From Paenibacillus borealis (GTDB taxonomy: Bacteria; Bacillota; Bacilli; Paenibacillales; Paenibacillaceae), in assembly GCF_000758665.1 (NCBI RefSeq), contig NZ_CP009285.1, positions 3,038,001-3,102,000 on the forward strand: a DNA stretch of 64,000 nt. Direction: 5' to 3'. A model generated the notes under the pieces. It saw only the letters and a program-made list of their open reading frames with translations. It searched no databases and was not told the origin of the DNA. A program made the translations under genes and the position numbers. Below, one piece after another: positions 1 through 64,000 of the stretch (its first letter is position 1; each line of letters opens with the position of its first letter).

Positions 1-15
1 TCCCTGACTTCTGAT

Positions 16-21
16 TATAAT
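16..21 (+). promoter_or_regulatory. Putative -10 element of the amtB promoter
   Basis: A perfect TATAAT lies 58 bases before the amtB start. The matching -35 would fall at or before the window edge, so the promoter cannot be fully checked. Confidence 0.4.
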
Positions 22-42
22 GACATTAAGAGTTTCACGCTT

Positions 43-59
43 TGTTAGAAAATATAACA
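43..59 (+). promoter_or_regulatory. TnrA/GlnR-type nitrogen box upstream of amtB
   Basis: The 17 bases fit the TnrA/GlnR consensus TGTNA-N7-TNACA exactly (TGTTA, seven bases, TAACA). The box ends 19 bases before the amtB start codon. It lies downstream of the TATAAT at 16-21, a position that suits repression by a bound regulator (GlnR-like) rather than activation. Regulator identity and direction are inferred. Confidence 0.7.
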
Positions 60-78
60 TTGGGGAGTGGGGTAAAGT

Positions 79-1467
79 ATGAAAAAAAAGATGTTGATGA
101 TGTTCCTGGCCATGGTTACACTGATGATCTACCCGGTCAGCGCATTTGCAGCTGAGGGTCCGGCAGCACCGGATCTGCAAATCGGACTTGACACTGCGTT
201 TACGTTCCTGGCATTTATCCTTGTATTCTTTATGCAATCTGGTTTTGCAATGCTTGAAGCCGGTTCGGTCCGGATGAAGAATGCAGGCCACGTTGCTGGT
301 AAGACGGTATTGACACTGGCCATTGCAAGCTTGTGTTTCTGGGCACTGGGCTTCGGTCTTGGCTTCGGTAACGGCAATAGCTTCTTCGGCACTACAGGAT
401 TCTTCTACGGTGGAGACACAACGGCTTCCTCGTTCGAATCCCTGGCATTCTCCGATGTAACCCTAAATGTAAAATTCCTGTTCCAAATGGCTTTCGCAGC
501 GGTTTCCCTGGCGATCGTATCCGGTGGTATGGCGGAACGTGCGAAGCTGAGCGTATACATCATCTTCGGAATTCTCTTCTCCGTAGTCATCTATCCGGTT
601 GTAGCTCACTGGGTATGGGGCGGCGGCTGGCTGGCTGAACTGGGCATGCAGGACTATGCAGGTTCCACGGTTGTCCATCTTACAGGTGCAACTGCAGCAG
701 TTGTGGCAACAATTCTGCTCAAACCCCGTCTGGGCAAATTCAATAAAGAAGGTAAACCGGTTATCATTCCTGGTCACAACCAGGTATTCACGGTACTCGG
801 CGTTATCATTCTCTGGTTCGGCTGGTTTGGCTTCAACCCGGGTAGTGCATTGTCCCCTATGGGCGGATTCTTCGGCCACGTGGCACTGACAACGAACCTG
901 GCTGCTGCGGCAGGCGGTCTGGCAGCGCTGATTGCTTCCTGGCTGTACTTCGGCAAGTCGGACATTCCGGCAATGCTAAACGGTGTTCTCGCTGCACTCG
1001 TTGCGATCACTGGCGCCTGTGCATTTGTAGAACCTTGGGCAGCAATTCTTATTGGATTTATCGCTGGTGCATTCACATTCATGACTTCCCAGTGGCTGGA
1101 ACGTGCAGGTCTTGACGATCCAATCTACGCTTTCTCTGTTCACGGTATTGCAGGAATGTGGGGAGCGATTTCTACAGGCTTGTTTGCAACACCTGAGCTT
1201 GTTGAAACTGTTGGTGTTGGTAAAGCCGGTCTGTTCTACGGCGGCGGCGCTCACCAGCTGGGAGTACAGGCGCTTGGTGTAATCGGAACCTTTGCTTTCG
1301 TAGCGGTTATGTCCTTCATTATCCTCTACGTAATGAAACTGGTTATCGGACTGCGCGTAACTGAAGAAGAAGAATTGATGGGTCTGGATATCAGTGAGCA
1401 TGGTACTTACGGGTATCCTGAACAAATGAAACTGATCACAGAATCGGAATCCAAACCCCTGAAATAA
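79..1467 (+). CDS. amtB: Ammonium transporter (Amt/MEP/Rh family)
   Basis: This 462-residue protein is an Amt-family channel that conducts ammonium/ammonia across the cytoplasmic membrane. It starts with a signal-peptide-like segment ending near AFAAEG (residues 20-26), followed by about 11 hydrophobic helices. Family signatures are visible: FMQSGFAMLEAGSVR, GGMAERAK, HWVWGGGWL, WFGWFGFNPGSAL and the FSVHGIAGMWGA segment with its pore histidine. A GGGG-type ribosome binding site precedes the ATG, and a TnrA/GlnR box lies just upstream, consistent with nitrogen control. Unusually, no glnK (PII) gene follows. Instead a GlnD-like nucleotidyltransferase gene starts 33 bases downstream. Confidence 0.96.
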   Translation: MKKKMLMMFLAMVTLMIYPVSAFAAEGPAAPDLQIGLDTAFTFLAFILVFFMQSGFAMLEAGSVRMKNAGHVAGKTVLTLAIASLCFWALGFGLGFGNGNSFFGTTGFFYGGDTTASSFESLAFSDVTLNVKFLFQMAFAAVSLAIVSGGMAERAKLSVYIIFGILFSVVIYPVVAHWVWGGGWLAELGMQDYAGSTVVHLTGATAAVVATILLKPRLGKFNKEGKPVIIPGHNQVFTVLGVIILWFGWFGFNPGSALSPMGGFFGHVALTTNLAAAAGGLAALIASWLYFGKSDIPAMLNGVLAALVAITGACAFVEPWAAILIGFIAGAFTFMTSQWLERAGLDDPIYAFSVHGIAGMWGAISTGLFATPELVETVGVGKAGLFYGGGAHQLGVQALGVIGTFAFVAVMSFIILYVMKLVIGLRVTEEEELMGLDISEHGTYGYPEQMKLITESESKPLK

Positions 1468-1500
1468 TTATATCTTCTACTTAATAGGGAGGCGGACCGA

Positions 1501-2583
1501 GTGGCTTCGATGGAGACAGCAGACTGGAACGAAGATGAAAGATACTTGTCCATCGTAACGGCCGGTTCGCCGCAGGAGCTTAAGGCCAGGCGTACCGCTT
1601 GTCAAAAAGTACTTCTGGAGCAGTTAAATGTTATTCCGGTTGAGGAATGGATGTGCCGGGTGAATGCAATGCATGATCAGATTGCAGGAACGGCGGTACG
1701 TATATGTGAGGCGCAGATGAAGGAGGCGGGCTATGGCCTGCCTCCCTGCGCCTATTCCTTTATTGTATTCGGCAGTGCAGGCAGACAGGAAGCTACGCTG
1801 TGGAGTGATCAGGATAATGGTTTGATTGTAGAAGGAGAGCTGGATGGGCTTAAGAAAAGCTATTTCGAAGCCTTTGGAGCCATGTTGTCCGATGTGCTTG
1901 AAACTGCGGGTTATGAGAAATGCGACGGCAAGGTGATGTGCTCCGAGCCTTTGTGGCGTAAAACACTGCCTGAATGGGAGCATCAGCTGGCGGGATGGAT
2001 GGAGCAGCTGGAATGGGAGCCTGTCCGTTACCTGATCATAGCTTCTGATATGCGCCATGTGGCCGGCAGCGTAGAATTGTCCGCGAAGTGGAAAGAAGTC
2101 TTTCATGCCGGGTTTGCGGACAATCACAAACTGACGATGGCTGTGCTGCGCAATACTGTTCGCCATAAGGCAACGCTTAATCTGCTTGGACAGGTGCTCA
2201 CGGAACGGTTTGGCGATTATGCCGGCGGTTTTGATGTCAAATACGGTCTTTATATTCCGCTTGTCAATATTGTCAGGCATTTGTCGCTGCTGCACGGGAT
2301 ACAGGATTCTTCGACGCTGAAGAGGCTTGAGCATTTGGCAGAACTGGACAAATACCAGCATCTTGAAGAGATCCGGCGGGCATTTCTGACGGCCTTGAAG
2401 ATGCGGGTGAATACGCCTTATACCGTGGAAGACGGTTTGCTTGCGAGCAGTGATTATTATGCGGAGAATGATTTGAAGAATAAGCAGCTCAGAACTGAGC
2501 TGCGGGAAAGTCTGCTGCTGGTCAGGCGTCTGCATAAGGCCCTGCAGCGTCAGCTCCGGTCAGCGGAAAGGAGACAGCCATGA
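1501..2583 (+). CDS. DUF294-type putative nucleotidyltransferase (GlnD-like fold)
   Basis: This 360-residue soluble protein starts at GTG after a GGAGG site. Residues 91-106 carry the pol-beta nucleotidyltransferase motif (GSAGRQEATLWSDQDN), with metal-binding aspartates at about D103 and D105; this matches the DUF294 family (PF03445). The C-terminal half resembles the substrate-binding domain PF10335, including the DVKYGLYIPLVNIVRHLSLLHG-like helix near residues 245-265. The fold is that of the PII uridylyltransferase GlnD, but no HD or ACT domain is present. It sits between amtB and a DnaQ-like exonuclease and overlaps the latter by 4 bases, so the three are probably co-transcribed. The substrate is unknown; modification of a protein or of the transporter complex is a guess. 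Confidence 0.82.
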   Translation: MASMETADWNEDERYLSIVTAGSPQELKARRTACQKVLLEQLNVIPVEEWMCRVNAMHDQIAGTAVRICEAQMKEAGYGLPPCAYSFIVFGSAGRQEATLWSDQDNGLIVEGELDGLKKSYFEAFGAMLSDVLETAGYEKCDGKVMCSEPLWRKTLPEWEHQLAGWMEQLEWEPVRYLIIASDMRHVAGSVELSAKWKEVFHAGFADNHKLTMAVLRNTVRHKATLNLLGQVLTERFGDYAGGFDVKYGLYIPLVNIVRHLSLLHGIQDSSTLKRLEHLAELDKYQHLEEIRRAFLTALKMRVNTPYTVEDGLLASSDYYAENDLKNKQLRTELRESLLLVRRLHKALQRQLRSAERRQP

Positions 2584-3329
2584 AGGAGCCGAACAAAGGC
2601 GGAGGGTTCTGGAACAACCTGAGACAAGGCGGAATGCCATCTGCCATCGCATCCATGAGAGGCGGGGAATCAGCGCAGCAAACAGCACAGCAGATGGCGT
2701 TTATCCGTTCTCTTATGCGCGAGAAACGGCGTCCGGAAGTGCTGCATACTCCGCTCTCTGAACTGGAGACCGTTATATTTGATCTTGAGACTACCGGCTT
2801 CTCCCATCAGGGCGGGGATGAAATTATGTCCTTCGGGGCGATCCGTGTGGTAGGCGAAGAGATTAAGGAAGACGAGTGTTTCTATACGCTGGTGAATTGC
2901 GGGGCGGCGATTCCGGATACGATCACGAAGCTTACCGGAATTTCAGAAGAGATGACCTCCAGTGCGCCGTCTTTGATGGACGGACTGCATAATTTCATGT
3001 CTTTTGTCGGCCAGAGAGTGCTGGTAGCGCATGGAAGCGCTCATGATAAATCATTTCTGAATGCAGCGTTATGGAAAACCTCCAAGGTGCAGCTGACCCA
3101 CCGGGTATTGGATACGATGATGCTGGCCCGCTGGCTGGAGCCGCACCGCAGTAATTATACGCTGGATGAGCTTCTGGCTATCCACGAGATTCCGATTGAA
3201 GGCCGTCATCATGCCCTGGAAGATGCCAAGATGACGGCGAAACTCTGGGTGGATTATATGAGGCAGATTTCCCAGAAGAAACAGGTGGAGACTCTGGGCG
3301 ATCTATATGCGTATCTAAGCAGGACTTAA
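2580..3329 (+). CDS. DEDDh 3'-5' exonuclease, DnaQ/PolC-epsilon-like
   Basis: This 249-residue protein has an N-terminal extension of about 60 residues and then an exonuclease domain. ExoI is VIFDLETTGF with D68 and E70. ExoII lies around VLVAHGSAHDKSFL, and ExoIII is the HHALEDAKMTAKLW segment with its histidine and aspartate. It resembles stand-alone DnaQ epsilon-like nucleases rather than full PolC. The ATG overlaps the stop of the DUF294 gene (ATGA), so expression is coupled. Its 3' end overlaps the convergent JAMM gene by 15 bases. The substrate may be DNA, RNA or a small nucleotide; the sequence does not tell. Confidence 0.85.
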   Translation: MKEPNKGGGFWNNLRQGGMPSAIASMRGGESAQQTAQQMAFIRSLMREKRRPEVLHTPLSELETVIFDLETTGFSHQGGDEIMSFGAIRVVGEEIKEDECFYTLVNCGAAIPDTITKLTGISEEMTSSAPSLMDGLHNFMSFVGQRVLVAHGSAHDKSFLNAALWKTSKVQLTHRVLDTMMLARWLEPHRSNYTLDELLAIHEIPIEGRHHALEDAKMTAKLWVDYMRQISQKKQVETLGDLYAYLSRT

Positions 3330-3785
3330 CGGCACATGCTGCAAGGTATGTGTCTGCGAGGACCCGGCGTTGTCGGGCCGCTGAATAAGGAAGCCATTCA
3401 ACAGCGGAGCACTTGTATGTCCGGTTCCCGGAGAGCCGATCAGGTATACCTTGAACTCAGGCCCCAGCGAAGACAGGCCGCTCAGATCGGCAGGAGAAGG
3501 CCAGGGCGCAGCATGCGGATGGGAGTGGAAGAATCCGACAGGCGCGGGATCACGGTACACGGCTCTGACCCACTCCCCGGGATCAGGCACAAAAGAATGC
3601 AGCGGGTCAGGCGCTACGTTGCGTATCGGCATATAGTTGTCGATACACATGCCACCCGCTGCGGCAGCTCCCAGCAGGATTCCGCAGGCCTCCTGCGGAT
3701 AACAGGACAGCAGATGCTTCCCCAGCATATGCTGTACGGAAGAGCTCAGTCTGATCGACTGGGGGATTCCCTGGCTCGCTGTCAT
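3315..3785 (-). CDS. JAMM/MPN+ (M67) metallopeptidase
   Basis: This 156-residue protein has the zinc-dependent JAMM signature: a glutamate in QEACGILLG near residue 33, then HSHPHAAPWPSPADL (H-x-H-x10-D). Bacterial stand-alone JAMM peptidases of this size usually cleave the C-terminus of ubiquitin-like sulfur carrier proteins or process thiolated intermediates. No sulfur-carrier gene is visible nearby, so the substrate is open. It is transcribed toward the exonuclease gene and their 3' ends overlap. The upstream sequence has an AGAGGGGTGA-type ribosome binding site close to the ATG. Confidence 0.85.
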   Translation of the reverse strand: MTASQGIPQSIRLSSSVQHMLGKHLLSCYPQEACGILLGAAAAGGMCIDNYMPIRNVAPDPLHSFVPDPGEWVRAVYRDPAPVGFFHSHPHAAPWPSPADLSGLSSLGPEFKVYLIGSPGTGHTSAPLLNGFLIQRPDNAGSSQTHTLQHVPLSPA

Positions 3786-3917
3786 ATCTTCACCCCTCTC
3801 TCTTCATGGGATTTCGTCTTTGACGGAATCCTCTTTTTTTATTGGGAATAACGTTTGAAACTGCAGTGAGTGGGGGTACAATAGAGGAAAATCCTCTTAG
3901 CAAAGGAACTGACTCCT

Positions 3918-4478
3918 ATGAAAGCAGTCCACAAACGGAATTTGACCGTTCTGGCCCTGATAATATTTCTGGCCATTCTTGCCATAGAACATAGAAGCAA
4001 TGCTGAACCCAAGGCAGTAGCAGTCCTTCAGCAGCAGGCAGAACCTGAGACCGGTGCTTATGCGGGAAAGAAAGCACCTGCATTCACGCTGCAGGAGGGA
4101 GATCAACGGTATGAAGTCGGCGGAGCCAGAGAGAAAGCGGTAATGCTTAATTTCTGGGCCTCGTGGTGTGATCCCTGCCAGCAGGAAGCTCCGGAGCTGA
4201 ACAAGATGGCTATGAAATACAGCGATGTTCTTGATATCTACGGCATCAATGTTACCAGCCAGGATTATAAGCCTAACGCAGAACGGTTTGTGAAGAAGTA
4301 TATGCTGGCATTTCCGGTAATGTATGATCTGAAAGGCCAGATTTTCGATAAATATAATGGGGCAGTCTTCCCGACCAATGTACTGATTGACAAGAATGGT
4401 GTGATTAGCGAGATTATTCTCGGTGTCCTGTCTGCTGAGGAACTGGAGAAAAAAATTATCGCGTTAACCGGCTCCTAG
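3918..4478 (+). CDS. Membrane-anchored thiol-disulfide oxidoreductase (TlpA/ResA-like)
   Basis: This 186-residue protein has one N-terminal membrane segment (about residues 8-22, rich in Leu/Ile/Ala), then a linker and a thioredoxin-like domain facing outside. The redox motif WCDPC lies in NFWASWCDPCQQEAPEL. The later FPTNVLIDKNG segment holds the cis-proline region. ResA/TlpA proteins reduce disulfides for cytochrome c maturation or spore and envelope proteins. No cytochrome biogenesis genes flank it here, so the partner is unknown. The gene stands alone and ends in a strong terminator. Confidence 0.88.
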   Translation: MKAVHKRNLTVLALIIFLAILAIEHRSNAEPKAVAVLQQQAEPETGAYAGKKAPAFTLQEGDQRYEVGGAREKAVMLNFWASWCDPCQQEAPELNKMAMKYSDVLDIYGINVTSQDYKPNAERFVKKYMLAFPVMYDLKGQIFDKYNGAVFPTNVLIDKNGVISEIILGVLSAEELEKKIIALTGS

Positions 4479-4503
4479 CGGAGCCGTAAGCCATGTGCTG
4501 CAA

Positions 4504-4544
4504 AGCCCCCCGGTGCGAAGTTGAGTTCGCACCGGAGGGCTTTT
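4504..4544 (+). terminator. Rho-independent terminator after the ResA-like gene
   Basis: Arms AGCCC..CCGGTGCGAA and TTCGCACCGG..GGGCT form a roughly 16-bp stem with a 5-base loop, followed by TTTTG. It lies between convergent genes and fits the plus strand best. Confidence 0.85.
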
Positions 4545-4570
4545 GCTTGTGATCATATGGATGAAGGCGG

Positions 4571-6190
4571 TTAGTGATTGACTAAGCCTCTCGGTTCACT
4601 GCTGGCCTGGGTACCTTGATCCAGCGAAATCTGTCCGAGCAGAGCATAGCGCATGGAATCGACCAATGCCTCCCAGCTCGCTTCAATCACATTGCTGGAT
4701 ACGCCTACTGTGCTCCAGGTGTCTCCGTAGTCTTTGGATTCAATGAGTACGCGGACCTTCGCTGCGGTCTGATCCTGCTCGTCAAGCACCCGGACCTTAT
4801 AGTCGGAGAGATGCATATCCTTAAGCTGCGGGAAGTATGTCTGCAGCGCCTTGCGCAGCGCGTTATCCAGCGCATTGACCGGACCATTGCCTTCCGCCGC
4901 AGTATACAGGTTCTCGCCGCCGACCTTCAGTTTGACGAAGGCTTCGGAGACAACAGGGCGTCCGGCGCTTTTCTCCACCAGCATCTTGAAGGATTCGAAG
5001 GTGAACAGCTCGTTCATCTCACCGGTAGCTTCCCGGAGCAGCAGTTCAAGTGAGGCATCCGCCCCCTCGAACTGATAACCCTGATGCTCCAGGTCCTTGA
5101 TCTTATCGATAACCTTGCGGGCCTGTTCGCTGCTTGGATCCAGGCTGAGTCCCATCTCCTGGGCTTTGGACAATACATTGCTCTGGCCTGCCAGTTCAGA
5201 GACAAGCACACGTTGTTTGTTGCCGACCAGTTCAGGGGCAATATGCTCATAAGTGCGCGAATCGCGCAGAATGGCTGAGACATGAATGCCGCCCTTATGG
5301 GCAAAGGCCGCGGTTCCGACATAAGGCTGGTTCACCGGCATGTTCACATTGGCGACCTCGCTGATGAAACGTGCGGTATTGGTTAGTTGGGGCAATGAAT
5401 CCCCCGGAATACAGTAATAGCCCATCTTCAGCTGCAGGGTTGGAATGATGGAGCACAGATTGGCATTGCCGCAGCGCTCGCCGTAGCCGTTAATGGTTCC
5501 CTGAACCTGACGCACACCTGCGCCGATTGCGCTTAAAGTGTTGGCTACTGCAAGCTCACAATCATTGTGTGTATGAATGCCCAGTGCGGAACCCGGAAGC
5601 TGAAGCCCTATGCCTGAGACCATCTCCTGAATTTCATGCGGCAGAGTACCGCCGTTCGTGTCGCACATTACGAGCCAGTCTGCACCGGCTTCGCGGGCAC
5701 GGGCGAGTACGGCAGAAGCATATTCGGGGTTGTTCTTATACCCGTCGAAGAAATGCTCCGCATCGAAAATGACCTCCAGACCCTGACGTTTCAGGTAGGA
5801 GATGGAGTCGCCGATCATGGCCAGGTTCTCTTCAAGAGTAGTCTGCAGCGCAGTATGAACGTGGAAGTCCCAGGACTTCCCGACCAGGGTAGCCGCCGGA
5901 ACACCGGCATTGATCATTCTTTGCAGCCCGTCATCGTGCTCCGCCACCGAATTCTTGCGCCGGGTGCTGCCGAATGCCGTGATTTTGGCATTCAGATGCA
6001 GCTCCTGGACTCTTTTGAAAAATTCGATGTCTTTGCTGTTGCTTCCCGGATTACCGCCTTCAATATAATGGACACCCAGATCGTCGAGTTTCTTGGCAAT
6101 CTTCAGCTTATCATCCGCCGACAGACTGATCCCTTCGCCTTGAGTGCCGTCGCGCAGAGTAGTATCGAAGATGGAGATGGACTTAGACAT
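4571..6190 (-). CDS. cimA: (R)-citramalate synthase
   Basis: This 539-residue enzyme belongs to the HMGL/DRE-TIM family. The N-terminus reads SISIFDTTLRDGTQGEG, with the metal and acyl-CoA site typical of CimA rather than LeuA. A GIHTHNDCELAVAN segment supplies the HxH metal ligands. The C-terminal part matches the LeuA-type dimer domain. It condenses pyruvate and acetyl-CoA to citramalate, the threonine-independent route to 2-oxobutyrate and isoleucine. The start at 6190 is chosen because AGGAGG lies 6 bases upstream; an in-frame ATG at 6229 has no such site and would add a Thr-rich tail. No T-box is visible in the short leader. Confidence 0.92.
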   Translation of the reverse strand: MSKSISIFDTTLRDGTQGEGISLSADDKLKIAKKLDDLGVHYIEGGNPGSNSKDIEFFKRVQELHLNAKITAFGSTRRKNSVAEHDDGLQRMINAGVPAATLVGKSWDFHVHTALQTTLEENLAMIGDSISYLKRQGLEVIFDAEHFFDGYKNNPEYASAVLARAREAGADWLVMCDTNGGTLPHEIQEMVSGIGLQLPGSALGIHTHNDCELAVANTLSAIGAGVRQVQGTINGYGERCGNANLCSIIPTLQLKMGYYCIPGDSLPQLTNTARFISEVANVNMPVNQPYVGTAAFAHKGGIHVSAILRDSRTYEHIAPELVGNKQRVLVSELAGQSNVLSKAQEMGLSLDPSSEQARKVIDKIKDLEHQGYQFEGADASLELLLREATGEMNELFTFESFKMLVEKSAGRPVVSEAFVKLKVGGENLYTAAEGNGPVNALDNALRKALQTYFPQLKDMHLSDYKVRVLDEQDQTAAKVRVLIESKDYGDTWSTVGVSSNVIEASWEALVDSMRYALLGQISLDQGTQASSEPRGLVNH

Positions 6191-6250
6191 GAGTGTCCTC
6201 CTAAAAGTTGTAGTAGTAGTTAAATACACGTATATGAAATGAATTTTTAT

Positions 6251-6259
6251 ATTATAGCA
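6251..6259 (-). promoter_or_regulatory. Extended -10 element for cimA
   Basis: Read on the minus strand the bases give TGCTATAAT, an extended -10 (TGnTATAAT), about 60 bases before the cimA start. The -35 match is poor. Confidence 0.45.
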
Positions 6260-6393
6260 TTTTTACGCGGGAAAGTAACAAAGAACTTTTCACCTGATTG
6301 ACGCAAGGGGCTCTTCTGTAAGTTGACCTCCCGCCCGGTGAAGAGGTATGCTGGCAATAACAATGGAACCCTGAAGATAAGAAGGTAGATACC

Positions 6394-7686
6394 ATGCAGA
6401 ATGTGGATCAATATTATCCGGCAAGCGGCAGGGTTATTCTGCATGTGGATATGAACGCTTTTTACTGCTCGGTGCATGAAGCGGAGGATCCGGAGCAGTA
6501 TAGAGGTAAAGCGACGGCTGTTGCCGGGAGCGTAGAGTCCCGGCGGGGGATCATAGTCACTTGCTCTTACGCTGCACGCAGGCTGGGCATCTCAACCGGG
6601 ATGCAGGTGCAGAAGGCGCTGCGGATCTGTCCATCCTTAATCCTTATTAAGCCGGATTTTCATTTATACCGCAAGTACTCGAATGCATTTATGCAGATTG
6701 CCTACAGCTATACCCCGTTGCTTGAAGCGGTATCGATAGACGAATGTTATCTGGATATTACCGGTTCGCGGCAATTCGGAACCCCTCTGGAGATTGCAGA
6801 GACGCTGCAGCGGCGTATTATGGAAGAGCTGGGTCTCCCGTGCTCGATCGGGATTGCTCCCAATAAGCTGCTGGCGAAGATTGCCTCCGATCTTAAGAAG
6901 CCGAATGGCATCTCTGTGCTGCGGCTGCGCGATGTGCCGTCCGTACTATGGAACAAACCCTGCAACGAGATGTTCGGAATCGGCGGCAAGACGGCCGAGA
7001 AGCTGCGGAAGCTGGGCATTTACAGCATTGGACAGCTGGCGGCTGCGGATGAGGCTATGCTGGTCGGACATTTTGGCGTGATGGGCTCCTGGCTGAAGCG
7101 GGCCGGCAACGGGATCGATCACGGGGTAGTGAACCCGGAGCGGGAACAGAGCAAGTCCATCGGCCACACGACTACGCTGCCGCGGGATGTGGTGGGGCTG
7201 GCGGAGGCGCGCCCGATCCTGCTGAATCTGAGTGATCAGGTGGCGCGGCGGCTGCGGAAGCAGGGCCTGGTCGCAGCTGGGGTACAGCTAACGATCCGTA
7301 CGCCGGATATGAAGACGATTACCCGTTCACGCCAGCTTGAGGCTCCTACAGAAAGCGCTGAAGACATCTATAAGGCGGTCTGTGACCAGTTCGCGCGCCA
7401 CTGGAAAGGCGATAAGCCGGTACGGCTGCTGGGTGTGACGCTTCAGGGCCTGACGCTCAAGGAGGATTCCGCGATTCAGCTGGACTTGTTCGATTACGAA
7501 CGGCAGCCTAAGAAGGAGTCGCTGAATAAGGCGATGGATATGCTGCGCAACAAGTTTGGTGAGAACGCCGTGCTGACGGCAGGCATGCTCACTGACAGCC
7601 ACTCGGCGCGGCTGCGTAATCACAAGGAGCGGGGAACCTCGCTGCAGAAGGACAATCTCAGTGGTGCAGACCGGGATACCGACTGA
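6394..7686 (+). CDS. dinB: DNA polymerase IV (Y family)
   Basis: This 430-residue translesion polymerase carries the Y-family active site: D19 in HVDMNAFY and D116/E117 in SIDECYLD. The thumb (helix-hairpin-helix) region includes FGIGGKTAEKLRKLGIYSIGQL. The little-finger domain follows, and a QLDLFDYE-like segment near residue 370 resembles a beta-clamp binding peptide. It acts in error-prone bypass of damaged templates in the cytoplasm. It is divergent from cimA. No recognisable LexA box was seen in the 200 bases upstream. The tail beyond the clamp motif is charged and probably disordered. Confidence 0.93.
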   Translation: MQNVDQYYPASGRVILHVDMNAFYCSVHEAEDPEQYRGKATAVAGSVESRRGIIVTCSYAARRLGISTGMQVQKALRICPSLILIKPDFHLYRKYSNAFMQIAYSYTPLLEAVSIDECYLDITGSRQFGTPLEIAETLQRRIMEELGLPCSIGIAPNKLLAKIASDLKKPNGISVLRLRDVPSVLWNKPCNEMFGIGGKTAEKLRKLGIYSIGQLAAADEAMLVGHFGVMGSWLKRAGNGIDHGVVNPEREQSKSIGHTTTLPRDVVGLAEARPILLNLSDQVARRLRKQGLVAAGVQLTIRTPDMKTITRSRQLEAPTESAEDIYKAVCDQFARHWKGDKPVRLLGVTLQGLTLKEDSAIQLDLFDYERQPKKESLNKAMDMLRNKFGENAVLTAGMLTDSHSARLRNHKERGTSLQKDNLSGADRDTD

Positions 7687-8088
<402 letters not shown>

Positions 8089-8112
8089 ACCGGTCTTCAA
8101 TTTATCAGTACC

Positions 8113-8162
8113 TAATGTAAGGATCAGATGTAGGGTGAAACTTATATCTGATCCTTACATTA
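8113..8162. repeat. Perfect 17-bp inverted repeat after fer
   Basis: Bases 8113-8129 are the exact reverse complement of 8146-8162, with a 16-base spacer. No T-run follows, so it is not a standard terminator. It may stabilise the fer transcript's 3' end or be an operator. Confidence 0.8.
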
Positions 8163-8169
8163 ATATAAA

Positions 8170-8214
8170 GGCATCTTCTGACCGTGATAAATGCGGCTTG
8201 AGATGTCTTTTTTT
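8170..8214 (+). terminator. Probable terminator downstream of fer
   Basis: GGCATCT (8170-8176) pairs with AGATGTC (8201-8207), including one G-U pair, directly before seven Ts. The stem is short and the loop long, so confidence is moderate. Confidence 0.5.
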
Positions 8215-8279
8215 AATGCCCTGACCGATATAAAATATAACTAAATATTAAAACGAATCATAGACCCCCGGAGGCCAAT

Positions 8280-9725
8280 GTGAAAAATTCGCAGCATCTT
8301 AAAGCATATGTGCAGATGCATCCTGATAATAAGATGGCATGGTACTTGCTCGGTAAGGAATATTATAAGAACGGCCAGCAGGGAAAAGCCAATTACTGCT
8401 TCAACCAGGCCGGCGAAGTGTATGAGGCATTTGAACACAGCAAGGTGCCGGCAGAAATGCTGAAGGAATATGAGGATGGGCTGCTGCAATCGTCCCGGGA
8501 ACGCCAGGCAGGCAGGCTGAGAACGCGCCGTGTGCTGCTGGCCTTCATGCTGCTGCTGCTGTTGCTGATTCCGGCTGCAGTGGCTCCGGGACTCGGCCAG
8601 GAGCAGGAGAGCCCGGACGGACAGGCCGCGGAGGATACATCCGGTGCGCTGACTGAGCTGCTGGCGGCAGATGAAGACAAGACTCCGGCAGTTCAGCCGA
8701 TTTTGTCCTTCACAGCTGCCGGAGCAGATGCTGTTGCCGGCGGTCAGGGGCTGGCGGATATTCTGCAGAACGCACAGACGCCTTCTGCCACGGCAATGCT
8801 AAGCATGGAGCGGTCGGGTAAGTGGCTGCTATGGAAGAAGAAGCTTCCGCTGGCGGCTACGCTCGCCAAAAGCGAAGATGGCCGTGTGGTGTACCAGTCC
8901 TATAATCCGGCTGTATGCGACTGCCAGCCGCCGGATCCGGCGGAAATCAAGAAGCAGGCGGGTCAGTGGCAGGAGAAGCAGGAGGAGCTTGCTGTACTCT
9001 GGAGTGCCATGCGGGCGTACAAGACGGGCAAGGGGGCCCTCCCGGATTCGCTGCAGGAGCTGGTGAAGCCGTTCCCGGCCAACTGGCTGGGCGGAATAAC
9101 GCCGCTGATGAAGGAGGAGTTCGCTCCGCTCCGCGGGACAGCATCGGGACTTGCTGCAGTGCCAAGTCCTTCTCCGCAGCCTGCCGTAACACCGGCCGCC
9201 GGTTCAACGGGCCAGGATGAGACAAGCGGAGGCAGTCTTGAGACTGGCAGCGGAGCCGGCGGGGCGGAGACGCCCTTTTTTACAGCACCGCTCACGATTA
9301 TTGTAGATAAACAAAAACACCGGCTGGCAGTAACCAGCGGCAATATCATTCTGCGGAACTATGCAGTTGGACTTGGCGGTGACAACACGCCTGAAGGGAA
9401 TTTCGTCATCCGGGATAAAGTGGTCAATCCGAATGGACGTGATAACGGTGAATTCGGCAGCCGGGGCATGCAGCTCTCGGACAGCAATTATGCAATACAC
9501 GGCACGAATGAGCCGGATAGTATCGGCAAGGATGAATCACTGGGATGCATACGGATGAGCCGGAAGGATGTGGAGGAGCTGTTCGCGATGGTGCCGATGG
9601 GCACGAAGGTGCAGATTAGTAAAGGGGTTCTGCCTGAGGAGCTAGTCCTGCCGGAGGTTCGTTTCCCCTCGGATGCGCCTCCAAATCAGACCAACCCCCA
9701 TAAGGTCTACCATTGGTTGAATTAG
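8280..9725 (+). CDS. Membrane-anchored L,D-transpeptidase (YkuD domain) with TPR-like N-terminus
   Basis: This 481-residue protein starts at GTG after CGGAGG. Residues 1-70 are a TPR-like cytoplasmic segment (KAYVQMHPDNKMAWYLLGKEYY). A single membrane helix lies near residues 84-103. A Pro/Ser/Gly-rich linker precedes a YkuD catalytic domain at about 340-460. The active-site motif is HGTNEPDSIGKDESLGCIRM, with H407 and C423. Such enzymes form 3-3 cross-links or attach peptides in peptidoglycan outside the membrane. The joining of a cytoplasmic TPR to an external transpeptidase is unusual and suggests coupling to an intracellular partner. The stop codon overlaps the 3' end of a small gene on the other strand. 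Confidence 0.88.
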   Translation: MKNSQHLKAYVQMHPDNKMAWYLLGKEYYKNGQQGKANYCFNQAGEVYEAFEHSKVPAEMLKEYEDGLLQSSRERQAGRLRTRRVLLAFMLLLLLLIPAAVAPGLGQEQESPDGQAAEDTSGALTELLAADEDKTPAVQPILSFTAAGADAVAGGQGLADILQNAQTPSATAMLSMERSGKWLLWKKKLPLAATLAKSEDGRVVYQSYNPAVCDCQPPDPAEIKKQAGQWQEKQEELAVLWSAMRAYKTGKGALPDSLQELVKPFPANWLGGITPLMKEEFAPLRGTASGLAAVPSPSPQPAVTPAAGSTGQDETSGGSLETGSGAGGAETPFFTAPLTIIVDKQKHRLAVTSGNIILRNYAVGLGGDNTPEGNFVIRDKVVNPNGRDNGEFGSRGMQLSDSNYAIHGTNEPDSIGKDESLGCIRMSRKDVEELFAMVPMGTKVQISKGVLPEELVLPEVRFPSDAPPNQTNPHKVYHWLN

Positions 9726-9859
9726 TTCCCTGCTACGATAAACAAAACGACAATGAGAAGAACCAGCAGTACCAGACTTGCACTGATCCATAGGATTGCC
9801 TTGCGGTTGACTTCTTCTTTCTTCTGCTGCAGTGTAGGCGGTTTGCGTTTAGTTGACAT
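9722..9859 (-). CDS. Small single-pass membrane protein, 45 residues, uncharacterised
   Basis: The ATG at 9859 follows AAGGATG and opens 45 codons. Residues 1-20 are basic and polar (TKRKPP, QQKKEE), and residues 21-43 form one strongly hydrophobic helix rich in Leu, Val and Ile. Its last bases overlap the stop of the L,D-transpeptidase gene. The composition and short intracellular basic head resemble many small Bacillota membrane peptides. No function can be assigned. Confidence 0.7.
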   Translation of the reverse strand: MSTKRKPPTLQQKKEEVNRKAILWISASLVLLVLLIVVLFIVAGN

Positions 9860-9901
9860 ATCGCATCCTTCTTTCTCTCTTTATCTGTGATTCCCCTTAC
9901 A

Positions 9902-9918
9902 TTGTAATGCGTTTACAA
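9902..9918. promoter_or_regulatory. TTGTAA-N5-TTACAA inverted repeat in a divergent intergenic region
   Basis: A perfect 6-bp inverted repeat lies between the small membrane-protein gene (minus) and pyrD (plus). It may be an operator for either gene; the bound factor is unknown. Confidence 0.35.
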
Positions 9919-10066
9919 GAAAATTACTATACTCTGAAGAGCAGGCCGGAACAATCGCTGCGGCAAAAAACTTTTCTTTTCACCCGGAAACGGATAAAAT
10001 TAAGAAGAAACCTATAGATACGGGAGTCGTAGTGCGATTTGTGGTTCCCTTGAAGGAGCGAGAACG

Positions 10067-11161
10067 GTGCTGTATCGACATTTTGGCAAACCAATTTTCT
10101 TTAAAATGGACCCGGAGACGGCGCACCATCTCGTCATAGGCGGACTAAATAAAGCGAATTTAGTTCCGGGCGGAAGTGCGGCGATGCGCCTCATGTACGG
10201 TGTTCCTGAGACGGCTGACCTGGCAGTAGATCTGTTTGGCGTGCATTTCCCCACACCGGTAGGCTTAGCGGCGGGACTGGATAAGAATGCCGAAGCGGTT
10301 GGCGGCTTTTCTTCGATCGGCTTCGGATTTATGGAAGTGGGTACGGTAACCCCGGTGGGACAGCCGGGCAATGACAGCCCGCGGTTATTCCGCCTGTTGC
10401 CGGACAAGGCGCTTATCAACCGGATGGGCTTCAACAATGAAGGCGCAGCGGCAATGGCTGAGCGTCTGAAGGGGATGAAGAAGCGCAGGATTCCGGTTGC
10501 GGTCAATATCGGGCGCAACAAGGCCACCCCGAATGAATTAGCGCATGAGGATTACCGCCAGTGTATCCGTACGCTATATCCGTACGGTGATTTTTTTGTG
10601 GTCAATATCAGTTCGCCGAATACGCCGGATCTGCGGAGTCTCCAGCATGGCAGTGAGCTCTCGAATCTGCTTAGCCAGGTGAAGGAAGAGATGGGGCTGC
10701 AGCGGGAGAAGACCGGAGAAGCTAAAGGGCTGCTGGTGAAGATTGCTCCCGACGTCAGCGACGCAGAGCTGGAATATATGGTACATACAATCACAGAGGC
10801 TGGAATGGACGGCGTGATTGCCACCAATACGACACTCGTCCGTGACGGGCTGAAGAGTGATAAAGCCGGTGAAACGGGAGGACTCAGCGGCCAGCCGCTG
10901 CGTGACCGGTCTACAGAAATTATCCGTAGAATCTATAGCCAGACCGGCGGCAAGCTGCCGATTATCGGATCGGGCGGTATTTTTACAGCCCAGGATGCTT
11001 ATGACAAAATCCGGGCAGGCGCAAGCCTGGTCGAAATTTATACAGCACTCATCTATGAAGGGCCGGAGGTTAACCGCAAAGTGCATGCCGGATTACGGCA
11101 GCTGCTGCGGCGGGACGGTTTCCGTCAAATCCTAGAAGCGGTGGGCGCTGATCATCACTGA
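10067..11161 (+). CDS. pyrD: Dihydroorotate dehydrogenase (quinone), class 2
   Basis: This 364-residue FMN enzyme oxidises dihydroorotate to orotate in pyrimidine synthesis and passes electrons to the membrane quinone pool. The N-terminal segment (LYRHFGKPIFFKMDPETAHH) matches the membrane-associating extension of class 2 enzymes. The catalytic serine region NISSPNTPDLRSLQ and the FMN phosphate site GSGGIFTAQDAYDKI are clear. It starts at GTG 10067 with AAGGAG upstream. It is not clustered with other pyr genes. Use of class 2 instead of the PyrD-B/PyrK system of Bacillus fits Paenibacillus. Confidence 0.94.
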   Translation: MLYRHFGKPIFFKMDPETAHHLVIGGLNKANLVPGGSAAMRLMYGVPETADLAVDLFGVHFPTPVGLAAGLDKNAEAVGGFSSIGFGFMEVGTVTPVGQPGNDSPRLFRLLPDKALINRMGFNNEGAAAMAERLKGMKKRRIPVAVNIGRNKATPNELAHEDYRQCIRTLYPYGDFFVVNISSPNTPDLRSLQHGSELSNLLSQVKEEMGLQREKTGEAKGLLVKIAPDVSDAELEYMVHTITEAGMDGVIATNTTLVRDGLKSDKAGETGGLSGQPLRDRSTEIIRRIYSQTGGKLPIIGSGGIFTAQDAYDKIRAGASLVEIYTALIYEGPEVNRKVHAGLRQLLRRDGFRQILEAVGADHH

Positions 11162-11188
11162 AGGATGAATGGACAGGAGGACAAGGCG

Positions 11189-12001
11189 ATGGACGTCAGG
11201 GACTGGGGAACTTTTCTACTTCCATATGAACAGACTGTGGAGGAATTGAAAGTTAAATTTAAGACAATGCGCTCGGAACTCAAGAAAAGAGAAGAATATA
11301 CACCGATTGAGTTCGTAACCGGACGTGTAAAACGGCTGTCGAGCATACTCGAAAAGGCCAAACGGTTAAATGTGAAGATGGAGGATCTGGAAACGGGCAT
11401 TGAGGATATCGCCGGCATTCGCATTATGTGCCAATTCGTCGAGGATATCCGCAGAGTGGCGGAATACATCCGCGCCCGCAAGGACCTTGAAGTGTTATAT
11501 GAGAAGGATTACATCACCAACTACAAGGAAAGCGGATACCGCAGCTTCCATATGATCATAAGATACCCGGTACAGACTGCACTTGGACAAAAGATTGTAC
11601 TGGCCGAAATCCAGATCCGCACGCTGGCGATGAATTTCTGGGCAACCATTGAGCATTCGCTGAATTATAAATACCGCGAGAGCCTGCCGGATGAAATGCG
11701 CGTCCGACTGAAGACGGCAGCTGAAGCCGCATCGATTCTGGATAGTGAGATGTCAAGTATCCGTGAAGAAATTCTGGAAGCCCAGAAGACATTTGAAGAG
11801 AACTCTAATACAACGACTCAACTGCTGAAAGCGATCCATCAGCTGTATTTCTATCACCTTGTGAATGAAGCGATTGAGAGCCAGGAGCGGTTCAATGCCA
11901 TCTGGCAGGCACAGGATATGGATGCAATGCGGGAACTTCTGGATCATGTGCGGGCGCTGCTCTCGAATGCCAAGAAGGGCAGCGAGCCGGATGGCCTATG
12001 A
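11189..12001 (+). CDS. relQ: Small alarmone synthetase, RelA/SpoT domain (RelQ/YjbM-like)
   Basis: This 270-residue protein has only a (p)ppGpp synthetase domain. Hallmarks are the ITGRVKR-like basic segment (FVTGRVKRLSSIL), EDIAGIRIMCQFVEDI, the YKESGYRSFHMIIRYPV loop and EIQIRTLAMNFWATIEHSLNYK. No HD hydrolase, TGS or ACT domain is present. It transfers pyrophosphate from ATP to GDP or GTP in the cytoplasm during envelope or nutrient stress. The ATG at 11189 follows AGGAGG with good spacing; an in-frame ATG at 11165 is less supported. The acidic, glutamate-rich C-terminal part resembles the oligomerising helices of RelQ. It overlaps the DUF309 gene by 11 bases. Confidence 0.9.
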   Translation: MDVRDWGTFLLPYEQTVEELKVKFKTMRSELKKREEYTPIEFVTGRVKRLSSILEKAKRLNVKMEDLETGIEDIAGIRIMCQFVEDIRRVAEYIRARKDLEVLYEKDYITNYKESGYRSFHMIIRYPVQTALGQKIVLAEIQIRTLAMNFWATIEHSLNYKYRESLPDEMRVRLKTAAEAASILDSEMSSIREEILEAQKTFEENSNTTTQLLKAIHQLYFYHLVNEAIESQERFNAIWQAQDMDAMRELLDHVRALLSNAKKGSEPDGL

Positions 12002-12455
12002 GCCGTTGTATCTGGCATACCTGATCTACTTCAACAGGGACAGGGATTATTTCGAATGCCATGAAGTGCTTGAGGAGCTATGGCTGGAACAGCAGCGTGA
12101 CCCGCTCTACAAAGCTTTGCTGCAGGTGGCAGTCGGGCTGTATCATTTCCGGAACGCCAACGTGCGCGGCGGACTGATCATGATGAAACACTCCTATGAG
12201 GTACTAAGCGGATATCCGGCGGTAACGCTGGGTATTGATCTGGAGAAGCTGGTTCGTGAGGTGGGAGAGTATGCCGCCCGGCTTGAAACTTATGAAGAGC
12301 AGCCGTTCCCCTACTATGATCTGACGATCACTATCGTTGACCCCAGGCTGGAGGAAGAGGCGGAGATTGCTGCAGGTTCCATTCAGCCGCATATTCCCCA
12401 GCGCCGCGGTCCGCAGCGGCCGGACAGACCCAGGAACAGAGCAGAAAGACCATAG
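11991..12455 (+). CDS. DUF309 family protein
   Basis: This 154-residue protein carries the DUF309 core: YFNRDRDYFECHEVLEELW, then LYKALLQVAVGLYHFRNANVRGG. This is a helical family with conserved His/Glu residues and no established function. The gene overlaps relQ by 11 bases, so they are translationally coupled. The C-terminal 30 residues are Pro/Arg-rich and likely disordered. The start ATG at 11991 gives the family-typical N-terminus. Confidence 0.82.
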   Translation: MAYEPLYLAYLIYFNRDRDYFECHEVLEELWLEQQRDPLYKALLQVAVGLYHFRNANVRGGLIMMKHSYEVLSGYPAVTLGIDLEKLVREVGEYAARLETYEEQPFPYYDLTITIVDPRLEEEAEIAAGSIQPHIPQRRGPQRPDRPRNRAERP

Positions 12456-12518
12456 CAAGGCAACATTAGGAGCACCCGCAGGGGTGTTCCTTGATTATTT
12501 GAGCAGGAGGACGGCATC

Positions 12519-14069
12519 ATGGCGGCACAACTGCCCGGGCTTTTCATGGAGCGCATGAAAGAATTGCTGGGACCCGAATACGAACTATTTGTAGATACAT
12601 ATAAGCAGTCACCCTACGGGGGAATCCGCGCCAATACGCTGAAAATTACAGTGGACGAGCTACGCGGGCGGTCCCCCTTCGGGCTAGAGCCTATTCCCTG
12701 GTGTCCCACCGGATTCTATACCGGAGAGGGTGCCAGACCCGGTAAACATCCGTATTATCATGCCGGGTTATACTATATCCAGGAGCCGAGTGCCATGGCC
12801 CCGGTCGAACTGCTTGGCGTTCAGCCGGGTGACCGGGTACTGGATCTATGCGCTGCACCGGGCGGCAAGTCCACACAGATTGCTGCCAAGCTGCAGGGCG
12901 AAGGCCTGCTGGTCACTAACGACCTGCATCCGGAACGGACGAAGGCACTCGCCAAGAATCTGGAGCTGTACGGGGTTCGTAATGGAATTGTACTGAACGA
13001 GAGTCCGGAGCGGATCGCTGCGGCATTCCCCGGCTTCTTCGACCGTATTCTGATCGATGCGCCGTGTTCGGGTGAAGGCATGTTCCGCAAGGACGAGGAT
13101 ATGGTTAAGCAGTGGGAACCGGAAACTCCGGCCAAATATGCCGGCATGCAGCGGGAGATCCTTGCGGCGGCAGCAGCGGCGCTGAAGCCGGGCGGAACGG
13201 TCGTGTACTCGACATGCACCTTCGCCTTGGAAGAGAACGAAGAGATGATTGAAGAATTCTTATCCGGTCATCCGCAGTTCTCACTGGTACCGGTGGGCGG
13301 CAGCGGTCCTTTTGCTGCCGGATTAGGCCCATTGCCGGGTGCTGCGCGGCTGTGGCCGCACAAGGTCAAGGGCGAAGGCCATTTCATGGCTGTGCTGCAG
13401 CATGACGGAAGTGAAAGCCTTGACTCGGATGGAGAAGCAGCTGCAGAGGCTAAGGCAGATCTCCAAGAGGCAGCTTTGACTATTTCTTCGCGTAACCGGG
13501 ATGCCAGGTCTGCTTCTCCTGCCAAAGCTTCAGCCGGCAGAGCAGAGAGCGGGCGTGGTGGCAAAGGCGGACGCGGATCCGGCAAAGCCGGAGCTTCTGC
13601 CGGACGGCAGGCTCAGGGAACCGGTGAAGAGGTTTCGCTTGCGGTGTATGCTGATTTCATTCAGGAGCTGCTAGGGACAATGCCCGCCGGATATCCGATA
13701 TGGTTCGGAGATCACTTGTATATCTCGCCGCTGCCGCGTGAAGCGCTGGACGGACTGAAGACGATCCGGCCCGGCTGGTATGTCGGCCATATGAAGAGCG
13801 GCCGGTTTATCCCCGGCCATCCACTCGCTACAGCCCTGCGTCCTGCGGAAAGCAGCCGCAGTGTATCGCTGTCCACTGAAAGCGGCGAAGCCGTCTCCTA
13901 CCTGAAGGGGGAGACCTTGTCGATTCCCGAGGAGCGATTGTCCATTAAGGCCGGACATGCCTCCAAGGGGTATACGCTCGTCTGCATCGACGGCTTCAGC
14001 GCTGGCTGGGGTAAATGGCAGGATGGTATGCTGAAGAACGAATATCCCGCAGGCTGGAGGTGGACATAG
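12519..14069 (+). CDS. rsmF: rRNA cytosine-5 methyltransferase, NOL1/NOP2/Sun family (RsmF-like), copy 1
   Basis: This 516-residue AdoMet-dependent enzyme has the motif I region VLDLCAAPGGKSTQ, the motif IV cysteine in DAPCSGEGMFRK and the catalytic cysteine in STCTF. A C-terminal RsmF-specific region ends near residue 516. Residues about 295-370 form an insert of low complexity rich in Ala, Gly, Ser, Arg and Lys that is missing in the paralogue at 16898-18304. It likely methylates a cytosine in 16S rRNA. AGGAGG lies 10 bases before the ATG. Three bases separate its stop from the RsuA-like gene, so the two form an rRNA-modification operon. Confidence 0.9.
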   Translation: MAAQLPGLFMERMKELLGPEYELFVDTYKQSPYGGIRANTLKITVDELRGRSPFGLEPIPWCPTGFYTGEGARPGKHPYYHAGLYYIQEPSAMAPVELLGVQPGDRVLDLCAAPGGKSTQIAAKLQGEGLLVTNDLHPERTKALAKNLELYGVRNGIVLNESPERIAAAFPGFFDRILIDAPCSGEGMFRKDEDMVKQWEPETPAKYAGMQREILAAAAAALKPGGTVVYSTCTFALEENEEMIEEFLSGHPQFSLVPVGGSGPFAAGLGPLPGAARLWPHKVKGEGHFMAVLQHDGSESLDSDGEAAAEAKADLQEAALTISSRNRDARSASPAKASAGRAESGRGGKGGRGSGKAGASAGRQAQGTGEEVSLAVYADFIQELLGTMPAGYPIWFGDHLYISPLPREALDGLKTIRPGWYVGHMKSGRFIPGHPLATALRPAESSRSVSLSTESGEAVSYLKGETLSIPEERLSIKAGHASKGYTLVCIDGFSAGWGKWQDGMLKNEYPAGWRWT

Positions 14070-14072
14070 AGT

Positions 14073-14837
14073 ATGAGTGGAGCTGGAAATACAAATAAGA
14101 AGCAGCGGATCGATAAAATATTATCCCACATGGGCATTGGCTCACGCAGCGATATCCGCAAGCAGGCCAAGCAGGGGCTGATTACGGTGAACGGTGCTGT
14201 CGTCAAAGACAGCGGGTTCCATGTAGACTCGGCGCAGGACGTAATCGAAGTTGGCGGTGAGCCGGTTCTCTACCGGGAGTTCATCTATCTGATGATGAAT
14301 AAACCGCCGGGCGTCCTGTCCGCAACTGAGGATAAACGCGACCGGACGGTACTGGATCTGCTTAAAGCGGAGCAGGCGCTGTTCGAGCCGTTCCCGGTGG
14401 GACGGCTGGATAAGGACACGGTAGGCCTCTTGCTGCTTACGAACGACGGCAAGCTGGCTCATGAGCTGCTGTCCCCGCGCAAGCATGTACCCAAAACCTA
14501 CGAGGCAACGGTCGAAGGTGAGGTCGATGCGGCGGACGTGGCCGCTTTTGCAGCAGGAGTGGAGCTGGAGGATGGGTATGTGACGCTGCCGGCAAGCTTA
14601 AGGATTCTGAGCAGAGAAAGAGGCAGCCGGGTGCTGTCATATATCTCCCTCACGATCACGGAAGGCAAATTCCATCAGGTGAAGCGGATGTTCGTGGCGG
14701 TGGGGAAGAAGGTCGTCTTCCTGAAGCGCGTATCAATGGGTGATTTGAAGCTGGACGAGAGCCTGCCGCAGGGAGCCTGCCGGGAGCTGACAGCTGAAGA
14801 GCTGGAGCTGCTGCGCCGGGGCGGGGCGGAGGAATAA
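14073..14837 (+). CDS. Pseudouridine synthase, RsuA/RluB family
   Basis: This 254-residue protein begins with an S4 RNA-binding domain (RIDKILSHMGIGSRSDIRKQ). The RsuA/RluB catalytic domain follows: the aspartate sits in FPVGRLDKDTVGLLLLTNDG, with HKLLSPRKHVPKTYE-type residues after it. It isomerises a uridine in rRNA, probably 16S U516 by analogy with RsuA. The RluB possibility remains open. The gene is tightly coupled to the RsmF-like gene upstream. No terminator is visible directly downstream. Confidence 0.9.
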   Translation: MSGAGNTNKKQRIDKILSHMGIGSRSDIRKQAKQGLITVNGAVVKDSGFHVDSAQDVIEVGGEPVLYREFIYLMMNKPPGVLSATEDKRDRTVLDLLKAEQALFEPFPVGRLDKDTVGLLLLTNDGKLAHELLSPRKHVPKTYEATVEGEVDAADVAAFAAGVELEDGYVTLPASLRILSRERGSRVLSYISLTITEGKFHQVKRMFVAVGKKVVFLKRVSMGDLKLDESLPQGACRELTAEELELLRRGGAEE

Positions 14838-15420
14838 GCTAGCGGAGAAAGAAGCTGATGGAGCAGCATATCCAGCAAATGCAGAGTGGACTGGCTGTTG
14901 TTGGATTCTAAGTGGTGAAACCTATGAAAATTCAGAGATAGTTGTATTATGTACAATTAAAAACAGCGAAAAGGGATGCCTGCATCAAATAACTGTAGTT
15001 CGTACAACTAAATCTGTCTGAATAGCTGAGAGCGCATCTGCATAGGGCAGTTTAATTGTACGAAATACAACTAAACGGATAATTGGCTTTTAATCAGATG
15101 ATTTAGTTGTACAAAGTGCACTTAAGCAAAATGCATATACCGTAATCGGGTCACTGTAAACCCTCAGCAAGCGATTTACCAAAGTGATTGTCACTGGTTT
15201 AAAACTGATGTTAGATTAGTGTGGAGATCAGGATGGCAGTTTATCATCAAGTCTGGGTCTTCGTATGCAGGCATTCTGCCATCCACCGGTTTTGGGCAGC
15301 TGCGCGGGTATTGGATTTACAAAATCTTTGATAGAAATGTAATCTCAGTTGATGGGGTTGAGGTAAGCTTTTGATATAGAGTGTGTTGTAGATTATATAG
15401 AGAGATAAGGATGGTGGAGT
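14838..15420. other. 583-base gap between rsuA-like and HAD genes
   Basis: No convincing gene is seen. The gap holds the GTTGTAC palindrome array (14939-15127). A 9-bp inverted repeat follows, GGATGGCAG at 15231-15239 and CTGCCATCC at 15276-15284. Confidence 0.6.
14939..15127. repeat. Array of four GTTGTAC/GTACAAC palindromes, 50-60 bp apart (copy A)
   Basis: Four imperfect palindromes built on TTTAGTTGTAC and GTACAACTAAA are centred near 14948, 15004, 15064 and 15114. The sequence between them is not conserved. The same motif occurs in arrays at 28714-28892 and 55316-55496. Confidence 0.75.
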
Positions 15421-16221
15421 ATGAAATACAAGCTGATAGCACTTGATGTGGACGGAACGCTGCTGGATGATGATCATCACTTGAGTGACGAGAATAAAGA
15501 GGCCATTGCCGAGGTTACCCGCCAGGGCGGCCAGATCGTATTGTGCACTGGACGAAGCCCGCAGAATTCGATTCCATTCATGGAAGAGATGGGCTTGTCC
15601 GGGTATGTGCTTGGCCATAATGGAGCGGCAACCGTTAGAGTGAAGGACCGCAAGGTACTGCATCAATACGGAATGGACGCCCGGGGGCTTGACCCCTATA
15701 TAGCGTATTGCCGTGAACGTGATATCCATTTTGACGTCAACACCGCATTTGATATGTATGTCGACAACGTGGAGAATCTGACCCAGGAAGCCAATTTCAT
15801 GTATGAGCATTTCCGGATTATGCCTGCATCGCTGCCGGCCTGGGAGGATTTCCGCGAACCGATTGTGAAATTTACCGTGTTCACGCAGCCGGACATTCTG
15901 GATGAAGCGCAGCGGGAATGGGCTACCTGGGGAGAGCAGTACAATATTCTGCGCAGCGGAGAATTCTTCGTGGACTTTATGCACCCGGAAGCCTCCAAAG
16001 GCAATGCCCTGAAGAATCTGGCCGCAGAGCTGGGCATCCCTCAGGAGCAGGTCCTGTCGATCGGCAATTATTATAATGATATCTCAATGCTGACATACGC
16101 CGGCCTGGGTGTTGCGATGGATAATTCTCCGGTTGAGGTCAAAGCGGCAGCGAATGCTGTCACCGGAACTAATAATGAGAATGGTGTGCGCGATGCGCTG
16201 GTGAAGTATTGCCTGTCTTAA
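15421..16221 (+). CDS. HAD-superfamily phosphatase, Cof type (IIB)
   Basis: This 266-residue protein has the HAD nucleophile motif LDVDGTLLDDD at residues 8-18. Motif II is CTGRSP, the lysine is near HPEASKGNALKNL, and motif IV is IGNYYNDISML. The alpha/beta cap between motifs marks the Cof/YkrA subgroup. Members dephosphorylate sugar phosphates, FMN precursors or pyridoxal phosphate; the substrate cannot be read from the sequence. The ATG follows GGTGGAGT. The gene stands alone between two repeat-rich gaps. Confidence 0.88.
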   Translation: MKYKLIALDVDGTLLDDDHHLSDENKEAIAEVTRQGGQIVLCTGRSPQNSIPFMEEMGLSGYVLGHNGAATVRVKDRKVLHQYGMDARGLDPYIAYCRERDIHFDVNTAFDMYVDNVENLTQEANFMYEHFRIMPASLPAWEDFREPIVKFTVFTQPDILDEAQREWATWGEQYNILRSGEFFVDFMHPEASKGNALKNLAAELGIPQEQVLSIGNYYNDISMLTYAGLGVAMDNSPVEVKAAANAVTGTNNENGVRDALVKYCLS

Positions 16222-16249
16222 TGTGGCTCTAACTAGAGTCTGACAGACA

Positions 16250-16462
16250 AAGTGGATTTTTAGGAGATTAGGTGGAAAATCGTCATCTAATGATGTGGAA
16301 ATCACCGGACGCGGGGCAGCAGTTGGGAAAAAGACGCTTAATTCCACTCCCTCTGGAGAATATCGGGATTATGTGCGGAATTGGTTGACGAAAATCCACT
16401 TAATATTAGCAACGCAGCAGAAATGTTATGATTAAATGTTGAAAATCCATCTATTTCCACCA
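16250..16462. repeat. Inverted array of GTGGATTTT / GTGGAAAATC motifs
   Basis: Motifs in plus orientation lie at 16252, 16272 and 16295 (GTGGATTTT, GTGGAAAATC, GTGGAAATC). Motifs in the reverse orientation lie near 16341 (ATTCCAC), 16390 (AAAATCCAC) and 16441-16460 (AAAATCC..TTTCCAC). The set is roughly symmetric about 16355, so the strand could fold back on itself. No gene is seen elsewhere in the 16222-16689 gap. Confidence 0.6.
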
Positions 16463-16611
16463 CAGCCCGGGTTGATTCACAGAATTTAGGATCAATGAAG
16501 CTTGCAGAAGATAAAGACTTACATTAAGCATGGTTCAGTGCCTTGGCGGCCTCTGGGCCATGCTTTTATTGTGGTCTCGTTCAAATAAAAATGAAAAAGC
16601 GCAAAAAAAAC

Positions 16612-16658
16612 CCAAAAAAGCAGCCTTTCCGCTCCTGAAAAGGAACGGCGGGCTGCTT
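16612..16658 (-). terminator. Rho-independent terminator for the YjcZ-like gene
   Basis: On the minus strand AGCAGCC (16657-16651) pairs with GGCTGCT (16625-16619), with further inner pairing. A run of Ts and a second T-run follow. It lies 33 bases after the stop of the small gene. Confidence 0.75.
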
Positions 16659-16689
16659 GATGTCTATACGCTATGCTGTTTCAGCGGAA

Positions 16690-16782
16690 TTAGACAAACA
16701 ACGAACGGGAAATGATTACGAGCAATATGAAGAGCACCAAAATCGCACCGGTCGATGTGAACCCTGGAACTACTGCACCCAT
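16690..16782 (-). CDS. YjcZ-like small sporulation membrane peptide (30 residues)
   Basis: Thirty codons start at ATG 16782 after GGGAGGAATCAG. The peptide has a short Gly/Val/Pro/Thr head and a single hydrophobic helix (GAILVLFILLVIIS), ending with RSLFV. Length, head and helix match the YjcZ/YosA family of tiny Bacillota proteins found in spores or the spore envelope. The family is too short for firm homology by eye. Its own ribosome binding site and terminator support it as a real gene. Confidence 0.72.
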   Translation of the reverse strand: MGAVVPGFTSTGAILVLFILLVIISRSLFV

Positions 16783-16897
16783 GTCTGATTCCTCCCTTGA
16801 CTCATGTCTGTTCCCATTGCCGCGGGTCTTGCTCAGCGGGCTTCCATGGGATAATGACATCATATGCATTAGGAGGCTTCCTGAACTGGTCAGCAGC

Positions 16898-18304
16898 CTA
16901 AACTTCATCATTATGGGCTTTCAGAATCCTCAGGCCCTTGGGCAGGTGATTCTTCAGCTGGCCGGAGCTGGCTTTGCCCCAGCCTACAGACAAGCCATCC
17001 ACGCTTACCAGCGTCCAGCCATGCAGGCTTGCCGGAACAGGAAGACTCTCTCCACGCAGCCAGGCCTGAATTTCCGGACCCCCGGCAGGCATATTATAGT
17101 TACGCGCCGCCTGATCCGGTCTCAGCGCCATGGCCAGAGCGTGGGCGGGTTCAATCCGGTTTTTCTTCAAGTGGGCAATATGCAGTCCGGCACGCGGAAC
17201 CTTGAGGCCGTCGAGTATGCCGCTGTGCAGCCGTTCATTAAACGTTTCCGGCAGCAAATACAGAGATTCACCGAAGAGAAGCGGCACGCCGTCTCCAGCA
17301 AATCCGGGCAGCTCTTCCGAAGACCAGGTTATAAACTGCTGGTAGGCATCCCGGAGAGAGGAGCTGACTTTCGGGCCATTTTTGCTGCGGTCCCCGCGTT
17401 TAGCGCGGCCCTGACGCTGTACAGATTCAGTATCTTCCTCTGAGACTGCCTTGCGCAGCAGAGCTACGAAATGCCCTTCGCCTTTCTCCAAATGAGGCCA
17501 CAGCCGTTTCATAACGATCAGCTCCATATCAGGATAGCTCCGTACAAAGCGTTCCATCGTTTCCTCGTTTTCTTTGCGGTTAAAGGTACAGGTCGAATAG
17601 GCCATACTGCCGCCCGGCTTCAGCATCAGGTAGGCATCCTGCAGAATATCCCACTGTCTGGCCGCACACATCTCCACATGCTTCGGCGACCATTCGCTGA
17701 TGGCAGCAGGGTCTTTGCGGAACATCCCTTCACCGGAGCAAGGCGCATCGAGCATAATCCGGTCAAAGACTTCAGGGAAACGCTTGGCGAGTTCCCCCGG
17801 GGTTGCCGAGGTGACAAGCGCATTAGCTATCCCCAGCCGCTCTACGTTTTCAGCCAGTATTTTGGCCCGTTCCGGGTGGATTTCATTGGATATAAGCAAG
17901 CCTTGTCCTTGCATCAGCGCGGCAATATGGGTGGTTTTACCGCCGGGAGCGGCAGCAAGATCGAGCACTGTCTCCCCGGGAAGCGGTCCAAGCAGCTCAG
18001 CTGCGGACATTGCCGAGGGTTCCTGAATATAATATAGTCCGGCGGTATGATAAGGATGTCTCCCCGGCCGTGCCGGCTCTTCATAATAAAACCCTGCTGG
18101 ACACCAAGGCACCGGCGACAGGCTGAATTGGGATATTGCCTGCTCCGCCGCGATGCGGCCCGGATCTGAAATGCTTTTTAAACCATTGAACCGCAGACCC
18201 TGGGTCCGCCGTGCATGATAGCTCTCCAGAAAAGCGTCTGCCGTCTCCCCCAGCATCTCTCTAATGTCAGCGGTGTAAGCGGCAGGCAGCCGTTCTTCAT
18301 TCAT
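16898..18304 (-). CDS. rRNA cytosine-5 methyltransferase, NOL1/NOP2/Sun family (RsmF-like), copy 2
   Basis: This 468-residue paralogue of the gene at 12519-14069 has the same landmarks: YYIQEPSAMSAAELLG, VLDLAAAPGGKTTH, the motif IV cysteine in DAPCSGEGMFRK and STCTF. By eye the core is about half identical to copy 1. It lacks the long low-complexity insert. Two RsmF-like enzymes suggest two different target cytosines, or one rRNA and one other RNA. It is transcribed opposite to copy 1 and has its own AGGAG site before ATG 18304. Confidence 0.9.
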   Translation of the reverse strand: MNEERLPAAYTADIREMLGETADAFLESYHARRTQGLRFNGLKSISDPGRIAAEQAISQFSLSPVPWCPAGFYYEEPARPGRHPYHTAGLYYIQEPSAMSAAELLGPLPGETVLDLAAAPGGKTTHIAALMQGQGLLISNEIHPERAKILAENVERLGIANALVTSATPGELAKRFPEVFDRIMLDAPCSGEGMFRKDPAAISEWSPKHVEMCAARQWDILQDAYLMLKPGGSMAYSTCTFNRKENEETMERFVRSYPDMELIVMKRLWPHLEKGEGHFVALLRKAVSEEDTESVQRQGRAKRGDRSKNGPKVSSSLRDAYQQFITWSSEELPGFAGDGVPLLFGESLYLLPETFNERLHSGILDGLKVPRAGLHIAHLKKNRIEPAHALAMALRPDQAARNYNMPAGGPEIQAWLRGESLPVPASLHGWTLVSVDGLSVGWGKASSGQLKNHLPKGLRILKAHNDEV

Positions 18305-18494
18305 ACATCATTCTCCTCTAGTCAAAATCCAAGATAAGTAAAGCTGTCATCTTAGTTGCTGTTTCAGGTAGATACCGATAAAATCAAAGTATGGACCTTA
18401 GCGTGCCTGTAATTGTACTTCTACATATACACAACTATATCATAATTGCCGGGTCTCACCGTAATCAGGGCAATTGTAAAGGGAGATGTACCTT

Positions 18495-19631
18495 ATGAAC
18501 TTGCTGCAAGCGCTATTCTTCCCGCCGGAGCAGCCCGGTGGTGTATCTTCTATGATCCCTTATCTGCAGGAACGCTTCCGGTCCAGCCGCTGGGAGATGG
18601 ATTTGTTCTGGCTGCCCAAACGGATCCGGGGCAAGGGACGCGAAGAGATTGTCTTTGAAACCTTTGACTGGACACAGTACGGCGAAAGTCCGGTTGTGCA
18701 AAAATATATCCAAACCTACCGCGATTATATTTGGTGGACGAAGCTGCGGATGAGCAAAAGCTATGATCTGATTCATGCCCATCACCCGATTGCAGGACTG
18801 GCGATGAAAAGAATATATCCGGAAATTCCTTTAATTCAGACGCTGCACTCCAGCTATGAGCGCGAGCTGATTCTGAACGGAGCCATCCGGGAGGGCGGCC
18901 TGGAGCATCAGTTCCTGGTCTCGATTTACCGGGAGCTGGAGCATGTCAGCGATAGGCTGATGACGGTTTCACGCGCTTTTGCCGAATATTTGACTCCATA
19001 TATTGATCATCCTGCGAGCATAGGTGTCATTCCTAACGGGTTCGACGAGAAGAGATTTAAGCCTGTGCCGCATGACAATGATATTCCGCAGCTGGTCACT
19101 GTTACCCGTCTGGTACCGGCCAAAGGAATAGATACACTGTTCAAGGCTTGTGCCGAGCTTAAAAAACGGGGCCATGAATATGTGCTGCATATTATCGGGG
19201 ACGGACCGAGCCGGGCGGAGCTGGAGCGGCTGGCGCAGGATTTGGGAATTTATAATGAAACGATCTTTTACGGCTATACACTGCATCCGGAGGAATTCAT
19301 GCCGTTCTTTGATATTTTTGTCCTCCCTTCGCGGGCGGAAGCGTTCGGATCAGTATTTGCGGAAGCCGCACTCAGCTGTCTGGCGCTCGTCGGAACGAAT
19401 GTGGGCGGGATTCCCGAGCAGATCGAAGACGGTGTAAACGGGCTGCTGGTGAATCCGGATGATGAGCTGGGACTGGCGGATGCCCTTGAGAAAGTGATCA
19501 GTGATCCCGGCTACCGTTATGAGCTGTCACGTTCGGCCTGGGATAAAGCCAAAAGCCTCTATTCCCTGACCCGGGTAGCCAATGAACTGAAGAAGACTTA
19601 CCTGCAGTATCAGCCTGGATTGAAGGGGTGA
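18495..19631 (+). CDS. Glycosyltransferase family 4
   Basis: This 378-residue GT-B enzyme has the N-terminal glycine-rich acceptor region (FFPPEQPGGVSSMIPYL) and the GT4 nucleotide-sugar site near residues 270-310 (FVLPSRAEAFGSVFAEAAL, with the E-x7-E pattern). The start ATG at 18495 follows GGGAG at 9 bases; an ATG at 18486 is too close to that site. Acceptor and donor sugars are unknown. It runs into yhaO (4-base gap), so it may be co-transcribed with the nuclease pair. An inverted repeat AATTGCC/GGCAATT lies upstream (18444-18475). Confidence 0.85.
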   Translation: MNLLQALFFPPEQPGGVSSMIPYLQERFRSSRWEMDLFWLPKRIRGKGREEIVFETFDWTQYGESPVVQKYIQTYRDYIWWTKLRMSKSYDLIHAHHPIAGLAMKRIYPEIPLIQTLHSSYERELILNGAIREGGLEHQFLVSIYRELEHVSDRLMTVSRAFAEYLTPYIDHPASIGVIPNGFDEKRFKPVPHDNDIPQLVTVTRLVPAKGIDTLFKACAELKKRGHEYVLHIIGDGPSRAELERLAQDLGIYNETIFYGYTLHPEEFMPFFDIFVLPSRAEAFGSVFAEAALSCLALVGTNVGGIPEQIEDGVNGLLVNPDDELGLADALEKVISDPGYRYELSRSAWDKAKSLYSLTRVANELKKTYLQYQPGLKG

Positions 19632-19635
19632 GCTT

Positions 19636-21108
19636 ATGATTCCTTTTCGATTCCTGCATGCTGCAGATCTGCATCTGGACAGCCGGTTTGCCGGCCTTGC
19701 CCATCTTCCGCAGGCCATACGCTCCTATCTCCGGGAGTCCACCTTCGCCGCCCTCGGGCGGCTTGTTGGCGTAGCCATAGAGCAAAGGACGGATTTCGTT
19801 GTGATCAGCGGGGATGTCTATGATGTCTCCGATGCTTCTCTTCAGGGTCAGCTCCGGTTCCGGGAAGCGCTGGAGGAACTCGGGAGGCACGGAATTCAGG
19901 TGTTCCTGATTCACGGGAATCATGATCCGCTGGACGGGCCGCGTCTGGCAGCGGCACCGCCTGATCACGTTACGGTATTCGGCGGCAGTGAGCCGGAACA
20001 GGCCGTCGCCCGCCGCAGAGAGGATGGCCGGGAGGTAGCTGTGATCAGCGGAATCTCCTATCCGACTGCCAAAGTGACAGAGAATACGGCGCTGCGCTTT
20101 AACCGTCAGCCGGGCAGCAGCCTGTTCCATATTGGCCTGCTGCATGGCAATGTGGACGGGGATCTCCAGCATGAGACATACTCTCCGTGCAGCCGCAAGG
20201 ATCTGATCGGCAGGGGCTATGACTATTGGGCGCTGGGGCATATTCATAAACGCAGTATTCTGCATGATCGTCCGCCGATTGTCTATCCGGGAAATATTCA
20301 GGGACGGAGCATCAAGGAAACCGGCCCTAAAGGCTGCTATACCGTCCGCGTGGATGCAGAAGGTACAGCATCACTGACCTTCCATGAACTGGACAGTGTG
20401 CGCTGGCAGGTCCGTGAGATTCCCATTGATGGTCTGGCGGATGAGGCAGAGTGGACACGGGCCGTTGAGAATGCGGTTGAAGATATCCGGGAAGAAACAC
20501 CGCAGCTGATGTCTGTGGTAAGATTCCGCCTGACCGGGCGGGGAGCTATACATAAGATACTGACGGAGAAGGGGGCGGCAGATGATCTGCTCTCTGAGCT
20601 GCAGCGGCGGGAAACGGTCCGTGCGGAGCGTAAGGAGTATGCGGGTCTCGTATGGACCGAGGGCTTCTCTATTGAAACGGGACTGGCAGTCGACCGCGGC
20701 CGCCTGCTGCTGGAGGACAGCTTCCTCGGCGAAATGCTGCGGCTTGCCGGGCGGAGCGGCGGGAACGACCAGGAGCTGGAGGAGCTGATCTCCACTGCAC
20801 TAAAGCCGCTAATGGAGAATCAGGAGCTGCGCAAGCTGCTCATGTCCACAGGGAGCGAAGAGAAGCGGGAGTGGCTGAGCAGTGCTGCGGAGCTGGGCAT
20901 TGTGCTGCTCAGCGGAGTGGAGGAGCAGGCCGGTGTGCTGCTGAATCCTGCGGAGGGAGTAGTGGGCCAATCCGCCGGAGGCGGTGGATCATTCGGTGAA
21001 AGAGAAGATGCAGGCGGTTCAGCGCGGAGAGAGACGACACCGGAATGGGATGGCAGCAGGGAAGCGGCAGAGCGGAGTGGACGGCAGGAGCGGGGGAATG
21101 CAGAATGA
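19636..21108 (+). CDS. yhaO: DNA repair exonuclease, metallophosphoesterase subunit (SbcD/YhaO-like)
   Basis: This 490-residue protein has the calcineurin-like nuclease motifs AADLHLDSRF, ISGDVYD, IHGNHDPLDG and LGHIHKR. The middle and C-terminal parts match the YhaO subgroup. A Gly/Glu/Arg-rich tail of about 50 residues is likely disordered. It works with an SMC-like ATPase (next gene) in double-strand-break processing. Its stop overlaps the ATG of yhaN by 4 bases (ATGA). Confidence 0.9.
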   Translation: MIPFRFLHAADLHLDSRFAGLAHLPQAIRSYLRESTFAALGRLVGVAIEQRTDFVVISGDVYDVSDASLQGQLRFREALEELGRHGIQVFLIHGNHDPLDGPRLAAAPPDHVTVFGGSEPEQAVARRREDGREVAVISGISYPTAKVTENTALRFNRQPGSSLFHIGLLHGNVDGDLQHETYSPCSRKDLIGRGYDYWALGHIHKRSILHDRPPIVYPGNIQGRSIKETGPKGCYTVRVDAEGTASLTFHELDSVRWQVREIPIDGLADEAEWTRAVENAVEDIREETPQLMSVVRFRLTGRGAIHKILTEKGAADDLLSELQRRETVRAERKEYAGLVWTEGFSIETGLAVDRGRLLLEDSFLGEMLRLAGRSGGNDQELEELISTALKPLMENQELRKLLMSTGSEEKREWLSSAAELGIVLLSGVEEQAGVLLNPAEGVVGQSAGGGGSFGEREDAGGSARRETTPEWDGSREAAERSGRQERGNAE

Positions 21109-24100
21109 AAATCGAGTCTATACGGATTGACGGCTACGGCCGTCTGGCGCAGCGGGATATGGAGCTGAATGAAGGGGTCACTATCCTCTTCGGGCGTAAT
21201 GAAGCCGGTAAAAGCACAACCCTGCAGTTTATCCGGGCAATGCTGTATGGCATCCCCGGCAGGGCTTATCCTGCCGAACGGTATGAGCCGTTGTTAGGCG
21301 GAACGCATGGCGGGGTGTTGAATGCGCGTGATGATACAGGTGCTCTCTGGACGATCCGCCGTTATACTGCCGGTGGTGAAGGGCCGGGAAGAGGAGAGAA
21401 GCTGCAAATTGGGCTACACTATCCGGATGGAAGTACGGAGGAGCTGAATCAGGCTGAGCTGGAACGCCGCCTGCTGGGCGGCATCTCGCGGAGTATGTTC
21501 CGCCAGCTGTTCGCCGTTTCGCTGGACGAACTGCAGGAGCTTGGTGCGCTGCAGTCCGGTGAGATGAGCAGCTACCTGTTCCATGCCGGAATGGGCGGTG
21601 GCGGAGAGATTATGCGGGCGGAGAAACGCCTGGTCCAGGATGCGGAGAAGCTCTATAAGCCACGGGGTAAAGTCCAGGACGCCGCCAAAATTCTGCAGTC
21701 TATCGAGAAGCTGGAACGGGAGGTGGCGGAGAGCCGTTCCTATCTGCCCAGATATAATGAGAACACCTTGGCACTGGAAGCGGTAGAGCAGAAGCTGTCC
21801 CAGATGAAGGGTGCCCGGGAACTTGCCGGAGACAAGCTGCATAAGCTCCGCAAGGCCCGGGAGATCCGGGAACTATGGCTGAAATGGTGCGAAGCCCGGC
21901 TTGAACTGTCAGAGCTTCCGGTGATCGCTTCGTTCCCTGAAGCTGGAGTGGAACGCTGGAAGTCACTGGAGGGTGACCTGCGGGGCTTGCAGAGTGCTGC
22001 CTTCCGGCTGGAGCGGCTCCAGGCGGAGCTGGAGGCTGACCTTGCCGCGAACCCTCCTGATCCTCTGCTGGAGCAGCAGGGGCCAGCTCTTGAAGCGCTG
22101 GACCGCAAACGGGGAAGCTATGAAGACAAGCTTACGGAACGGCAGCGGCTGACGGGTGAGCTCGCCGCGCTGGGTGAGCATCTCCAGCGCATTCTGCGCA
22201 GCATGGGTACAGGCTGGAGCGCCGCTGAGCTGGCGGGCTTCGCAGCCAGCGCGGCGGACCGGGAAGCCGCGCGGCGCTACGCTGCGTCATTTGCCGGGTA
22301 CGACCGGCAAATGGAGACCCGGGGCGCGGAGATGCTGAGCCTCCGCGCCAGGACGGCCGCCGCCGGCGCTGCGCTGCAGGCGGCCGAGCGCCAGCTTGCG
22401 CAGGGGCACGCCAGCGGCGCAGCGGACTTCGCGGGCATTGCGAAGCGCAGCCCGCGTGAACTGCTGCAGCTGTGGGACGAGCTGCAGCAGGCGGCCGAGC
22501 GCTGGCGCGAAGCGCTGCTCGGCGGCACTGCAGGCGGCGCTGAGGTCCCGCGCCGCAGAGGCACCTCCGCCGGGGGCAGCCGCCCCGGCGGGAACGGGCG
22601 CCGGGCGCAGCGCTACCGGCGCCTCCTGCAGGCGGGCGCAGCGCTTACGCTGCTGCTGCCGCCTGCGCTATGGCTGACCGGCGCGCCGCCGGTCAGCGCA
22701 TGGTCCGCGCTCGGCCTGCTGGCCGCAGCGGACCTGGGGCTGTGGGCCGCCATGCGGGCAGCGGCGGCCGTTAATCCGCCGCCTGCGCACGGCGGCGGGG
22801 AGGCGGGCAAGGCCGCAGCGGAGATGCTGCGGCTGCGCGGGCTTTTGCTCTCCGTCGCAGAGCCGGAGAGCGGCATACAAGACGCCAGCGGGCTGGAGGC
22901 CGGGATGAAGGAGCTCCGCCGCCTCATGGAGGCCTGGAGTGCCTGGCGCCAGCGCGTAGAACGGATGGCGGCCGAGGCCGAAGCCTGCCGGTCAGAGCTT
23001 GCACAGCTGGCCGGACAGGAGCGGGTACTGGCAGAGGAGCTGGACCATGCCGAAGCCAGCTTCACGGAGCTGGCCGCCCGTTATGAAGAATGGCTGCGCC
23101 AGCGGGGGCTGCCGGAAGGGCTGTCACCGGACAGCCTGCCGGATATCTTCGCCCTGGCGGAGCAGGGGAATGAACTGCTCCGCCAGCAGGGCAAATTATC
23201 CCTCCGGCTCAGCGGGCTGGAGTCGGAGGGCGCTGCCTATGAGCAGGAAGGGATGAAGCTGCTTAGAGATACTGAGGCTGCTGCCGGAGCCCGCAGGGAT
23301 CACTCCTCTGTTGCTTTGGCTTCAACTCAAGCTTCACCGGACCCTCTCTCCCTGCTAACCTGGCTGGAGCTGCGGAAGCGGGAGTGGGAGCAGCTGAAGG
23401 CAGAGCTGCTGCGCAGGGAGAATACAGAAGCAAGGCTGATTGAAGTCCATGAGGAGCTGGCTGCGAACAGAAGCGGGCAGGAGGAGCTGAACCGGCGGAG
23501 CAGCAAGCTCCTTCAGGAGGGCGGCGCTGTGGACGGCGAACAATTCCTGCGGCGTTCAGCGGCGTGGCTCAGACATATAGAGCTGACGCGGTCGGTACGG
23601 CAGTGGGAGCTGGCGATGTTTGGCGGATGGGATCAGGAAGGCAAGGGGGAGCTGCTCCGGCTGCTGGAGCATCAGGATGCCCGGATGCTTGAACAGGAAC
23701 TTATGGCGGCGGAAGAAGCGGTATTGAGCCTGGAGGAAGAACGCAGTTCCCTGCTCCAGCAGCGCGGCAAGCTGCTGCAGGAACGGGAGGACCTGAGGGG
23801 ACGGTGCATGGAGGACTCGGCGCTTCAGCAGCTGGAAGAACAGCGGGCGGCGCTGCGTAATCTCGCCGGGCAATATGCGGTAACGGCGCTGGCGGCCGAG
23901 CTTATGGGACGGACGCGGCGGATTTATGAACAGGAGAAGCAGCCGCAGGTGCTGCAGCTTGCCTCTGTATATTTCTCCAAGCTGACGCATGGGGAATACC
24001 GCCGGATCGTAATGACTCTCGGGCATAAGGAGCTGAAGGCGGAGCATAAGGATGCTGGCCTGATGGACAGCGGGCTGCTTAGCCGGGGGACGGCGGAACA

Positions 24101-24332
24101 GCTGTATCTGGCGATCCGGCTGGCACTATCGGAGACCATGAGCAGTCAGGTGAACCTGCCGCTGTTCTTCGATGATCTGTTTGTGAATTTCGATGAACAC
24201 AGGCTTCGTGCAGCACTAACCTTATTAGGTGAATTGTCGGTATCCCGGCAGATTGTGATGATGACCTGCCACCGGCATGTGGCCGAAGCGGCGGCGGGAA
24301 TCATACCCGCAGCTGCGGTTATTTCCGTGTAG
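21105..24332 (+). CDS. yhaN: SMC/Rad50-like ATPase (YhaN-type)
   Basis: This 1075-residue ATPase has a Walker A in FGRNEAGKSTTLQF and a C-terminal signature RGTAEQLYLAIRLAL. The Walker B is PLFFDDLFVNFDEH. Between them are long coiled-coil arms rich in Glu, Leu, Arg and Ala. Residues about 505-560 form two hydrophobic helices (RLLQAGAALTLLLPPALWL, then LGLLAAADLGLWAAMRAA), so the arms may be membrane-tethered. The DNA for about 22.2-22.85 kb is strikingly GC-rich and encodes an Ala/Gly/Arg-rich hinge. It pairs with YhaO like SbcC with SbcD. The start at 21105 fits the KIESIRIDGYGR N-terminus. Confidence 0.9.
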   Translation: MKIESIRIDGYGRLAQRDMELNEGVTILFGRNEAGKSTTLQFIRAMLYGIPGRAYPAERYEPLLGGTHGGVLNARDDTGALWTIRRYTAGGEGPGRGEKLQIGLHYPDGSTEELNQAELERRLLGGISRSMFRQLFAVSLDELQELGALQSGEMSSYLFHAGMGGGGEIMRAEKRLVQDAEKLYKPRGKVQDAAKILQSIEKLEREVAESRSYLPRYNENTLALEAVEQKLSQMKGARELAGDKLHKLRKAREIRELWLKWCEARLELSELPVIASFPEAGVERWKSLEGDLRGLQSAAFRLERLQAELEADLAANPPDPLLEQQGPALEALDRKRGSYEDKLTERQRLTGELAALGEHLQRILRSMGTGWSAAELAGFAASAADREAARRYAASFAGYDRQMETRGAEMLSLRARTAAAGAALQAAERQLAQGHASGAADFAGIAKRSPRELLQLWDELQQAAERWREALLGGTAGGAEVPRRRGTSAGGSRPGGNGRRAQRYRRLLQAGAALTLLLPPALWLTGAPPVSAWSALGLLAAADLGLWAAMRAAAAVNPPPAHGGGEAGKAAAEMLRLRGLLLSVAEPESGIQDASGLEAGMKELRRLMEAWSAWRQRVERMAAEAEACRSELAQLAGQERVLAEELDHAEASFTELAARYEEWLRQRGLPEGLSPDSLPDIFALAEQGNELLRQQGKLSLRLSGLESEGAAYEQEGMKLLRDTEAAAGARRDHSSVALASTQASPDPLSLLTWLELRKREWEQLKAELLRRENTEARLIEVHEELAANRSGQEELNRRSSKLLQEGGAVDGEQFLRRSAAWLRHIELTRSVRQWELAMFGGWDQEGKGELLRLLEHQDARMLEQELMAAEEAVLSLEEERSSLLQQRGKLLQEREDLRGRCMEDSALQQLEEQRAALRNLAGQYAVTALAAELMGRTRRIYEQEKQPQVLQLASVYFSKLTHGEYRRIVMTLGHKELKAEHKDAGLMDSGLLSRGTAEQLYLAIRLALSETMSSQVNLPLFFDDLFVNFDEHRLRAALTLLGELSVSRQIVMMTCHRHVAEAAAGIIPAAAVISV

Positions 24333-25446
24333 TCCGGATCACCGGTTTAACTGCCACAATGGTGATGCCCTTACCTCCGGTTCCAGAGGCGGGCGGATCG
24401 CTTGGCCGAGGCGGCGTCGACATGGGAGCTCGCATCAGCATGACGGCCCACACCAGGCACAGGGCGCCGAAGATCGGGTAGAACACCCCCAGCAGTGAAC
24501 TGAAGCCGAATTGGCTGAACACATAACAGACCAGCATCAGCAGCGGGGTTACCAGAGCTGGAGCGACAGGCAGACGCTGCTGCAGCTGAACGCTAACCCC
24601 ATAGATATCAGCGACGAAGGTGCTGAAGATTTCCATGAAGATCAGCAGCAGAAAAATCGTCTGCACGATGGGACCCAGCCGGAAGGCGATGCTGCCCATC
24701 GGAATCTCGAACTGCAGAATTCCCGGCATCTGTGAACTCATGGCAAAATGGGCTGCCAGCAGCATGAATCCGATTCCGGCTCCGCCCAGAATCCCTCCGC
24801 GTACAAGCACCTGCTCGTCTTCAGTATGCCGGGCCAGCGGAACAAGCACTGCCTGGGCCATGCCGAGGTTAAAGGCGGTATACAGGAGCGGAGACATCCA
24901 GGCACCGAAGAAGCTGTGGTCTGTCGGCAGGAACAGGAATCTTTCTGCACCGGGAACACCCAGCGTATTAAATACAATAATTAGCGACAGGGTAAGCATC
25001 AAAGGGACCACCAGACTGTTGATCTGCAGGATTCCGGAAATGCCGCGCTTCAGCAGCAGGTAGGACCCCAGGATGGTGAGCAGCAGCCCCGCCTGATAGG
25101 GCATTCCGAGATGCTCCTTAAAAATAGCCCCGGCACCCGCCAGCATAATGCTGTTCACGCCAATCAGAATGATCATGGTGAACAGGCTGATGCTGGACCC
25201 GACCCGTTCTCCAAACAGATGGCGGTTGAAATCCTCATAGGAGTCTGCCTCAATCCGCCGGGCGATAATCATCATTTTGGTACCAAGCCAAATAAATATC
25301 GCGGTGGAGAAGAGGATGGTCAGCAAGGCCCAGTGTCCGTATCTTGTGAAGAAACGGAGAATTTCCTGACCGGTGGCGAAGCCGGCACCCACAATGGTGC
25401 CAATATAGGTAAAAGCGATCTGCAAAGTGCGGACTCGGGACTTCAT
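24319..25446 (-). CDS. YkvI-like integral membrane transporter (COG3949)
   Basis: This 375-residue protein has about ten hydrophobic helices and an APC-type N-terminus (TYIGTIVGAGFATGQEILRFF). It belongs to the YkvI group of Bacillus, a set of poorly characterised permeases. Its 3' end overlaps yhaN by 14 bases on the other strand, with no terminator visible. It is divergent from xpt. No substrate can be assigned. Start ATG 25446 has GGAGGAG just upstream. Confidence 0.75.
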   Translation of the reverse strand: MKSRVRTLQIAFTYIGTIVGAGFATGQEILRFFTRYGHWALLTILFSTAIFIWLGTKMMIIARRIEADSYEDFNRHLFGERVGSSISLFTMIILIGVNSIMLAGAGAIFKEHLGMPYQAGLLLTILGSYLLLKRGISGILQINSLVVPLMLTLSLIIVFNTLGVPGAERFLFLPTDHSFFGAWMSPLLYTAFNLGMAQAVLVPLARHTEDEQVLVRGGILGGAGIGFMLLAAHFAMSSQMPGILQFEIPMGSIAFRLGPIVQTIFLLLIFMEIFSTFVADIYGVSVQLQQRLPVAPALVTPLLMLVCYVFSQFGFSSLLGVFYPIFGALCLVWAVMLMRAPMSTPPRPSDPPASGTGGKGITIVAVKPVIRTTRK

Positions 25447-25623
25447 TGTTCTCCTCCTCTGAATGCTGCGAAGATATAAATAGCGGTGCGGGCAGGATTG
25501 CCTTGTGCAGTCCGCATAGTACAGGTTATGATGAGGAACAGAAGGACATGACTTCCGCCTTGTGAATAAGCTGTTATTACAGTGGAACGTCTGGAATTAT
25601 AAAGGTAATGGAGGTTCAAAGTC

Positions 25624-26193
25624 ATGGAATTATTGAAACAGCGGATTTTGGAGGAAGGGGTCGTCATTTCGGATCAGGTGCTGAAGCTGGACGGTCTGCT
25701 CAACCACCAGGTTGATCCAATGCTGACGATGGAAATGGGACGGGAGTTTGCCCGCAGATTTGCTGAGGCTGGAGTGACACGCGTAGTTACCGTGGAGTCT
25801 TCGGGTATTGCCGTGGCATTTGCCACCGCTTATGAGATGAAGGTGCCGCTGGTCTTTGCCCGGCGCAAAAAAACACTGCTCGCGGATCCTGATGCCTTAT
25901 GCGAACGGGTGCCGTCTTTTACCAAAGGGATTGTTACGGACATCATGCTGTCCCGCCAATACATCTCGGAGAATGACAAAATCCTCTTCATCGACGATAT
26001 TATCGCCAACGGAGACGCCGCGCGCGGCCTGATCAAGATCATCCAGCGTTCCGGTGCGGAACTTGTCGGGCTGGGCGTAGTAGTGGAGAAAAGCTTCCAG
26101 GCTGGAGCCCGCACAATCCGGGAACAGGGTATCCGTCTGGAGTCACTTGTCGACATTACCTCTCTTAGTGAGGGAACGATTACTTTCGGGTAA
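25624..26193 (+). CDS. xpt: Xanthine phosphoribosyltransferase
   Basis: This 189-residue cytoplasmic enzyme converts xanthine and PRPP to XMP in purine salvage. The PRPP loop is IDDIIANGDAARG. The N-terminal EEGVVISDQVLKLDGLLNHQVDP and the VESSGIAVAFATA loop match Xpt closely. The ATG follows GGAGG. The B. subtilis gene has a guanine riboswitch in its leader; no such element was recognised in the 177 bases upstream here. The usual partner pbuX is absent, though a YkvI-like permease is divergent. Confidence 0.93.
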   Translation: MELLKQRILEEGVVISDQVLKLDGLLNHQVDPMLTMEMGREFARRFAEAGVTRVVTVESSGIAVAFATAYEMKVPLVFARRKKTLLADPDALCERVPSFTKGIVTDIMLSRQYISENDKILFIDDIIANGDAARGLIKIIQRSGAELVGLGVVVEKSFQAGARTIREQGIRLESLVDITSLSEGTITFG

Positions 26194-26241
26194 GAATAAA
26201 GTGACAAATACAGGAACATAGCCTATTTTTGAAACATCTGC

Positions 26242-26270
26242 TTTTCACCCTATAAGTTTTCCTTTATAAT
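26242..26270 (+). promoter_or_regulatory. Possible promoter for the 26302 gene
   Basis: TTTTCA (26242-26247) and a perfect TATAAT (26265-26270) are 17 bases apart. The -10 is strong and the -35 weak. Confidence 0.45.
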
Positions 26271-26301
26271 AAAAATTAGACATGAGAGAGGAGGCGTCAC
26301 A

Positions 26302-26619
26302 ATGGGGAAAGAACCGGTGACAGAGCAATTTTTTATTGATAAACTAACCGAGGCCAAGGATCACTTCGAACGTGCGCTGGATTGCAAACACACGGAGTTC
26401 GACGATTTGTATCCCTATATGATCGAACATCCTCAGTTTTTCTGGTACAAACGCTACGTAGCTTGGTCGGAGCTTCTGACAATCACAAGTTTGTGTGAAG
26501 AGCTGTCCTTCAACTGGAGACAGAAATTCACTGATCATCAGGTGGAATATCTGGAACAACGAGTGATGTCCGCTAAAGTTCTTGACTTCTGGTTTGAGAA
26601 GAATGAAGCGCTGATATAA
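26302..26619 (+). CDS. Uncharacterised small protein, 105 residues
   Basis: The gene has AGAGGAGG before its ATG, its own promoter-like sequence and a terminator 39 bases after its stop, so it is a free-standing gene. The product is helical, acidic at the N-terminus and rich in Trp, Tyr and Phe (HPQFFWYKRYVAWSELLT). It has no signal peptide or membrane helix. I do not recognise the family; it looks like a conserved Paenibacillus-type hypothetical protein. Confidence 0.75.
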   Translation: MGKEPVTEQFFIDKLTEAKDHFERALDCKHTEFDDLYPYMIEHPQFFWYKRYVAWSELLTITSLCEELSFNWRQKFTDHQVEYLEQRVMSAKVLDFWFEKNEALI

Positions 26620-26657
26620 GAACTTCATAAGACATACAGACTTCCTAGTACGTAACT

Positions 26658-26689
26658 AGACCCGGATGATTTATCATTTGGGTCTTTTT
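26658..26689 (+). terminator. Rho-independent terminator after the 26302 gene
   Basis: AGACCC.GATGAT and ATCATT.GGGTCT form a 12-bp stem with one bulge pair, followed by TTTTT. Confidence 0.85.
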
Positions 26690-26755
26690 CACGAGTGGAA
26701 TTAGGGTAATATATGGACAAGCTACTAATAGACAGAGAGGAGATATAGAGCCGTT

Positions 26756-26974
26756 ATGATCAGTGATGAACAGCTGGATGCCTACCGGATTTCCGGTGAA
26801 AAGATACGTGTCGTAAGGGATGGACTGGAGAGCAATGATGTCAGGGGGATCGTGCTGGCCTGGGATGAATCCCTGGTAATGATCCGCCGTCCGAATAAGC
26901 GGGTGGTGAAGCTGGACCGGAATTATCTGTATCAGCCCTTCAGCGAGCCGAGACCGGATGTTGACACACTGTAA
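26756..26974 (+). CDS. Uncharacterised small protein, 72 residues, beta-rich
   Basis: The protein is short and alternates charged and hydrophobic residues (IRVVRDGLESNDVRGIVLAW). It also contains RRPNKRVVKLDRNYLYQP. This pattern suggests a small beta-barrel (KOW- or SH3-like), possibly nucleic-acid binding, but the family is not identified. GAGAGGAGAT lies upstream of the ATG. It ends 125 bases before an SDR gene on the same strand. No membrane segment is present. Confidence 0.65.
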   Translation: MISDEQLDAYRISGEKIRVVRDGLESNDVRGIVLAWDESLVMIRRPNKRVVKLDRNYLYQPFSEPRPDVDTL

Positions 26975-27099
26975 CAAGCCAAGGATATTAGGCTGTGAAG
27001 ACGGCTATGGAATATACAATAGATCGCAACAGAGTACGCCCTGAGCGTACTTTTGTTGATTTTACAGGCCCCATAAACTGCATTGCACAGGAGGAATAT

Positions 27100-27891
27100 A
27101 TGAATCATCAGAATAAGAAAGCTGTCGTTACCGGCGGCGCTAACGGAATTGGACGCTGTATTACAGAGGAGCTGCTGAAGGCCGGGGCAGCTGTAGCCTG
27201 CATAGATACCGATCTTGAGGCCGGACGCTGGCTGGAGGAGTGGTATGGAGCGGAGCGGCTGTTTTTCTACCAGGGAGATATTGCTGAGCGTTCTGTCATT
27301 GAGGGTTTCACCGCACAGGTTATCAGCAGATTCGGTCAAGTGGATTATCTGATTAACAATGCCTGCATCAGCAAAAAAGGCCTGCTGTCGGAATGCAGCT
27401 ACGAGGATTTCGAATATGTGCAGCGGATCGGGGTTACTGCGCCGTATTATTTAACAATGCGGTTTAAGGAACACTTTGCGCGGGGTGCCTCTATCGTGAA
27501 CATCTCCTCCAGCCGGGAACGCATGTCCCAGCCGGATACCGAGAGCTATACGGCCGCCAAAGGCGGGATTGGCGCGTTGACCCATGGTCTTAGTGTAAGT
27601 CTGGCCGGTAAAGTGCGGGTGAATGCGGTCAGCCCCGGTTGGATTGATACCACTGCTTATCATGGGGCGGGGGAGACTGAGGAGCCGGTTCATTCAGAGC
27701 CGGACCGGCTGCAGCATCCGGCCGGACGGGTCGGAACACCGCCGGATATCGCTGCTATGGTGCTTTTCCTGTGCAGTGATGCTGCAGGGTTCATCACCGG
27801 GGAGAATATAAATATCGATGGCGGAATGTCCAAGCTGATGATCTATCATGGGGACGAAGGCTGGACCTATAATCCGGGAGGGAAGGCATGA
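27100..27891 (+). CDS. Short-chain dehydrogenase/reductase (SDR)
   Basis: This 263-residue Rossmann enzyme has the NAD(P) site TGGANGIG and the structural NNA motif. The catalytic tyrosine and lysine lie in YTAAKGG, with the serine in NISSSRER. The NNAG motif is altered to NNAC. The C-terminal part has the classical GGMSK end. A longer in-frame GTG at 26995 lacks a ribosome binding site, while ATG 27100 has AGGAGG at 6 bases. It shares a 4-base overlap (ATGA) with the next gene, so the pair is coupled. The substrate cannot be told. Confidence 0.85.
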   Translation: MNHQNKKAVVTGGANGIGRCITEELLKAGAAVACIDTDLEAGRWLEEWYGAERLFFYQGDIAERSVIEGFTAQVISRFGQVDYLINNACISKKGLLSECSYEDFEYVQRIGVTAPYYLTMRFKEHFARGASIVNISSSRERMSQPDTESYTAAKGGIGALTHGLSVSLAGKVRVNAVSPGWIDTTAYHGAGETEEPVHSEPDRLQHPAGRVGTPPDIAAMVLFLCSDAAGFITGENINIDGGMSKLMIYHGDEGWTYNPGGKA

Positions 27892-28565
27892 AGCTGCCAG
27901 TAATTAAGAATGCGCGGGAGTTAGCCGATCTGGTGCGTGAGATTGGTTTCCTTCCTTTATTCCGCTGTGAGATCGACGGTTTCTCCCTGCAGGAGTGTAC
28001 TCCTGCAGGCTACTGGTTCGTGAAGGATGTGGAAGGCCCGTGGGAGTGGCGTGAGGAAGTTGCGGCAGGGGGCGAGATCGCTTATGCGAAGCTTTTTAAC
28101 AAAAAAGCCGGGTTTATCAGCAAAGAGTGGTACCCAGACTTCGCCAACTACCGCCGGGACGGATACGACTTCGATGCCAGATATGATGATGGATTAGCTT
28201 CCATGCCCAGCAAACAAATTATGGATGTGCTGATGGAACATAATGAGGGACTGCTCTCCAATGAGCTCAAGCAGCTGGCCGGCTTCGGGAAAAACGGGGT
28301 CAAGGGCTTCGATACGGCAATGACGCATCTGCAGATGCAGACCTATATTACAGCCAGCAGATTCGAATATAAGCAAGACAAAGAAGGCCGTCCGTACGGC
28401 TGGGGAGTCGGGCGTTATGCAATGAGTGAGGACGTATACGGGGCAGAGTGGGTAACCTCGCGCTATGCTGATAAGCCTGCGGAATCAAAGGCGCGAATTG
28501 CTGAGCATGTAGCGAAGCTGTTCCCGGATGCGGGGATGAAGGAGATTGAAAAGGTAATTAAGTAG
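27888..28565 (+). CDS. AlkZ-related winged-helix-like protein
   Basis: This 225-residue protein resembles the group often called AlkZ-related in Bacillota and Clostridia, a set distantly linked to the HTH-type DNA glycosylases AlkZ/YcaQ. Supporting segments are the Trp-rich WFVKDVEGPWEWREE and NYRRDGYDFDARYDDG. A winged-helix-like region (HNEGLLSNELKQLAGFGKNG) and LQMQTYI also fit. Whether it has glycosylase activity is unknown; the QxQ/QxD catalytic motif of AlkZ was not clearly found. It overlaps the SDR gene by 4 bases. Confidence 0.6.
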   Translation: MKLPVIKNARELADLVREIGFLPLFRCEIDGFSLQECTPAGYWFVKDVEGPWEWREEVAAGGEIAYAKLFNKKAGFISKEWYPDFANYRRDGYDFDARYDDGLASMPSKQIMDVLMEHNEGLLSNELKQLAGFGKNGVKGFDTAMTHLQMQTYITASRFEYKQDKEGRPYGWGVGRYAMSEDVYGAEWVTSRYADKPAESKARIAEHVAKLFPDAGMKEIEKVIK

Positions 28566-28713
28566 GGGAGCGCAGCGCTCTGTACAGATTGAACTTTCGA
28601 TTTTTCGAATTTGGGGTTGCTGCGACTACAGAGAATAGATGAACTTACGGCGGCTATTGCCGTAAGTATTCTTATCCCGATATTTGTACCGGAGATCACA
28701 TTGCTTATTAAAA

Positions 28714-28892
28714 TCTTGCACAGAATACAACATTTTCCTCATGATTTTGGCGGTAAACCAGAATTGTTGTACAAAAGGCAGCATTTACTCCTTCTTCAGG
28801 CAGTTTGCGGGGGGAATTCTTGTATTTCATACAACAATCCCCCTAAACATGTGAGTATCGAGGTATCCAAGTTGCAATACGTACAACAATTA
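28714..28892. repeat. Array of four TTGTAC-type palindromes about 52 bp apart (copy B)
   Basis: Palindromes TTGCAC..TACAAC, TTGTTGTACAA, TTGTA..TACAAC and GTTGCA..GTACAAC are centred near 28723, 28770, 28827 and 28879. They share the motif of the arrays at 14939 and 55316, and the flanks AATTGTTG/CAACAATT recur. Confidence 0.75.
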
Positions 28893-29021
28893 TGCCTATG
28901 GAGTGTTAATTTAACAATCACAGGCTCGCTCTGCGGACAACGGGACAGTTATGAAGAATGGAATGGTTCGCTTTGGTTCAAATTCAAACCATACGGACCC
29001 TGTAGGGAAGTGTAGGTACAC

Positions 29022-29057
29022 AAAGAGCCTCGTCCATTAAATAGGACGAGGCTCTTT
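29022..29057 (-). terminator. Terminator of the 29076 gene
   Basis: AAAGAGCCTCGTCC and GGACGAGGCTCTTT form a perfect 14-bp stem with an 8-base loop. It lies 19 bases after the minus-strand stop. The T-run is short on both strands. Confidence 0.75.
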
Positions 29058-29075
29058 GTATTAACCAGTAATGGC

Positions 29076-29534
29076 CTAGAAAGACAAGGCCATCTGTTCC
29101 ACCCGTTCTTCTCTGGGCAGGACGGAGGCAAGCTCGGCACCCAGCCCGAGATAAGCACGCATGCGCAGCATCATCTCATTACGGAAGCCGGGCCATAGGA
29201 TATGGATATCGCCGGCGTATCCCCGGCAGGTATACTCGGCCGTAACTCCGCGCTGATCCTGGCGGATGGTATTGATCTTCAGCTGATGCGAAGTAAGCTC
29301 ACGGGTAACCTCCTGCAGCATCAGCGAAGTCTTCTTCGTGGCGCTGGAGACCAGCTCCATGTAGAGCTGGGGGGTCTTGAACAGACCGCTCTTACCAATA
29401 ACTCGGCAATCGCGCTCGAACACTTTATGGATAAACGTTAGCAGCAGATAGCTTCTGACAAGGGACAATTCGTCTTTGGTTATATCTTCAGGAAGTGTTG
29501 GTGTGATTAGGGTATTTCTCTTGGTAGTCGCCAT
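29076..29534 (-). CDS. Uncharacterised protein, 152 residues
   Basis: The ATG at 29534 follows GAGGTGA, which is preferred over an upstream ATG at 29603. The protein is mainly helical, with a Thr/Pro-rich start (ATTKRNTLITPTLPEDITKDE). A mixed alpha/beta C-terminus follows (YTCRGYAGDIHILWPGFRNEMM). No signal peptide or membrane segment is seen. The family is not recognised. It reads away from the tRNA-Leu gene and has its own terminator. Confidence 0.7.
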   Translation of the reverse strand: MATTKRNTLITPTLPEDITKDELSLVRSYLLLTFIHKVFERDCRVIGKSGLFKTPQLYMELVSSATKKTSLMLQEVTRELTSHQLKINTIRQDQRGVTAEYTCRGYAGDIHILWPGFRNEMMLRMRAYLGLGAELASVLPREERVEQMALSF

Positions 29535-29657
29535 ATAAATCACCTCATTTATAGTATGCGAACCTTTGTTCTCATTATACATCCTTTGGGTAAGTAAATG
29601 CAATATTCATCTTGAAAATTATTGGAAATAAACAAAATTAAAAAAATTAGAAAAAGG

Positions 29658-29686
29658 TTGACTCTGAAATCCCAGCATGATAAGAT
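29658..29686 (+). promoter_or_regulatory. Promoter of tRNA-Leu
   Basis: TTGACT (29658-29663) and TAAGAT (29681-29686) are exactly 17 bases apart and lie 36 bases before the tRNA. Confidence 0.7.
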
Positions 29687-29722
29687 CTATCTTGTGACTG
29701 CGTAAGCAAGTCAACCTAATAT

Positions 29723-29806
29723 GCGGTCATGGCGGAATTGGCAGACGCGCTGGCTTCAGGTGCCAGTGATAGCAATATCGTGGAGGTTCGAGTCCTCTTG
29801 ACCGCA
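29723..29806 (+). tRNA. tRNA-Leu (anticodon CAG)
   Basis: This is an 84-base class II tRNA. The acceptor arms GCGGTCA and TGACCGC pair perfectly with discriminator A. The anticodon stem CTGGC/GCCAG encloses the loop TTCAGGT, giving anticodon CAG. The long variable arm (TGATAGCAATATCGT region) and the T-arm GAGGTTCGAGTCCTC are typical of tRNA-Leu. CCA is not encoded; the next bases are TCA. Confidence 0.95.
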
Positions 29807-29820
29807 TCACTGATTTCAAC

Positions 29821-29864
29821 AAAAGACCCGTACATTTACCTTATAGGTAATGTACGGGTCTTTT
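29821..29864 (+). terminator. Terminator after tRNA-Leu
   Basis: AAAAGACCCGTACATT and AATGTACGGGTCTTTT form a long stem with small inner loops, followed by TTTTGTTG. It lies 15 bases after the tRNA. Confidence 0.85.
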
Positions 29865-30048
29865 GTTGTGGAGAAATGGAAATGAATACAGGCGGCGTCA
29901 GCCCAGATGGATCAGAATAGGCATTGTGTTAGGTATCATTAGTTTGGTAATATTATACATACGTAAGATTTTACCGGGAGTTCGATTGTTCAAGTCAGAT
30001 AAGAAATGTATGCGTCAACAGACAGGGGAGATAAAAGGAGGTCATTAT

Positions 30049-31059
30049 ATGACTGCTGCAATAATTTTTGCATCAAATAAATTAGGTGCAGTACATGACG
30101 ATCAAATGCAGTTGATGCTTGATAAATTTAATTTAGGTAAACTTATTTCTTTCCAAAAAACTGTGAATGGTGCTATGGGACAAACGATGTTTGTTTCCTC
30201 AAAAGAAGGAGATTTTATTCTAAAAGGAAATCCATTGTATCCCGGACAATTCATTGAGGAAAAATTCTTTATCGAAAACATACATAAAAGAACGAATGTA
30301 ACTGTTCCTACTCCCTATATAATCGATGATTCAGAAGAGATATTTGGATGGAGCTACTCTTTAATGCCTTGTCTTCAAGGGGAACATATGAATTCAGAAC
30401 ATCTAAAGGTCACACTAAATACAGCAGACAAGTTCGAAATTGCGGAATCAATTGCGAAGACTTTAGCTGATCTGCATAGCTGGAAAGTTACCCGGTTCGG
30501 CGAACTGGATACCAACAATCTCAATATTGCTGCCTTTGAGGGAAGTTATACGATATGGCTGTACAATCGAATTAAGTTTTGGTTAGAAGATGCTAAGAAG
30601 TATTCAGTAATAACGGATGAAGATTTAACAAGGGTCGATTTATTATTGGAGGACTCCAAAGAGGCTTTTGATGACTTTTCATCTCCAAGCTTCGTGATGG
30701 GCGATTTCAAGCCTGGAAACTTCCTAATACACCCAGGAATGAACGGCTGGGAAATAAGCGGTTTATTTGATTTCACTAATTCATATTTTGGAGACCCTAT
30801 TTCTGATTTGATAAAGATGATTACAGTCTATTTGGATAACGGTGAACCTGAACTCGCTAGTCATCTTATACAAGTTTATTTTAATGGTTCAGAAGAAAAG
30901 GAAGCCATAAAAAAACGTATCAAAGTACATATGCTTCATCAACGAGTCTTGGATTGGGGTTGTGCAAAAGCAATGAATATGGTTACTTGGGATAATGAGT
31001 TGTCATTTTCGTATTGGGTAGAGAGCTATACAGATTCAGTAGCAAGTCTACTAGTATGA
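30049..31059 (+). CDS. Aminoglycoside-phosphotransferase-like kinase (APH fold)
   Basis: This 336-residue protein has the APH/choline-kinase fold. The Brenner-type loop is VMGDFKPGNFLI, where the usual His is replaced by Met-Gly. The metal-binding segment GLFDFTNSYFGDPISDL is present. A nucleotide-binding N-lobe includes DFILKGNPLYP. The start at 30049 follows AAGGAGG. The gene is clearly more AT-rich than its neighbours and lies just after tRNA-Leu. It could phosphorylate an antibiotic or a metabolite. Resistance function is not shown. Confidence 0.8.
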   Translation: MTAAIIFASNKLGAVHDDQMQLMLDKFNLGKLISFQKTVNGAMGQTMFVSSKEGDFILKGNPLYPGQFIEEKFFIENIHKRTNVTVPTPYIIDDSEEIFGWSYSLMPCLQGEHMNSEHLKVTLNTADKFEIAESIAKTLADLHSWKVTRFGELDTNNLNIAAFEGSYTIWLYNRIKFWLEDAKKYSVITDEDLTRVDLLLEDSKEAFDDFSSPSFVMGDFKPGNFLIHPGMNGWEISGLFDFTNSYFGDPISDLIKMITVYLDNGEPELASHLIQVYFNGSEEKEAIKKRIKVHMLHQRVLDWGCAKAMNMVTWDNELSFSYWVESYTDSVASLLV

Positions 31060-31144
31060 AATGAATGGATGAATCTTATTTTACTCAGCTAATCGGCGGA
31101 ATACTTAATATTATTTTATAAATGTGAAGAGGAGGTTTTTATAA

Positions 31145-31399
31145 ATGGGAGAAAGACGATGGGGGATTGTCAAATGGTTCAAGGAAGATAAAGGTTACGG
31201 GCGGATAATGTTAGACGGGGCGGACGGAAACCATGTATTTGTGCACTTTAGTGAAATATTACCAGACCCTGTTAGGCTACCGAACGGCTTCCGATTTCTT
31301 AAAGAGGGACAGAAAGTTGCGTTCGACCTGATCGAGTTCCCAAGCATATCAGATTCCCAGCGAAGAACAGCTAAGAATGTGCTGATTATAGAGGATTGA
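31145..31399 (+). CDS. Cold-shock-domain-like protein
   Basis: This 84-residue protein contains the cold-shock core GIVKWFKEDKGYGRI (RNP1-like) and VFVHFSEI (RNP2-like). It is longer than Csp proteins (about 66 residues). A divergent insert follows the second motif, so it is CspA-like but atypical. It probably binds single-stranded RNA or DNA in the cytoplasm. AGAGGAGG lies upstream. It belongs to the AT-rich block. Confidence 0.82.
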   Translation: MGERRWGIVKWFKEDKGYGRIMLDGADGNHVFVHFSEILPDPVRLPNGFRFLKEGQKVAFDLIEFPSISDSQRRTAKNVLIIED

Positions 31400-31433
31400 A
31401 GGTTTTGTGATGTAAACAATATGAGGTGATCAA

Positions 31434-31877
31434 ATGAAGAAAGTATGGGTAAATAACTTGTTTATTTATTTGGGATTCTTAGTAATCGTGATCTTAGTTT
31501 TTGTATTAGGGTTACAATATCAGCATCATTTACAGGTAGAAGCAACTAAGACGTATCAACCTAAAACTAGTGTTGCCTTTTCTGTTCTTTTTCCGATTTC
31601 CTTTGGATTATTACTCGGTTTGCTAAGACTCTTTGAATTACTGCGGAAGACTGGAGACTGGACAATAAATTGGATGAAGCTCTGTATATTCGGCGTACCT
31701 TCACTCTATGTCTCCATACTTCCACTATTATTTTGGTCGGGTCTGTCTATTTCCTATAATGATTTACCTTTAGGCTACCTTTCGATTACTCCGGGAACAA
31801 CAGCTCATACTATTAGCGGTCTGATGTTCGGTTTCTTATTATTCTACGTAATTGAGAGGAAAATTAAAGAAGATTAG
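31434..31877 (+). CDS. Small integral membrane protein, uncharacterised
   Basis: This 147-residue protein has about four hydrophobic helices: near residues 8-26 (LFIYLGFLVIVILVFVLGL), 48-66, 81-100 and 122-142. It ends in a basic KIKED tail. No catalytic motif is visible. AGGTGATC lies before the ATG. It belongs to the AT-rich block after tRNA-Leu. Homology is not recognised. Confidence 0.65.
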   Translation: MKKVWVNNLFIYLGFLVIVILVFVLGLQYQHHLQVEATKTYQPKTSVAFSVLFPISFGLLLGLLRLFELLRKTGDWTINWMKLCIFGVPSLYVSILPLLFWSGLSISYNDLPLGYLSITPGTTAHTISGLMFGFLLFYVIERKIKED

Positions 31878-31947
31878 CATCGGGAGTTTCAGTTCTTCAC
31901 GTAAGCAAAGCGGGAATTGAGCCTAGTGAAATTAGGGGGCGATGTTG

Positions 31948-32400
31948 ATGGAAATAAAGTATTCAGTTAAAAATCCATCAAGGATTGGAACCATTATAGG
32001 CATGATTGCTATTATATCGAGTCAATCTGTTCTTGTATTCAGATTATGGGATCAGAGTGGGGTATTCTACGCTTCGTTAACAGTGGTTCTTTTGGGTTTA
32101 GTTCTACTGTTACTTGCATTGTACAGAACCTTTTTTAAGAAACTAACCGAGTTATGCTTATCCAATGAGCAAATTATATTAAATGGGCATATTGTTGATT
32201 CAAAGGATATTAAAGTGATAATGATCAGGGGTTACTTTAAACCTGTTATTGGGATATTACCTTACAGGAGGAAGATCGTCCCATTGGATATGGCATTCAG
32301 GTATTCAAAGGATGAAGATAAAGGTATCTCGGATTTAAAGAGTTGGGCAAAAATGAACAATGTAAAGATGGTCAATAAATCGTTTCAAACGTGGATATAA
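31948..32400 (+). CDS. Small membrane protein with PH-like domain, uncharacterised
   Basis: This 150-residue protein has two hydrophobic helices (near residues 15-33 and 43-63). A soluble region resembling a bacterial PH-like fold follows (LCLSNEQIILNGHIVDSKDIKVIMIRGYF). The start at 31948 is chosen because AGGGGG sits 8 bases upstream; ATG 31942 is too close. No function is assigned. It is the last gene of the AT-rich block. Confidence 0.6.
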   Translation: MEIKYSVKNPSRIGTIIGMIAIISSQSVLVFRLWDQSGVFYASLTVVLLGLVLLLLALYRTFFKKLTELCLSNEQIILNGHIVDSKDIKVIMIRGYFKPVIGILPYRRKIVPLDMAFRYSKDEDKGISDLKSWAKMNNVKMVNKSFQTWI

Positions 32401-32809
32401 ATGCCTTCTAAAGCGTTATCGGTACGGTCTGCGACTAGAATTATCTTATTTAGAGGATGAGCTTTCATCATCTCACCTCAACTAACTATCCCGTATCAGT
32501 ATCGCTCCAACCCAACTGGTTTCAATCCATCTATCTATACCCCGCCACACGTCATCCATCCGCCACGACATCGACCCTGCCCCACATCACCGATCCGCCT
32601 TACATCATCCATCCCCTCTAGCGTCCTTCTGCCCATCCCTGATTATTCCCGCAGTGTGTCCTTCCTGACAGAAACAACACCCGGAAGCGGGTATCATGAA
32701 AATACTGCATGTCTGCCTGCACATGATTTCCCGGTTTACCCGGCGGAAGCAACGTTTATCAGTGTTTTTGAGGCTGACAAGACAGGGGAATTCACCGTGC
32801 AGAATTGTA

Positions 32810-32839
32810 TTGACGCCCGAGTAACTAACATGTTAATAT
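32810..32839 (+). promoter_or_regulatory. Promoter of the permease-hyuA operon
   Basis: TTGACG (32810-32815) and TAATAT (32834-32839) are 18 bases apart. The palindrome TAACATGTTA (32826-32835) overlaps the spacer and the -10. Confidence 0.6.
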
Positions 32840-32893
32840 TTTCCCGAGACAAACTAACATGTCAGTGACGCTATATAGCATGTTAGCATGTTA
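32826..32893 (+). promoter_or_regulatory. Cluster of TAACATGTTA-type operator palindromes
   Basis: TAACATGTTA at 32826-32835 is a perfect palindrome. TAACATGTCA follows at 32855-32864, then two GCATGTTA copies at 32878-32893. The set lies over the promoter of the permease-hyuA operon. The best candidate binder is the GntR-family protein encoded at the end of the same operon; this is inferred. Confidence 0.55.
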
Positions 32894-32924
32894 TTCATAT
32901 ATTCCTATTACAGGAGGTTATTTT

Positions 32925-34271
32925 GTGGATGTGGCTAATGTTGTAATCGGTTTCATTATGGTTTTATCATTTTTTGGATTGGTGTGGTATTGCGTCAAGG
33001 GGTATAACCTCATGGTGGGCTTCTTCGTCATGTCGGTCCTGTGGACATCGATTGCCCTGATCGGAAATTCCATTCATCCAACCTCCGTTATGGAGGGCAA
33101 GACATTTATTGATGTCCTGACGAACGTCTTCCAGACGGGGCCGGAGAACTACGGTAAAGCGATTCTGGTTAACATTTTCTTCGGTGCCTTCTTCGGCAGA
33201 GTGTTGATTGACACAGGAATTGCAGCTACGCTGATCCGCAAGGTGGTAGAACTCGGCGGAGACAAACCCAGAATCACAATGTCGCTCTTATGTATTGTTA
33301 CAGCAGTAATCTTCACCTCCATGACCGGTATCGGTCCGGTAATCTCCATTGCTGTAATCGTCCTGCCTATTATGCTGTCACTGGGCATACCTTCACCGAT
33401 TGCCTTGTTCTCCTTCATGGGCTCCATTATGGCGGGGATCTTCGGGAACATTGTTAACTTCAAGCAGTATCAGGCTATTTTTGCCACAGCCAATGAAAGT
33501 TATGCCAGCTACGACTACAATACATATTTCAAATTCGGCATGATTGCGATGGCTGTCTCCCTGATCGTTGTTCTGGTGGTGTCTAATCTGTCGATGAACA
33601 AAAAGGTATCACGTGCCTGGGCGGCAACTCCGGATGCCGGAACTACGGTAGACGCACCTGCAATCTCCTGGATTTCCATCATCCTGCCGGTAATCGGTGT
33701 AGTGGTGTTCAAGCTTCCGATTATCTTCGGATTCATCGTTGCCGGTCTGTTCGCCTTACTGACCTGCGGCAAGTTAAAGGGTGGTTTTGCAAGCGTTTGC
33801 AGAATGCTGTCGAAGCAATTCTCCGACGGAGCGATCGATGTGGCACCGATGATCGGATTCTTGCTCACATTGTCCATGTTCAATAATGCGGCAACTTATG
33901 CTTCGCCTTATTTCAAAACACTGCTTGATGGTGCAATGCCTCAGACAGCGTTATTGCTCTGTATCGTATTCGCCATCCTGACACCGCTCGGCTTCTTCCG
34001 CGGCCCGATGAACCTGGTCGGTTCCGGTTCGGCCATTCTCGCAGTAGTTGTGGCTACAGCAGCCTGGCCTGTACAGTTCCTGTATCCTTTGTTCGCCATC
34101 ACTACAGTAGCTCCGCAGCATTTGGACGTTACCCAATCCTGGGTGGCCTGGGGCTTCGGATATACGAAGGTTCCGGCCAAGGAGTACATGAAGATGTCCA
34201 TTCCTACAGGCTGGATTATCGGGATTATTCTCTGCGCGATTGTATTCTTCATGTACGGCAATCTAGTGTAG
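32925..34271 (+). CDS. Ion-transporter-like permease, probable solute importer for the hyu operon
   Basis: This 448-residue protein has about 11-12 hydrophobic helices. Conserved-looking loops such as GPVISIAVIVLPIMLSLG and GFFRGPMNLVGSGSA recall the DcuC/CitM/GntP class of ion-coupled carriers. It starts at GTG 32925, 7 bases after AGGAGG; the frame continues upstream to 32859 but without a ribosome binding site. It is first in an operon with HyuA, an HExxH protein and GntR, so it probably imports a cyclic amide or a related organic acid. The exact family is uncertain. A cre-like palindrome lies inside the gene at 33788-33801. Confidence 0.75.
   Translation: MDVANVVIGFIMVLSFFGLVWYCVKGYNLMVGFFVMSVLWTSIALIGNSIHPTSVMEGKTFIDVLTNVFQTGPENYGKAILVNIFFGAFFGRVLIDTGIAATLIRKVVELGGDKPRITMSLLCIVTAVIFTSMTGIGPVISIAVIVLPIMLSLGIPSPIALFSFMGSIMAGIFGNIVNFKQYQAIFATANESYASYDYNTYFKFGMIAMAVSLIVVLVVSNLSMNKKVSRAWAATPDAGTTVDAPAISWISIILPVIGVVVFKLPIIFGFIVAGLFALLTCGKLKGGFASVCRMLSKQFSDGAIDVAPMIGFLLTLSMFNNAATYASPYFKTLLDGAMPQTALLLCIVFAILTPLGFFRGPMNLVGSGSAILAVVVATAAWPVQFLYPLFAITTVAPQHLDVTQSWVAWGFGYTKVPAKEYMKMSIPTGWIIGIILCAIVFFMYGNLV
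33788..33801 (+). promoter_or_regulatory. Intragenic cre-like palindrome
   Basis: TGCAAGCGTTTGCA fits the CcpA cre consensus (WTGNAANCGNNNNCA) and is an exact palindrome apart from the central CG. It lies inside the permease gene and might act as a transcription roadblock. The function is inferred. Confidence 0.35.
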
Positions 34272-34373
34272 CACCGCTTATGTCCAATCAGAACCGGCTG
34301 CTGCGCCTATGTCCGTCAGGAGCCGGTTATTCAAACTTCAATACAATTTAATGAAGAGAAACGGAGAAATCAT

Positions 34374-36506
34374 ATGGGCAAAATGGTTAGAATGGGGATC
34401 GACGTCGGCGGAACACATACAAAAGCAGTTGCCATCGACAACGAAACCCATGAAATTATCGGGAAATCGTCCGTCAAGACTACGCATGATCATGTGAGAG
34501 GTGTAGCCGCCGGTGTTGTGAAATGTTTTCAGAATTGTCTGAAGGAAAATAACATCAAGCCGGAAGATGTAGTCTTCGTTGCACACAGCACGACGCAGGC
34601 AACCAATGCACTGATTGAAGGCGATATCGCACAGGTTGGCATCATTGGCATGGCTAAGGGCGGCCTTGAAGGTTGGCTAGCCAAACGTCAGACCAAACTG
34701 CAGAACATTGATCTGGGCAACAGCAAAGAGATCAAAATCTACAACAGCTTCATTAATATTAAAAAAATGTCCGAAGCGTCCGTGCTGCAGGTCATCGATG
34801 ATCTTAAGCGTCAGGGAGCACAGGTGATTGTGCCTTCCATGGCTTTTGGCGTAGATAATGGCAGACCTGAAGAGCTTGTATATAAAGAAGCGGAGAAAAA
34901 AGGCATCCCGACCACCATGGCCTCCGATATTACGAAATTGTATGGTCTGACCCGCAGAACGAGAACGGCAGCGATCAACGCAAGTATTCTGCCCAAGATG
35001 CTGGACACGGCCAATTCAACGGAACAATCCGTAAGAGAAGCCGGCGTCCATGTACCGCTGATGATCATGAGAGGCGACGGCGGGGTTATGGAAATCAGCG
35101 AAATGAAGAAACGTCCTGTGCTTACGATGCTGTCCGGTCCGGCTGCCTCAGTTATGGGGTCTTTGATGTATCTAAGAGCCTCTAACGGTGTGTATTTCGA
35201 GGTAGGGGGAACCACAACCAATATCGGTGTTATCAAAAACGGCCGTCCGGCCATTGACTATTCAATCGTCGGCGGTCATCCGACCTATGTCAATTCACTG
35301 GATGTGCGTGTGCTCGGTGTCGCTGGCGGTTCAATGATCCGGGCGAACAAAAGCGGAGTGGTGGATGTCGGACCCAGATCAGCGCATATCGGCGGATTGG
35401 ATTATTCGGTCTTTACCGACCCGGACAAGATTAAGGGCGCCAAGGTGGAGTTTTTCTCGCCCAAACCGGGCGATCCGGCAGATTATGTGGCCATCCGTCT
35501 GGAGAACGGGGAGCGCGTGACGATCACGAATTCCTGTGCTGCAAACGTCCTTGGGCTGGTGAAGCCGGAGCATTTCTCCTACGGGAATGTGGAAGCTGCC
35601 AGACGGGCGATGCAGGCCTTAGCCGATTATTGCGGTACCACGGCCGAAGATATTGCCAAGCAGATTATGGAAAAAGCGTATGCGAAGATCGAACCGATCA
35701 TCCTGTCGCTGGCCGAGAAATACAAACTGGAGAAAGACCAGATCTCTCTGGTGGGAGTTGGCGGGGGAGCCGCTTCGCTGATCGTCTATTTCTCTGAGAA
35801 AATGGGCCTGAAATACAGCATCCCTGAGAATGCTGAGGTAATCTCGTCCATTGGTGTTGCCCTGTCCATGGTGCGGGACGTGGTAGAGCGGATCATTCCG
35901 TCACCCTCCAAAGAAGTGATTGCCGCACTCAAAATGGAAGCGATGAACAAGGCGATTCAGAGCGGAGCCACACCGGAAAGCATCGAAATTCATATTGATA
36001 TTGATCCGCAGACCTCCAAGGTCACCGCGATTGCTACCGGCTCCACGGAAGTGAAGACGACCGAGCTGCTGAAGGAATGTGATGAAGAGGAGCTCCGTGA
36101 GCTGGCCGCGAAGGATATGCGTATTTCCATCGACCGGACACAGCTGCTCGAGAAAACGAGATATGTCAGCATTTTCGGCGAAAAGGTTGAGAAAGCCGGT
36201 GAAGCCGGTGCCGTCCGCATCCTGGACACCAAAGGGTTCATTAAGGTGCAACGAGGCCGGGCGATGGCCCTCAAGACGACTGCCGGAGACTATCTGAATG
36301 CGGTCAAAAAGCTATGGGAGGCTATGGCGGTCTATCAGACGGAGCTGATTGCCCGGCCGGACTTCTATCTGTGTATCGGCGCCCGTGTCATGGACTTTAC
36401 CGCTTCCGATTTCGAACAGCTGGAGCTGCTCATGGATATCGAAATTTCAACATTTGAGCCGGATACAGAGGTTATCGTTGTAGCAGCCAATATTAAGCAG
36501 AGCTAA
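34374..36506 (+). CDS. Hydantoinase/oxoprolinase family protein (HyuA-type, ATP-dependent)
   Basis: This 710-residue protein has the ASKHA-type phosphate motif MGIDVGGTHTKAVAID at its start. Typical HyuA segments follow: HSTTQATNALIEGD, GDGGVMEISEMKKRPV, LSGPAASVMGS and FEVGGTTTNIGVI. Family members use ATP to open 5-oxoproline, hydantoins or related lactams. No HyuB subunit follows, and the C-terminal 150 residues differ from the common pattern. The specificity is open. It is the second gene of the operon with the permease. An AACGGAGAA site precedes the ATG. Confidence 0.88.
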   Translation: MGKMVRMGIDVGGTHTKAVAIDNETHEIIGKSSVKTTHDHVRGVAAGVVKCFQNCLKENNIKPEDVVFVAHSTTQATNALIEGDIAQVGIIGMAKGGLEGWLAKRQTKLQNIDLGNSKEIKIYNSFINIKKMSEASVLQVIDDLKRQGAQVIVPSMAFGVDNGRPEELVYKEAEKKGIPTTMASDITKLYGLTRRTRTAAINASILPKMLDTANSTEQSVREAGVHVPLMIMRGDGGVMEISEMKKRPVLTMLSGPAASVMGSLMYLRASNGVYFEVGGTTTNIGVIKNGRPAIDYSIVGGHPTYVNSLDVRVLGVAGGSMIRANKSGVVDVGPRSAHIGGLDYSVFTDPDKIKGAKVEFFSPKPGDPADYVAIRLENGERVTITNSCAANVLGLVKPEHFSYGNVEAARRAMQALADYCGTTAEDIAKQIMEKAYAKIEPIILSLAEKYKLEKDQISLVGVGGGAASLIVYFSEKMGLKYSIPENAEVISSIGVALSMVRDVVERIIPSPSKEVIAALKMEAMNKAIQSGATPESIEIHIDIDPQTSKVTAIATGSTEVKTTELLKECDEEELRELAAKDMRISIDRTQLLEKTRYVSIFGEKVEKAGEAGAVRILDTKGFIKVQRGRAMALKTTAGDYLNAVKKLWEAMAVYQTELIARPDFYLCIGARVMDFTASDFEQLELLMDIEISTFEPDTEVIVVAANIKQS

Positions 36507-36539
36507 CGCTAATCTTAAGGAATGAAGAATGGAGGCAGC

Positions 36540-37250
36540 ATGCAGATGCAGGTGCAGATGAAGCTGGGAGTTATGATGCGTGATTTGCTGCAGGTAGAGG
36601 ATGAGGCTTGGGGGCTGTACGCATTTTCCAGGGACATTCTGAACCGGCGCATTCTGCCTGAAACCAAGACAGAGATGATTGCCAAAGCTACAGCCTGCGG
36701 CAAAGCCTACGCACAGCGCATCATCCGTGAATACGGAACCCGTGATGTCCGCGTGATCGCGGACAAATTGAAGCTGAAGCTAGAGTTTCAAAGTGCGCTT
36801 ATGACAGGGAAACGTGTGCTTTTTGCCTGCTATACCCCGCCGTACACAATCGAAATTATGGAGGAGCCCGTGCGCAGAGCGGCGGAGCTTGTCCAGGAGG
36901 AAGAGCCGGCGCTAGTTGAACTTTTTCAGCAAGCTGGTATAATGAATACTATCCTTGGACACGAAATCTTTCATTTTGTAGAAGACCAGTTTGCACATGA
37001 AATCTACACCCGGACTGAGAAAATTCTGTTATGGAACCTGCTTGGGTTCAAGAATTATTCTACAATACGCACCTTGAGTGAAGTGGGAGCCATGGCCTTT
37101 ACACAGGAACTGAATAGACTCAGCTACGCGCCGTTTATTCTGGATGTTCTGCTGTATTACAGCTATGATGCTGCCAGTGCGGAGAAGATATATCGTGATG
37201 TACTAGGAGTGAGTTCAGGAAGGTGTAGGGAACCCGTTGAAGATTATTAA
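36540..37250 (+). CDS. HExxH metallopeptidase-like protein of the hyu operon
   Basis: This 236-residue protein contains GHEIFHFVEDQ with H141-E142-x-x-H145 and a possible third ligand E181 in SEVGAMAFTQEL. This layout resembles zincin/gluzincin proteins of the ImmA/IrrE type. The rest is helical and has no signal peptide. GGAGG lies 4 bases before ATG 36540; ATG 36522 and 36546 are alternatives. The gene lies 33 bases after HyuA and overlaps GntR by 14 bases. Its role in lactam metabolism or in regulating GntR is unknown. Confidence 0.7.
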   Translation: MQMQVQMKLGVMMRDLLQVEDEAWGLYAFSRDILNRRILPETKTEMIAKATACGKAYAQRIIREYGTRDVRVIADKLKLKLEFQSALMTGKRVLFACYTPPYTIEIMEEPVRRAAELVQEEEPALVELFQQAGIMNTILGHEIFHFVEDQFAHEIYTRTEKILLWNLLGFKNYSTIRTLSEVGAMAFTQELNRLSYAPFILDVLLYYSYDAASAEKIYRDVLGVSSGRCREPVEDY

Positions 37251-37905
37251 TAACAGTAATTCACTAAATGATGTAACTTACAATAAAATAAGAGAAGACA
37301 TCATGAATATGACGTTGGAGCCGGGAATGGATGTCAGTGTGCAGAAGCTCTCTGAACGCTATGGCGTAAGCCGGACACCGGTACGGGAAGCAGTAGTCCG
37401 CCTTCAACAGTCTGGACTGGTGGAAATATATCCTCAGCGCAAAACAGTAGTCTCTAAGATTGATCTGCAGCGGGTCCGCGAGGAATGGTTCATCCGCACA
37501 TCGCTTGAATCTGCCGTGATTGATGAATTCATCCGCAAATGCAGTGAGCTTGTTGCGGATACCATGCAAGAGCTGATTAACAAACAGAAGAAATATATGG
37601 ATAAGAAATATTTCCGGGAATTTTACTTCAAGGACAATCGTTTCCACCAGCTGATCTTTCAGACGGCCGGGGAAGAGCTATCCTGGTTCACAATTGAAGA
37701 GGTAGCCTCGCACTATAACCGGATCCGTCTGCTGTACGGCAAGATGGAGGGCGTGCAGCAATCCGATATCGATAAACATGTGAAGATGGTAGCGGCCACC
37801 CGCAAGCGTGATGTGGAGGGAATGCGCAAGATTGTGATGGAGCATTCCAATACATTGCTGGAACGGGTACAGGTGATGTCCAAGCAATACCCGCAATTTT
37901 TCTGA
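37237..37905 (+). CDS. GntR-family regulator, FCD (FadR-like) type
   Basis: This 222-residue protein has an N-terminal winged helix (VQKLSERYGVSRTPVREAVVRLQQSGLVEI) and an all-helical FCD ligand domain. It starts at a TTG codon within the end of the HExxH gene, with an AGGTG site upstream. As the last operon member it likely senses the imported compound or its product. It probably represses the operon through the TAACATGTTA sites at 32826-32893. Ligand and sites are inferred. Confidence 0.87.
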   Translation: MKIINNSNSLNDVTYNKIREDIMNMTLEPGMDVSVQKLSERYGVSRTPVREAVVRLQQSGLVEIYPQRKTVVSKIDLQRVREEWFIRTSLESAVIDEFIRKCSELVADTMQELINKQKKYMDKKYFREFYFKDNRFHQLIFQTAGEELSWFTIEEVASHYNRIRLLYGKMEGVQQSDIDKHVKMVAATRKRDVEGMRKIVMEHSNTLLERVQVMSKQYPQFF

Positions 37906-37925
37906 AATATGGTAAGCATATGTTT

Positions 37926-37985
37926 AAGGCGTATCCTTGAAGCCTGCTCCGTTTGGAGCATGACTTCCGGTATACGCCTTTTGTT
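37926..37985. terminator. Bidirectional terminator between gntR and DUF2812 genes
   Basis: AAGGCGTAT (37926-37934) pairs with ATACGCCTT (37972-37980), with an inner GCTCC/GGAGC stem. TTTTG follows on the plus strand. It serves two convergent genes. Confidence 0.75.
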
Positions 37986-37997
37986 GCGGTGCAATAC

Positions 37998-39152
37998 CTA
38001 CAGCTTCTTAAGCCGCCGGTAATACAGCCAGGTTCTGCCTGCGAACGAGCCGAAGAGCAGGATACAGAGGAACATAAGTGAAGTATTCCATGCCCGGGAA
38101 GCGGAGATTCCGTCTTGCAGCATGCCGTCAATAAATGCCGTCACATTCAGGCTGTAGAGCAGAATCATCGGAAGAAACAATACTGTATAGCTGATGGCAA
38201 TTTTACGGGCGTGCTTCAAGCGGTGATACGGGTCACTGTAGATCTCCGGTTGTTCAGCACGATCCAGCTCCTCCCGGCTCCAGATGGTCCATTTCTGCAG
38301 AGAAGAGGATGAGCTATAGACTTTATTCCAGCCTGCCTGCCGGTGCAGCTCGAAATACCCTTCATCACCTATGACCTGATAGTCGGCGTGATACTTCATT
38401 ATACGTGGACTGCCTTTGCTGAAATGGAACAGTGTGCCTCCCGGGCCGATTTTATACAGACTCCATCCCAGCCTTTCCTTATCCTCCAGCCATTCCTCCA
38501 GCCGGTCAGGAGCGTACATCCAGCCTAACTTCAACCTCGTCATCGTAACGCCGGCCGGCTTCTGTTGTCCGTAAGGCCTCTCGAAGTCGAAGTCCTCATA
38601 ATCCGAGAGTAACGCCCTTCTGGCCGCCCGGAGTTTAATAATAGAGTAGATTGCAAGTACAAGCAGGATCACAGCCAAGGCTGCTGCGGCCCAGGTAACC
38701 GCCCACATAGGGCTTTGCTGTACCTGAAGTGGAGTATCCTGGGTCAAGGAGAAGCCTAGAGCAATCAGCGGAATCATTGCAATGAGCAGCAAATAAAGAA
38801 GTATTCCCATAAAAATGTATGAGATTTTGCGGTTTCGCCTCAAGACATCCTTGCGGGAAGGGGATGCCTTAATCTGTGACGGCAGCCGATCATTCTCGAA
38901 GACGCTCCACTTGCCTTGCTGCAGGCGCTTGCTCCAGCCTTCAGCGGCAAGAGAGGAAGACATGGAAGGCTGGGAGGATGGAGCATAACCGATCTGATAA
39001 GTAAGCCGGACCGGCTCATCCTGCCGGAACGTAAACTGCTGCCGCAGCAGATTCCACTCCGCCAGCACCCACCCCCGGCTGGCCATATCGGCCAGCCAGG
39101 CTTCTGACTTGGGCAGGTCGTAGCTCCAGAAAGGCCGAAATACCCTTTTCAT
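37998..39152 (-). CDS. DUF2812 domain membrane protein
   Basis: This 384-residue protein has two DUF2812-like repeats (KSEAWLADMASRGWVLAEW and DRLEEWLEDKERLGWSLYKIGPG), each preceding a hydrophobic region. There are about four membrane helices, near residues 110-130, 145-170 and two near the C-terminus. DUF2812 proteins are uncharacterised and usually lie next to PadR regulators. The ATG overlaps the padR stop by 4 bases, so the two are co-translated. Confidence 0.82.
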   Translation of the reverse strand: MKRVFRPFWSYDLPKSEAWLADMASRGWVLAEWNLLRQQFTFRQDEPVRLTYQIGYAPSSQPSMSSSLAAEGWSKRLQQGKWSVFENDRLPSQIKASPSRKDVLRRNRKISYIFMGILLYLLLIAMIPLIALGFSLTQDTPLQVQQSPMWAVTWAAAALAVILLVLAIYSIIKLRAARRALLSDYEDFDFERPYGQQKPAGVTMTRLKLGWMYAPDRLEEWLEDKERLGWSLYKIGPGGTLFHFSKGSPRIMKYHADYQVIGDEGYFELHRQAGWNKVYSSSSSLQKWTIWSREELDRAEQPEIYSDPYHRLKHARKIAISYTVLFLPMILLYSLNVTAFIDGMLQDGISASRAWNTSLMFLCILLFGSFAGRTWLYYRRLKKL

Positions 39153-39481
39153 ACAAATTCCTCCTCACTGGTAATGGCATTGCGGTGAAGTTCCTTTAAT
39201 CTGCTGATTTCTGCGCGCATTACTGCTTTCCCCAGATCTGACACCTCGTACACCGTTTTTCTCTCTTCATCAGCGAATACAACAATCAGTCCATCCTTGT
39301 TCATCTTCGTCAAAGTTCCATATACCGTACCGGAACCCAGTCTAAGCCGTCCCTCAGACAGCTCATCCACATGCTTGATGATTCCATAGCCGTGGCGGGG
39401 TATGGTTAGGGACAACAGAATATAGAAGGCCGTCTCTGTCATCGGCACGTACTTTTTCAGCACTTTATCCATTGTGGACAA
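39149..39481 (-). CDS. PadR-family transcriptional regulator
   Basis: This protein of about 110 residues has a PadR winged helix: MTETAFYILLSLTIPRHGYGIIK, then RLRLGSGTVYGTLTKMNKDGLI and a short C-terminal helix. The start is uncertain: TTG 39481 has AGGTG at 6 bases. ATG 39514 would give 121 residues, and ATG 39472 would give 107. It is co-translated with DUF2812. A long double palindrome overlaps its promoter (39552-39594), which fits autoregulation. Confidence 0.85.
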   Translation of the reverse strand: MSTMDKVLKKYVPMTETAFYILLSLTIPRHGYGIIKHVDELSEGRLRLGSGTVYGTLTKMNKDGLIVVFADEERKTVYEVSDLGKAVMRAEISRLKELHRNAITSEEEFV

Positions 39482-39551
39482 CACGATCACCTGCTTCGCC
39501 AGTTCATTGTGCATAACTCATGGCTTTGAATATAATATGTCTAGCCGTGAC

Positions 39552-39586
39552 TATGTCATAACGTGACTATATCACGATGTGACATA
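39552..39586 (-). promoter_or_regulatory. Double palindromic operator of the padR operon
   Basis: Outer arms TATGTCA and TGACATA and inner arms CGTGA and TCACG are nested symmetrically: 3 bases between arms on each side and 5 in the centre. On the minus strand TTGAAA (39594-39589) and TATAGT (39571-39566) form a 17-base-spaced promoter. The operator covers its spacer and -10. CTAGCC/GGCTAG arms also flank it at 39541 and 39595. Confidence 0.75.
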
Positions 39587-39606
39587 ATTTTCAAGGCTAG
39601 CAGCAA

Positions 39607-40293
39607 TTAATGTGCCGTCAGAGCCAGCGGTTGACATACAGGCTGCCAGATCTCAGGAACCAGCTGCGGCTCCGAACAATAGACCGTCTGCAAATACCGG
39701 CTGAGCGGGGATACTTGTCCTTCGACCAGCACTTCCTTGATCTCCGATGGTTTGGTGGGTATCGCCTGCCCGTTTGTTGACATGAACTCAGCAATGGGCA
39801 GCAGCATTCCGCAGCTTTTGCGGTAGGACATCCGGTGCGGGAATCTGGGCGAGCTGCCGGAATCATATTTGGACAGCCTGATCCGATCAAACTGTCCGGT
39901 GAGCAGCTCGCTGGCGTCGAATTTTAGGATGGCAAAAACTTCGCCGGGCTCTCTGCGGGAATACATCGCGGCCATCGCCAGACAATCACGCCAGGTCGGC
40001 CACAAGAAGACATGGCGGTCAAGGCAGAGACGGAATTCCTCAGGGGTTGTGTCCGGGTCCATCGCTTCAGGTGTGATGCGCAGATGGGAATTCAGGACAA
40101 CCGGCTGCCCGGCGTATTGTACCTGGAGGGCTGTAGTACGGCGTACTCCGGCTGCATGCGCCGGACTTAATACGGCTGAGGCGTACAATGCGTCAAGTGC
40201 AGCCATGGCGGGCAAATTCCGGGCCCGGGTGAAGTGGTATAACGAAGTGCGGAGCGGGCTTTTGGTAATGGCTGCAATCAGTGAATGTTTCAT
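39607..40293 (-). CDS. ADP-ribosyltransferase-like protein of unknown function
   Basis: This 228-residue protein starts with LYHFTRARNLPAMAALDALY. That pattern resembles the N-terminal H-F/Y-T-x3-NL motif of DarT-like and DUF7002-type ADP-ribosyltransferase-fold proteins. A conserved-looking DRHVFLWPTWRD segment follows near residues 91-102. The catalytic glutamate cannot be located with certainty. It stands alone next to the padR operon, with no antitoxin-like partner visible. The assignment is tentative. Confidence 0.5.
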   Translation of the reverse strand: MKHSLIAAITKSPLRTSLYHFTRARNLPAMAALDALYASAVLSPAHAAGVRRTTALQVQYAGQPVVLNSHLRITPEAMDPDTTPEEFRLCLDRHVFLWPTWRDCLAMAAMYSRREPGEVFAILKFDASELLTGQFDRIRLSKYDSGSSPRFPHRMSYRKSCGMLLPIAEFMSTNGQAIPTKPSEIKEVLVEGQVSPLSRYLQTVYCSEPQLVPEIWQPVCQPLALTAH

Positions 40294-40370
40294 AGTGTTA
40301 TTTTATCCTTTGCGCAAAATGAATATTTTGATATTTTTAGAAGGGTAATGCTGAAACGGAAAGGATGAGA

Positions 40371-41279
40371 ATGATGAAAGTTGAAGCACTCGAACAGAGC
40401 AGGGTGGAGGCATTTTTGAATTTCTGCCGGAAGTACCGTGGCGAACTGGATGATTCTTATCTGATCGATGAGGAGCTTGCCGGGTTCACGCTTTCACCGG
40501 ACCATCCTACATATATTGTTGCCAATTCCTCAGGTCAAATTACCGCGGCAGCCTCGCTCATTCTGAATGATTACAGCCGCAGGGGGCACAAGGCAAGGTT
40601 CAGAATCTTTCATGCAGACACAGCCGATTTGAAAGTATACGAGGCTCTGCTGGAGGCGATTCTGCCCCATGCTGCCGGAATGGATAAGCTGAATCTGTTT
40701 GTTCCCGCCGTAAATACTGCGGCGATGGAGGCGTTGGCAGCCGTGCGGTTTGCGGTGGAGCGGTATACTTATGTTCTCGTAAGAGAGGAGCCAAATATTC
40801 CTGAGATCAGCCTGCCCGCCGGTTACGAGCTCATTCCCTTCCGCAGCGGAGCGGATGAAGCCGTCTGGTGTGAGGTGCGGAATGCCGGTTTCGCCAGGCT
40901 ACAGGGCAACGAGACACCGGCCACACCGGCAATGGTGAAGCAGATGATCAGCGGAACGGATTACATAGAGGGCGGTTTACTGATACTGTACCATAACGGC
41001 AAAGCCGTGGGAATTGTACGCGGCTGCGCCGATGAGTATGGGGATGAGCCTGCCATGAGTATCGGGCCGCTGGCAGTATTGCCTGAATATCTGGGGCGAG
41101 GGCTGGGCAGAATTATGCTCCGGGCAGCACTCCGGTTCGCAGGAGAACAGTCGTATGCGCGCACCATCCTGTGTGTGAATGCAGAGAACGAACAGGCGCA
41201 GGCTCTGTATATTGGTGAAGGCTTCAAGCAGGTGGAAGCCCTCGCCTGTTTGGCGTACACGGTGAGTGAAGAAGGGTAG
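40371..41279 (+). CDS. GNAT N-acetyltransferase with two GNAT-like halves
   Basis: This 302-residue protein has a complete C-terminal GNAT domain with IGPLAVLPEYLGRGLGRIML, the acetyl-CoA loop (V-x5-GRGLG), and a LCVNAENEQAQALYIGEGF tail. The N-terminal half resembles a degenerate GNAT domain, as in mycothiol-synthase-like proteins. The substrate is unknown. AAAGG lies 6 bases before ATG 40371; ATG 40365 and 40374 are alternatives. Confidence 0.82.
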   Translation: MMKVEALEQSRVEAFLNFCRKYRGELDDSYLIDEELAGFTLSPDHPTYIVANSSGQITAAASLILNDYSRRGHKARFRIFHADTADLKVYEALLEAILPHAAGMDKLNLFVPAVNTAAMEALAAVRFAVERYTYVLVREEPNIPEISLPAGYELIPFRSGADEAVWCEVRNAGFARLQGNETPATPAMVKQMISGTDYIEGGLLILYHNGKAVGIVRGCADEYGDEPAMSIGPLAVLPEYLGRGLGRIMLRAALRFAGEQSYARTILCVNAENEQAQALYIGEGFKQVEALACLAYTVSEEG

Positions 41280-41377
41280 AGGGGGTTTGATGCTATGGAG
41301 TGGAGGCGCTGATCGGGGGAGGGAGAGTTGCGATTGGTGATGTAGAGTTGAGATGCTGATTGCTTCCATCAAACCGT

Positions 41378-41557
41378 GGCGGACTGTAGGGACCTTATTT
41401 TGCCGGAATCAGCCACTTTAGAGATGAAGCGGACTGAGAATCGCCTATTCAGCTTAGAACACCAGAATTAGACCCATCATTCAGGCCATAGCGGAATCTC
41501 AGTCCGCGAAGCCGGCAAAACAGCTGTTTTTCCCAAAATAACGGATTCTGAGTCCGG
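41378..41557. repeat. Inverted array of GCGGACTGAGAATC motifs
   Basis: GCGGACTG words lie at 41379 and 41429 in plus orientation. GCGGAATCTCAGTCCGC lies at 41491-41507 and ACGGATTCTGAGTCCG at 41541-41556 in the opposite sense. TTTTGCCGG (41398-41406) and CCGGCAAAA (41512-41520) are exact inverted copies. The set is symmetric about 41465 and spaced in steps of about 50 bp. No gene is supported in the surrounding 41280-41846 gap. Confidence 0.65.
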
Positions 41558-41846
41558 GTGGAACGGCTGTTTGTGCTGCCATTCTGCACCCGGCATACAA
41601 TATGGAGATCGTCTGCTTACTGTATGACTGCTCCCGGTTCTCAGTCTGCCATTAATTCGCTGTCCGCAGAACACATCGGACCCTTATTTATTGCCTGTAT
41701 GCAGGAGATGCACCTTGGATGTAGAATTTCAGGTCAGCAGGTTATTCAATCCAGTAAAAACCATTTACTCTCAAAATGCACCATTATATCGTCACGCTCC
41801 GTCTAACCTGGACAGATTCAATATTGAAGGGGACAAGGACAAGGAA

Positions 41847-43487
41847 ATGAAAACACTGGTGATTGTGGATGATGAGCCGTCGGTGGTGAACGGGCTGCGG
41901 ACCTATGTGGACTGGGCGGCACAGGGGATTAAGCTGATCGGAACCGCTGATGACGGCGACACGGGGCTGGAGCTGATCCGGGAGCTGAAGCCGGACATCG
42001 TGCTGACGGATGTCCAGATGCCGTCAATGGACGGTATCCGCATGGCTGCGGAGGTCCGGGCGCTTTTGCCGGAGGCCAAGATCGTGTTCATCAGCGGGCA
42101 TAATGATGCTGATTATCTCAAGTCTGCGCTGCAGATGCATGCGGCGGATTATATTTTTAAGCCGGTCAGCCGCAAGGAGCTGTCGGTGGTGATGGGCAAG
42201 GTGACCGCAGCGCTGGATGCGGAGACCCAGGAGCGCAAGCGGATCAAGGAGATGCAGGTGAAGCTGACGCAGAGCATGCCGCTGCTGCGCGAGAAGTTTC
42301 TGCTGTCCGTCATCAGCGATGGTATCCATACGGCGCATATTCAGGACAAGCTTGAGTTTCTCGGCCTGCCGCAGCTTGCGGCGGACAGCTATATCCTCAT
42401 GGTGATTCTGCTGGATGATGTGCCGCAGGTGCTGGACACCCGCAGCGAGCAGGACAGACAGCTGCTGTCCTATACGGTGCTGAACATTATTCAAGAGCTG
42501 ATTGACAAGCAGATGCGCGGCGTGACGTTTGAGAAGGAGCCCGGAGAATATGTGGGGATTCTGCTGGCCGGATCATTGCAGCCGCAGGAGTTCAGCGAAG
42601 CTCCCGAGAATGATCTGCTGGTGCTGGCAGAATCGGTCCGCAGCAATCTGCGGCAATGGCTGAAGCTTAGTGTAACCATCGGTGTCGGCGAGAGGGTTGA
42701 ACGCTTGCCGGAAATCCCGTCTTCCTACAAGCAGGCAAGGGATGCGGCTGACCAGAAGTGGTATCTGGGCAAAAACCGGATTCTGACCATGGACAATATC
42801 GCCTCCGGGGAGAGCGGTGAGAATCTGCGTTACCGGTACGAGCCGGAGTGGGGGGAGCGGGTGTGGTCTGCCCTGAAATCCGGAGACCGCGGACGTCTTC
42901 AGGCAGAGCTTGGGGAGATCTTCAGTCTGCTCGGGCAGAACCGGGGACAAGGTGCGCGGTATGCGCAGAATGTCAGTCTGCATCTGATTCTGCAGTCCGG
43001 CCAGGTTCTGCTGGAGCTTGGCGGAATGACGGAGGAATGGGAAAAGCGTGAGACGGCTGCCTGGAAACAGGTTATGCGCCAGGAGACCATGCAGGAGCTG
43101 CTTGAATACACGGAAAGCTATCTGCTTCAGGCCTGTGATTTCGTCGCAATGAAGCGCAGCGGCAAGGCAAGCGAAGTCATTGAGCGGGTCCGGCAGCTGA
43201 TTGGCGAACGTTATCCGGAGAATCTGACGGTAGCCGATATTGCAGCCGGCGTCTATCTCAGTCCGACCTATGTCCGGCTGCTCTTCAAGCAGGAAACGGG
43301 CGAAACGCTGTTCGAATATCTGACCAAGGTCAGAATCGAGCAGGCGAAGAAGCTGCTGAGAGACCCGCAGAACAAATTTTACGAAATCTGTTACGCCGTC
43401 GGGTACAGCGATCCCAGCCATTTCAGCAAGCTGTTCAAGAAAATGACCGGAACCACACCCAGCGCCTACAGGGAGCAGAGTCTATGA
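41847..43487 (+). CDS. Response regulator with AraC-type DNA-binding domain (YesN-like)
   Basis: This 546-residue protein has a receiver domain (VIVDDE at residues 6-10, phospho-acceptor D55 in VLTDVQMPSMDG, SGHND). A central region follows, then a C-terminal AraC HTH at about 445-546 (LTVADIAAGVYLSPTYVRLLFKQETG, and a second HTH before HFSKLFKKMTGTTPSAYR). It is the partner of the histidine kinase gene 67 bases downstream. It probably activates the adjacent ABC sugar importer. The start at 41847 follows AAGGAA. Confidence 0.92.
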   Translation: MKTLVIVDDEPSVVNGLRTYVDWAAQGIKLIGTADDGDTGLELIRELKPDIVLTDVQMPSMDGIRMAAEVRALLPEAKIVFISGHNDADYLKSALQMHAADYIFKPVSRKELSVVMGKVTAALDAETQERKRIKEMQVKLTQSMPLLREKFLLSVISDGIHTAHIQDKLEFLGLPQLAADSYILMVILLDDVPQVLDTRSEQDRQLLSYTVLNIIQELIDKQMRGVTFEKEPGEYVGILLAGSLQPQEFSEAPENDLLVLAESVRSNLRQWLKLSVTIGVGERVERLPEIPSSYKQARDAADQKWYLGKNRILTMDNIASGESGENLRYRYEPEWGERVWSALKSGDRGRLQAELGEIFSLLGQNRGQGARYAQNVSLHLILQSGQVLLELGGMTEEWEKRETAAWKQVMRQETMQELLEYTESYLLQACDFVAMKRSGKASEVIERVRQLIGERYPENLTVADIAAGVYLSPTYVRLLFKQETGETLFEYLTKVRIEQAKKLLRDPQNKFYEICYAVGYSDPSHFSKLFKKMTGTTPSAYREQSL

Positions 43488-43554
43488 GCAGTGTGCAATC
43501 TGTGAAGGCCAGGCTGCAGAAGAATGAAGGCATGCCCAACAAGGAGGCGATGCA

Positions 43555-45369
43555 GTGAAAAAGGGCTGGAGCTATTTGACCGGACTGGGGCAGGGGATTC
43601 TGGCGGCGCGGAAGTGGCTGATTGCCTATGTCATACTCATTCTCCTGCCGGTATCAGTCATGCTGGCTTCCTTCTATCAGCGGTCCAGTGAGATTCTGGA
43701 GAAGGAGGTCACCAGTACGATGCAGCTGACGCTTAAGCAGGCAGGAATGAATCTGACCTATAAGCTGGATCATATCCGCGACAGCAGCAATTCGGTCTTC
43801 ATGAACCAGGTGCTCTACAGCAATCTGCAGCAGAAGGACAGCATCACCGATGAGCTTAACCAGATTAAGGAGCTGCGTAATTTAGCCGAAACCGCCCAGG
43901 AGAATGAGGATATTTTCCGGCTGCGGTTTTTTGTTGATCCTTCCCGGATGTATGGAGGGGACCGGGTGAACCTGTACCCGCTATCCGATATGGAGCAGTA
44001 TCCGTGGTACAAGCAGGTGGTGGAGGCCGGGGGCGGCATGGTCTGGACCGGGGTTTATGATGAGAGTTATATCGATTACGGGGAGAAGAGGATTTTCTCA
44101 GTCGCCCGGATGCTGCGCAATCCGAAGGCATATGAAGAGACCATCGGCATACTTGTGATGGATGTATCCCAGGATCTGATTGCGGAGGTGATGTCAGAGC
44201 TTCAGTTCTCGGACACCTACACCCCTTATCTCCTGGATAGTGAGGGCCGGCTGATCTACAGTACAGGAGATAGCGGAGCGCAAGAGGTGCGTGTGCTGCC
44301 TGATGAACTGCTGGATACCATTAAGCAATCGGACGAGGGAATCGTTAAGCGGACCCTCGGGCGTGAAGAGGTTAATGTGGTCTATACCACGATCGGGACT
44401 TCAGGGTGGAAAATGATCTCCCAAGTCTCTGAATCGGAGATTTCGCACCGGGCAACAGCAATGAATCAGTTCACCAGCATTGCCACGCTGGCGGGGATCA
44501 CAGTCATGTTCCTGGTACTCGTGTTTGTGCTGCTGATGTTCCTCGTGCAGAACATGCAGCGCAGAGTGCAGATGATTCTGCGGATGATCCGCAAGGAGGG
44601 CATCGGCTGGCTGGAGGACAGAAGGACAATGCCGGACGGGGACTTCCGGCTGCTGGAACGCAGTGTGGACCATCTGATCCACAAGGTCAACATTCTGATG
44701 GAGGAATCCTACCAGGCGAAGATGCAGGAGCGGGAGGCGCAGCTGAGAACCCTGCAGGCCCAGATCAATCCGCATTTTCTGTATAATGCGCTGGATATGA
44801 TCAACTGGTCCGCGATCTCTCATGATGCGGAGGATACCAGCGAGATGATTGAGGCGCTGGCCAGATATTTCCGGCTCAGCCTGAATCAGGGCCGCGACAA
44901 TGTCAGCCTTGCCGATGAATTGAACCTGGCCAAGGTGTTCATGGAGATTCAGCAGAACCGCTTCCCTTCGACTTTTACCTTCAGTGTCCTAGTAGAGCCT
45001 GGACTTGAACAGTATATGATTCCCAAGCTTACCCTCCAGCCGCTGGTGGAGAATGCGCTGCTGCACGGTATCCGCAAAACCCGCAGGAAGCAGGGGAATA
45101 TCACTATTACAGCGCGCCGGGAGCAGGATGATATCCTTCTGGCGGTGTCTGACGACGGGGCGGGCATGAGCACGGAGCAGGCCAGACGGCTGCTGCTGGA
45201 GCCTTCCTCCGAGCTGCGCAGTGACGGGATGCCGGGGTCGTTCGGACTCTATAATGTCAACGAGCGGATCCGTTTTTTTGCCGGCAACCGGTATGGCCTG
45301 TCCATTGAAACAGAACCCGGCATGGGTACTGTAATTAACATCAGAATTAAAGCGGTTCCATTCGAATAA
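43555..45369 (+). CDS. Sensor histidine kinase (YesM-like)
   Basis: This 604-residue kinase starts at GTG after AAGGAGG. A membrane helix lies near residues 20-40, then an extracellular sensor region of about 250 residues. A second helix (about 308-328) leads to a HAMP-like linker. The kinase core has the phospho-acceptor H407 in QINPHFLYNALD and the N box QPLVENALLHGI, with G boxes DDGAGMS and GLYNVNERI. It pairs with the YesN-like regulator to sense an extracellular carbohydrate. Confidence 0.93.
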   Translation: MKKGWSYLTGLGQGILAARKWLIAYVILILLPVSVMLASFYQRSSEILEKEVTSTMQLTLKQAGMNLTYKLDHIRDSSNSVFMNQVLYSNLQQKDSITDELNQIKELRNLAETAQENEDIFRLRFFVDPSRMYGGDRVNLYPLSDMEQYPWYKQVVEAGGGMVWTGVYDESYIDYGEKRIFSVARMLRNPKAYEETIGILVMDVSQDLIAEVMSELQFSDTYTPYLLDSEGRLIYSTGDSGAQEVRVLPDELLDTIKQSDEGIVKRTLGREEVNVVYTTIGTSGWKMISQVSESEISHRATAMNQFTSIATLAGITVMFLVLVFVLLMFLVQNMQRRVQMILRMIRKEGIGWLEDRRTMPDGDFRLLERSVDHLIHKVNILMEESYQAKMQEREAQLRTLQAQINPHFLYNALDMINWSAISHDAEDTSEMIEALARYFRLSLNQGRDNVSLADELNLAKVFMEIQQNRFPSTFTFSVLVEPGLEQYMIPKLTLQPLVENALLHGIRKTRRKQGNITITARREQDDILLAVSDDGAGMSTEQARRLLLEPSSELRSDGMPGSFGLYNVNERIRFFAGNRYGLSIETEPGMGTVINIRIKAVPFE

Positions 45370-45476
45370 TCTGCCTGCTTGATATACAGTCGCGTAAGAC
45401 CAGAAATAATCAGATTACCACCTACAAGAGCCCCCCGGTTTCTCAGTATAATCATCTCACAAACATATGGGGGTGA

Positions 45477-46448
45477 GTGAAAGTGGGTGGGAGTGTCACG
45501 GATTTGAACCGGAAGAGCAAGGTTACGGCAACCCGAATCAGGTCCGCAAGCAAGTGGAGACTCGCCTGGAGGAACAGGGATTATTATGTACTGCTGATAC
45601 CCGGACTGCTGTTTCTGCTGCTCTTCAAATATACACCGCTGTACGGGGTGCTGATCGCCTTTCAGGATTTTAACATTTTCGAGGGCATCAGAGGCAGTGA
45701 ATGGGTAGGGCTGGAGCAATTCCATAAGCTTATCCAATCGGACGAATTCGGAAGGGTATTCATGAATACGCTGCTTATCAGTGTCTACAAAATTGTTCTG
45801 CTGTTCCCGGTGCCGGTCTTCATCGCGCTGGTACTGAACGAGGTTAGGCTGATGTTCTTCAAACGGACGATCCAGACGATTATTTATCTCCCGCATTTCC
45901 TGTCTTGGGTCATTATCTCCGGGTTGTTCGTCACCATACTCTCCACCTCGGGCGGACTGGTCAATAATATCATTCAGTGGTTTGGCGGAGAACCGGTCAG
46001 CTTTTTTGTCAGCAATGATTATTTCCGCAGTGTGGTTGTCTTTACGGCCGGCTGGAAGGAATCAGGGTGGAATGCGATCGTCTTCATTGCCGCCATTGCC
46101 GGGATCGATCAGGAGCAATACGAGGCGGCTTCCATTGACGGGGCGGGGCGGATCCGCAGAATGCTGCATATCTCACTGCCGGGTATCCTGCCGACTGTGG
46201 TGCTGATGTTCATTCTCCGGCTGGGCTCGGTGCTTGATGCAGGAACGGAGCAGATTCTGACCATGTACAATCCGGTAGTCTATGAGACAGCGGATGTCAT
46301 CGGCACCTTCGTTTACCGCATCGGGCTGGGCAAAATGGATTACAGCTTCAGCACTGCGGTTGGCCTGTTCAACTCAGTGGTAGGCTTCATCCTCATCGTT
46401 TCGGGAAATTATATCAGCCGGAAGCTGCTGAAACGCGGAATCTGGTAG
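45477..46448 (+). CDS. ABC sugar transporter permease (CUT1, YteP/LplB-like), system 1
   Basis: This 323-residue protein has six membrane helices and a cytoplasmic EAA loop (QYEAASIDGAGRIRRMLHISLPGI). The N-terminus before the first helix is basic. It starts at GTG, either 45477 or 45483, with GGGGTGA upstream. It is paired with the second permease 24 bases on and the binding protein at 47452. No ATPase gene is nearby, so a shared MsmX-type ATPase is likely. Confidence 0.92.
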   Translation: MKVGGSVTDLNRKSKVTATRIRSASKWRLAWRNRDYYVLLIPGLLFLLLFKYTPLYGVLIAFQDFNIFEGIRGSEWVGLEQFHKLIQSDEFGRVFMNTLLISVYKIVLLFPVPVFIALVLNEVRLMFFKRTIQTIIYLPHFLSWVIISGLFVTILSTSGGLVNNIIQWFGGEPVSFFVSNDYFRSVVVFTAGWKESGWNAIVFIAAIAGIDQEQYEAASIDGAGRIRRMLHISLPGILPTVVLMFILRLGSVLDAGTEQILTMYNPVVYETADVIGTFVYRIGLGKMDYSFSTAVGLFNSVVGFILIVSGNYISRKLLKRGIW

Positions 46449-46472
46449 ACGGGAAGGGAGACAGTATAACCC

Positions 46473-47348
46473 ATGACGAAACGAACCAAAGGCGACATGC
46501 TGCTCGATATCTTTGTCTACCTGTTCCTGATCACGCTCGGAGTGATGATGCTGCTGCCGCTGGTCAATGTATTATCGAAATCGGTCAGTGAAGAATGGGC
46601 CATTACCTCGGGAAAAGTGGGCATTCTGCCGGTAGGCTTCCAGCTTGACACCCTGAGACAGGTGATCTCTTCATCGATGTTCATCCGGGCGTTCGGTGTA
46701 TCCGTCGTCGTCACTGTAGCGGGCACCCTGATCTCTATTCTGATGACGGCACTTACGGCTTATCCGTTATCCAAACGGAATCTGCCGGGCATCTCCTTTT
46801 TCATGGTGCTGTTCATCTTTACGATGCTGTTCAGCGGCGGGCTCATTCCCAATTACCTGCTGATGCGCCAGCTGCATCTGATCAATAATCTGTGGGTGCT
46901 TATCCTGCCGGGGATGATCAGTGTGTTCAACATGCTGGTGATCAAAAGCTACTATGAGAGTCTTCCTGAAGCATTAGAGGAGTCAGCGCGGATCGACGGG
47001 GCTAAGACTTACACCATTCTGTTCCGGATTATACTGCCGCTCAGTATGCCGGTGATTGCCACGATTGCGCTTTTCTATGCTGTCGGGTACTGGAATGATT
47101 ATTTCGGTCCAATGATCTACATCAACGATACCGCGCTTAAGACCTTGCAGCTCTATCTGCAGGATGTGGTGATGGATGCAAGTGCCGCCAACGCAGTTAA
47201 TAAAAGTGTGGATGACCTGATGAACATGTCTCCGGAAGGCATACGTGCGGCAACGGTGGTCGCTTCGACGGTTCCGATTCTGTTCGTATACCCATTCCTG
47301 CAGAAGTATTTCATCAAAGGCGTGCTGATCGGCTCGGTCAAGGGCTGA
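46473..47348 (+). CDS. ABC sugar transporter permease (CUT1, YtcP-like), system 1
   Basis: This 291-residue protein has six membrane helices, with the EAA-loop segment LEESARIDGAKTYTILFRIILPLS. It ends with the KGVLIGSVKG tail typical of YtcP-like permeases. GGGAGACAG lies before the ATG. It forms the membrane channel with the preceding permease. An inverted repeat (47392-47434) lies between this gene and the binding-protein gene. Confidence 0.92.
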   Translation: MTKRTKGDMLLDIFVYLFLITLGVMMLLPLVNVLSKSVSEEWAITSGKVGILPVGFQLDTLRQVISSSMFIRAFGVSVVVTVAGTLISILMTALTAYPLSKRNLPGISFFMVLFIFTMLFSGGLIPNYLLMRQLHLINNLWVLILPGMISVFNMLVIKSYYESLPEALEESARIDGAKTYTILFRIILPLSMPVIATIALFYAVGYWNDYFGPMIYINDTALKTLQLYLQDVVMDASAANAVNKSVDDLMNMSPEGIRAATVVASTVPILFVYPFLQKYFIKGVLIGSVKG

Positions 47349-47391
47349 GGGACTATTCCGTCCATAGCTTGTAGCGTATGCTTCCGAGGCG

Positions 47392-47434
47392 AGTTTTGTA
47401 TGAAGTAAGACTGGAAGCTTAAGCTCACAAAACT
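47392..47434 (+). repeat. Intercistronic stem-loop before the binding-protein gene
   Basis: AGTTTTGT (47392-47399) pairs with ACAAAACT (47427-47434), and the 27-base loop contains AAGCTT. No T-run follows, so it is more like a stabilising hairpin between permease and binding-protein messages than a terminator. Confidence 0.45.
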
Positions 47435-47451
47435 TATAGGGGGTTATCTTA

Positions 47452-49011
47452 ATGAAACAGACCAAATGGCTGTCACTCCTGCTGAGCACCGGGCTGCTGT
47501 TTGCGGCAACTGCCTGTGGTTCATCTAACAACACGAATAGCAGCGGGGAGAACGCTTCAACAGCAGCCCCGGCTTCTGCAGAAGCAACTGCCGCAACGGC
47601 AACATCAGAGAATGCCGCCAAGCCAGAATTGAAATCGCTTAATCTGTGGTCGAAGGATGATTACAATACGTATCCGCTGGCCAAGGTGATCGAGGAGCGG
47701 ACCGGTTATAAGGTGAAGTATGAGATGCTTCCCGCCGACAAGGCAATGGATAAGCTCAATCTGCTGATCTCCTCTGCCGAGCCGTATGATGTCATTACCA
47801 TTTCCGGTGAAAAAGCCGTGTATACCGATTATGCAAAAATGGGTGCGCTGGTGGATCTTACCCCGCTCATCGAGGAGTTCGGTGATAATATTAAGGCTTC
47901 CATCTCCCAGGCTTCCTTCGATGCGATGAAGATTGACGGCAAAATCTATGGCATCCCCAACAGCTCCTCGCAATTTGCCGGTGCCGATCTGATGATCCGC
48001 CAGGACTGGCTCGACAAGCTGGGGCTGAAGATGCCGACTACGCTTGATGAATTCACGGAAGTGCTGAAGGCCTTCAAGGAAAAAGATCCGGGCGGAACCG
48101 GGAACAGCGGCGCCCCCATGTCGATTGACGGGGCACTGGCAACAACGGCGAATATTACCGGTGCCTTCGGAATAGGCACGAGCTGGAATACGGTGGACGG
48201 CCAGCTGGTTCCGGCCCCGCTGCATCCGGGCTTCAAGGAATATCTGACGTACATGTCCGGTCTGTATAAACAGGGGCTGCTCGATAAGGAATTTGCCGTG
48301 AACAAGGATGCTACCCTGAAGGAGAAATTCACCAGCGGCAAGATTGGGGTCATTCAGCTGCCTTGGTATGATATTCCCGGAATTGCCGATGCCCTGACCA
48401 AGAACTTCCCTGATGCCAAATATGCTTACCTTCCTGCCCTCAAAGGCAAAGACGGACAAATGGGCCTCGGCATGAGCGGCGGGTTCGACCGCATTACCTT
48501 CATTCCGAAATCTGCGAAGCATCCTGAAGATGCGATTAAATGGATCAATGCCAAGCTGGAAAAAGAAACCTTCAAGCTGATTGCCATCGGTGAAGAAGGC
48601 AAACATCATACGTATAAAGACGGCGTATACAGTCCGATCCTGCCGCTATTCACGGACGAACGCGGCAACGCCAGCAATTATCTGACTGGTATAGACGAGA
48701 AGCTGTACCCGATCTATTGGCAGGCCCGGGTGCAGAAGGATGCCCGGCTGTTCGCAGGCTTCTCTTATCTGAACAATGAGCTTCCGGCGGAAGCGAGAAT
48801 TGCCGATCCGCTAGCGCTGGCACCATCCCTGCCGGAATATTCGAAGAACAATGCTTCGCTGAATCAGATGATTAATGATTTCGCCGTTAAAGTCATTGTC
48901 GGTGAAGAGTCCCCGGATGCCGTGGCTGATTTCGCCGGGAAATACAAAGCTGCAGGCGGGGAAGCCAGCACCAAAGAGGTGAATGCCTGGTATGCTACAG
49001 TGAAGAAATAG
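47452..49011 (+). CDS. Extracellular solute-binding lipoprotein (CUT1), system 1
   Basis: This 519-residue protein has a lipoprotein signal ending ATAC, with lipidated C22. A Ser/Asn/Thr-rich linker and a two-lobe family 1-type binding fold follow. It delivers an oligosaccharide to the permeases encoded just upstream. GGGGG lies before the ATG. The ligand cannot be read from the sequence; neighbouring genes point to a plant or bacterial glycan fragment. Confidence 0.92.
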   Translation: MKQTKWLSLLLSTGLLFAATACGSSNNTNSSGENASTAAPASAEATAATATSENAAKPELKSLNLWSKDDYNTYPLAKVIEERTGYKVKYEMLPADKAMDKLNLLISSAEPYDVITISGEKAVYTDYAKMGALVDLTPLIEEFGDNIKASISQASFDAMKIDGKIYGIPNSSSQFAGADLMIRQDWLDKLGLKMPTTLDEFTEVLKAFKEKDPGGTGNSGAPMSIDGALATTANITGAFGIGTSWNTVDGQLVPAPLHPGFKEYLTYMSGLYKQGLLDKEFAVNKDATLKEKFTSGKIGVIQLPWYDIPGIADALTKNFPDAKYAYLPALKGKDGQMGLGMSGGFDRITFIPKSAKHPEDAIKWINAKLEKETFKLIAIGEEGKHHTYKDGVYSPILPLFTDERGNASNYLTGIDEKLYPIYWQARVQKDARLFAGFSYLNNELPAEARIADPLALAPSLPEYSKNNASLNQMINDFAVKVIVGEESPDAVADFAGKYKAAGGEASTKEVNAWYATVKK

Positions 49012-49042
49012 AGTCAAAGAAAACATTTTAGGAGGTAAAAGG

Positions 49043-50452
49043 ATGAACAGCTACAGGATGCGGAGCAGTGAGATTCCGCTGCAGGATTCTTGGGATGTCA
49101 TCGTTGTGGGCGGCGGCCCGGCGGGGTGTACGGCGGCCGCAGCCGCAGCCCGGGAAGGGGCAAAGACGCTGCTGATTGAAGCGACAGGCAGCCTGGGCGG
49201 AATGGGCACATCGGGACTAGTGCCGGCCTGGTGCCCGTTCTCGGACATGAAGACGATCATCTACCGGGGACTGGCAATGAAGGTGTTTGAAGCCTTGAAG
49301 GCGCAGATGCCGCATGTGAGCCAAGAGGCGATGGACTGGGTTCCGATCGAACCGGAGAAGCTCAAGGTCATCTATGATGAGCTGGTAGCCGGAGCCGGTG
49401 CCACGGTGCTGTTCAATACGCAGCTGGGTTCCGTGGAGGCGGATGAGGAAGGCCATGTGCTGGCGCTAATCACTGCCAGCAAGAACGGTCTGCAGGCGCT
49501 GAAGGCCAAGGTCTATATCGACTGCACGGGCGATGCCGATGTAGCGGCCTGGGCGGGAGCGGAATATCTCAAGGGTGATACCGTAACCGGTGAGCTGATG
49601 CCTGCGACGCACTGTTTTACCCTTGGCAATGTCGATGAATATGCTTATCTGAACGGTCCGCTGCTGCATAATAACAACAAAACCAGCCCGATCTTCGATA
49701 TTCTGGGCTCCGGGAAGTTCCCTTTAATTCCGGATTCGCATATCTGCAACAATGTTATTGCTCCCCGAACGGTGGGCTTCAATGCCGGCCATCTGTGGGA
49801 TGTGGATAATACGGATGCCTTCTCCGTATCCGCTGCATTGATGCAGGGAAGGAAGCTGGCCTCCGTCTACAGGGATGCACTGGCCGAGTTCATGCCTGCT
49901 GCGTTCGGCAGCTCTTACGTAGCCAATACCGGCTCGCTGATGGGAGTACGGGAGACGCGGAGAATTACCGGCGATTATGTGCTAAGTGTGGAGGATTATG
50001 TCAACCGCCGCAGCTTCGCGGATGAAATCTGCCGCAATAGCTATTTCATTGATATCCATGGGACTGAGAAGGAAGAGAAGCAGGCAGGAGGTAAGCTGGA
50101 GGTCATTAAACGCTACGGTCCGGGAGAATCGCACGGCATTCCGTACCGCTGCTTGACCCCGCGTTCATTGAAAAATGTGCTGGTCGCGGGGCGCTCCATC
50201 TCCTGTGTCCGTGAAGTGCAAGGGAGTGTCCGGGTAATGCCGGTCTGTCTGGCAATGGGCGAAGCAGCCGGGATTGCCGCAGCACTCGCCGCGGAGCTTC
50301 CCGGTTATGACGTGCATGCGGTGGATGTATCCGTGCTGCGCAGACGCCTGAAGGAAGAGGGCGCTTACCTGCCGGATGCTGCAGACGGAACAGTATTTGT
50401 TGATCCGGATGCAGCGGCAGGAGAAGAGGGAAAACCGGTGAGGTATCACTGA
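49043..50452 (+). CDS. FAD-dependent oxidoreductase (FAD_oxidored, PF12831-like)
   Basis: This 469-residue protein starts with the dinucleotide-binding motif DVIVVGGGPAGCTAAAAA. The segment after it (ATGSLGGMGTSGLVPAWCP) and the later CTGDADVAAWAGAE fit the PF12831 group often found in sugar operons. The C-terminal GRSISCVREVQGSVRVMPVCLAMGEAAGIAAA segment closes the FAD site. It is expected in the cytoplasm, possibly oxidising a sugar or sugar acid. AGGAGG lies before the ATG. It follows the binding protein by 31 bases. Confidence 0.87.
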   Translation: MNSYRMRSSEIPLQDSWDVIVVGGGPAGCTAAAAAAREGAKTLLIEATGSLGGMGTSGLVPAWCPFSDMKTIIYRGLAMKVFEALKAQMPHVSQEAMDWVPIEPEKLKVIYDELVAGAGATVLFNTQLGSVEADEEGHVLALITASKNGLQALKAKVYIDCTGDADVAAWAGAEYLKGDTVTGELMPATHCFTLGNVDEYAYLNGPLLHNNNKTSPIFDILGSGKFPLIPDSHICNNVIAPRTVGFNAGHLWDVDNTDAFSVSAALMQGRKLASVYRDALAEFMPAAFGSSYVANTGSLMGVRETRRITGDYVLSVEDYVNRRSFADEICRNSYFIDIHGTEKEEKQAGGKLEVIKRYGPGESHGIPYRCLTPRSLKNVLVAGRSISCVREVQGSVRVMPVCLAMGEAAGIAAALAAELPGYDVHAVDVSVLRRRLKEEGAYLPDAADGTVFVDPDAAAGEEGKPVRYH

Positions 50453-50498
50453 GACATGAAGCAAAATGACGCTAGCTAGCATATAGCTTTTTCCAATC

Positions 50499-50536
50499 AG
50501 GCAATCTCCCGTCAGCGGGGATTGCCTGTCTTGTTG
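50499..50536 (+). terminator. Probable terminator of the system 1 operon
   Basis: AGGCAATC.CCC and GGG.GATTGCCT form a stem of about 11 bp with a 6-base loop, followed by a weak T-rich GTCTTGTTG. Confidence 0.6.
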
Positions 50537-50583
50537 TACGGGAATCGGACACCTTGAGTAGGGGCTTAAGAGAACGATAGGCA

Positions 50584-50755
50584 GACGAGCCGAATGTATG
50601 CGAAGAACCGAATACAATGTGCCCATGATAGGGTAGACGAGCCGAATGTATGCGGAAAACCGAATACAATGTGCCAACAATAGGGTAGACGGGCCAAATG
50701 TATGCGAAAAATCGAATACAATGTGCCAATTGTAGGGTAGACGAGCCTAATGAGG
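50584..50755. repeat. 52-bp tandem repeat, three full copies and a partial fourth
   Basis: Copies begin at 50584, 50636 and 50688, with a partial copy at 50740; each is exactly 52 bases. Each has an inner palindrome GTAT-x-CGG-aaaa-CCG-x-ATAC or a variant. Copy 2 has CGG/CCG and copy 3 has CGA/TCG, a matching change on both arms. The units have no spacers and are not CRISPR. The rest of the 50453-50822 gap shows only the terminator above. Confidence 0.85.
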
Positions 50756-50822
50756 CTGCATTCCTCTGATGCCAGCGGATGCAGCCCAAAATTAGTTGCT
50801 GTTAAAATTACTGATGATCTGG

Positions 50823-51677
50823 TTATTTTACCGTAGCTAGGTCAACTTTGCGTTTGAGGAGGATCGCGTTGATCTCGCCGCCGGCCAGGATAATGATCGA
50901 GCTGATATACAGCCAGATGAGCAGAATCATTACGCCCCCTAGACTGCCGTAGGTTTTGGTGAAATCACTGAACTGATTGACGTAGACCGAGAAGAGTACC
51001 GATGTAATAATCCATCCAAGGGTCGAGAACATCGCGCCGGGAACGACCTCCCGCAGAGCCAGTCTGCGGCTTGGGGCGATCCAGTAGAGCAGTGTGAACA
51101 CAATGAACATGACCAGCAGCGGCACAGCGTATTGCAGCAGATCCCATAGCTTCTGGAAACCGTAGGGCAGATCCGTCAACAGGAAGACCTGTGTCTTGAG
51201 CCAGGTCCCGAGGACCAGCAGCAGAATGCTGAGCAGCACGACAAAACCGATCGTAAGCGTGGCGAGAAAGGCAATCCCTCTTATTTTCCAGAAGGCCCGG
51301 CTCTCATCAATATCGTAAGCGCGGTTGAGCCCTTTAATGATCGCATTGACCCCTTTGGAAGCCGCCCAGAGTGTAGCCAGCATCCCGAAGGATAACAGCG
51401 CCTGACTGCGTCCCTCGGACACATCCTGCAGAATCTCTTCTATAATAGAGACGGCTTCGGCAGGCATCACCTGTTCCAGCTGCTGGATTTTGTCCTCCAG
51501 GGAAATATTCGCATACCCGATCAGGGTCATAATGAAGATCAGAAAGGGAAACAGCGACAGAATCAAATAATAGGTCAGCTGTGCGCTGATCCCCTGGACA
51601 TCATCGGCTTTGATTTTTTGCAGCAGCTGTTTGATGAATGTGAATGCATCCTTGCGGCCGGCAGTACTTCTGCTCAT
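50823..51677 (-). CDS. YihY/BrkB-family membrane protein
   Basis: This 284-residue protein has six hydrophobic helices and family motifs such as GISAQLTYYLILSLFPFLIF and LGGVMILLIWLYISSIIILAGGEINAIL. The role of YihY proteins is not firmly known; it was once misassigned as RNase BN. It is divergent from GH5, so it is not part of the sugar operons. The GGAGGG site lies just before ATG 51677. Confidence 0.88.
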   Translation of the reverse strand: MSRSTAGRKDAFTFIKQLLQKIKADDVQGISAQLTYYLILSLFPFLIFIMTLIGYANISLEDKIQQLEQVMPAEAVSIIEEILQDVSEGRSQALLSFGMLATLWAASKGVNAIIKGLNRAYDIDESRAFWKIRGIAFLATLTIGFVVLLSILLLVLGTWLKTQVFLLTDLPYGFQKLWDLLQYAVPLLVMFIVFTLLYWIAPSRRLALREVVPGAMFSTLGWIITSVLFSVYVNQFSDFTKTYGSLGGVMILLIWLYISSIIILAGGEINAILLKRKVDLATVK

Positions 51678-52144
51678 AGGGCCCTCCTTCTTTTATTGCG
51701 GTATAGGCTTGTTTATGAAAATATATCCATATATATGTGTCTCACATAAAATTATCCTAAGGTGCAGCATGCTTGTTCTTATTTTAGCACAGTGGGGTTG
51801 AAGAAGCAGAAGCGTCACCAAAGAATACAGGAATGGCATTCCGGAAGGAACCGGAATGCTGTTTTTTTTTGCCCGAAAAGGCCCGGCCGATAATGACAAC
51901 AGCAGAGTCTGTAATGAATAACGGGGCGCCGCAAAGCCTGTAGCAGCAAGGCTTCACACAGTGGTACTAAGATGACTATAGACGGCAATTCACAGGCTCC
52001 TCTATATTGGTGGCAGAGCAAGCAGCTGCTGCCTGAACCTGCTGGACCGGAGAATACGCTCTCTTGCCAGCTGCGAAATGAATGCGCTTTCCGTTAGATG
52101 TATCCCGTTCTGATGACCATTACAATCCTGAGGAGGCATGATTA
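51678..52144. other. 467-base gap between yihY-like and GH5 genes
   Basis: No gene is supported. A plus-strand terminator lies at 51836-51870 without any plus-strand gene before it. A weak cre-like word lies near 52077 (TGAATGCGCTTTCC, two mismatches). Confidence 0.5.
51836..51870 (+). terminator. Orphan rho-independent terminator
   Basis: GCATTCCGG and CCGGAATGC form a perfect 9-bp stem with a 6-base loop, followed after TG by nine Ts. No plus-strand gene precedes it for more than 1 kb. Confidence 0.8.
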
Positions 52145-53266
52145 ATGAGATTCCCGACTAGCTTCAAATCTGCAATGATCTGGCCGGTCTGTGCCATTCT
52201 GTTGATTTCACTGCTGACCGGTGGAGCCAGTGCGAAGGCGGAGGCATCGTCTGGAGCCGCCGTTTCCACTCCGTTGACAGCGAAGGAAATGGCCGGTCTT
52301 ATGGGCAGGGGAACTAATCTGGGCAACACGTTTGAAGGGAACTGGAACAGCCAGAGTTACGAGGATGTGAAGGCGGCTGTGGATGCTTTTATTGCGGCGG
52401 GGTATACCAACATCCGGATTCCGGTCAACTGGGGCGGACGGGGTGATAAATATGCTTCGACTGCGGATGAAGCGGGGCATTTCTCCTTCAGCGCTCCGAA
52501 TGTGGCCACGGTGAAACGTCTGGTGGATTATGTACTGAAGGATGTGAATGTTCAGCGGGCAAATGCGGGCAAGCCGCCTATCATTCTGATTGTGAATGCA
52601 CATCACGAGGAATGGGCAATGAACGCTGTTCAAGGCGAGCCTGCTTTTGAAACGAACATGCAGCGGCTGGAGACTATTTGGACGGGGATCGCGGAGCTGT
52701 TCAAGGATGAACCGGACACGCTGGTGTTCGAATTGTTCAATGAACCGCATCTGAGCCTGAATACGGGGGCAGCTGCCAAAGCGAGCGTCATTGAGCTCAA
52801 CAAGCGGGCTTATGCGGCGATCCGCAGCTACACCTTGGGCGGCATGGAGCCGCATGCCAAGCGGATCGTGATCTTCGGCGGGTACAACTACAACAGCGGA
52901 TGGGGCCTGTACGATACGTACCGCAATCCGCAGGACCTGCCGGGCGGGGGAACGGACCGCTATATTATGGGCACCTATCACTCGTATTTTCAGAATCTGG
53001 CGGATCATCTGAAGCGTGTGGACGATGTGAAGCGGGAATTTGTGGATGTGCATGACATTCCGGTGTATCTGGGCGAATTCGGCTATGAGCACCGGGGAGT
53101 CATCACGGACACACTGCTGGATTCGTACCGGCAAATCGCGAACAAGGCCATCGCGGGACAGTTTGCTTTCTCCGTATGGGATGACAATGGCTGGTATCAA
53201 ATTTATAACCGGGCAACCGGGCAATTCAATGCACTTAAGGATCAGGTTCTAGACATAAATAACTGA
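52145..53266 (+). CDS. Secreted GH5 endo-beta-glucanase-like glycoside hydrolase
   Basis: This 373-residue protein has an N-terminal signal peptide (about 1-35, ending near ASAKAEA) and a GH5 catalytic domain. The catalytic acid/base is E200 in FELFNEPHL and the nucleophile is E311 in VYLGEFGYEH. Other GH5 marks are MGRGTNLGNTFEG, NIRIPVNWGGR and WDDNGWYQIYN. No carbohydrate-binding module follows. It probably cleaves beta-1,4-glucan or a related beta-glycan outside the cell. It lies 29 bases before the system 2 permeases, so the operon couples cleavage and uptake. Confidence 0.9.
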   Translation: MRFPTSFKSAMIWPVCAILLISLLTGGASAKAEASSGAAVSTPLTAKEMAGLMGRGTNLGNTFEGNWNSQSYEDVKAAVDAFIAAGYTNIRIPVNWGGRGDKYASTADEAGHFSFSAPNVATVKRLVDYVLKDVNVQRANAGKPPIILIVNAHHEEWAMNAVQGEPAFETNMQRLETIWTGIAELFKDEPDTLVFELFNEPHLSLNTGAAAKASVIELNKRAYAAIRSYTLGGMEPHAKRIVIFGGYNYNSGWGLYDTYRNPQDLPGGGTDRYIMGTYHSYFQNLADHLKRVDDVKREFVDVHDIPVYLGEFGYEHRGVITDTLLDSYRQIANKAIAGQFAFSVWDDNGWYQIYNRATGQFNALKDQVLDINN

Positions 53267-53295
53267 TCTACGGGTGCCGGAAATGGGGAAGGAAC

Positions 53296-54249
53296 ATGGG
53301 AAATCCATTAGCGGCTTCGAAGCCGTCAATATCTGCTGTATTCCGCAGGCAGAAGCTGAAGCGTCTGGCCCGCAACCGCTGGCTGTATATCATGCTGCTG
53401 CCGGGACTGCTGTATTTTATTACTTTCAAATATGTACCGATGTATGGAGTCCTGCTGGCCTTCAAGAACTATCAGCCTTTCCTGGGGTTTGTGGATAGTG
53501 AGTGGGTGGGGATGAAGCATTTCGACCGTTTTTTCGGGGATCCGCTGTTCTGGAAGCTGCTGAAGAATACGTTCGTGCTGGCGGCCTACAATATTCTGTT
53601 CTTTTTCCCGCTGCCGATTGTGCTGGCACTGATGCTGAATGAATTAAGATCGCAGACGTACAAGAAGACAATTCAGACCCTGGTCTATATCCCCCACTTC
53701 ATGTCCTGGGTGGTTATCGTCTCTATTGCCTACCTGTTCTTCACAACCGAGGGAGGGCTGGTCAATGAAGCGATTGCCTCTGTGGGGGGCGAGAAAATCC
53801 AGTTCCTGCTTAGTCCCGGCTGGTTCCGGACCTTCATCACCGGTGAAGTAATGTGGAAGGAAACGGGCTGGGGAACGATTATCTTCCTGGCGGCGCTGGC
53901 GGGTGTAGACACACAGCTCTACGAGGCTGCCAAAATAGACGGTGCCGGACGGATGCGCCAGTTATGGCATATTACACTTCCGGCGATCCGCTCGACCATT
54001 GTGATTCTGCTGATTCTGCGGCTGGGGAATTTCCTCGATACGGGGTTTGAGCAAATCTTCCTGATGCTGAATCCGCTCAACCGGGAAGTCGGCGAAGTCT
54101 TCGATACCTATGTGTATACCACGGGGATCTCGCAGGGAGAGTACAGCTACAGTACTGCCGTCGGATTGTTCAAGTCAGTAGTTGGGCTCGTGCTGGTCTT
54201 CGGCTCCAACTTCCTGGCCAAACGTTTCGGTGAGGAAGGAATTCTCTAG
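53296..54249 (+). CDS. ABC sugar transporter permease (CUT1, LplB/YteP-like), system 2
   Basis: This 317-residue protein has six membrane helices, with the EAA-type loop QLYEAAKIDGAGRMRQLWHITLPA. It differs from the system 1 permease but has the same order of domains. GGGGAAGGAA precedes the ATG. It is co-transcribed with GH5 upstream and the second permease 26 bases downstream. The ATPase is missing. Confidence 0.93.
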   Translation: MGNPLAASKPSISAVFRRQKLKRLARNRWLYIMLLPGLLYFITFKYVPMYGVLLAFKNYQPFLGFVDSEWVGMKHFDRFFGDPLFWKLLKNTFVLAAYNILFFFPLPIVLALMLNELRSQTYKKTIQTLVYIPHFMSWVVIVSIAYLFFTTEGGLVNEAIASVGGEKIQFLLSPGWFRTFITGEVMWKETGWGTIIFLAALAGVDTQLYEAAKIDGAGRMRQLWHITLPAIRSTIVILLILRLGNFLDTGFEQIFLMLNPLNREVGEVFDTYVYTTGISQGEYSYSTAVGLFKSVVGLVLVFGSNFLAKRFGEEGIL

Positions 54250-54275
54250 GATAAACAGCGAAAGGAGGTAGAATT

Positions 54276-55157
54276 GTGGTAAAAGAAACATCATGGACGA
54301 GCCGCCTGTTTGATATATTCAATATCATCGTGCTGGCAATCATTGCGCTCATTACTATTGTTCCGTTCATTTATGTGGTTGCCGGTTCATTCGCAACGCA
54401 GCGGGAGCTGCTGGAGAAAGGTTTTATTCTCTTCCCGACAGAATTCTCGCTTGAAGCGTATAACTATATCTTCTCAACCAATACGCTGATGCGAAGCCTG
54501 GGCGTTACCATCTTCATCACAGTGGTGGGTACGCTGATTAATATTACTCTAACCTGCCTGATGGCTTATCCGTTATCCCGCAGGGATATGGATTTCCGTT
54601 CCCCCATCCAGCTCATGGTCATCTTCACCATGCTGTTCAGCGGCGGGATGATCCCGACCTTCCTGGTGGTCAAGGAGCTGGGCATGCTGGATACGTACTG
54701 GTCGCTGCTGCTGCCCGGTGCCATCAGTGCCTTCAACCTGATTATTGTCCGCAGCTTCTTCCAGCAGCTTCCGCCGGATCTGGAGGAATCAGCCAAAATC
54801 GACGGTGCCAGCGATCCCGGCATTCTGGTGCGGATTGTGATTCCTCTGTCCCTGCCGGTTCTGGCTACATTCTCGCTGTTCTATGCCGTAGGGCACTGGA
54901 ACACGTACTTCAGCTCCATTCTCTATATTAACGACTCTACCAAATGGCCGATTCAGGTGCTGCTGCGGCAGATTGTCATGCTGTCCCAGGGAGGCAGTCT
55001 GGGAGATACGTCTTCACTGGAGAGCAACTTCATCCCACCGGACCAGGCTGTGAAAATGGCGGTTATCGTAGTCTCCACGATTCCGATTCTGATCGTATAC
55101 CCGTTCCTGCAGAAGCATTTCGCCAAAGGCGCTTTGCTGGGATCGGTTAAGGGCTGA
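54276..55157 (+). CDS. ABC sugar transporter permease (CUT1, YtcP-like), system 2
   Basis: This 293-residue protein starts at GTG after AAAGGAGGT. It has six helices, and the EAA-like loop is LEESAKIDGASDPGILVRIVIPLS. It ends with KGALLGSVKG, matching the YtcP group. It pairs with the permease upstream. The binding-protein gene follows only after a 714-base repeat-rich gap, so that gene may be separately expressed. Confidence 0.93.
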   Translation: MVKETSWTSRLFDIFNIIVLAIIALITIVPFIYVVAGSFATQRELLEKGFILFPTEFSLEAYNYIFSTNTLMRSLGVTIFITVVGTLINITLTCLMAYPLSRRDMDFRSPIQLMVIFTMLFSGGMIPTFLVVKELGMLDTYWSLLLPGAISAFNLIIVRSFFQQLPPDLEESAKIDGASDPGILVRIVIPLSLPVLATFSLFYAVGHWNTYFSSILYINDSTKWPIQVLLRQIVMLSQGGSLGDTSSLESNFIPPDQAVKMAVIVVSTIPILIVYPFLQKHFAKGALLGSVKG

Positions 55158-55315
55158 GGTTTTGGATTTCCAACTACTATATAGAAGCCGCACTGTGGAA
55201 AAGAACAATACACATTACCGGTCAGTTGCTGCTGCGGTACTGGCAGCACGGAAATTCAGTACACTTGATGCGTTACCGGCCGATTAGAGTCTTCTTAGTA
55301 AGCACTGTTGAGATA

Positions 55316-55496
55316 AATGTTGTACGTTTTACAACTTTGATTCATGGATAGCTGGGTGTTCGGAAGGATTGTTGTACGAAATACAATAATATTCCTGCTT
55401 AGCCAGTTGAAAAAGGTGAAATCTTGCATTTTGTACAACAATTTTGGATTTCGGACGTTTTGATGAGGGAAATGTTGTATTTTGTGCAGGATTTCT
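55316..55496. repeat. Array of four TTGTAC-type palindromes, 51-52 bp apart (copy C)
   Basis: Palindromes GTTGTAC..TACAAC, TTGTAC..TACAA, TTGCA..TACAAC and TTGTA..TGCA are centred at about 55327, 55379, 55431 and 55482. Spacings are 52, 52 and 51 bases. The same motif occurs near 14939 and 28714. Confidence 0.8.
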
Positions 55497-55563
55497 GGAG
55501 GGTTACCGGATCGCTGTTACAAAAACCGCTGGATTGAGTGATTTATGCGGCAACAGCAGCCAT

Positions 55564-55786
55564 CTGGAAGTCCAAACAATCTCTGGAGTCACTACTCAGC
55601 CTTTAACTTGCTACAACACACCCAAATAAGGAGAACTTGAGAAAACAATAAAAAGGCAGGAGTGCGGAGGGAAAGTTTGGAACTGTAGGAGCGGTAGCGT
55701 CCGCCTTTAGGTTTGGATTTCAACCGCAGCCAGCGGTATAGAATCAGGAAATCCAAACCTAACAGCGGCCGGAAGTCCAAACATTC
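55564..55786. repeat. GGAANTCCAAAC motif array with a 15-bp inverted repeat
   Basis: GGAAGTCCAAAC lies at 55566 and 55771, and GAAAGTTTGGA at 55670 is an inverted relative. TTAGGTTTGGATTTC (55707-55721) and GAAATCCAAACCTAA (55748-55762) are perfect inverted copies with a 26-base loop. The 55566, 55670 and 55771 motifs are about 102 bases apart (twice 51). Confidence 0.7.
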
Positions 55787-55871
55787 CCCGCAGTCACGAC
55801 CAGTCCTTTTACAAAATTCTAGGTTCGACGCATTACACCACCCACCTCATATTAAGGAAGGAACATCAATC

Positions 55872-57407
55872 ATGAAAACAACCAAAGGGGCAAATACCTA
55901 TAACTTGAAAAAGCTGGCGCTGACGACATTCTCGGCAGCTCTGGTGCTGGGCGCATTAGCCGGCTGCGGCAATAACGGCAACAAAGAAGAGAACGCTCAA
56001 GGCGCGGACGGAACGGCATCACCTGCCGGACCTTACAAAATGTCCATGATGCTGACCAGCTACAATCCGGAGCCGATGGACCCGGAAGGAGAGATATACA
56101 AACAGCTGGAGGAACGGACGAATACCGATCTCAAAATCACCTGGGTTCCTTCGACCACTTATTCGGATAAGCTCAGTGCTACCATCGCTTCGGGCGAGCT
56201 GCCCAGCACCGTGCTTGTACTCGACCAGAAGCTGCCCTACATTGTCAATTCAGTACGCTCCGGCATGTTCTGGGAGCTGGGTCCTTATCTGAAGGATTAT
56301 CCGAACTTAAGCCGGATGAGCGATGTGGCCTTGAACGCTATTTCCATTGACGGGAAAGTGTACGGGATCTACCGCGAACGGGATCTGGCGCGTGACGGTT
56401 TGATGCTGCGTAAGGACTGGCTGGAGAATCTCGGGCTGCAGGAGCCGAAGACGGTGGATGATTTCTATCAAGTGCTGCAGGCATTCGTGAAGGAGGATCC
56501 GGATCAGAACGGCAAAGCCGATACGATCGGCCTGGCCGAGCAGCAGGTGGCAGCGGGCTGGCGGGCCATGCTGACCTGGTTGGGCGGTCCGGCGGACTGG
56601 GAGATTAAGGACGGCAAGGCGAGTCCGGCTCATCTGTCCCCTGCCTTTTTGGAAACGATGAAGTTCTACAAGAAGCTGTATGATGAGAAGCTCATCAACC
56701 TGGACTTCGCTGTGGTGAAAGACGGCAAGCAGATGATTAATGCAGGCAAAGCGGGCTCGTGGATTGCGAATCTGAATGATGCCAACGGCATTGAAGAGAG
56801 TGTGAAGAAGGTTACGCCTACCGGTTCGATTACGATGGTCAACGCGCTGGAAGGTCCGGAAGGGCTCCGCAGTGCCGGCGGTTCAGGCTCATACGGCATC
56901 TTCATGATTCCCAAGACTTCGGTGAAGACAGAAGAGGATCTCAAGGCAGTCCTGAACTTTTTTGACAAAGTGTCTGACGACGATATGCAGAATATGCTGG
57001 TCAACGGGCTGGAAGGACGGCAGTTCACGCTGGATAACGGGAATTACGTCAAGACCACCGACTCCAAGCTGCTGGCTGAATACGGCATGGGCGATTCCTC
57101 CCAGCTGGCTGTGTTAAGAGATAAAGTGGTGACCTATGGCAATCCGCTGGTGCATCTGCGTGATGAGATGTGGAAAAAGAATGCGGAAATCGCCGTGGTT
57201 AACCCGGTTCAGCCTTTCATCTCCGATACCTACAGCGAACGGGGCTCGGAGCTTAGCAAAATTATTGATGATGCCCGGGTCCGCTTTATCATGGGTGATC
57301 TGGACGAGAACGGGTGGAATCAGGCAGTAGCGAAATGGGAGCAGGACGGCGGTGCGAAGGTGATTGAAGAATATACTGCGGCGTACAATAAAGCGAATGC
57401 GCAATAA
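55872..57407 (+). CDS. Extracellular solute-binding lipoprotein (CUT1), system 2
   Basis: This 511-residue protein has a lipoprotein signal with lipobox LAGC, giving lipidated C32. A family 1-type binding fold follows, rich in Trp and Asp in the cleft-forming segments. It differs from the system 1 protein in sequence. The start at 55872 follows AAGGAAGGAA; an earlier in-frame start at 55713 lies inside the repeat array and is unsupported. It is expected to feed the permeases at 53296-55157. Confidence 0.92.
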   Translation: MKTTKGANTYNLKKLALTTFSAALVLGALAGCGNNGNKEENAQGADGTASPAGPYKMSMMLTSYNPEPMDPEGEIYKQLEERTNTDLKITWVPSTTYSDKLSATIASGELPSTVLVLDQKLPYIVNSVRSGMFWELGPYLKDYPNLSRMSDVALNAISIDGKVYGIYRERDLARDGLMLRKDWLENLGLQEPKTVDDFYQVLQAFVKEDPDQNGKADTIGLAEQQVAAGWRAMLTWLGGPADWEIKDGKASPAHLSPAFLETMKFYKKLYDEKLINLDFAVVKDGKQMINAGKAGSWIANLNDANGIEESVKKVTPTGSITMVNALEGPEGLRSAGGSGSYGIFMIPKTSVKTEEDLKAVLNFFDKVSDDDMQNMLVNGLEGRQFTLDNGNYVKTTDSKLLAEYGMGDSSQLAVLRDKVVTYGNPLVHLRDEMWKKNAEIAVVNPVQPFISDTYSERGSELSKIIDDARVRFIMGDLDENGWNQAVAKWEQDGGAKVIEEYTAAYNKANAQ

Positions 57408-57470
57408 GCGTGCCTGACAATCCCCATATGCTAGAATAAAAGCAACATACGATTGCGGGGGTAGGGAGTC

Positions 57471-59762
57471 ATGCGAATACGGATATCCAGCTATTTATTG
57501 AAATTAATCATTTTCACCTTGGTGATCGGTGCTTTTCCGGTGCTGATCTTAGGGTGGTATTCCTATCACTACTCCTCGCAGTCGGTGCTTCAGCAGATTG
57601 AAGAACGCAACTCCCAGGTACTCCGGCAGAGCCAGCTGCGGGTGGAGCAGACGCTTAAGATGATTGATTTCTCCACCACGCAGCTTCTGGGGCTGCCGAC
57701 AGTGACCAATGCAATTGCGACTAAGCTCGGCATACAAGATATGGAAATGATCCATGAGCTGTATAAAAATCTCTCCTCGATCCAGACCTTCGAGCTGGGG
57801 ATTAAGGATGTGTATCTGTTCAGTCTGGAACAGGACTGGCTGATTACCAACTCCGGCATGGATGCATACAGCCAGCCGGGTCTGAAGGAGAAGCTGCGGC
57901 CGTTCGCCGGAATGCCTAACGGATCGGTGTGGATCAGCGGCAATTCAGCCAGCATCCAGGGGGCCGACGGCATGGTTGAACTGAATCACGCCGTCATTAA
58001 TATCAAGAAATGGCCGATTAATTCGAGCAGACCCCGGGGCATGATCGCGGTGGTGCTGTCCTCCCAGCAGCTGAACGATCTGATCGCCAATGAGCCCGGC
58101 ATGGGCAGCGTGTTCATACTGGATGAGGATGGGCGGGCGATCAGCCATTCCAACCCTTCCCTGCTGGATAAGGATCTGTCGGCTGAAGCTTATATTGCTG
58201 CCATCCGGGACAAGAAAGATACCGCCGGTGTGTTCAATGGCATAGCGGATGGGAGCAAAGCCTCCATCTCTTACCGGAAGTCAGCGTATAACGGCTGGAC
58301 GTATGTATCGGTCGTTCCAACCCAGGCGGTTACCCGTCAGGCTACTGCCATTGGCAGGACCTCGATTCTGATTAGCCTCTGTGTGCTTGCAGCCACGGTG
58401 CTTACGGCTCTGGTCGGCTCGCGCCGGATGTACAGTCCCGTGCGGCATATCTACCGGTCCTTGCTGCCTGACAAGGAGCAGAGGCCCCGAAAGGATGAGT
58501 TCATCGCCATCTCCGACCGGATTCAGGGCATTCTCTCGGATCAGACCAAGCTGCAATTTGAGCTTGCAGGACAGCAGCAGCAGCTGGCAGAGTTTCTGGT
58601 CCGTAAAATGATGCTGGGTGAAGCGAGATCCCAGGGTATTCAGGAGCGGCTCATGGATTATGGTTACGGGTACACCAGCCAGTGGACGGTCATGCGGGTG
58701 CTGCTTGTGCAGGTTGACCGGCTTGACAGCAGCCGTTTCACAGAGAAGGACCGCGATCTGCTGCTGTTTGCTATCAGCAATATTGCGCTGGAGGTAGTCC
58801 CGGAAGGGGAACGCCTTCCGCCGATTGTCATCCGGGAATCGGTGGTGATTCTGACCGGCACAAGTACGCAATCCGAAGAAGCCTTCAAGGAATCCGTGTA
58901 TGCCAAGGCGGCTGAGGTACAGGCTTCCGTGAAGCGTTATCTGGAGCTGCAGACCAGCATCGGTATCAGCCGTTCCTGTACAGCCTGGCCTGAAGTGGCC
59001 CGGGGCTATGAAGAAGGGGAGAATGCGCTGAAGTACCGGGCACGGCTCGGTGAAGAGGTCATATTGTTTATAGAGGATGTTCAACCAGCCAGCCGTAAGG
59101 AAATTGTCTATCCCAACAAAATCGCAGATGAGCTGTGCGAAGCGATTAAAGCGCATGACAGCGGCCGGGCGGAAGAACGCCTGTCCCTGGTGATGAATGC
59201 GCTCGCAAGCGAGGAATCCGACCATCAGGAATATCAGATGTCGCTGGTCCGGCTGCTGATGGATCTGATCCGGCTACTGCAGGATGCCGGCATCTCCCAC
59301 CACCTGCTGAGGGCAGGGGAGGATTCCCTGTTCGAGGAGCTGCTTGGCATGCATAGTCCCGGTGATATCGAAGCCTGGTTCGGGAAGGTCATTGTTTCGC
59401 CGGCCATCGGGCTGCTGAAGGAGCGGCAGGAGACGCAGTTCAACAGCATCTCGGAAGAGGTGAAGCAGCTGATTGTTGAAGCCTTCGACACAGATCTTAC
59501 GCTGGAGAAATGCTCAGCCAGGCTGAACTATCATCCGCAGTATATCAGCCGTGTGTTCCGTCAGGAGACAGGCACCAGCTTCACCGATTATCTGGCGCAA
59601 TACCGGCTTACCGTGGCCAAAAGATGGCTTAAGGATACCGATCTGACGATCACCGAGATCGCTATGAAACTGAAATATAATAATCCGGCGAACTTCATCC
59701 GTTATTTCCGCAAGATGGAAGGGATTACTCCGGGGCAGTACCGGACCAACCTGGTGGAGTAG
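57471..59762 (+). CDS. Membrane-anchored AraC-type transcriptional regulator with extracellular sensor
   Basis: This 763-residue protein has a membrane helix at about 9-31 (LLKLIIFTLVIGAFPVLILGW). An external sensor region follows, then a second helix at about 298-320. The C-terminal part (about 660-763) is an AraC DNA-binding domain: LTLEKCSARLNYHPQYISRVFRQETG, and LTITEIAMKLKYNNPANFIRYFRKMEG. This is a one-component sensor-regulator common in Paenibacillus glycan loci. It probably senses an extracellular sugar and controls the neighbouring hydrolase and transporter genes. A GGGGGTAGGGAG site precedes the ATG. Confidence 0.9.
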   Translation: MRIRISSYLLKLIIFTLVIGAFPVLILGWYSYHYSSQSVLQQIEERNSQVLRQSQLRVEQTLKMIDFSTTQLLGLPTVTNAIATKLGIQDMEMIHELYKNLSSIQTFELGIKDVYLFSLEQDWLITNSGMDAYSQPGLKEKLRPFAGMPNGSVWISGNSASIQGADGMVELNHAVINIKKWPINSSRPRGMIAVVLSSQQLNDLIANEPGMGSVFILDEDGRAISHSNPSLLDKDLSAEAYIAAIRDKKDTAGVFNGIADGSKASISYRKSAYNGWTYVSVVPTQAVTRQATAIGRTSILISLCVLAATVLTALVGSRRMYSPVRHIYRSLLPDKEQRPRKDEFIAISDRIQGILSDQTKLQFELAGQQQQLAEFLVRKMMLGEARSQGIQERLMDYGYGYTSQWTVMRVLLVQVDRLDSSRFTEKDRDLLLFAISNIALEVVPEGERLPPIVIRESVVILTGTSTQSEEAFKESVYAKAAEVQASVKRYLELQTSIGISRSCTAWPEVARGYEEGENALKYRARLGEEVILFIEDVQPASRKEIVYPNKIADELCEAIKAHDSGRAEERLSLVMNALASEESDHQEYQMSLVRLLMDLIRLLQDAGISHHLLRAGEDSLFEELLGMHSPGDIEAWFGKVIVSPAIGLLKERQETQFNSISEEVKQLIVEAFDTDLTLEKCSARLNYHPQYISRVFRQETGTSFTDYLAQYRLTVAKRWLKDTDLTITEIAMKLKYNNPANFIRYFRKMEGITPGQYRTNLVE

Positions 59763-59827
59763 CCTTGAGTGTTGTGTAGGGCAGGACAGCAGGAGTTGAA
59801 GCAGAACAGGAAAGGTGTGTAATTCAT

Positions 59828-62137
59828 TTGAACAGAAGTGATGCTTACGGGTATTTCCGGAACCAGGGGAGAGAGTATGTCATTACCACTCCCCGGACAC
59901 CGGCAAGATGGTTCAACTATTTGTTTAATGACACTTATTATACAGAGATATCCCAGACAGGGCAGGGGGACAGTGTTGCTTTTCGGCCTCATAACCGCAC
60001 GTTGACCAGGGGCTTCCGCTACTTCTATCTGAAGGACCTGGAAACGGGAGGCACCTGGTCGCCGCTGTATCAGCCGCTGAAGACAGAGCCGGAGGCGTAT
60101 GAATGTATTCATAGCCTGGGAACTACCGAAATCCGCTCCGTATCACAGGAGATTGCGTCCTCTATTCATGTTTTTGTACCCCGTGCGGGTCAGCAGGAGA
60201 TCTGGACAGTAACGCTTACGAATACGGGCGTTAAGCCGAGGAGCCTATCGCTGTTCACCGCTTTCTCGCTGGAGAACGGGGGTGTGATGGGCAGCAAATG
60301 CCAGTTCGATCAGGAATCGCAAATCCTGTCCTCCTATTCCTTCCCTTATCATGTTACTTACGGGCAGAAGGCCGGGTGCGACGATCATACCAACGTGGTG
60401 TACGTATACCCGGATTATCCTGCGGATTCCTATGATTGCAGCCAGCGCGCATTCTTCGGCGGCGACGATATTTATGAGCTTCCGGCAGCCGTGCAGAAGG
60501 GGCGCTGTTCGGGCGGGCAGGCAGAGGCAGAGAATCCGCTTGGAGCCCTCCAGCAGACCATTACTCTTGAGCCTGGTGAACAGGCAGTGCGCCATTTTGT
60601 TGTCGGCTGCGCCTCTTCCCTGGAAGAGATCCGCAGCAGCAAGGCGGAGCTGGCCGCCAAGGGATACGCTGTTCTGCTCCAGGAAACTGAGGACTACTGG
60701 GAGGGAATCACCGGCATGTTCCGGGTGGAGACACCGGATGATGATGTGAATGCATTCATGAATATCTGGCTCAAAAAACAGATCGTCATGCAGACCCGCA
60801 CGAACCGTATGTCGAGCTATTGTCCGGTCCGTAACCAGCTTCAGGATGCCTTGGGCTATGCGCTGGTTGATCCCGCCGGGGCGGCAGAGTATATGATCTC
60901 TGTGCTTCAGGGCCAGGAGCGCAGCGGCTTCATCCAGCAGTGGATTATGACTGACGGCTCCCCGCCCAAAAATCTGTGCCTGCTGAAGCATACGGACGGC
61001 CCGGTCTGGCTGATCATCTGCATAACGGCGCTGCTGAACCAGTGTGGGGATACGGAGCTGCTGCAGCGCCAGGTTGGCTTCAAAGGATCTTCTGATAGCG
61101 CTACCATTTATCAGCACCTGCTGCTGGCAGCGGATTATATGGCCGGTGAGACCGGTGCGCATGGACTGTGCCTGATGGGAGACGGGGACTGGAATGACCC
61201 GATTAACGGACCGGGAAGGCTGGGCCGCGGGGAATCTGCCTGGAATACCATGGCGCTGGTCTATGCCATTCAGGCACTCATTCCCTTCTGCGAACAGCTG
61301 GGCGATACGGAGAATGCAGAGCAGCTGAATACTGTCGCTAGGAGGCTGGCGGATGCCGTTAACCGCATCTGCTGGGATGGAGGCTGGTATGTGGCCGGGT
61401 TCGATGATGACGGCACGCCGTTCGGAACCGCGCAGGATGAAGAGGGCAAGCTGTTCCTGAACACCCAGACCTGGGCGATTATGAGCGGTATCGCCAGCGG
61501 GGAGCGGCTGGACCAATGCCTGGCGGCAATCGACAGCCTGGATACACCGTTTGGCCCCCGCCTGCTGGAGCCGCCATTCAGCGGCTGGAATCCCAAATGG
61601 GGACGGATCAGCCTTAAGCTGGCGGGCACTACCGAGAATGGCTCCGTCTATTGCCATGCGTCCATGTTCAAAGCGTTCGCCGACTGCATCGCAGGCCGGG
61701 GAAGCGAAGCCTGGCAGACGATCAGCCGCACGCTGCCGACGAACCCGGACAATCCGCCCGGGCAGAACGGGCAGGTGCCGATTTTTGTGCCGAATTATTA
61801 TTTCGGTCTGGCGGATTCTCCGAACTTCGGCAAATCCAGCCATCATGTCTCAACCGGAACGGTAGGCTGGATGCTCTGGACTACGCTCGAATATGCGCTG
61901 GGAATCAGAGCTACAGCTAATGGACTGAAGATCGACCCGTGTATTCCCGCCGATTGGCCGGAGTACACAGTGGAACGGAAATACCGGTCTGCATCATACC
62001 GGATTCATGTGCTCAATCCCTCCGGGATCAGCCGGGGAACGGTGAAGGTGACGGTCGACGGAGAAGCCTGGATGGCAGCTGCACTTCCCTATGAAGCAGG
62101 AAGAGAGTATCAGGTTACTGTTCAGCTGGAACAGTGA
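59828..62137 (+). CDS. GH94 family glycoside phosphorylase
   Basis: This 769-residue protein starts at TTG 59828 after GGAAAGG. It has the GH94 fold: an N-terminal beta-sandwich, a helical linker and an (alpha/alpha)6 barrel. The active-site segment is MGDGDWNDP with D454-W-N-D457. Other marks are SSYCPVRNQLQDALGYALVDP and HHVSTGTVGWMLWT. It uses phosphate to split a beta-linked disaccharide into a sugar 1-phosphate and a sugar, in the cytoplasm (no signal). The exact disaccharide (cellobiose, laminaribiose, chitobiose, cellobionate or others) is open. It follows the sensor and precedes GH2. Confidence 0.88.
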   Translation: MNRSDAYGYFRNQGREYVITTPRTPARWFNYLFNDTYYTEISQTGQGDSVAFRPHNRTLTRGFRYFYLKDLETGGTWSPLYQPLKTEPEAYECIHSLGTTEIRSVSQEIASSIHVFVPRAGQQEIWTVTLTNTGVKPRSLSLFTAFSLENGGVMGSKCQFDQESQILSSYSFPYHVTYGQKAGCDDHTNVVYVYPDYPADSYDCSQRAFFGGDDIYELPAAVQKGRCSGGQAEAENPLGALQQTITLEPGEQAVRHFVVGCASSLEEIRSSKAELAAKGYAVLLQETEDYWEGITGMFRVETPDDDVNAFMNIWLKKQIVMQTRTNRMSSYCPVRNQLQDALGYALVDPAGAAEYMISVLQGQERSGFIQQWIMTDGSPPKNLCLLKHTDGPVWLIICITALLNQCGDTELLQRQVGFKGSSDSATIYQHLLLAADYMAGETGAHGLCLMGDGDWNDPINGPGRLGRGESAWNTMALVYAIQALIPFCEQLGDTENAEQLNTVARRLADAVNRICWDGGWYVAGFDDDGTPFGTAQDEEGKLFLNTQTWAIMSGIASGERLDQCLAAIDSLDTPFGPRLLEPPFSGWNPKWGRISLKLAGTTENGSVYCHASMFKAFADCIAGRGSEAWQTISRTLPTNPDNPPGQNGQVPIFVPNYYFGLADSPNFGKSSHHVSTGTVGWMLWTTLEYALGIRATANGLKIDPCIPADWPEYTVERKYRSASYRIHVLNPSGISRGTVKVTVDGEAWMAAALPYEAGREYQVTVQLEQ

Positions 62138-62216
62138 GCCTCTTCCTAGCGCGGGCCTGAGTCTGAGCTTAAGTGAAATTCAGAGTTAATATATAGAAGA
62201 TCGGAGTGGACAAACC

Positions 62217-64000
62217 ATGCTGTTTCCAAAGGATACATTGACGCGCGAAATCAAGGATCTGTCCGGCATCTGGCGCTTTAAGGCAGATCCGGACAACCGG
62301 GGCCGGGAAGAGAAGTGGCATCATCAGCCGCTTCAGGATACCATTCCTATGCCGGTTCCCGCCAGCTACAACGATATCACCCAGGATGCGGCGCTGCGTG
62401 ACCACATCGGTGACGTGTGGTATGAGCAGACCTTCATCGTCCCCCGTTCCTGGTCGGGTGACCGGATGATGCTCTGGATCGGCAGTGCCTGCCATCATGC
62501 GGTTGTCTGGGTGAACGGAGTGGAGGTGGCCTCCCACAAGGGGGGATTTCTGCCTTTTGAAGCGGATATTACACGGGTTGCAGTGCCCGGCCGGGAGAAC
62601 CGCGTAACTATTGTGGTCAACAATGTGCTTAACTGGCAGACACTGCCGCCGGGACGGATCAAGACCTTCGACGATGAGAAGCATCCCGAAGGCTACCGGG
62701 TGCAGGAATATTTTCATGATTTCTTTAACTATGCGGGACTACACCGGCCGGTGAAGCTGTACCGGACTTCCGGATTGTTCATTCAGGATATAACCATAAC
62801 TACAGATGTGCAGGGGGAGTCAGGGGTTGTCGGATACTCCATTGAATGCTCTCAGCCGGAAGGAGAGGTAAGGGTCAAGCTGCTGGACGAGGACGGGAAG
62901 GAAGCTGCCACAGGGAAGGGAAGCTCGGGCACCTTGCAGGTGGAGAACGCCAGACTGTGGAAGCCGCTGCAGGCTTATCTGTATACCCTTCATGTGGAGC
63001 TTCTTGATTCTTACGGACAACTCGCTGACCATTATCAGCTGCAGGTGGGCATACGCACGGTTAAGGTGGAAGGGACCCGGTTCCTGATCAACGGCGAGCG
63101 TTTCTATTTCAAGGGCTTCGGGAAGCATGAGGACAGTGATATCAGGGGCAAGGGACTGGATCAGGCGGTCAATGTGAAGGATTTCAATCTGCTCAAGTGG
63201 ATTAACGCCAACTCCTTCCGCACTTCCCACTATCCGTATGCCGAAGAGCTGCTGGAGCTGGCAGACCGCGAAGGCATCGTGGTGATCGGCGAGGTCCCGG
63301 CTGTAGGCTTCACTTTCTTCAATTATAACGACAAGGTGTATACACCGGATCAGGCCAATGAGGAGACGCTGGCTCATCATCACGATGTTCTGAGCGATCT
63401 GATTGCCCGCGACAAGAATCATCCATCCGTAGTCATGTGGAGTCTTGCTAACGAAGCGGCCACCTTCCAGGACGAGGCGGTACCGTATTTCCGCCAGCTG
63501 GCCGATACCGCCCGCAGGCTGGACCCGCAGCGTCCGATTACGATTGTGCAATGGCCGCTGCCGGATAAGTGCAAGGTGGCGCAGTTTTTTGACGTCATCT
63601 GTGTGAACCGCTACTACTCCTGGTACCAGGACCCGGGTGCCCTGGAGCTGGTGGAGCATCAGGTGGAATGGGAGCTGACGAACTGGTACCGGAATTTCGG
63701 CAAGCCGGTCATCATGACGGAATATGGCGCCGATGCCATCGCCGGATTTCACCAGGACCCTCCGGTCATGTTCACCGAGGAATATCAGGAGGAGCTGCTC
63801 ACCCGCTACCACAATGTGTTTGACCGGCTGGATTTCGTGATCGGGGAGCATGTTTGGGCTTTTGCCGATTTTGCCACCAAACAGGGGATTACTAGAATTA
63901 ACGGCAACAAAAAAGGCGTATTCACACGCCAGCGCCAGCCTAAAGCCGCCGCCCGCATGCTCCGCAGCCGCTGGGGGGAGATGGGAGAATATCCGGAGAA
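62217..64000 (+). CDS. uidA: Beta-glucuronidase (GH2), 3' end cut by window
   Basis: This open frame runs to the window edge for 594 full codons and lacks only a few C-terminal residues by comparison with E. coli UidA. The N-terminal sugar-binding domain includes WRFKADPDNRGREEKW. The catalytic residues are E413 in WSLANEAATF (acid/base) and E502 in MTEYGADAIAG (nucleophile). The GUS-specific N-K motif N564-K-K566 in NGNKKGVFTR is present, as is the FYFKGFGKHEDSDIRGKGLD segment. No signal peptide is seen, so it acts in the cytoplasm on imported glucuronides. The ATG lies after TCGGAGTGGA. Confidence 0.93.
   Translation, partial: MLFPKDTLTREIKDLSGIWRFKADPDNRGREEKWHHQPLQDTIPMPVPASYNDITQDAALRDHIGDVWYEQTFIVPRSWSGDRMMLWIGSACHHAVVWVNGVEVASHKGGFLPFEADITRVAVPGRENRVTIVVNNVLNWQTLPPGRIKTFDDEKHPEGYRVQEYFHDFFNYAGLHRPVKLYRTSGLFIQDITITTDVQGESGVVGYSIECSQPEGEVRVKLLDEDGKEAATGKGSSGTLQVENARLWKPLQAYLYTLHVELLDSYGQLADHYQLQVGIRTVKVEGTRFLINGERFYFKGFGKHEDSDIRGKGLDQAVNVKDFNLLKWINANSFRTSHYPYAEELLELADREGIVVIGEVPAVGFTFFNYNDKVYTPDQANEETLAHHHDVLSDLIARDKNHPSVVMWSLANEAATFQDEAVPYFRQLADTARRLDPQRPITIVQWPLPDKCKVAQFFDVICVNRYYSWYQDPGALELVEHQVEWELTNWYRNFGKPVIMTEYGADAIAGFHQDPPVMFTEEYQEELLTRYHNVFDRLDFVIGEHVWAFADFATKQGITRINGNKKGVFTRQRQPKAAARMLRSRWGEMGEYPE

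Follow-up and report, generated by a model that had tools for sequence, protein, structure and literature searches.

Intergenic palindromes of differing sequence share a spacing of about five helical turns on a Paenibacillus chromosome

Groups of palindromes in the gaps between genes of an 8.16-Mb Paenibacillus chromosome vary in their letters and keep a constant spacing of about five helical turns, which suggests a common machinery acting at the level of DNA. The initial annotation of a 64,000-nucleotide stretch of this chromosome (the window) had described a recurring palindrome layout of about 50 to 52 bp and had proposed comparing the spacings with those of shuffled gaps. That comparison, run over 2 Mb (843 gaps), revealed 39 pairs of gap palindromes 48 to 55 bp apart against ~0.2 after shuffling, far above the shuffled level; the signal recurred near 102 and 154 bp. 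The layout is therefore real, and larger than had been claimed.

Results

Palindromes, periods and layouts. The 843 gaps contained 471 strong palindromes, versus 159 in ten shuffles. Pairs at spacings other than 48 to 55 bp also exceeded the shuffles over the 2 Mb, by only a few pairs per 4-bp bin. The exact sequence TTGTATTNNGTACAA occurred 69 times genome-wide and its reversed control not once. Among 55 gap tandem arrays with a period of at least 20, the period was 51 in 18 and 52 in 6 (24/55 together), 47 to 49 in four, and 50 or 53 to 59 in none; a single tandem array with a period of 51 was found inside genes. At least five site families occur in two layouts, namely, four-site elements with dyad symmetry (T types F1 and F2, C4, and C5) and directional tandem arrays (G/K and S classes; period of 51 or 52). 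The units of the tandem arrays are alike over their full 51 to 52 bp and, unlike CRISPR repeats, are not separated by unique spacers.

Elements in the window. An F1 element at 14935..15127 (plus strand) comprises four 22-bp sites (14939-14960, 14990-15011, 15053-15074, and 15104-15125) in orientation A A B B with a spacing of 51/63/51, and is also present at the equivalent place in P. phytohabitans. That species likewise carries a C5 element in the gap equivalent to 16269..16456, where profile matching identified a degenerate C5 copy of the TAAGTGGA...CACTTAA type, with no strand assigned. The F2 element at 28709..28891 (plus strand; spacing 51/53/52; orientation B B A A) is matched by an element at the same locus in genomes G066 and G080, and G072 has a 51-bp array in its stead. 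A degenerate C4 copy of the GCGGACTGAGAATCCGC type, again found by profile and with no strand assigned, lies at 41376..41565; the outer steps of this family are 50. An S-class tandem array at 50576..50752 (plus strand) has a period of 52 and 3.4 copies, with one 26-bp imperfect palindrome in each 52-bp unit; its A-rich-centre strand is the plus strand, which is the fork direction. At this locus the period is constant and the copy number varies, with 3.4 copies in the window, 7 in G066, and a single copy found in G080. A reversed F2 element follows at 55313..55493 (minus strand; spacing 52/52/51). The C1 nested inverted repeat at 55668..55802 (plus strand; ~137 bp) is unrelated to the 52-bp layout and has many matches among four related genomes.

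The assertion that the window holds several unrelated families stands for the genome as a whole but was overstated for the window itself, in which a single site motif is common to the arrays at 14939, 28714, and 55316. The last two of these are one F2 element in opposite orientations. Two of the three partial arrays, at 41378 (C4) and 16250 (C5), are degenerate four-site copies by profile, although taken alone they are weak palindromes; the third, at 55564, is the C1 repeat.

Conservation of spacing. The F2 spacing of 51/52/52 was kept within 1 bp in 41 of 42 copies (31 exactly), the remaining copy being not measurable. Between the 31 exact elements, divergence reached 42% in the spacers versus 15% in the sites. 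In 12 C4 elements, one outer step was 50 in 12/12 and the other was 50 in 11/12 and 51 in one; in 12 C5 elements, one outer step was 51 in 10/12 (50 and 52 in the others) and the opposite one was 51 in 11/12, with one not found. Middle steps of ~60 (C4) and ~62 (C5) were estimated from element totals. T-type sites in five genomes showed spacings within 20 to 120 bp almost exclusively of 51 to 53, 61 to 62, 102 to 104, and 112 to 114; the tally for G000 includes only values occurring at least three times, and the odd spacings in the four relatives were 20, 49, and 87, one each. The steps of 51 to 53 and 61 to 62 thus correspond to whole helical turns and differ by whole turns, and the C4 step of 50 is slightly below five turns of 10.4.

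Related species show these spacings as well, in part between palindromes of other sequence. Pairs in G001 exceeded shuffles less at 48 to 55 bp (17 versus 7.4) than at 30 to 47 bp (33 versus 11.2), and wider spacings were likewise above shuffles in the other relatives. Periodicity tests were confined to Paenibacillus genomes. Tandem Repeats Finder (TRF), applied to 37 Paenibacillus loci around one gene (451,529 bases), detected a period of 51 or 52 in only two arrays, L139 (51 x10.2) and L142 (52 x2.7), each within a stop-free frame (657 and 501 bases, respectively), so that breadth in the wider genus is thinly shown. In four ortholog comparisons involving three elements, site divergence was 9%, versus 30% for spacers and 12% for flanks (p 0.18); the sites are significantly better kept than the spacers but not than the flanks. 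The claim that the layout rather than the sequence is conserved is thus borne out across families and, on fewer data, across related species.

Replication polarity and genomic placement. Replichores were set from dnaA-dnaN-recF-gyrB at position 1, recognized from their translations, and from GC skew. Tandem arrays of the G and S classes were oriented with replication at 31/31 loci genome-wide; exceptions to this polarity exist in relatives. Polarity was not significant for the four-site families (F2, 25/42; F1, 4/10; C4, 11/15; C5, 7/15). K-class sites are nearly perfect palindromes and hence match on either strand; they numbered 42 on the leading and 11 on the lagging strand, with nine loci leading-only, none lagging-only, and nine both. 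The initial annotation had not noted that tandem arrays follow replication.

Tandem arrays were also mostly sense to the flanking genes, in 16/19 cases as scored and in 17 once array 7213642, antisense by purine count, had been reoriented by consensus. Both arrays in the only gap between lagging-strand genes nevertheless follow replication rather than transcription, as do 5/5 arrays in gaps called convergent, two of these gaps having weak gene calls. The four-site elements were enriched in convergent gaps (32/100 versus 54/406), and divergent gaps were avoided (10/100 versus 105/406); F2 elements lie mostly behind genes. The families are dispersed, clade-limited, and patchy among species, and gain and loss of copies were shown at two gaps whose genes are retained.

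Mobile-element signatures. No target-site duplication rose above five shuffles in F2 (42), F1 (10), C4 (14), C5 (14), or C1 (16), apart from a lone excess of 6-mers in C5 (5/14 versus at most 4 in five shuffles) that is located inside the element. The genome gave no match to the Y1/RAYT transposase domain (PF01797), which was detected in 5 of 14 controls. The elements match their own reverse strand. None of the 20 partial copies outside C1 in the 2 Mb was paired with a same-family half across a gene within 4 kb, since halves of one family were either solitary or at most 170 bp apart, and the 2 Mb held no sign of an autonomous copy. Viral contigs matched neither the T-type two-site pattern nor the G-class pattern, and phage records did not match the F1 region. 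Accordingly, the proposal of a palindromic mobile element is consistent with the spread of dispersed, patchy families but finds no counterpart in target-site duplications or in a Y1/RAYT transposase.

Arms, mismatches and folding. Sense-oriented palindromes of five families contained 145 G-T and 137 A-C mismatches, versus 45 and 13 in 62 terminator-like hairpins. In element orientation, A-C exceeded G-T in F2 (155 versus 100) and C1 (38 versus 19), so that one strand could still favour wobble. The G/K consensuses contained 13 A-C and 8 G-T mismatches on the purine-loop strand, as counted from the consensus table; palindromes of the tandem classes have an A-rich centre and variable arms. Covariation was evaluated in 22 distinct G/K consensuses, with relatedness not removed and with 7182084, 7248558, 2105258, and 2997470 left out of the covariation classes. 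Two measures exceeded all 1,000 shuffles (double-change cells, 16 versus 7.1; paired share, 76% versus 68%), and the other two lay within them (double-change pairs, 684/1000; further pair types, 147/1000). In the S class, only the paired share was above shuffles (1/1000). On either strand, single F2 sequences (n = 20) outdid their shuffles in folding (mean z, -4.2 and -4.6), and the F2 consensus fold had long-range pairing energies of -7.8 and -12.5 on the two strands versus ~-0.1 in column shuffles. Covariation in that fold was almost nil (0.01 and 0.32) and hence does not favour RNA over palindromic DNA. Rfam matched nothing in the window besides one tRNA, and gave three sub-threshold matches in four loci.

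Discussion

We favour, tentatively and with somewhat less than even confidence, the explanation that these elements are helically phased DNA-binding arrays with a putative binder, which the replication fork meets from one side. Each imperfect palindrome of 20 to 28 bp would be a candidate site for a dimeric DNA-binding protein, and adjacent dimers would be bound about five helical turns apart (50 to 53 bp), with a central step of about six turns (60 to 63 bp) in some elements. With such spacing, the dimers would lie on one face of the helix and could touch each other. The geometry is constrained while the sequence of the sites varies between families and drifts, as shown by the fixed spacing despite divergent spacers and by some covariation of the G/K arms. 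The four-site elements, dyad-symmetric and alike from both sides, suit the gaps of convergent genes, in which they are enriched, and the direction of the tandem arrays with the fork suggests that the complex, or the process by which it spreads, always presents one side to the fork. Among the three mechanisms put forward by the initial annotation, a DNA-binding protein reading about five turns is the best fit, although it is not proved. No protein partner was found, and the unrelated families would require several proteins or one reader of shape. The weak palindromes of the window C4 and C5 copies, the two G/K covariation measures within shuffles, the nonsignificant difference between sites and flanks, and a C4 step a little short of five turns also count against binding arrays.

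Polarity would also be produced by a single-strand mechanism in which the lagging template folds at the palindromes, with a purine-rich loop, and a single-strand recombinase or the fork copies or expands the 51- to 52-bp unit, polarity being a by-product. The purine-loop strand is the lagging template at all 31 G and S loci, and the A-rich centre with variable arms and the change from 3.4 to 7 or 1 copies at one place under a constant period would fit as well. We nevertheless consider this mechanism unlikely, as the genome lacks the Y1 transposase, the fixed steps of 51/52 and 61/62 have no obvious single-strand cause, and the four-site families are not significantly polar. Unlikely, too, is the notion of selfish or neutral repeats, in which interspersed elements of old origin and arrays made by slippage would be tolerated behind genes and owe their spacing to a few ancestors. 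It accounts for clade-limited, patchy families that are gained and lost at gaps and for the avoidance of divergent gaps, as expected of any insertion, but sits poorly with a net length change of at most 1 bp in the face of 42% spacer divergence, with a period of 51/52 common to arrays of different palindromes and genomes, and with the near-perfect polarity of the G and S arrays.

A structured RNA class, which the initial annotation had also entertained, is disfavoured, and we regard hairpins of 3' untranslated regions as very unlikely. The mostly sense orientation of the tandem arrays and the position of F2 behind genes would agree with such hairpins, and F2 folds well on both strands, as would any palindrome array. 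Against them, the sense strand shows no wobble bias, A-C mismatches being at least as common as G-T in G/K; the F2 fold is nearly devoid of covariation; no Rfam family was recovered; and arrays in lagging-gene and convergent gaps follow replication. Hardly credible is a genome-wide polar fork trap formed by these sites with RTP or a relative. The genome does encode one RTP (PF02334, E 8.5e-49, at 3.876 Mb), which among 14 controls only B. subtilis matches; an F2 element lies ~0.9 kb upstream of rtp, as judged by eye; and the tandem arrays are polar. However, inspection by eye of the 200 bp preceding rtp showed repeats of another kind, of the form GAAAAATTCACAATAGAAA, and none of the T, G, or S sites. 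Moreover, the T-type elements lack polarity, and many sites of unrelated sequence misfit one sequence-specific protein.

The Ter sites described so far are few in number and share one type of sequence. KOPS and SRS are single, short, nonpalindromic motifs that orient the chromosome, are strongly replication polar, and also occur within genes; the present arrays resemble them in polarity but consist of palindromes, of several sequences, arrayed between genes. The RTP-Ter fork trap of Bacillus has replication-polar sites that bind dimers (PMC10331603), the arrangement proposed here for the tandem arrays, and an RTP is encoded in this genome as well, but here the sites are many, of several sequences, and not polar in the four-site elements. 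REP/BIME sequences, tagged by GTAG and CGTC, are likewise short, imperfect extragenic palindromes of high copy number, often paired or grouped, with a preference for unidirectional and convergent gaps (PMC3733652). The arrays described here differ by the lack in the genome of RAYT/Y1, the transposase that goes with the GTAG type, and by the use of one spacing by several families together with replichore polarity. No GTAG or CGTC tag was seen by eye at a stem foot in the consensus sites. The frequency of GT pairs has been taken as support for an RNA function of REPs (PMC3733652), and the corresponding sense-strand bias is absent here; the main text of that article contains neither the word Paenibacillus nor Firmicutes. 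Bacterial MITEs, such as Bcr1, RUP, NEMIS, and ERIC (PMC3733652), are similarly noncoding, dispersed, dyad-symmetric elements of up to ~300 bp, but the present elements have four internal phased sites, showed no target-site duplication in five families, and gave no sign of an autonomous copy in 2 Mb. In open-access papers, no description of the arrays reported here was recognized by title or abstract opening among the matches listed.

The usual definition of extragenic palindromes rests on their sequence and their transposase; the conserved property here is a ruler of about five turns. It is possible, if doubtful, that a chromosome-organizing or fork-interacting system of Paenibacillus recognizes the geometry of palindromes (shape, phase, and tandem direction relative to replication) rather than their sequence, so that gene borders would keep the array architecture as one sequence family replaces another. 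The question raised is what could read the geometry and direction of palindromes whose letters are not fixed. If such a reader exists, it would belong to a new protein system, linked to the nucleoid or to replication, in this large spore-forming genus.

Spacing of the palindromes

The 843 gaps between genes that were compared with ten dinucleotide shuffles contained 471 palindromes of 8 or more complementary pairs, versus 159 in the shuffles. Pairs of palindromes located 48 to 55 bp apart numbered 39 versus ~0.2, with additional peaks at 100 to 103 and 152 to 155 bp, and the excess at the remaining spacings amounted to a few pairs per 4-bp bin. The periods of tandem arrays provided an independent measure, which agreed with the pair spacing: among 55 gap arrays with a period of at least 20, the period was 51 in 18, 52 in 6, 47 to 49 in 4, and 50 or 53 to 59 in none. 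The initial annotation had proposed that a 52-bp palindrome layout is conserved rather than its sequence, and that the periodicity should be compared with that of shuffled gaps. On the above results, this comparison favors the observation.

Pieces of 200 kb from the related genomes G080, G087, G102, and G001 were compared with five shuffles. Pairs at 48 to 55 bp numbered 26 versus 5, 26 versus 9, 25 versus 6, and 17 versus 7, respectively, at the lower threshold and 8 versus 0, 2 versus 0, 10 versus 0, and 2 versus 0.8 at the higher threshold, other spacings also being above the shuffles. By pair counts, the support from G001 is weak, since its 30- to 47-bp class exceeded the shuffles more strongly (33 versus 11). 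Gap arrays in the four pieces had a period of 51 in seven cases and of 52 in two, and their palindromes were partly different (e.g., AAGTGTA-CTTA-TACACTT and AATGTAATCG-AAAAAC-CGATTACAAT).

Four-site elements and tandem arrays

The genome was sampled as five 400-kb pieces (2 Mb), with genes called by a simple dicodon script. Four-site elements F1 and F2 are built from T-type sites (YTGYA-N5-TRCAR), spaced by 51/62/51 in most copies of F1 (window position 14939) and by 51/52/52 in F2 (28714 and, reversed, 55316). Their plan, two sites in each orientation, is common to C4 (41378) and C5 (16250); these consist of different palindromes, and their outer steps measure 50 or 51. Among 42 full F2 copies in the 2 Mb, 41 had measurable spacing, all within 1 bp of 51/52/52; the 31 exact copies displayed pairwise divergence of 42% in spacers and 15% in sites. 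T-type site distances in five genomes were almost only 51 to 53, 61 to 62, 102 to 104, and 112 to 114 bp, counting for the window's genome values that occur at least 3 times; 20, 49, and 87 bp were found once each in relatives. In G001 (positions 93322 to 94354 of the 200-kb piece), an F1-like element (51/62/51) is amplified whole as a 347-bp tandem repeat of three copies.

Tandem arrays repeat with a step of 51 or 52 bp. They include class G (AATGAGGGGCAGAAGTGCCCCTGAAT), with a variant termed K (AATCAAAGGGATAAATCCCTCTGATT), and class S (AATGTATGCGAAAAACCGAATACAATG), to which the array at window position 50584 belongs. Covariation was tested with relatedness between consensuses left in. For 22 distinct G/K consensuses, paired positions (76% versus 68%) and double-change cells (16 versus 7.1) were above all 1,000 shuffles; pairs with a double change and further pair types were not above the shuffles. 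For 8 distinct S consensuses, the share of pairs was the sole measure above shuffles.

Elements of families F1, F2, C4, C5, and C1, including partial copies, occupied 100 distinct gaps, compared with a background of 406 gaps, each 250 bp or longer. Convergent gaps were overrepresented (32/100 versus 54/406; P = 4e-5), owing to F2 (21/49) and C5 (8/20), with a small excess in C4 (4/18) and C1 (5/28). Divergent gaps were underrepresented (10/100 versus 105/406; P = 5e-4) and harbored none of 24 tandem arrays. C1 (window positions 55668 to 55802), a nested inverted repeat of 137 bp, has numerous matches in four related genomes, with identities reaching ~90%. In the 2 Mb, 25 matches to C1 were found, of which 19 lie on the leading strand.

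Turnover between relatives

The gap at 28714 contains F2 in the window's genome, G066, and G080 and five units (by eye) of a 51-bp S-type array in G072; in G069, a remnant is all that is present at this point. Upstream of the HAD gene, F1 is present in the window and in Paenibacillus phytohabitans, the nearest named relative found by this gene (96% identity), a C4 element in P. silagei, and neither in P. tritici. Downstream of the P. silagei HAD gene (locus L133, from ~6900) lies sequence that seems to us to resemble the beginning of a group II intron. The window's S array has 3.4 copies; its counterpart has 7 in G066, where the spacing is unchanged, and a single copy was found in G080.

Four ortholog comparisons for three elements (window positions 14939, 28714, and 55316) revealed divergence of 9% in sites, 30% in spacers, and 12% in flanks, with gap columns at 1/424, 3/312, and 57/840 positions, respectively; the fifth, C4 versus G066, gave 2.9%, 9.3%, and 4.0%. 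Spacers between palindromes diverge ~2.5-fold faster than flanking gap DNA and keep their length, possibly reflecting conversion among copies or a locally raised mutation rate. Conversion would also account for constant spacer length between orthologs, and the length lock is therefore based on paralogs.

DNA or RNA

Palindromes inside elements of the five families, oriented by transcription in co-directional gaps, had no G-T surplus (145 G-T versus 137 A-C), compared with 45 versus 13 in 62 terminator-like hairpins. In element orientation, A-C exceeded G-T in F2 (155 versus 100) and C1 (38 versus 19), which is an asymmetry fixed in the sites of these two families. Rfam identified one tRNA and nothing else in the window, and its three matches at four element loci were all subthreshold. 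We conclude that the palindromes of four-site elements, which carry no sense-strand RNA signature, act as DNA. The case for the tandem arrays is weaker and relies mainly on polarity.

Two other repeats were met. C2 (~90 bp, GGGGTCCCCGCAAAGTACCTGAGT...CCCCACTTTGTGGGG; e.g., genome positions 162530 and 364553), on the leading strand in 13 of 14 matches, looks like a putative RNA or terminator element. C3 (~75 bp, GCTTCCGAAGCGAGTTTTG...AAAACTTTTAGGAGG; e.g., genome position 3085370, window ~47370) probably sits in front of genes, since its end resembles a ribosome-binding site.

Replication polarity

The contig (8,156,808 bases), in which the window occupies positions 3038001 to 3102000, starts with open frames read, from their translations, as dnaA, dnaN, recF, and gyrB. 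GC skew is close to +0.08 before 3.3 Mb (three 400-kb pieces) and close to −0.08 after 5.0 Mb (two pieces), which makes the replichores clear on these two sides; for the stretch from 3.3 to 5.0 Mb, the terminus was taken as the midpoint (4.08 Mb). Polarity refers to the purine-loop strand, with the fork running + before the midpoint and − after it.

All exact genome-wide matches to the G-class (26/26) and S-class (29/29) patterns were oriented with the fork, as were all 31 G and S loci versus 1,206 of 1,576 genes (P = 9e-10 relative to one half and 2.5e-4 relative to the proportion among genes). When up to 6 substitutions were allowed (2 Mb), G sites were 96 leading and 1 lagging (19 loci leading only, 1 both), S sites 29 and 1 (7 loci leading only, 1 lagging only), and K sites, which match both strands, 42 and 11. 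Short purine motifs of the same sites elsewhere in gaps were 41 to 66% leading, and the four-site families had no significant polarity. Both arrays in the sole gap between lagging-strand genes follow replication, as do 5 of 5 arrays in gaps called convergent, two of these gaps being based on short, low-scoring gene calls beside positions 2060274 and 7277625. Array orientation therefore tracks replication rather than transcription.

Site strand matched local GC skew in the 200-kb pieces from G080, G087, and G102, except at 2 S, 1 S2, and 1 A site, S and S2 being overlapping patterns; the G001 piece contained no site of these classes. By position, with the origin assumed at coordinate 1, S-class misfits were 0/8 loci in G080, 2/11 in G102, 1/8 in G101, 1/4 in G069, and 2/3 in G087, whose skew is negative at 2.5 to 2.7 Mb and whose coordinates therefore evidently run otherwise. 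Under the same assumption, G-class loci of single-contig relatives fit except in G103 (1), G104 (1), and G087 (2). Polarity outside the window's genome is strong, not absolute.

Known systems and possible mechanism

Among known systems, these arrays come closest to REP and BIME elements. REPs too prefer unidirectional and convergent gaps, according to a survey (PMC3733652) whose main text mentions neither Paenibacillus nor Firmicutes. RAYT, the Y1 transposase associated with GTAG-type REPs, gave a negative test in the window's genome; the identification as RAYT-borne REPs was rejected for this reason. In searches of open-access papers, we recognized no description of these arrays, a limited negative.

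A full-length homologue of the replication terminator protein (RTP; PDB 1bm9, E = 6e-32) is encoded at 3.876 Mb (locus L232, positions 1408 to 1854). By eye, the sequence before this gene contains repeats of another kind, with copies like GAAAAATTCACAATAGAAA, which are perhaps its Ter sites. An F2 element was also seen by eye ~0.9 kb upstream of the gene.

Quantized spacing, sequence turnover, polarity of the tandem arrays, and a preference for convergent over divergent gaps are established. Pure selfishness, unlikely in our view, would account for the patchiness of these sequences but leaves the length lock unexplained. A single-strand mechanism acting on the lagging template explains the polarity better than protein binding does but the spacing worse, and we consider it rather improbable. 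Our tentative preference, held at somewhat less than even odds, is for putative helically phased DNA-binding arrays, in which each palindrome would be bound by one dimeric protein, neighboring dimers would share one face of the helix, and the replication fork would be met from one side.
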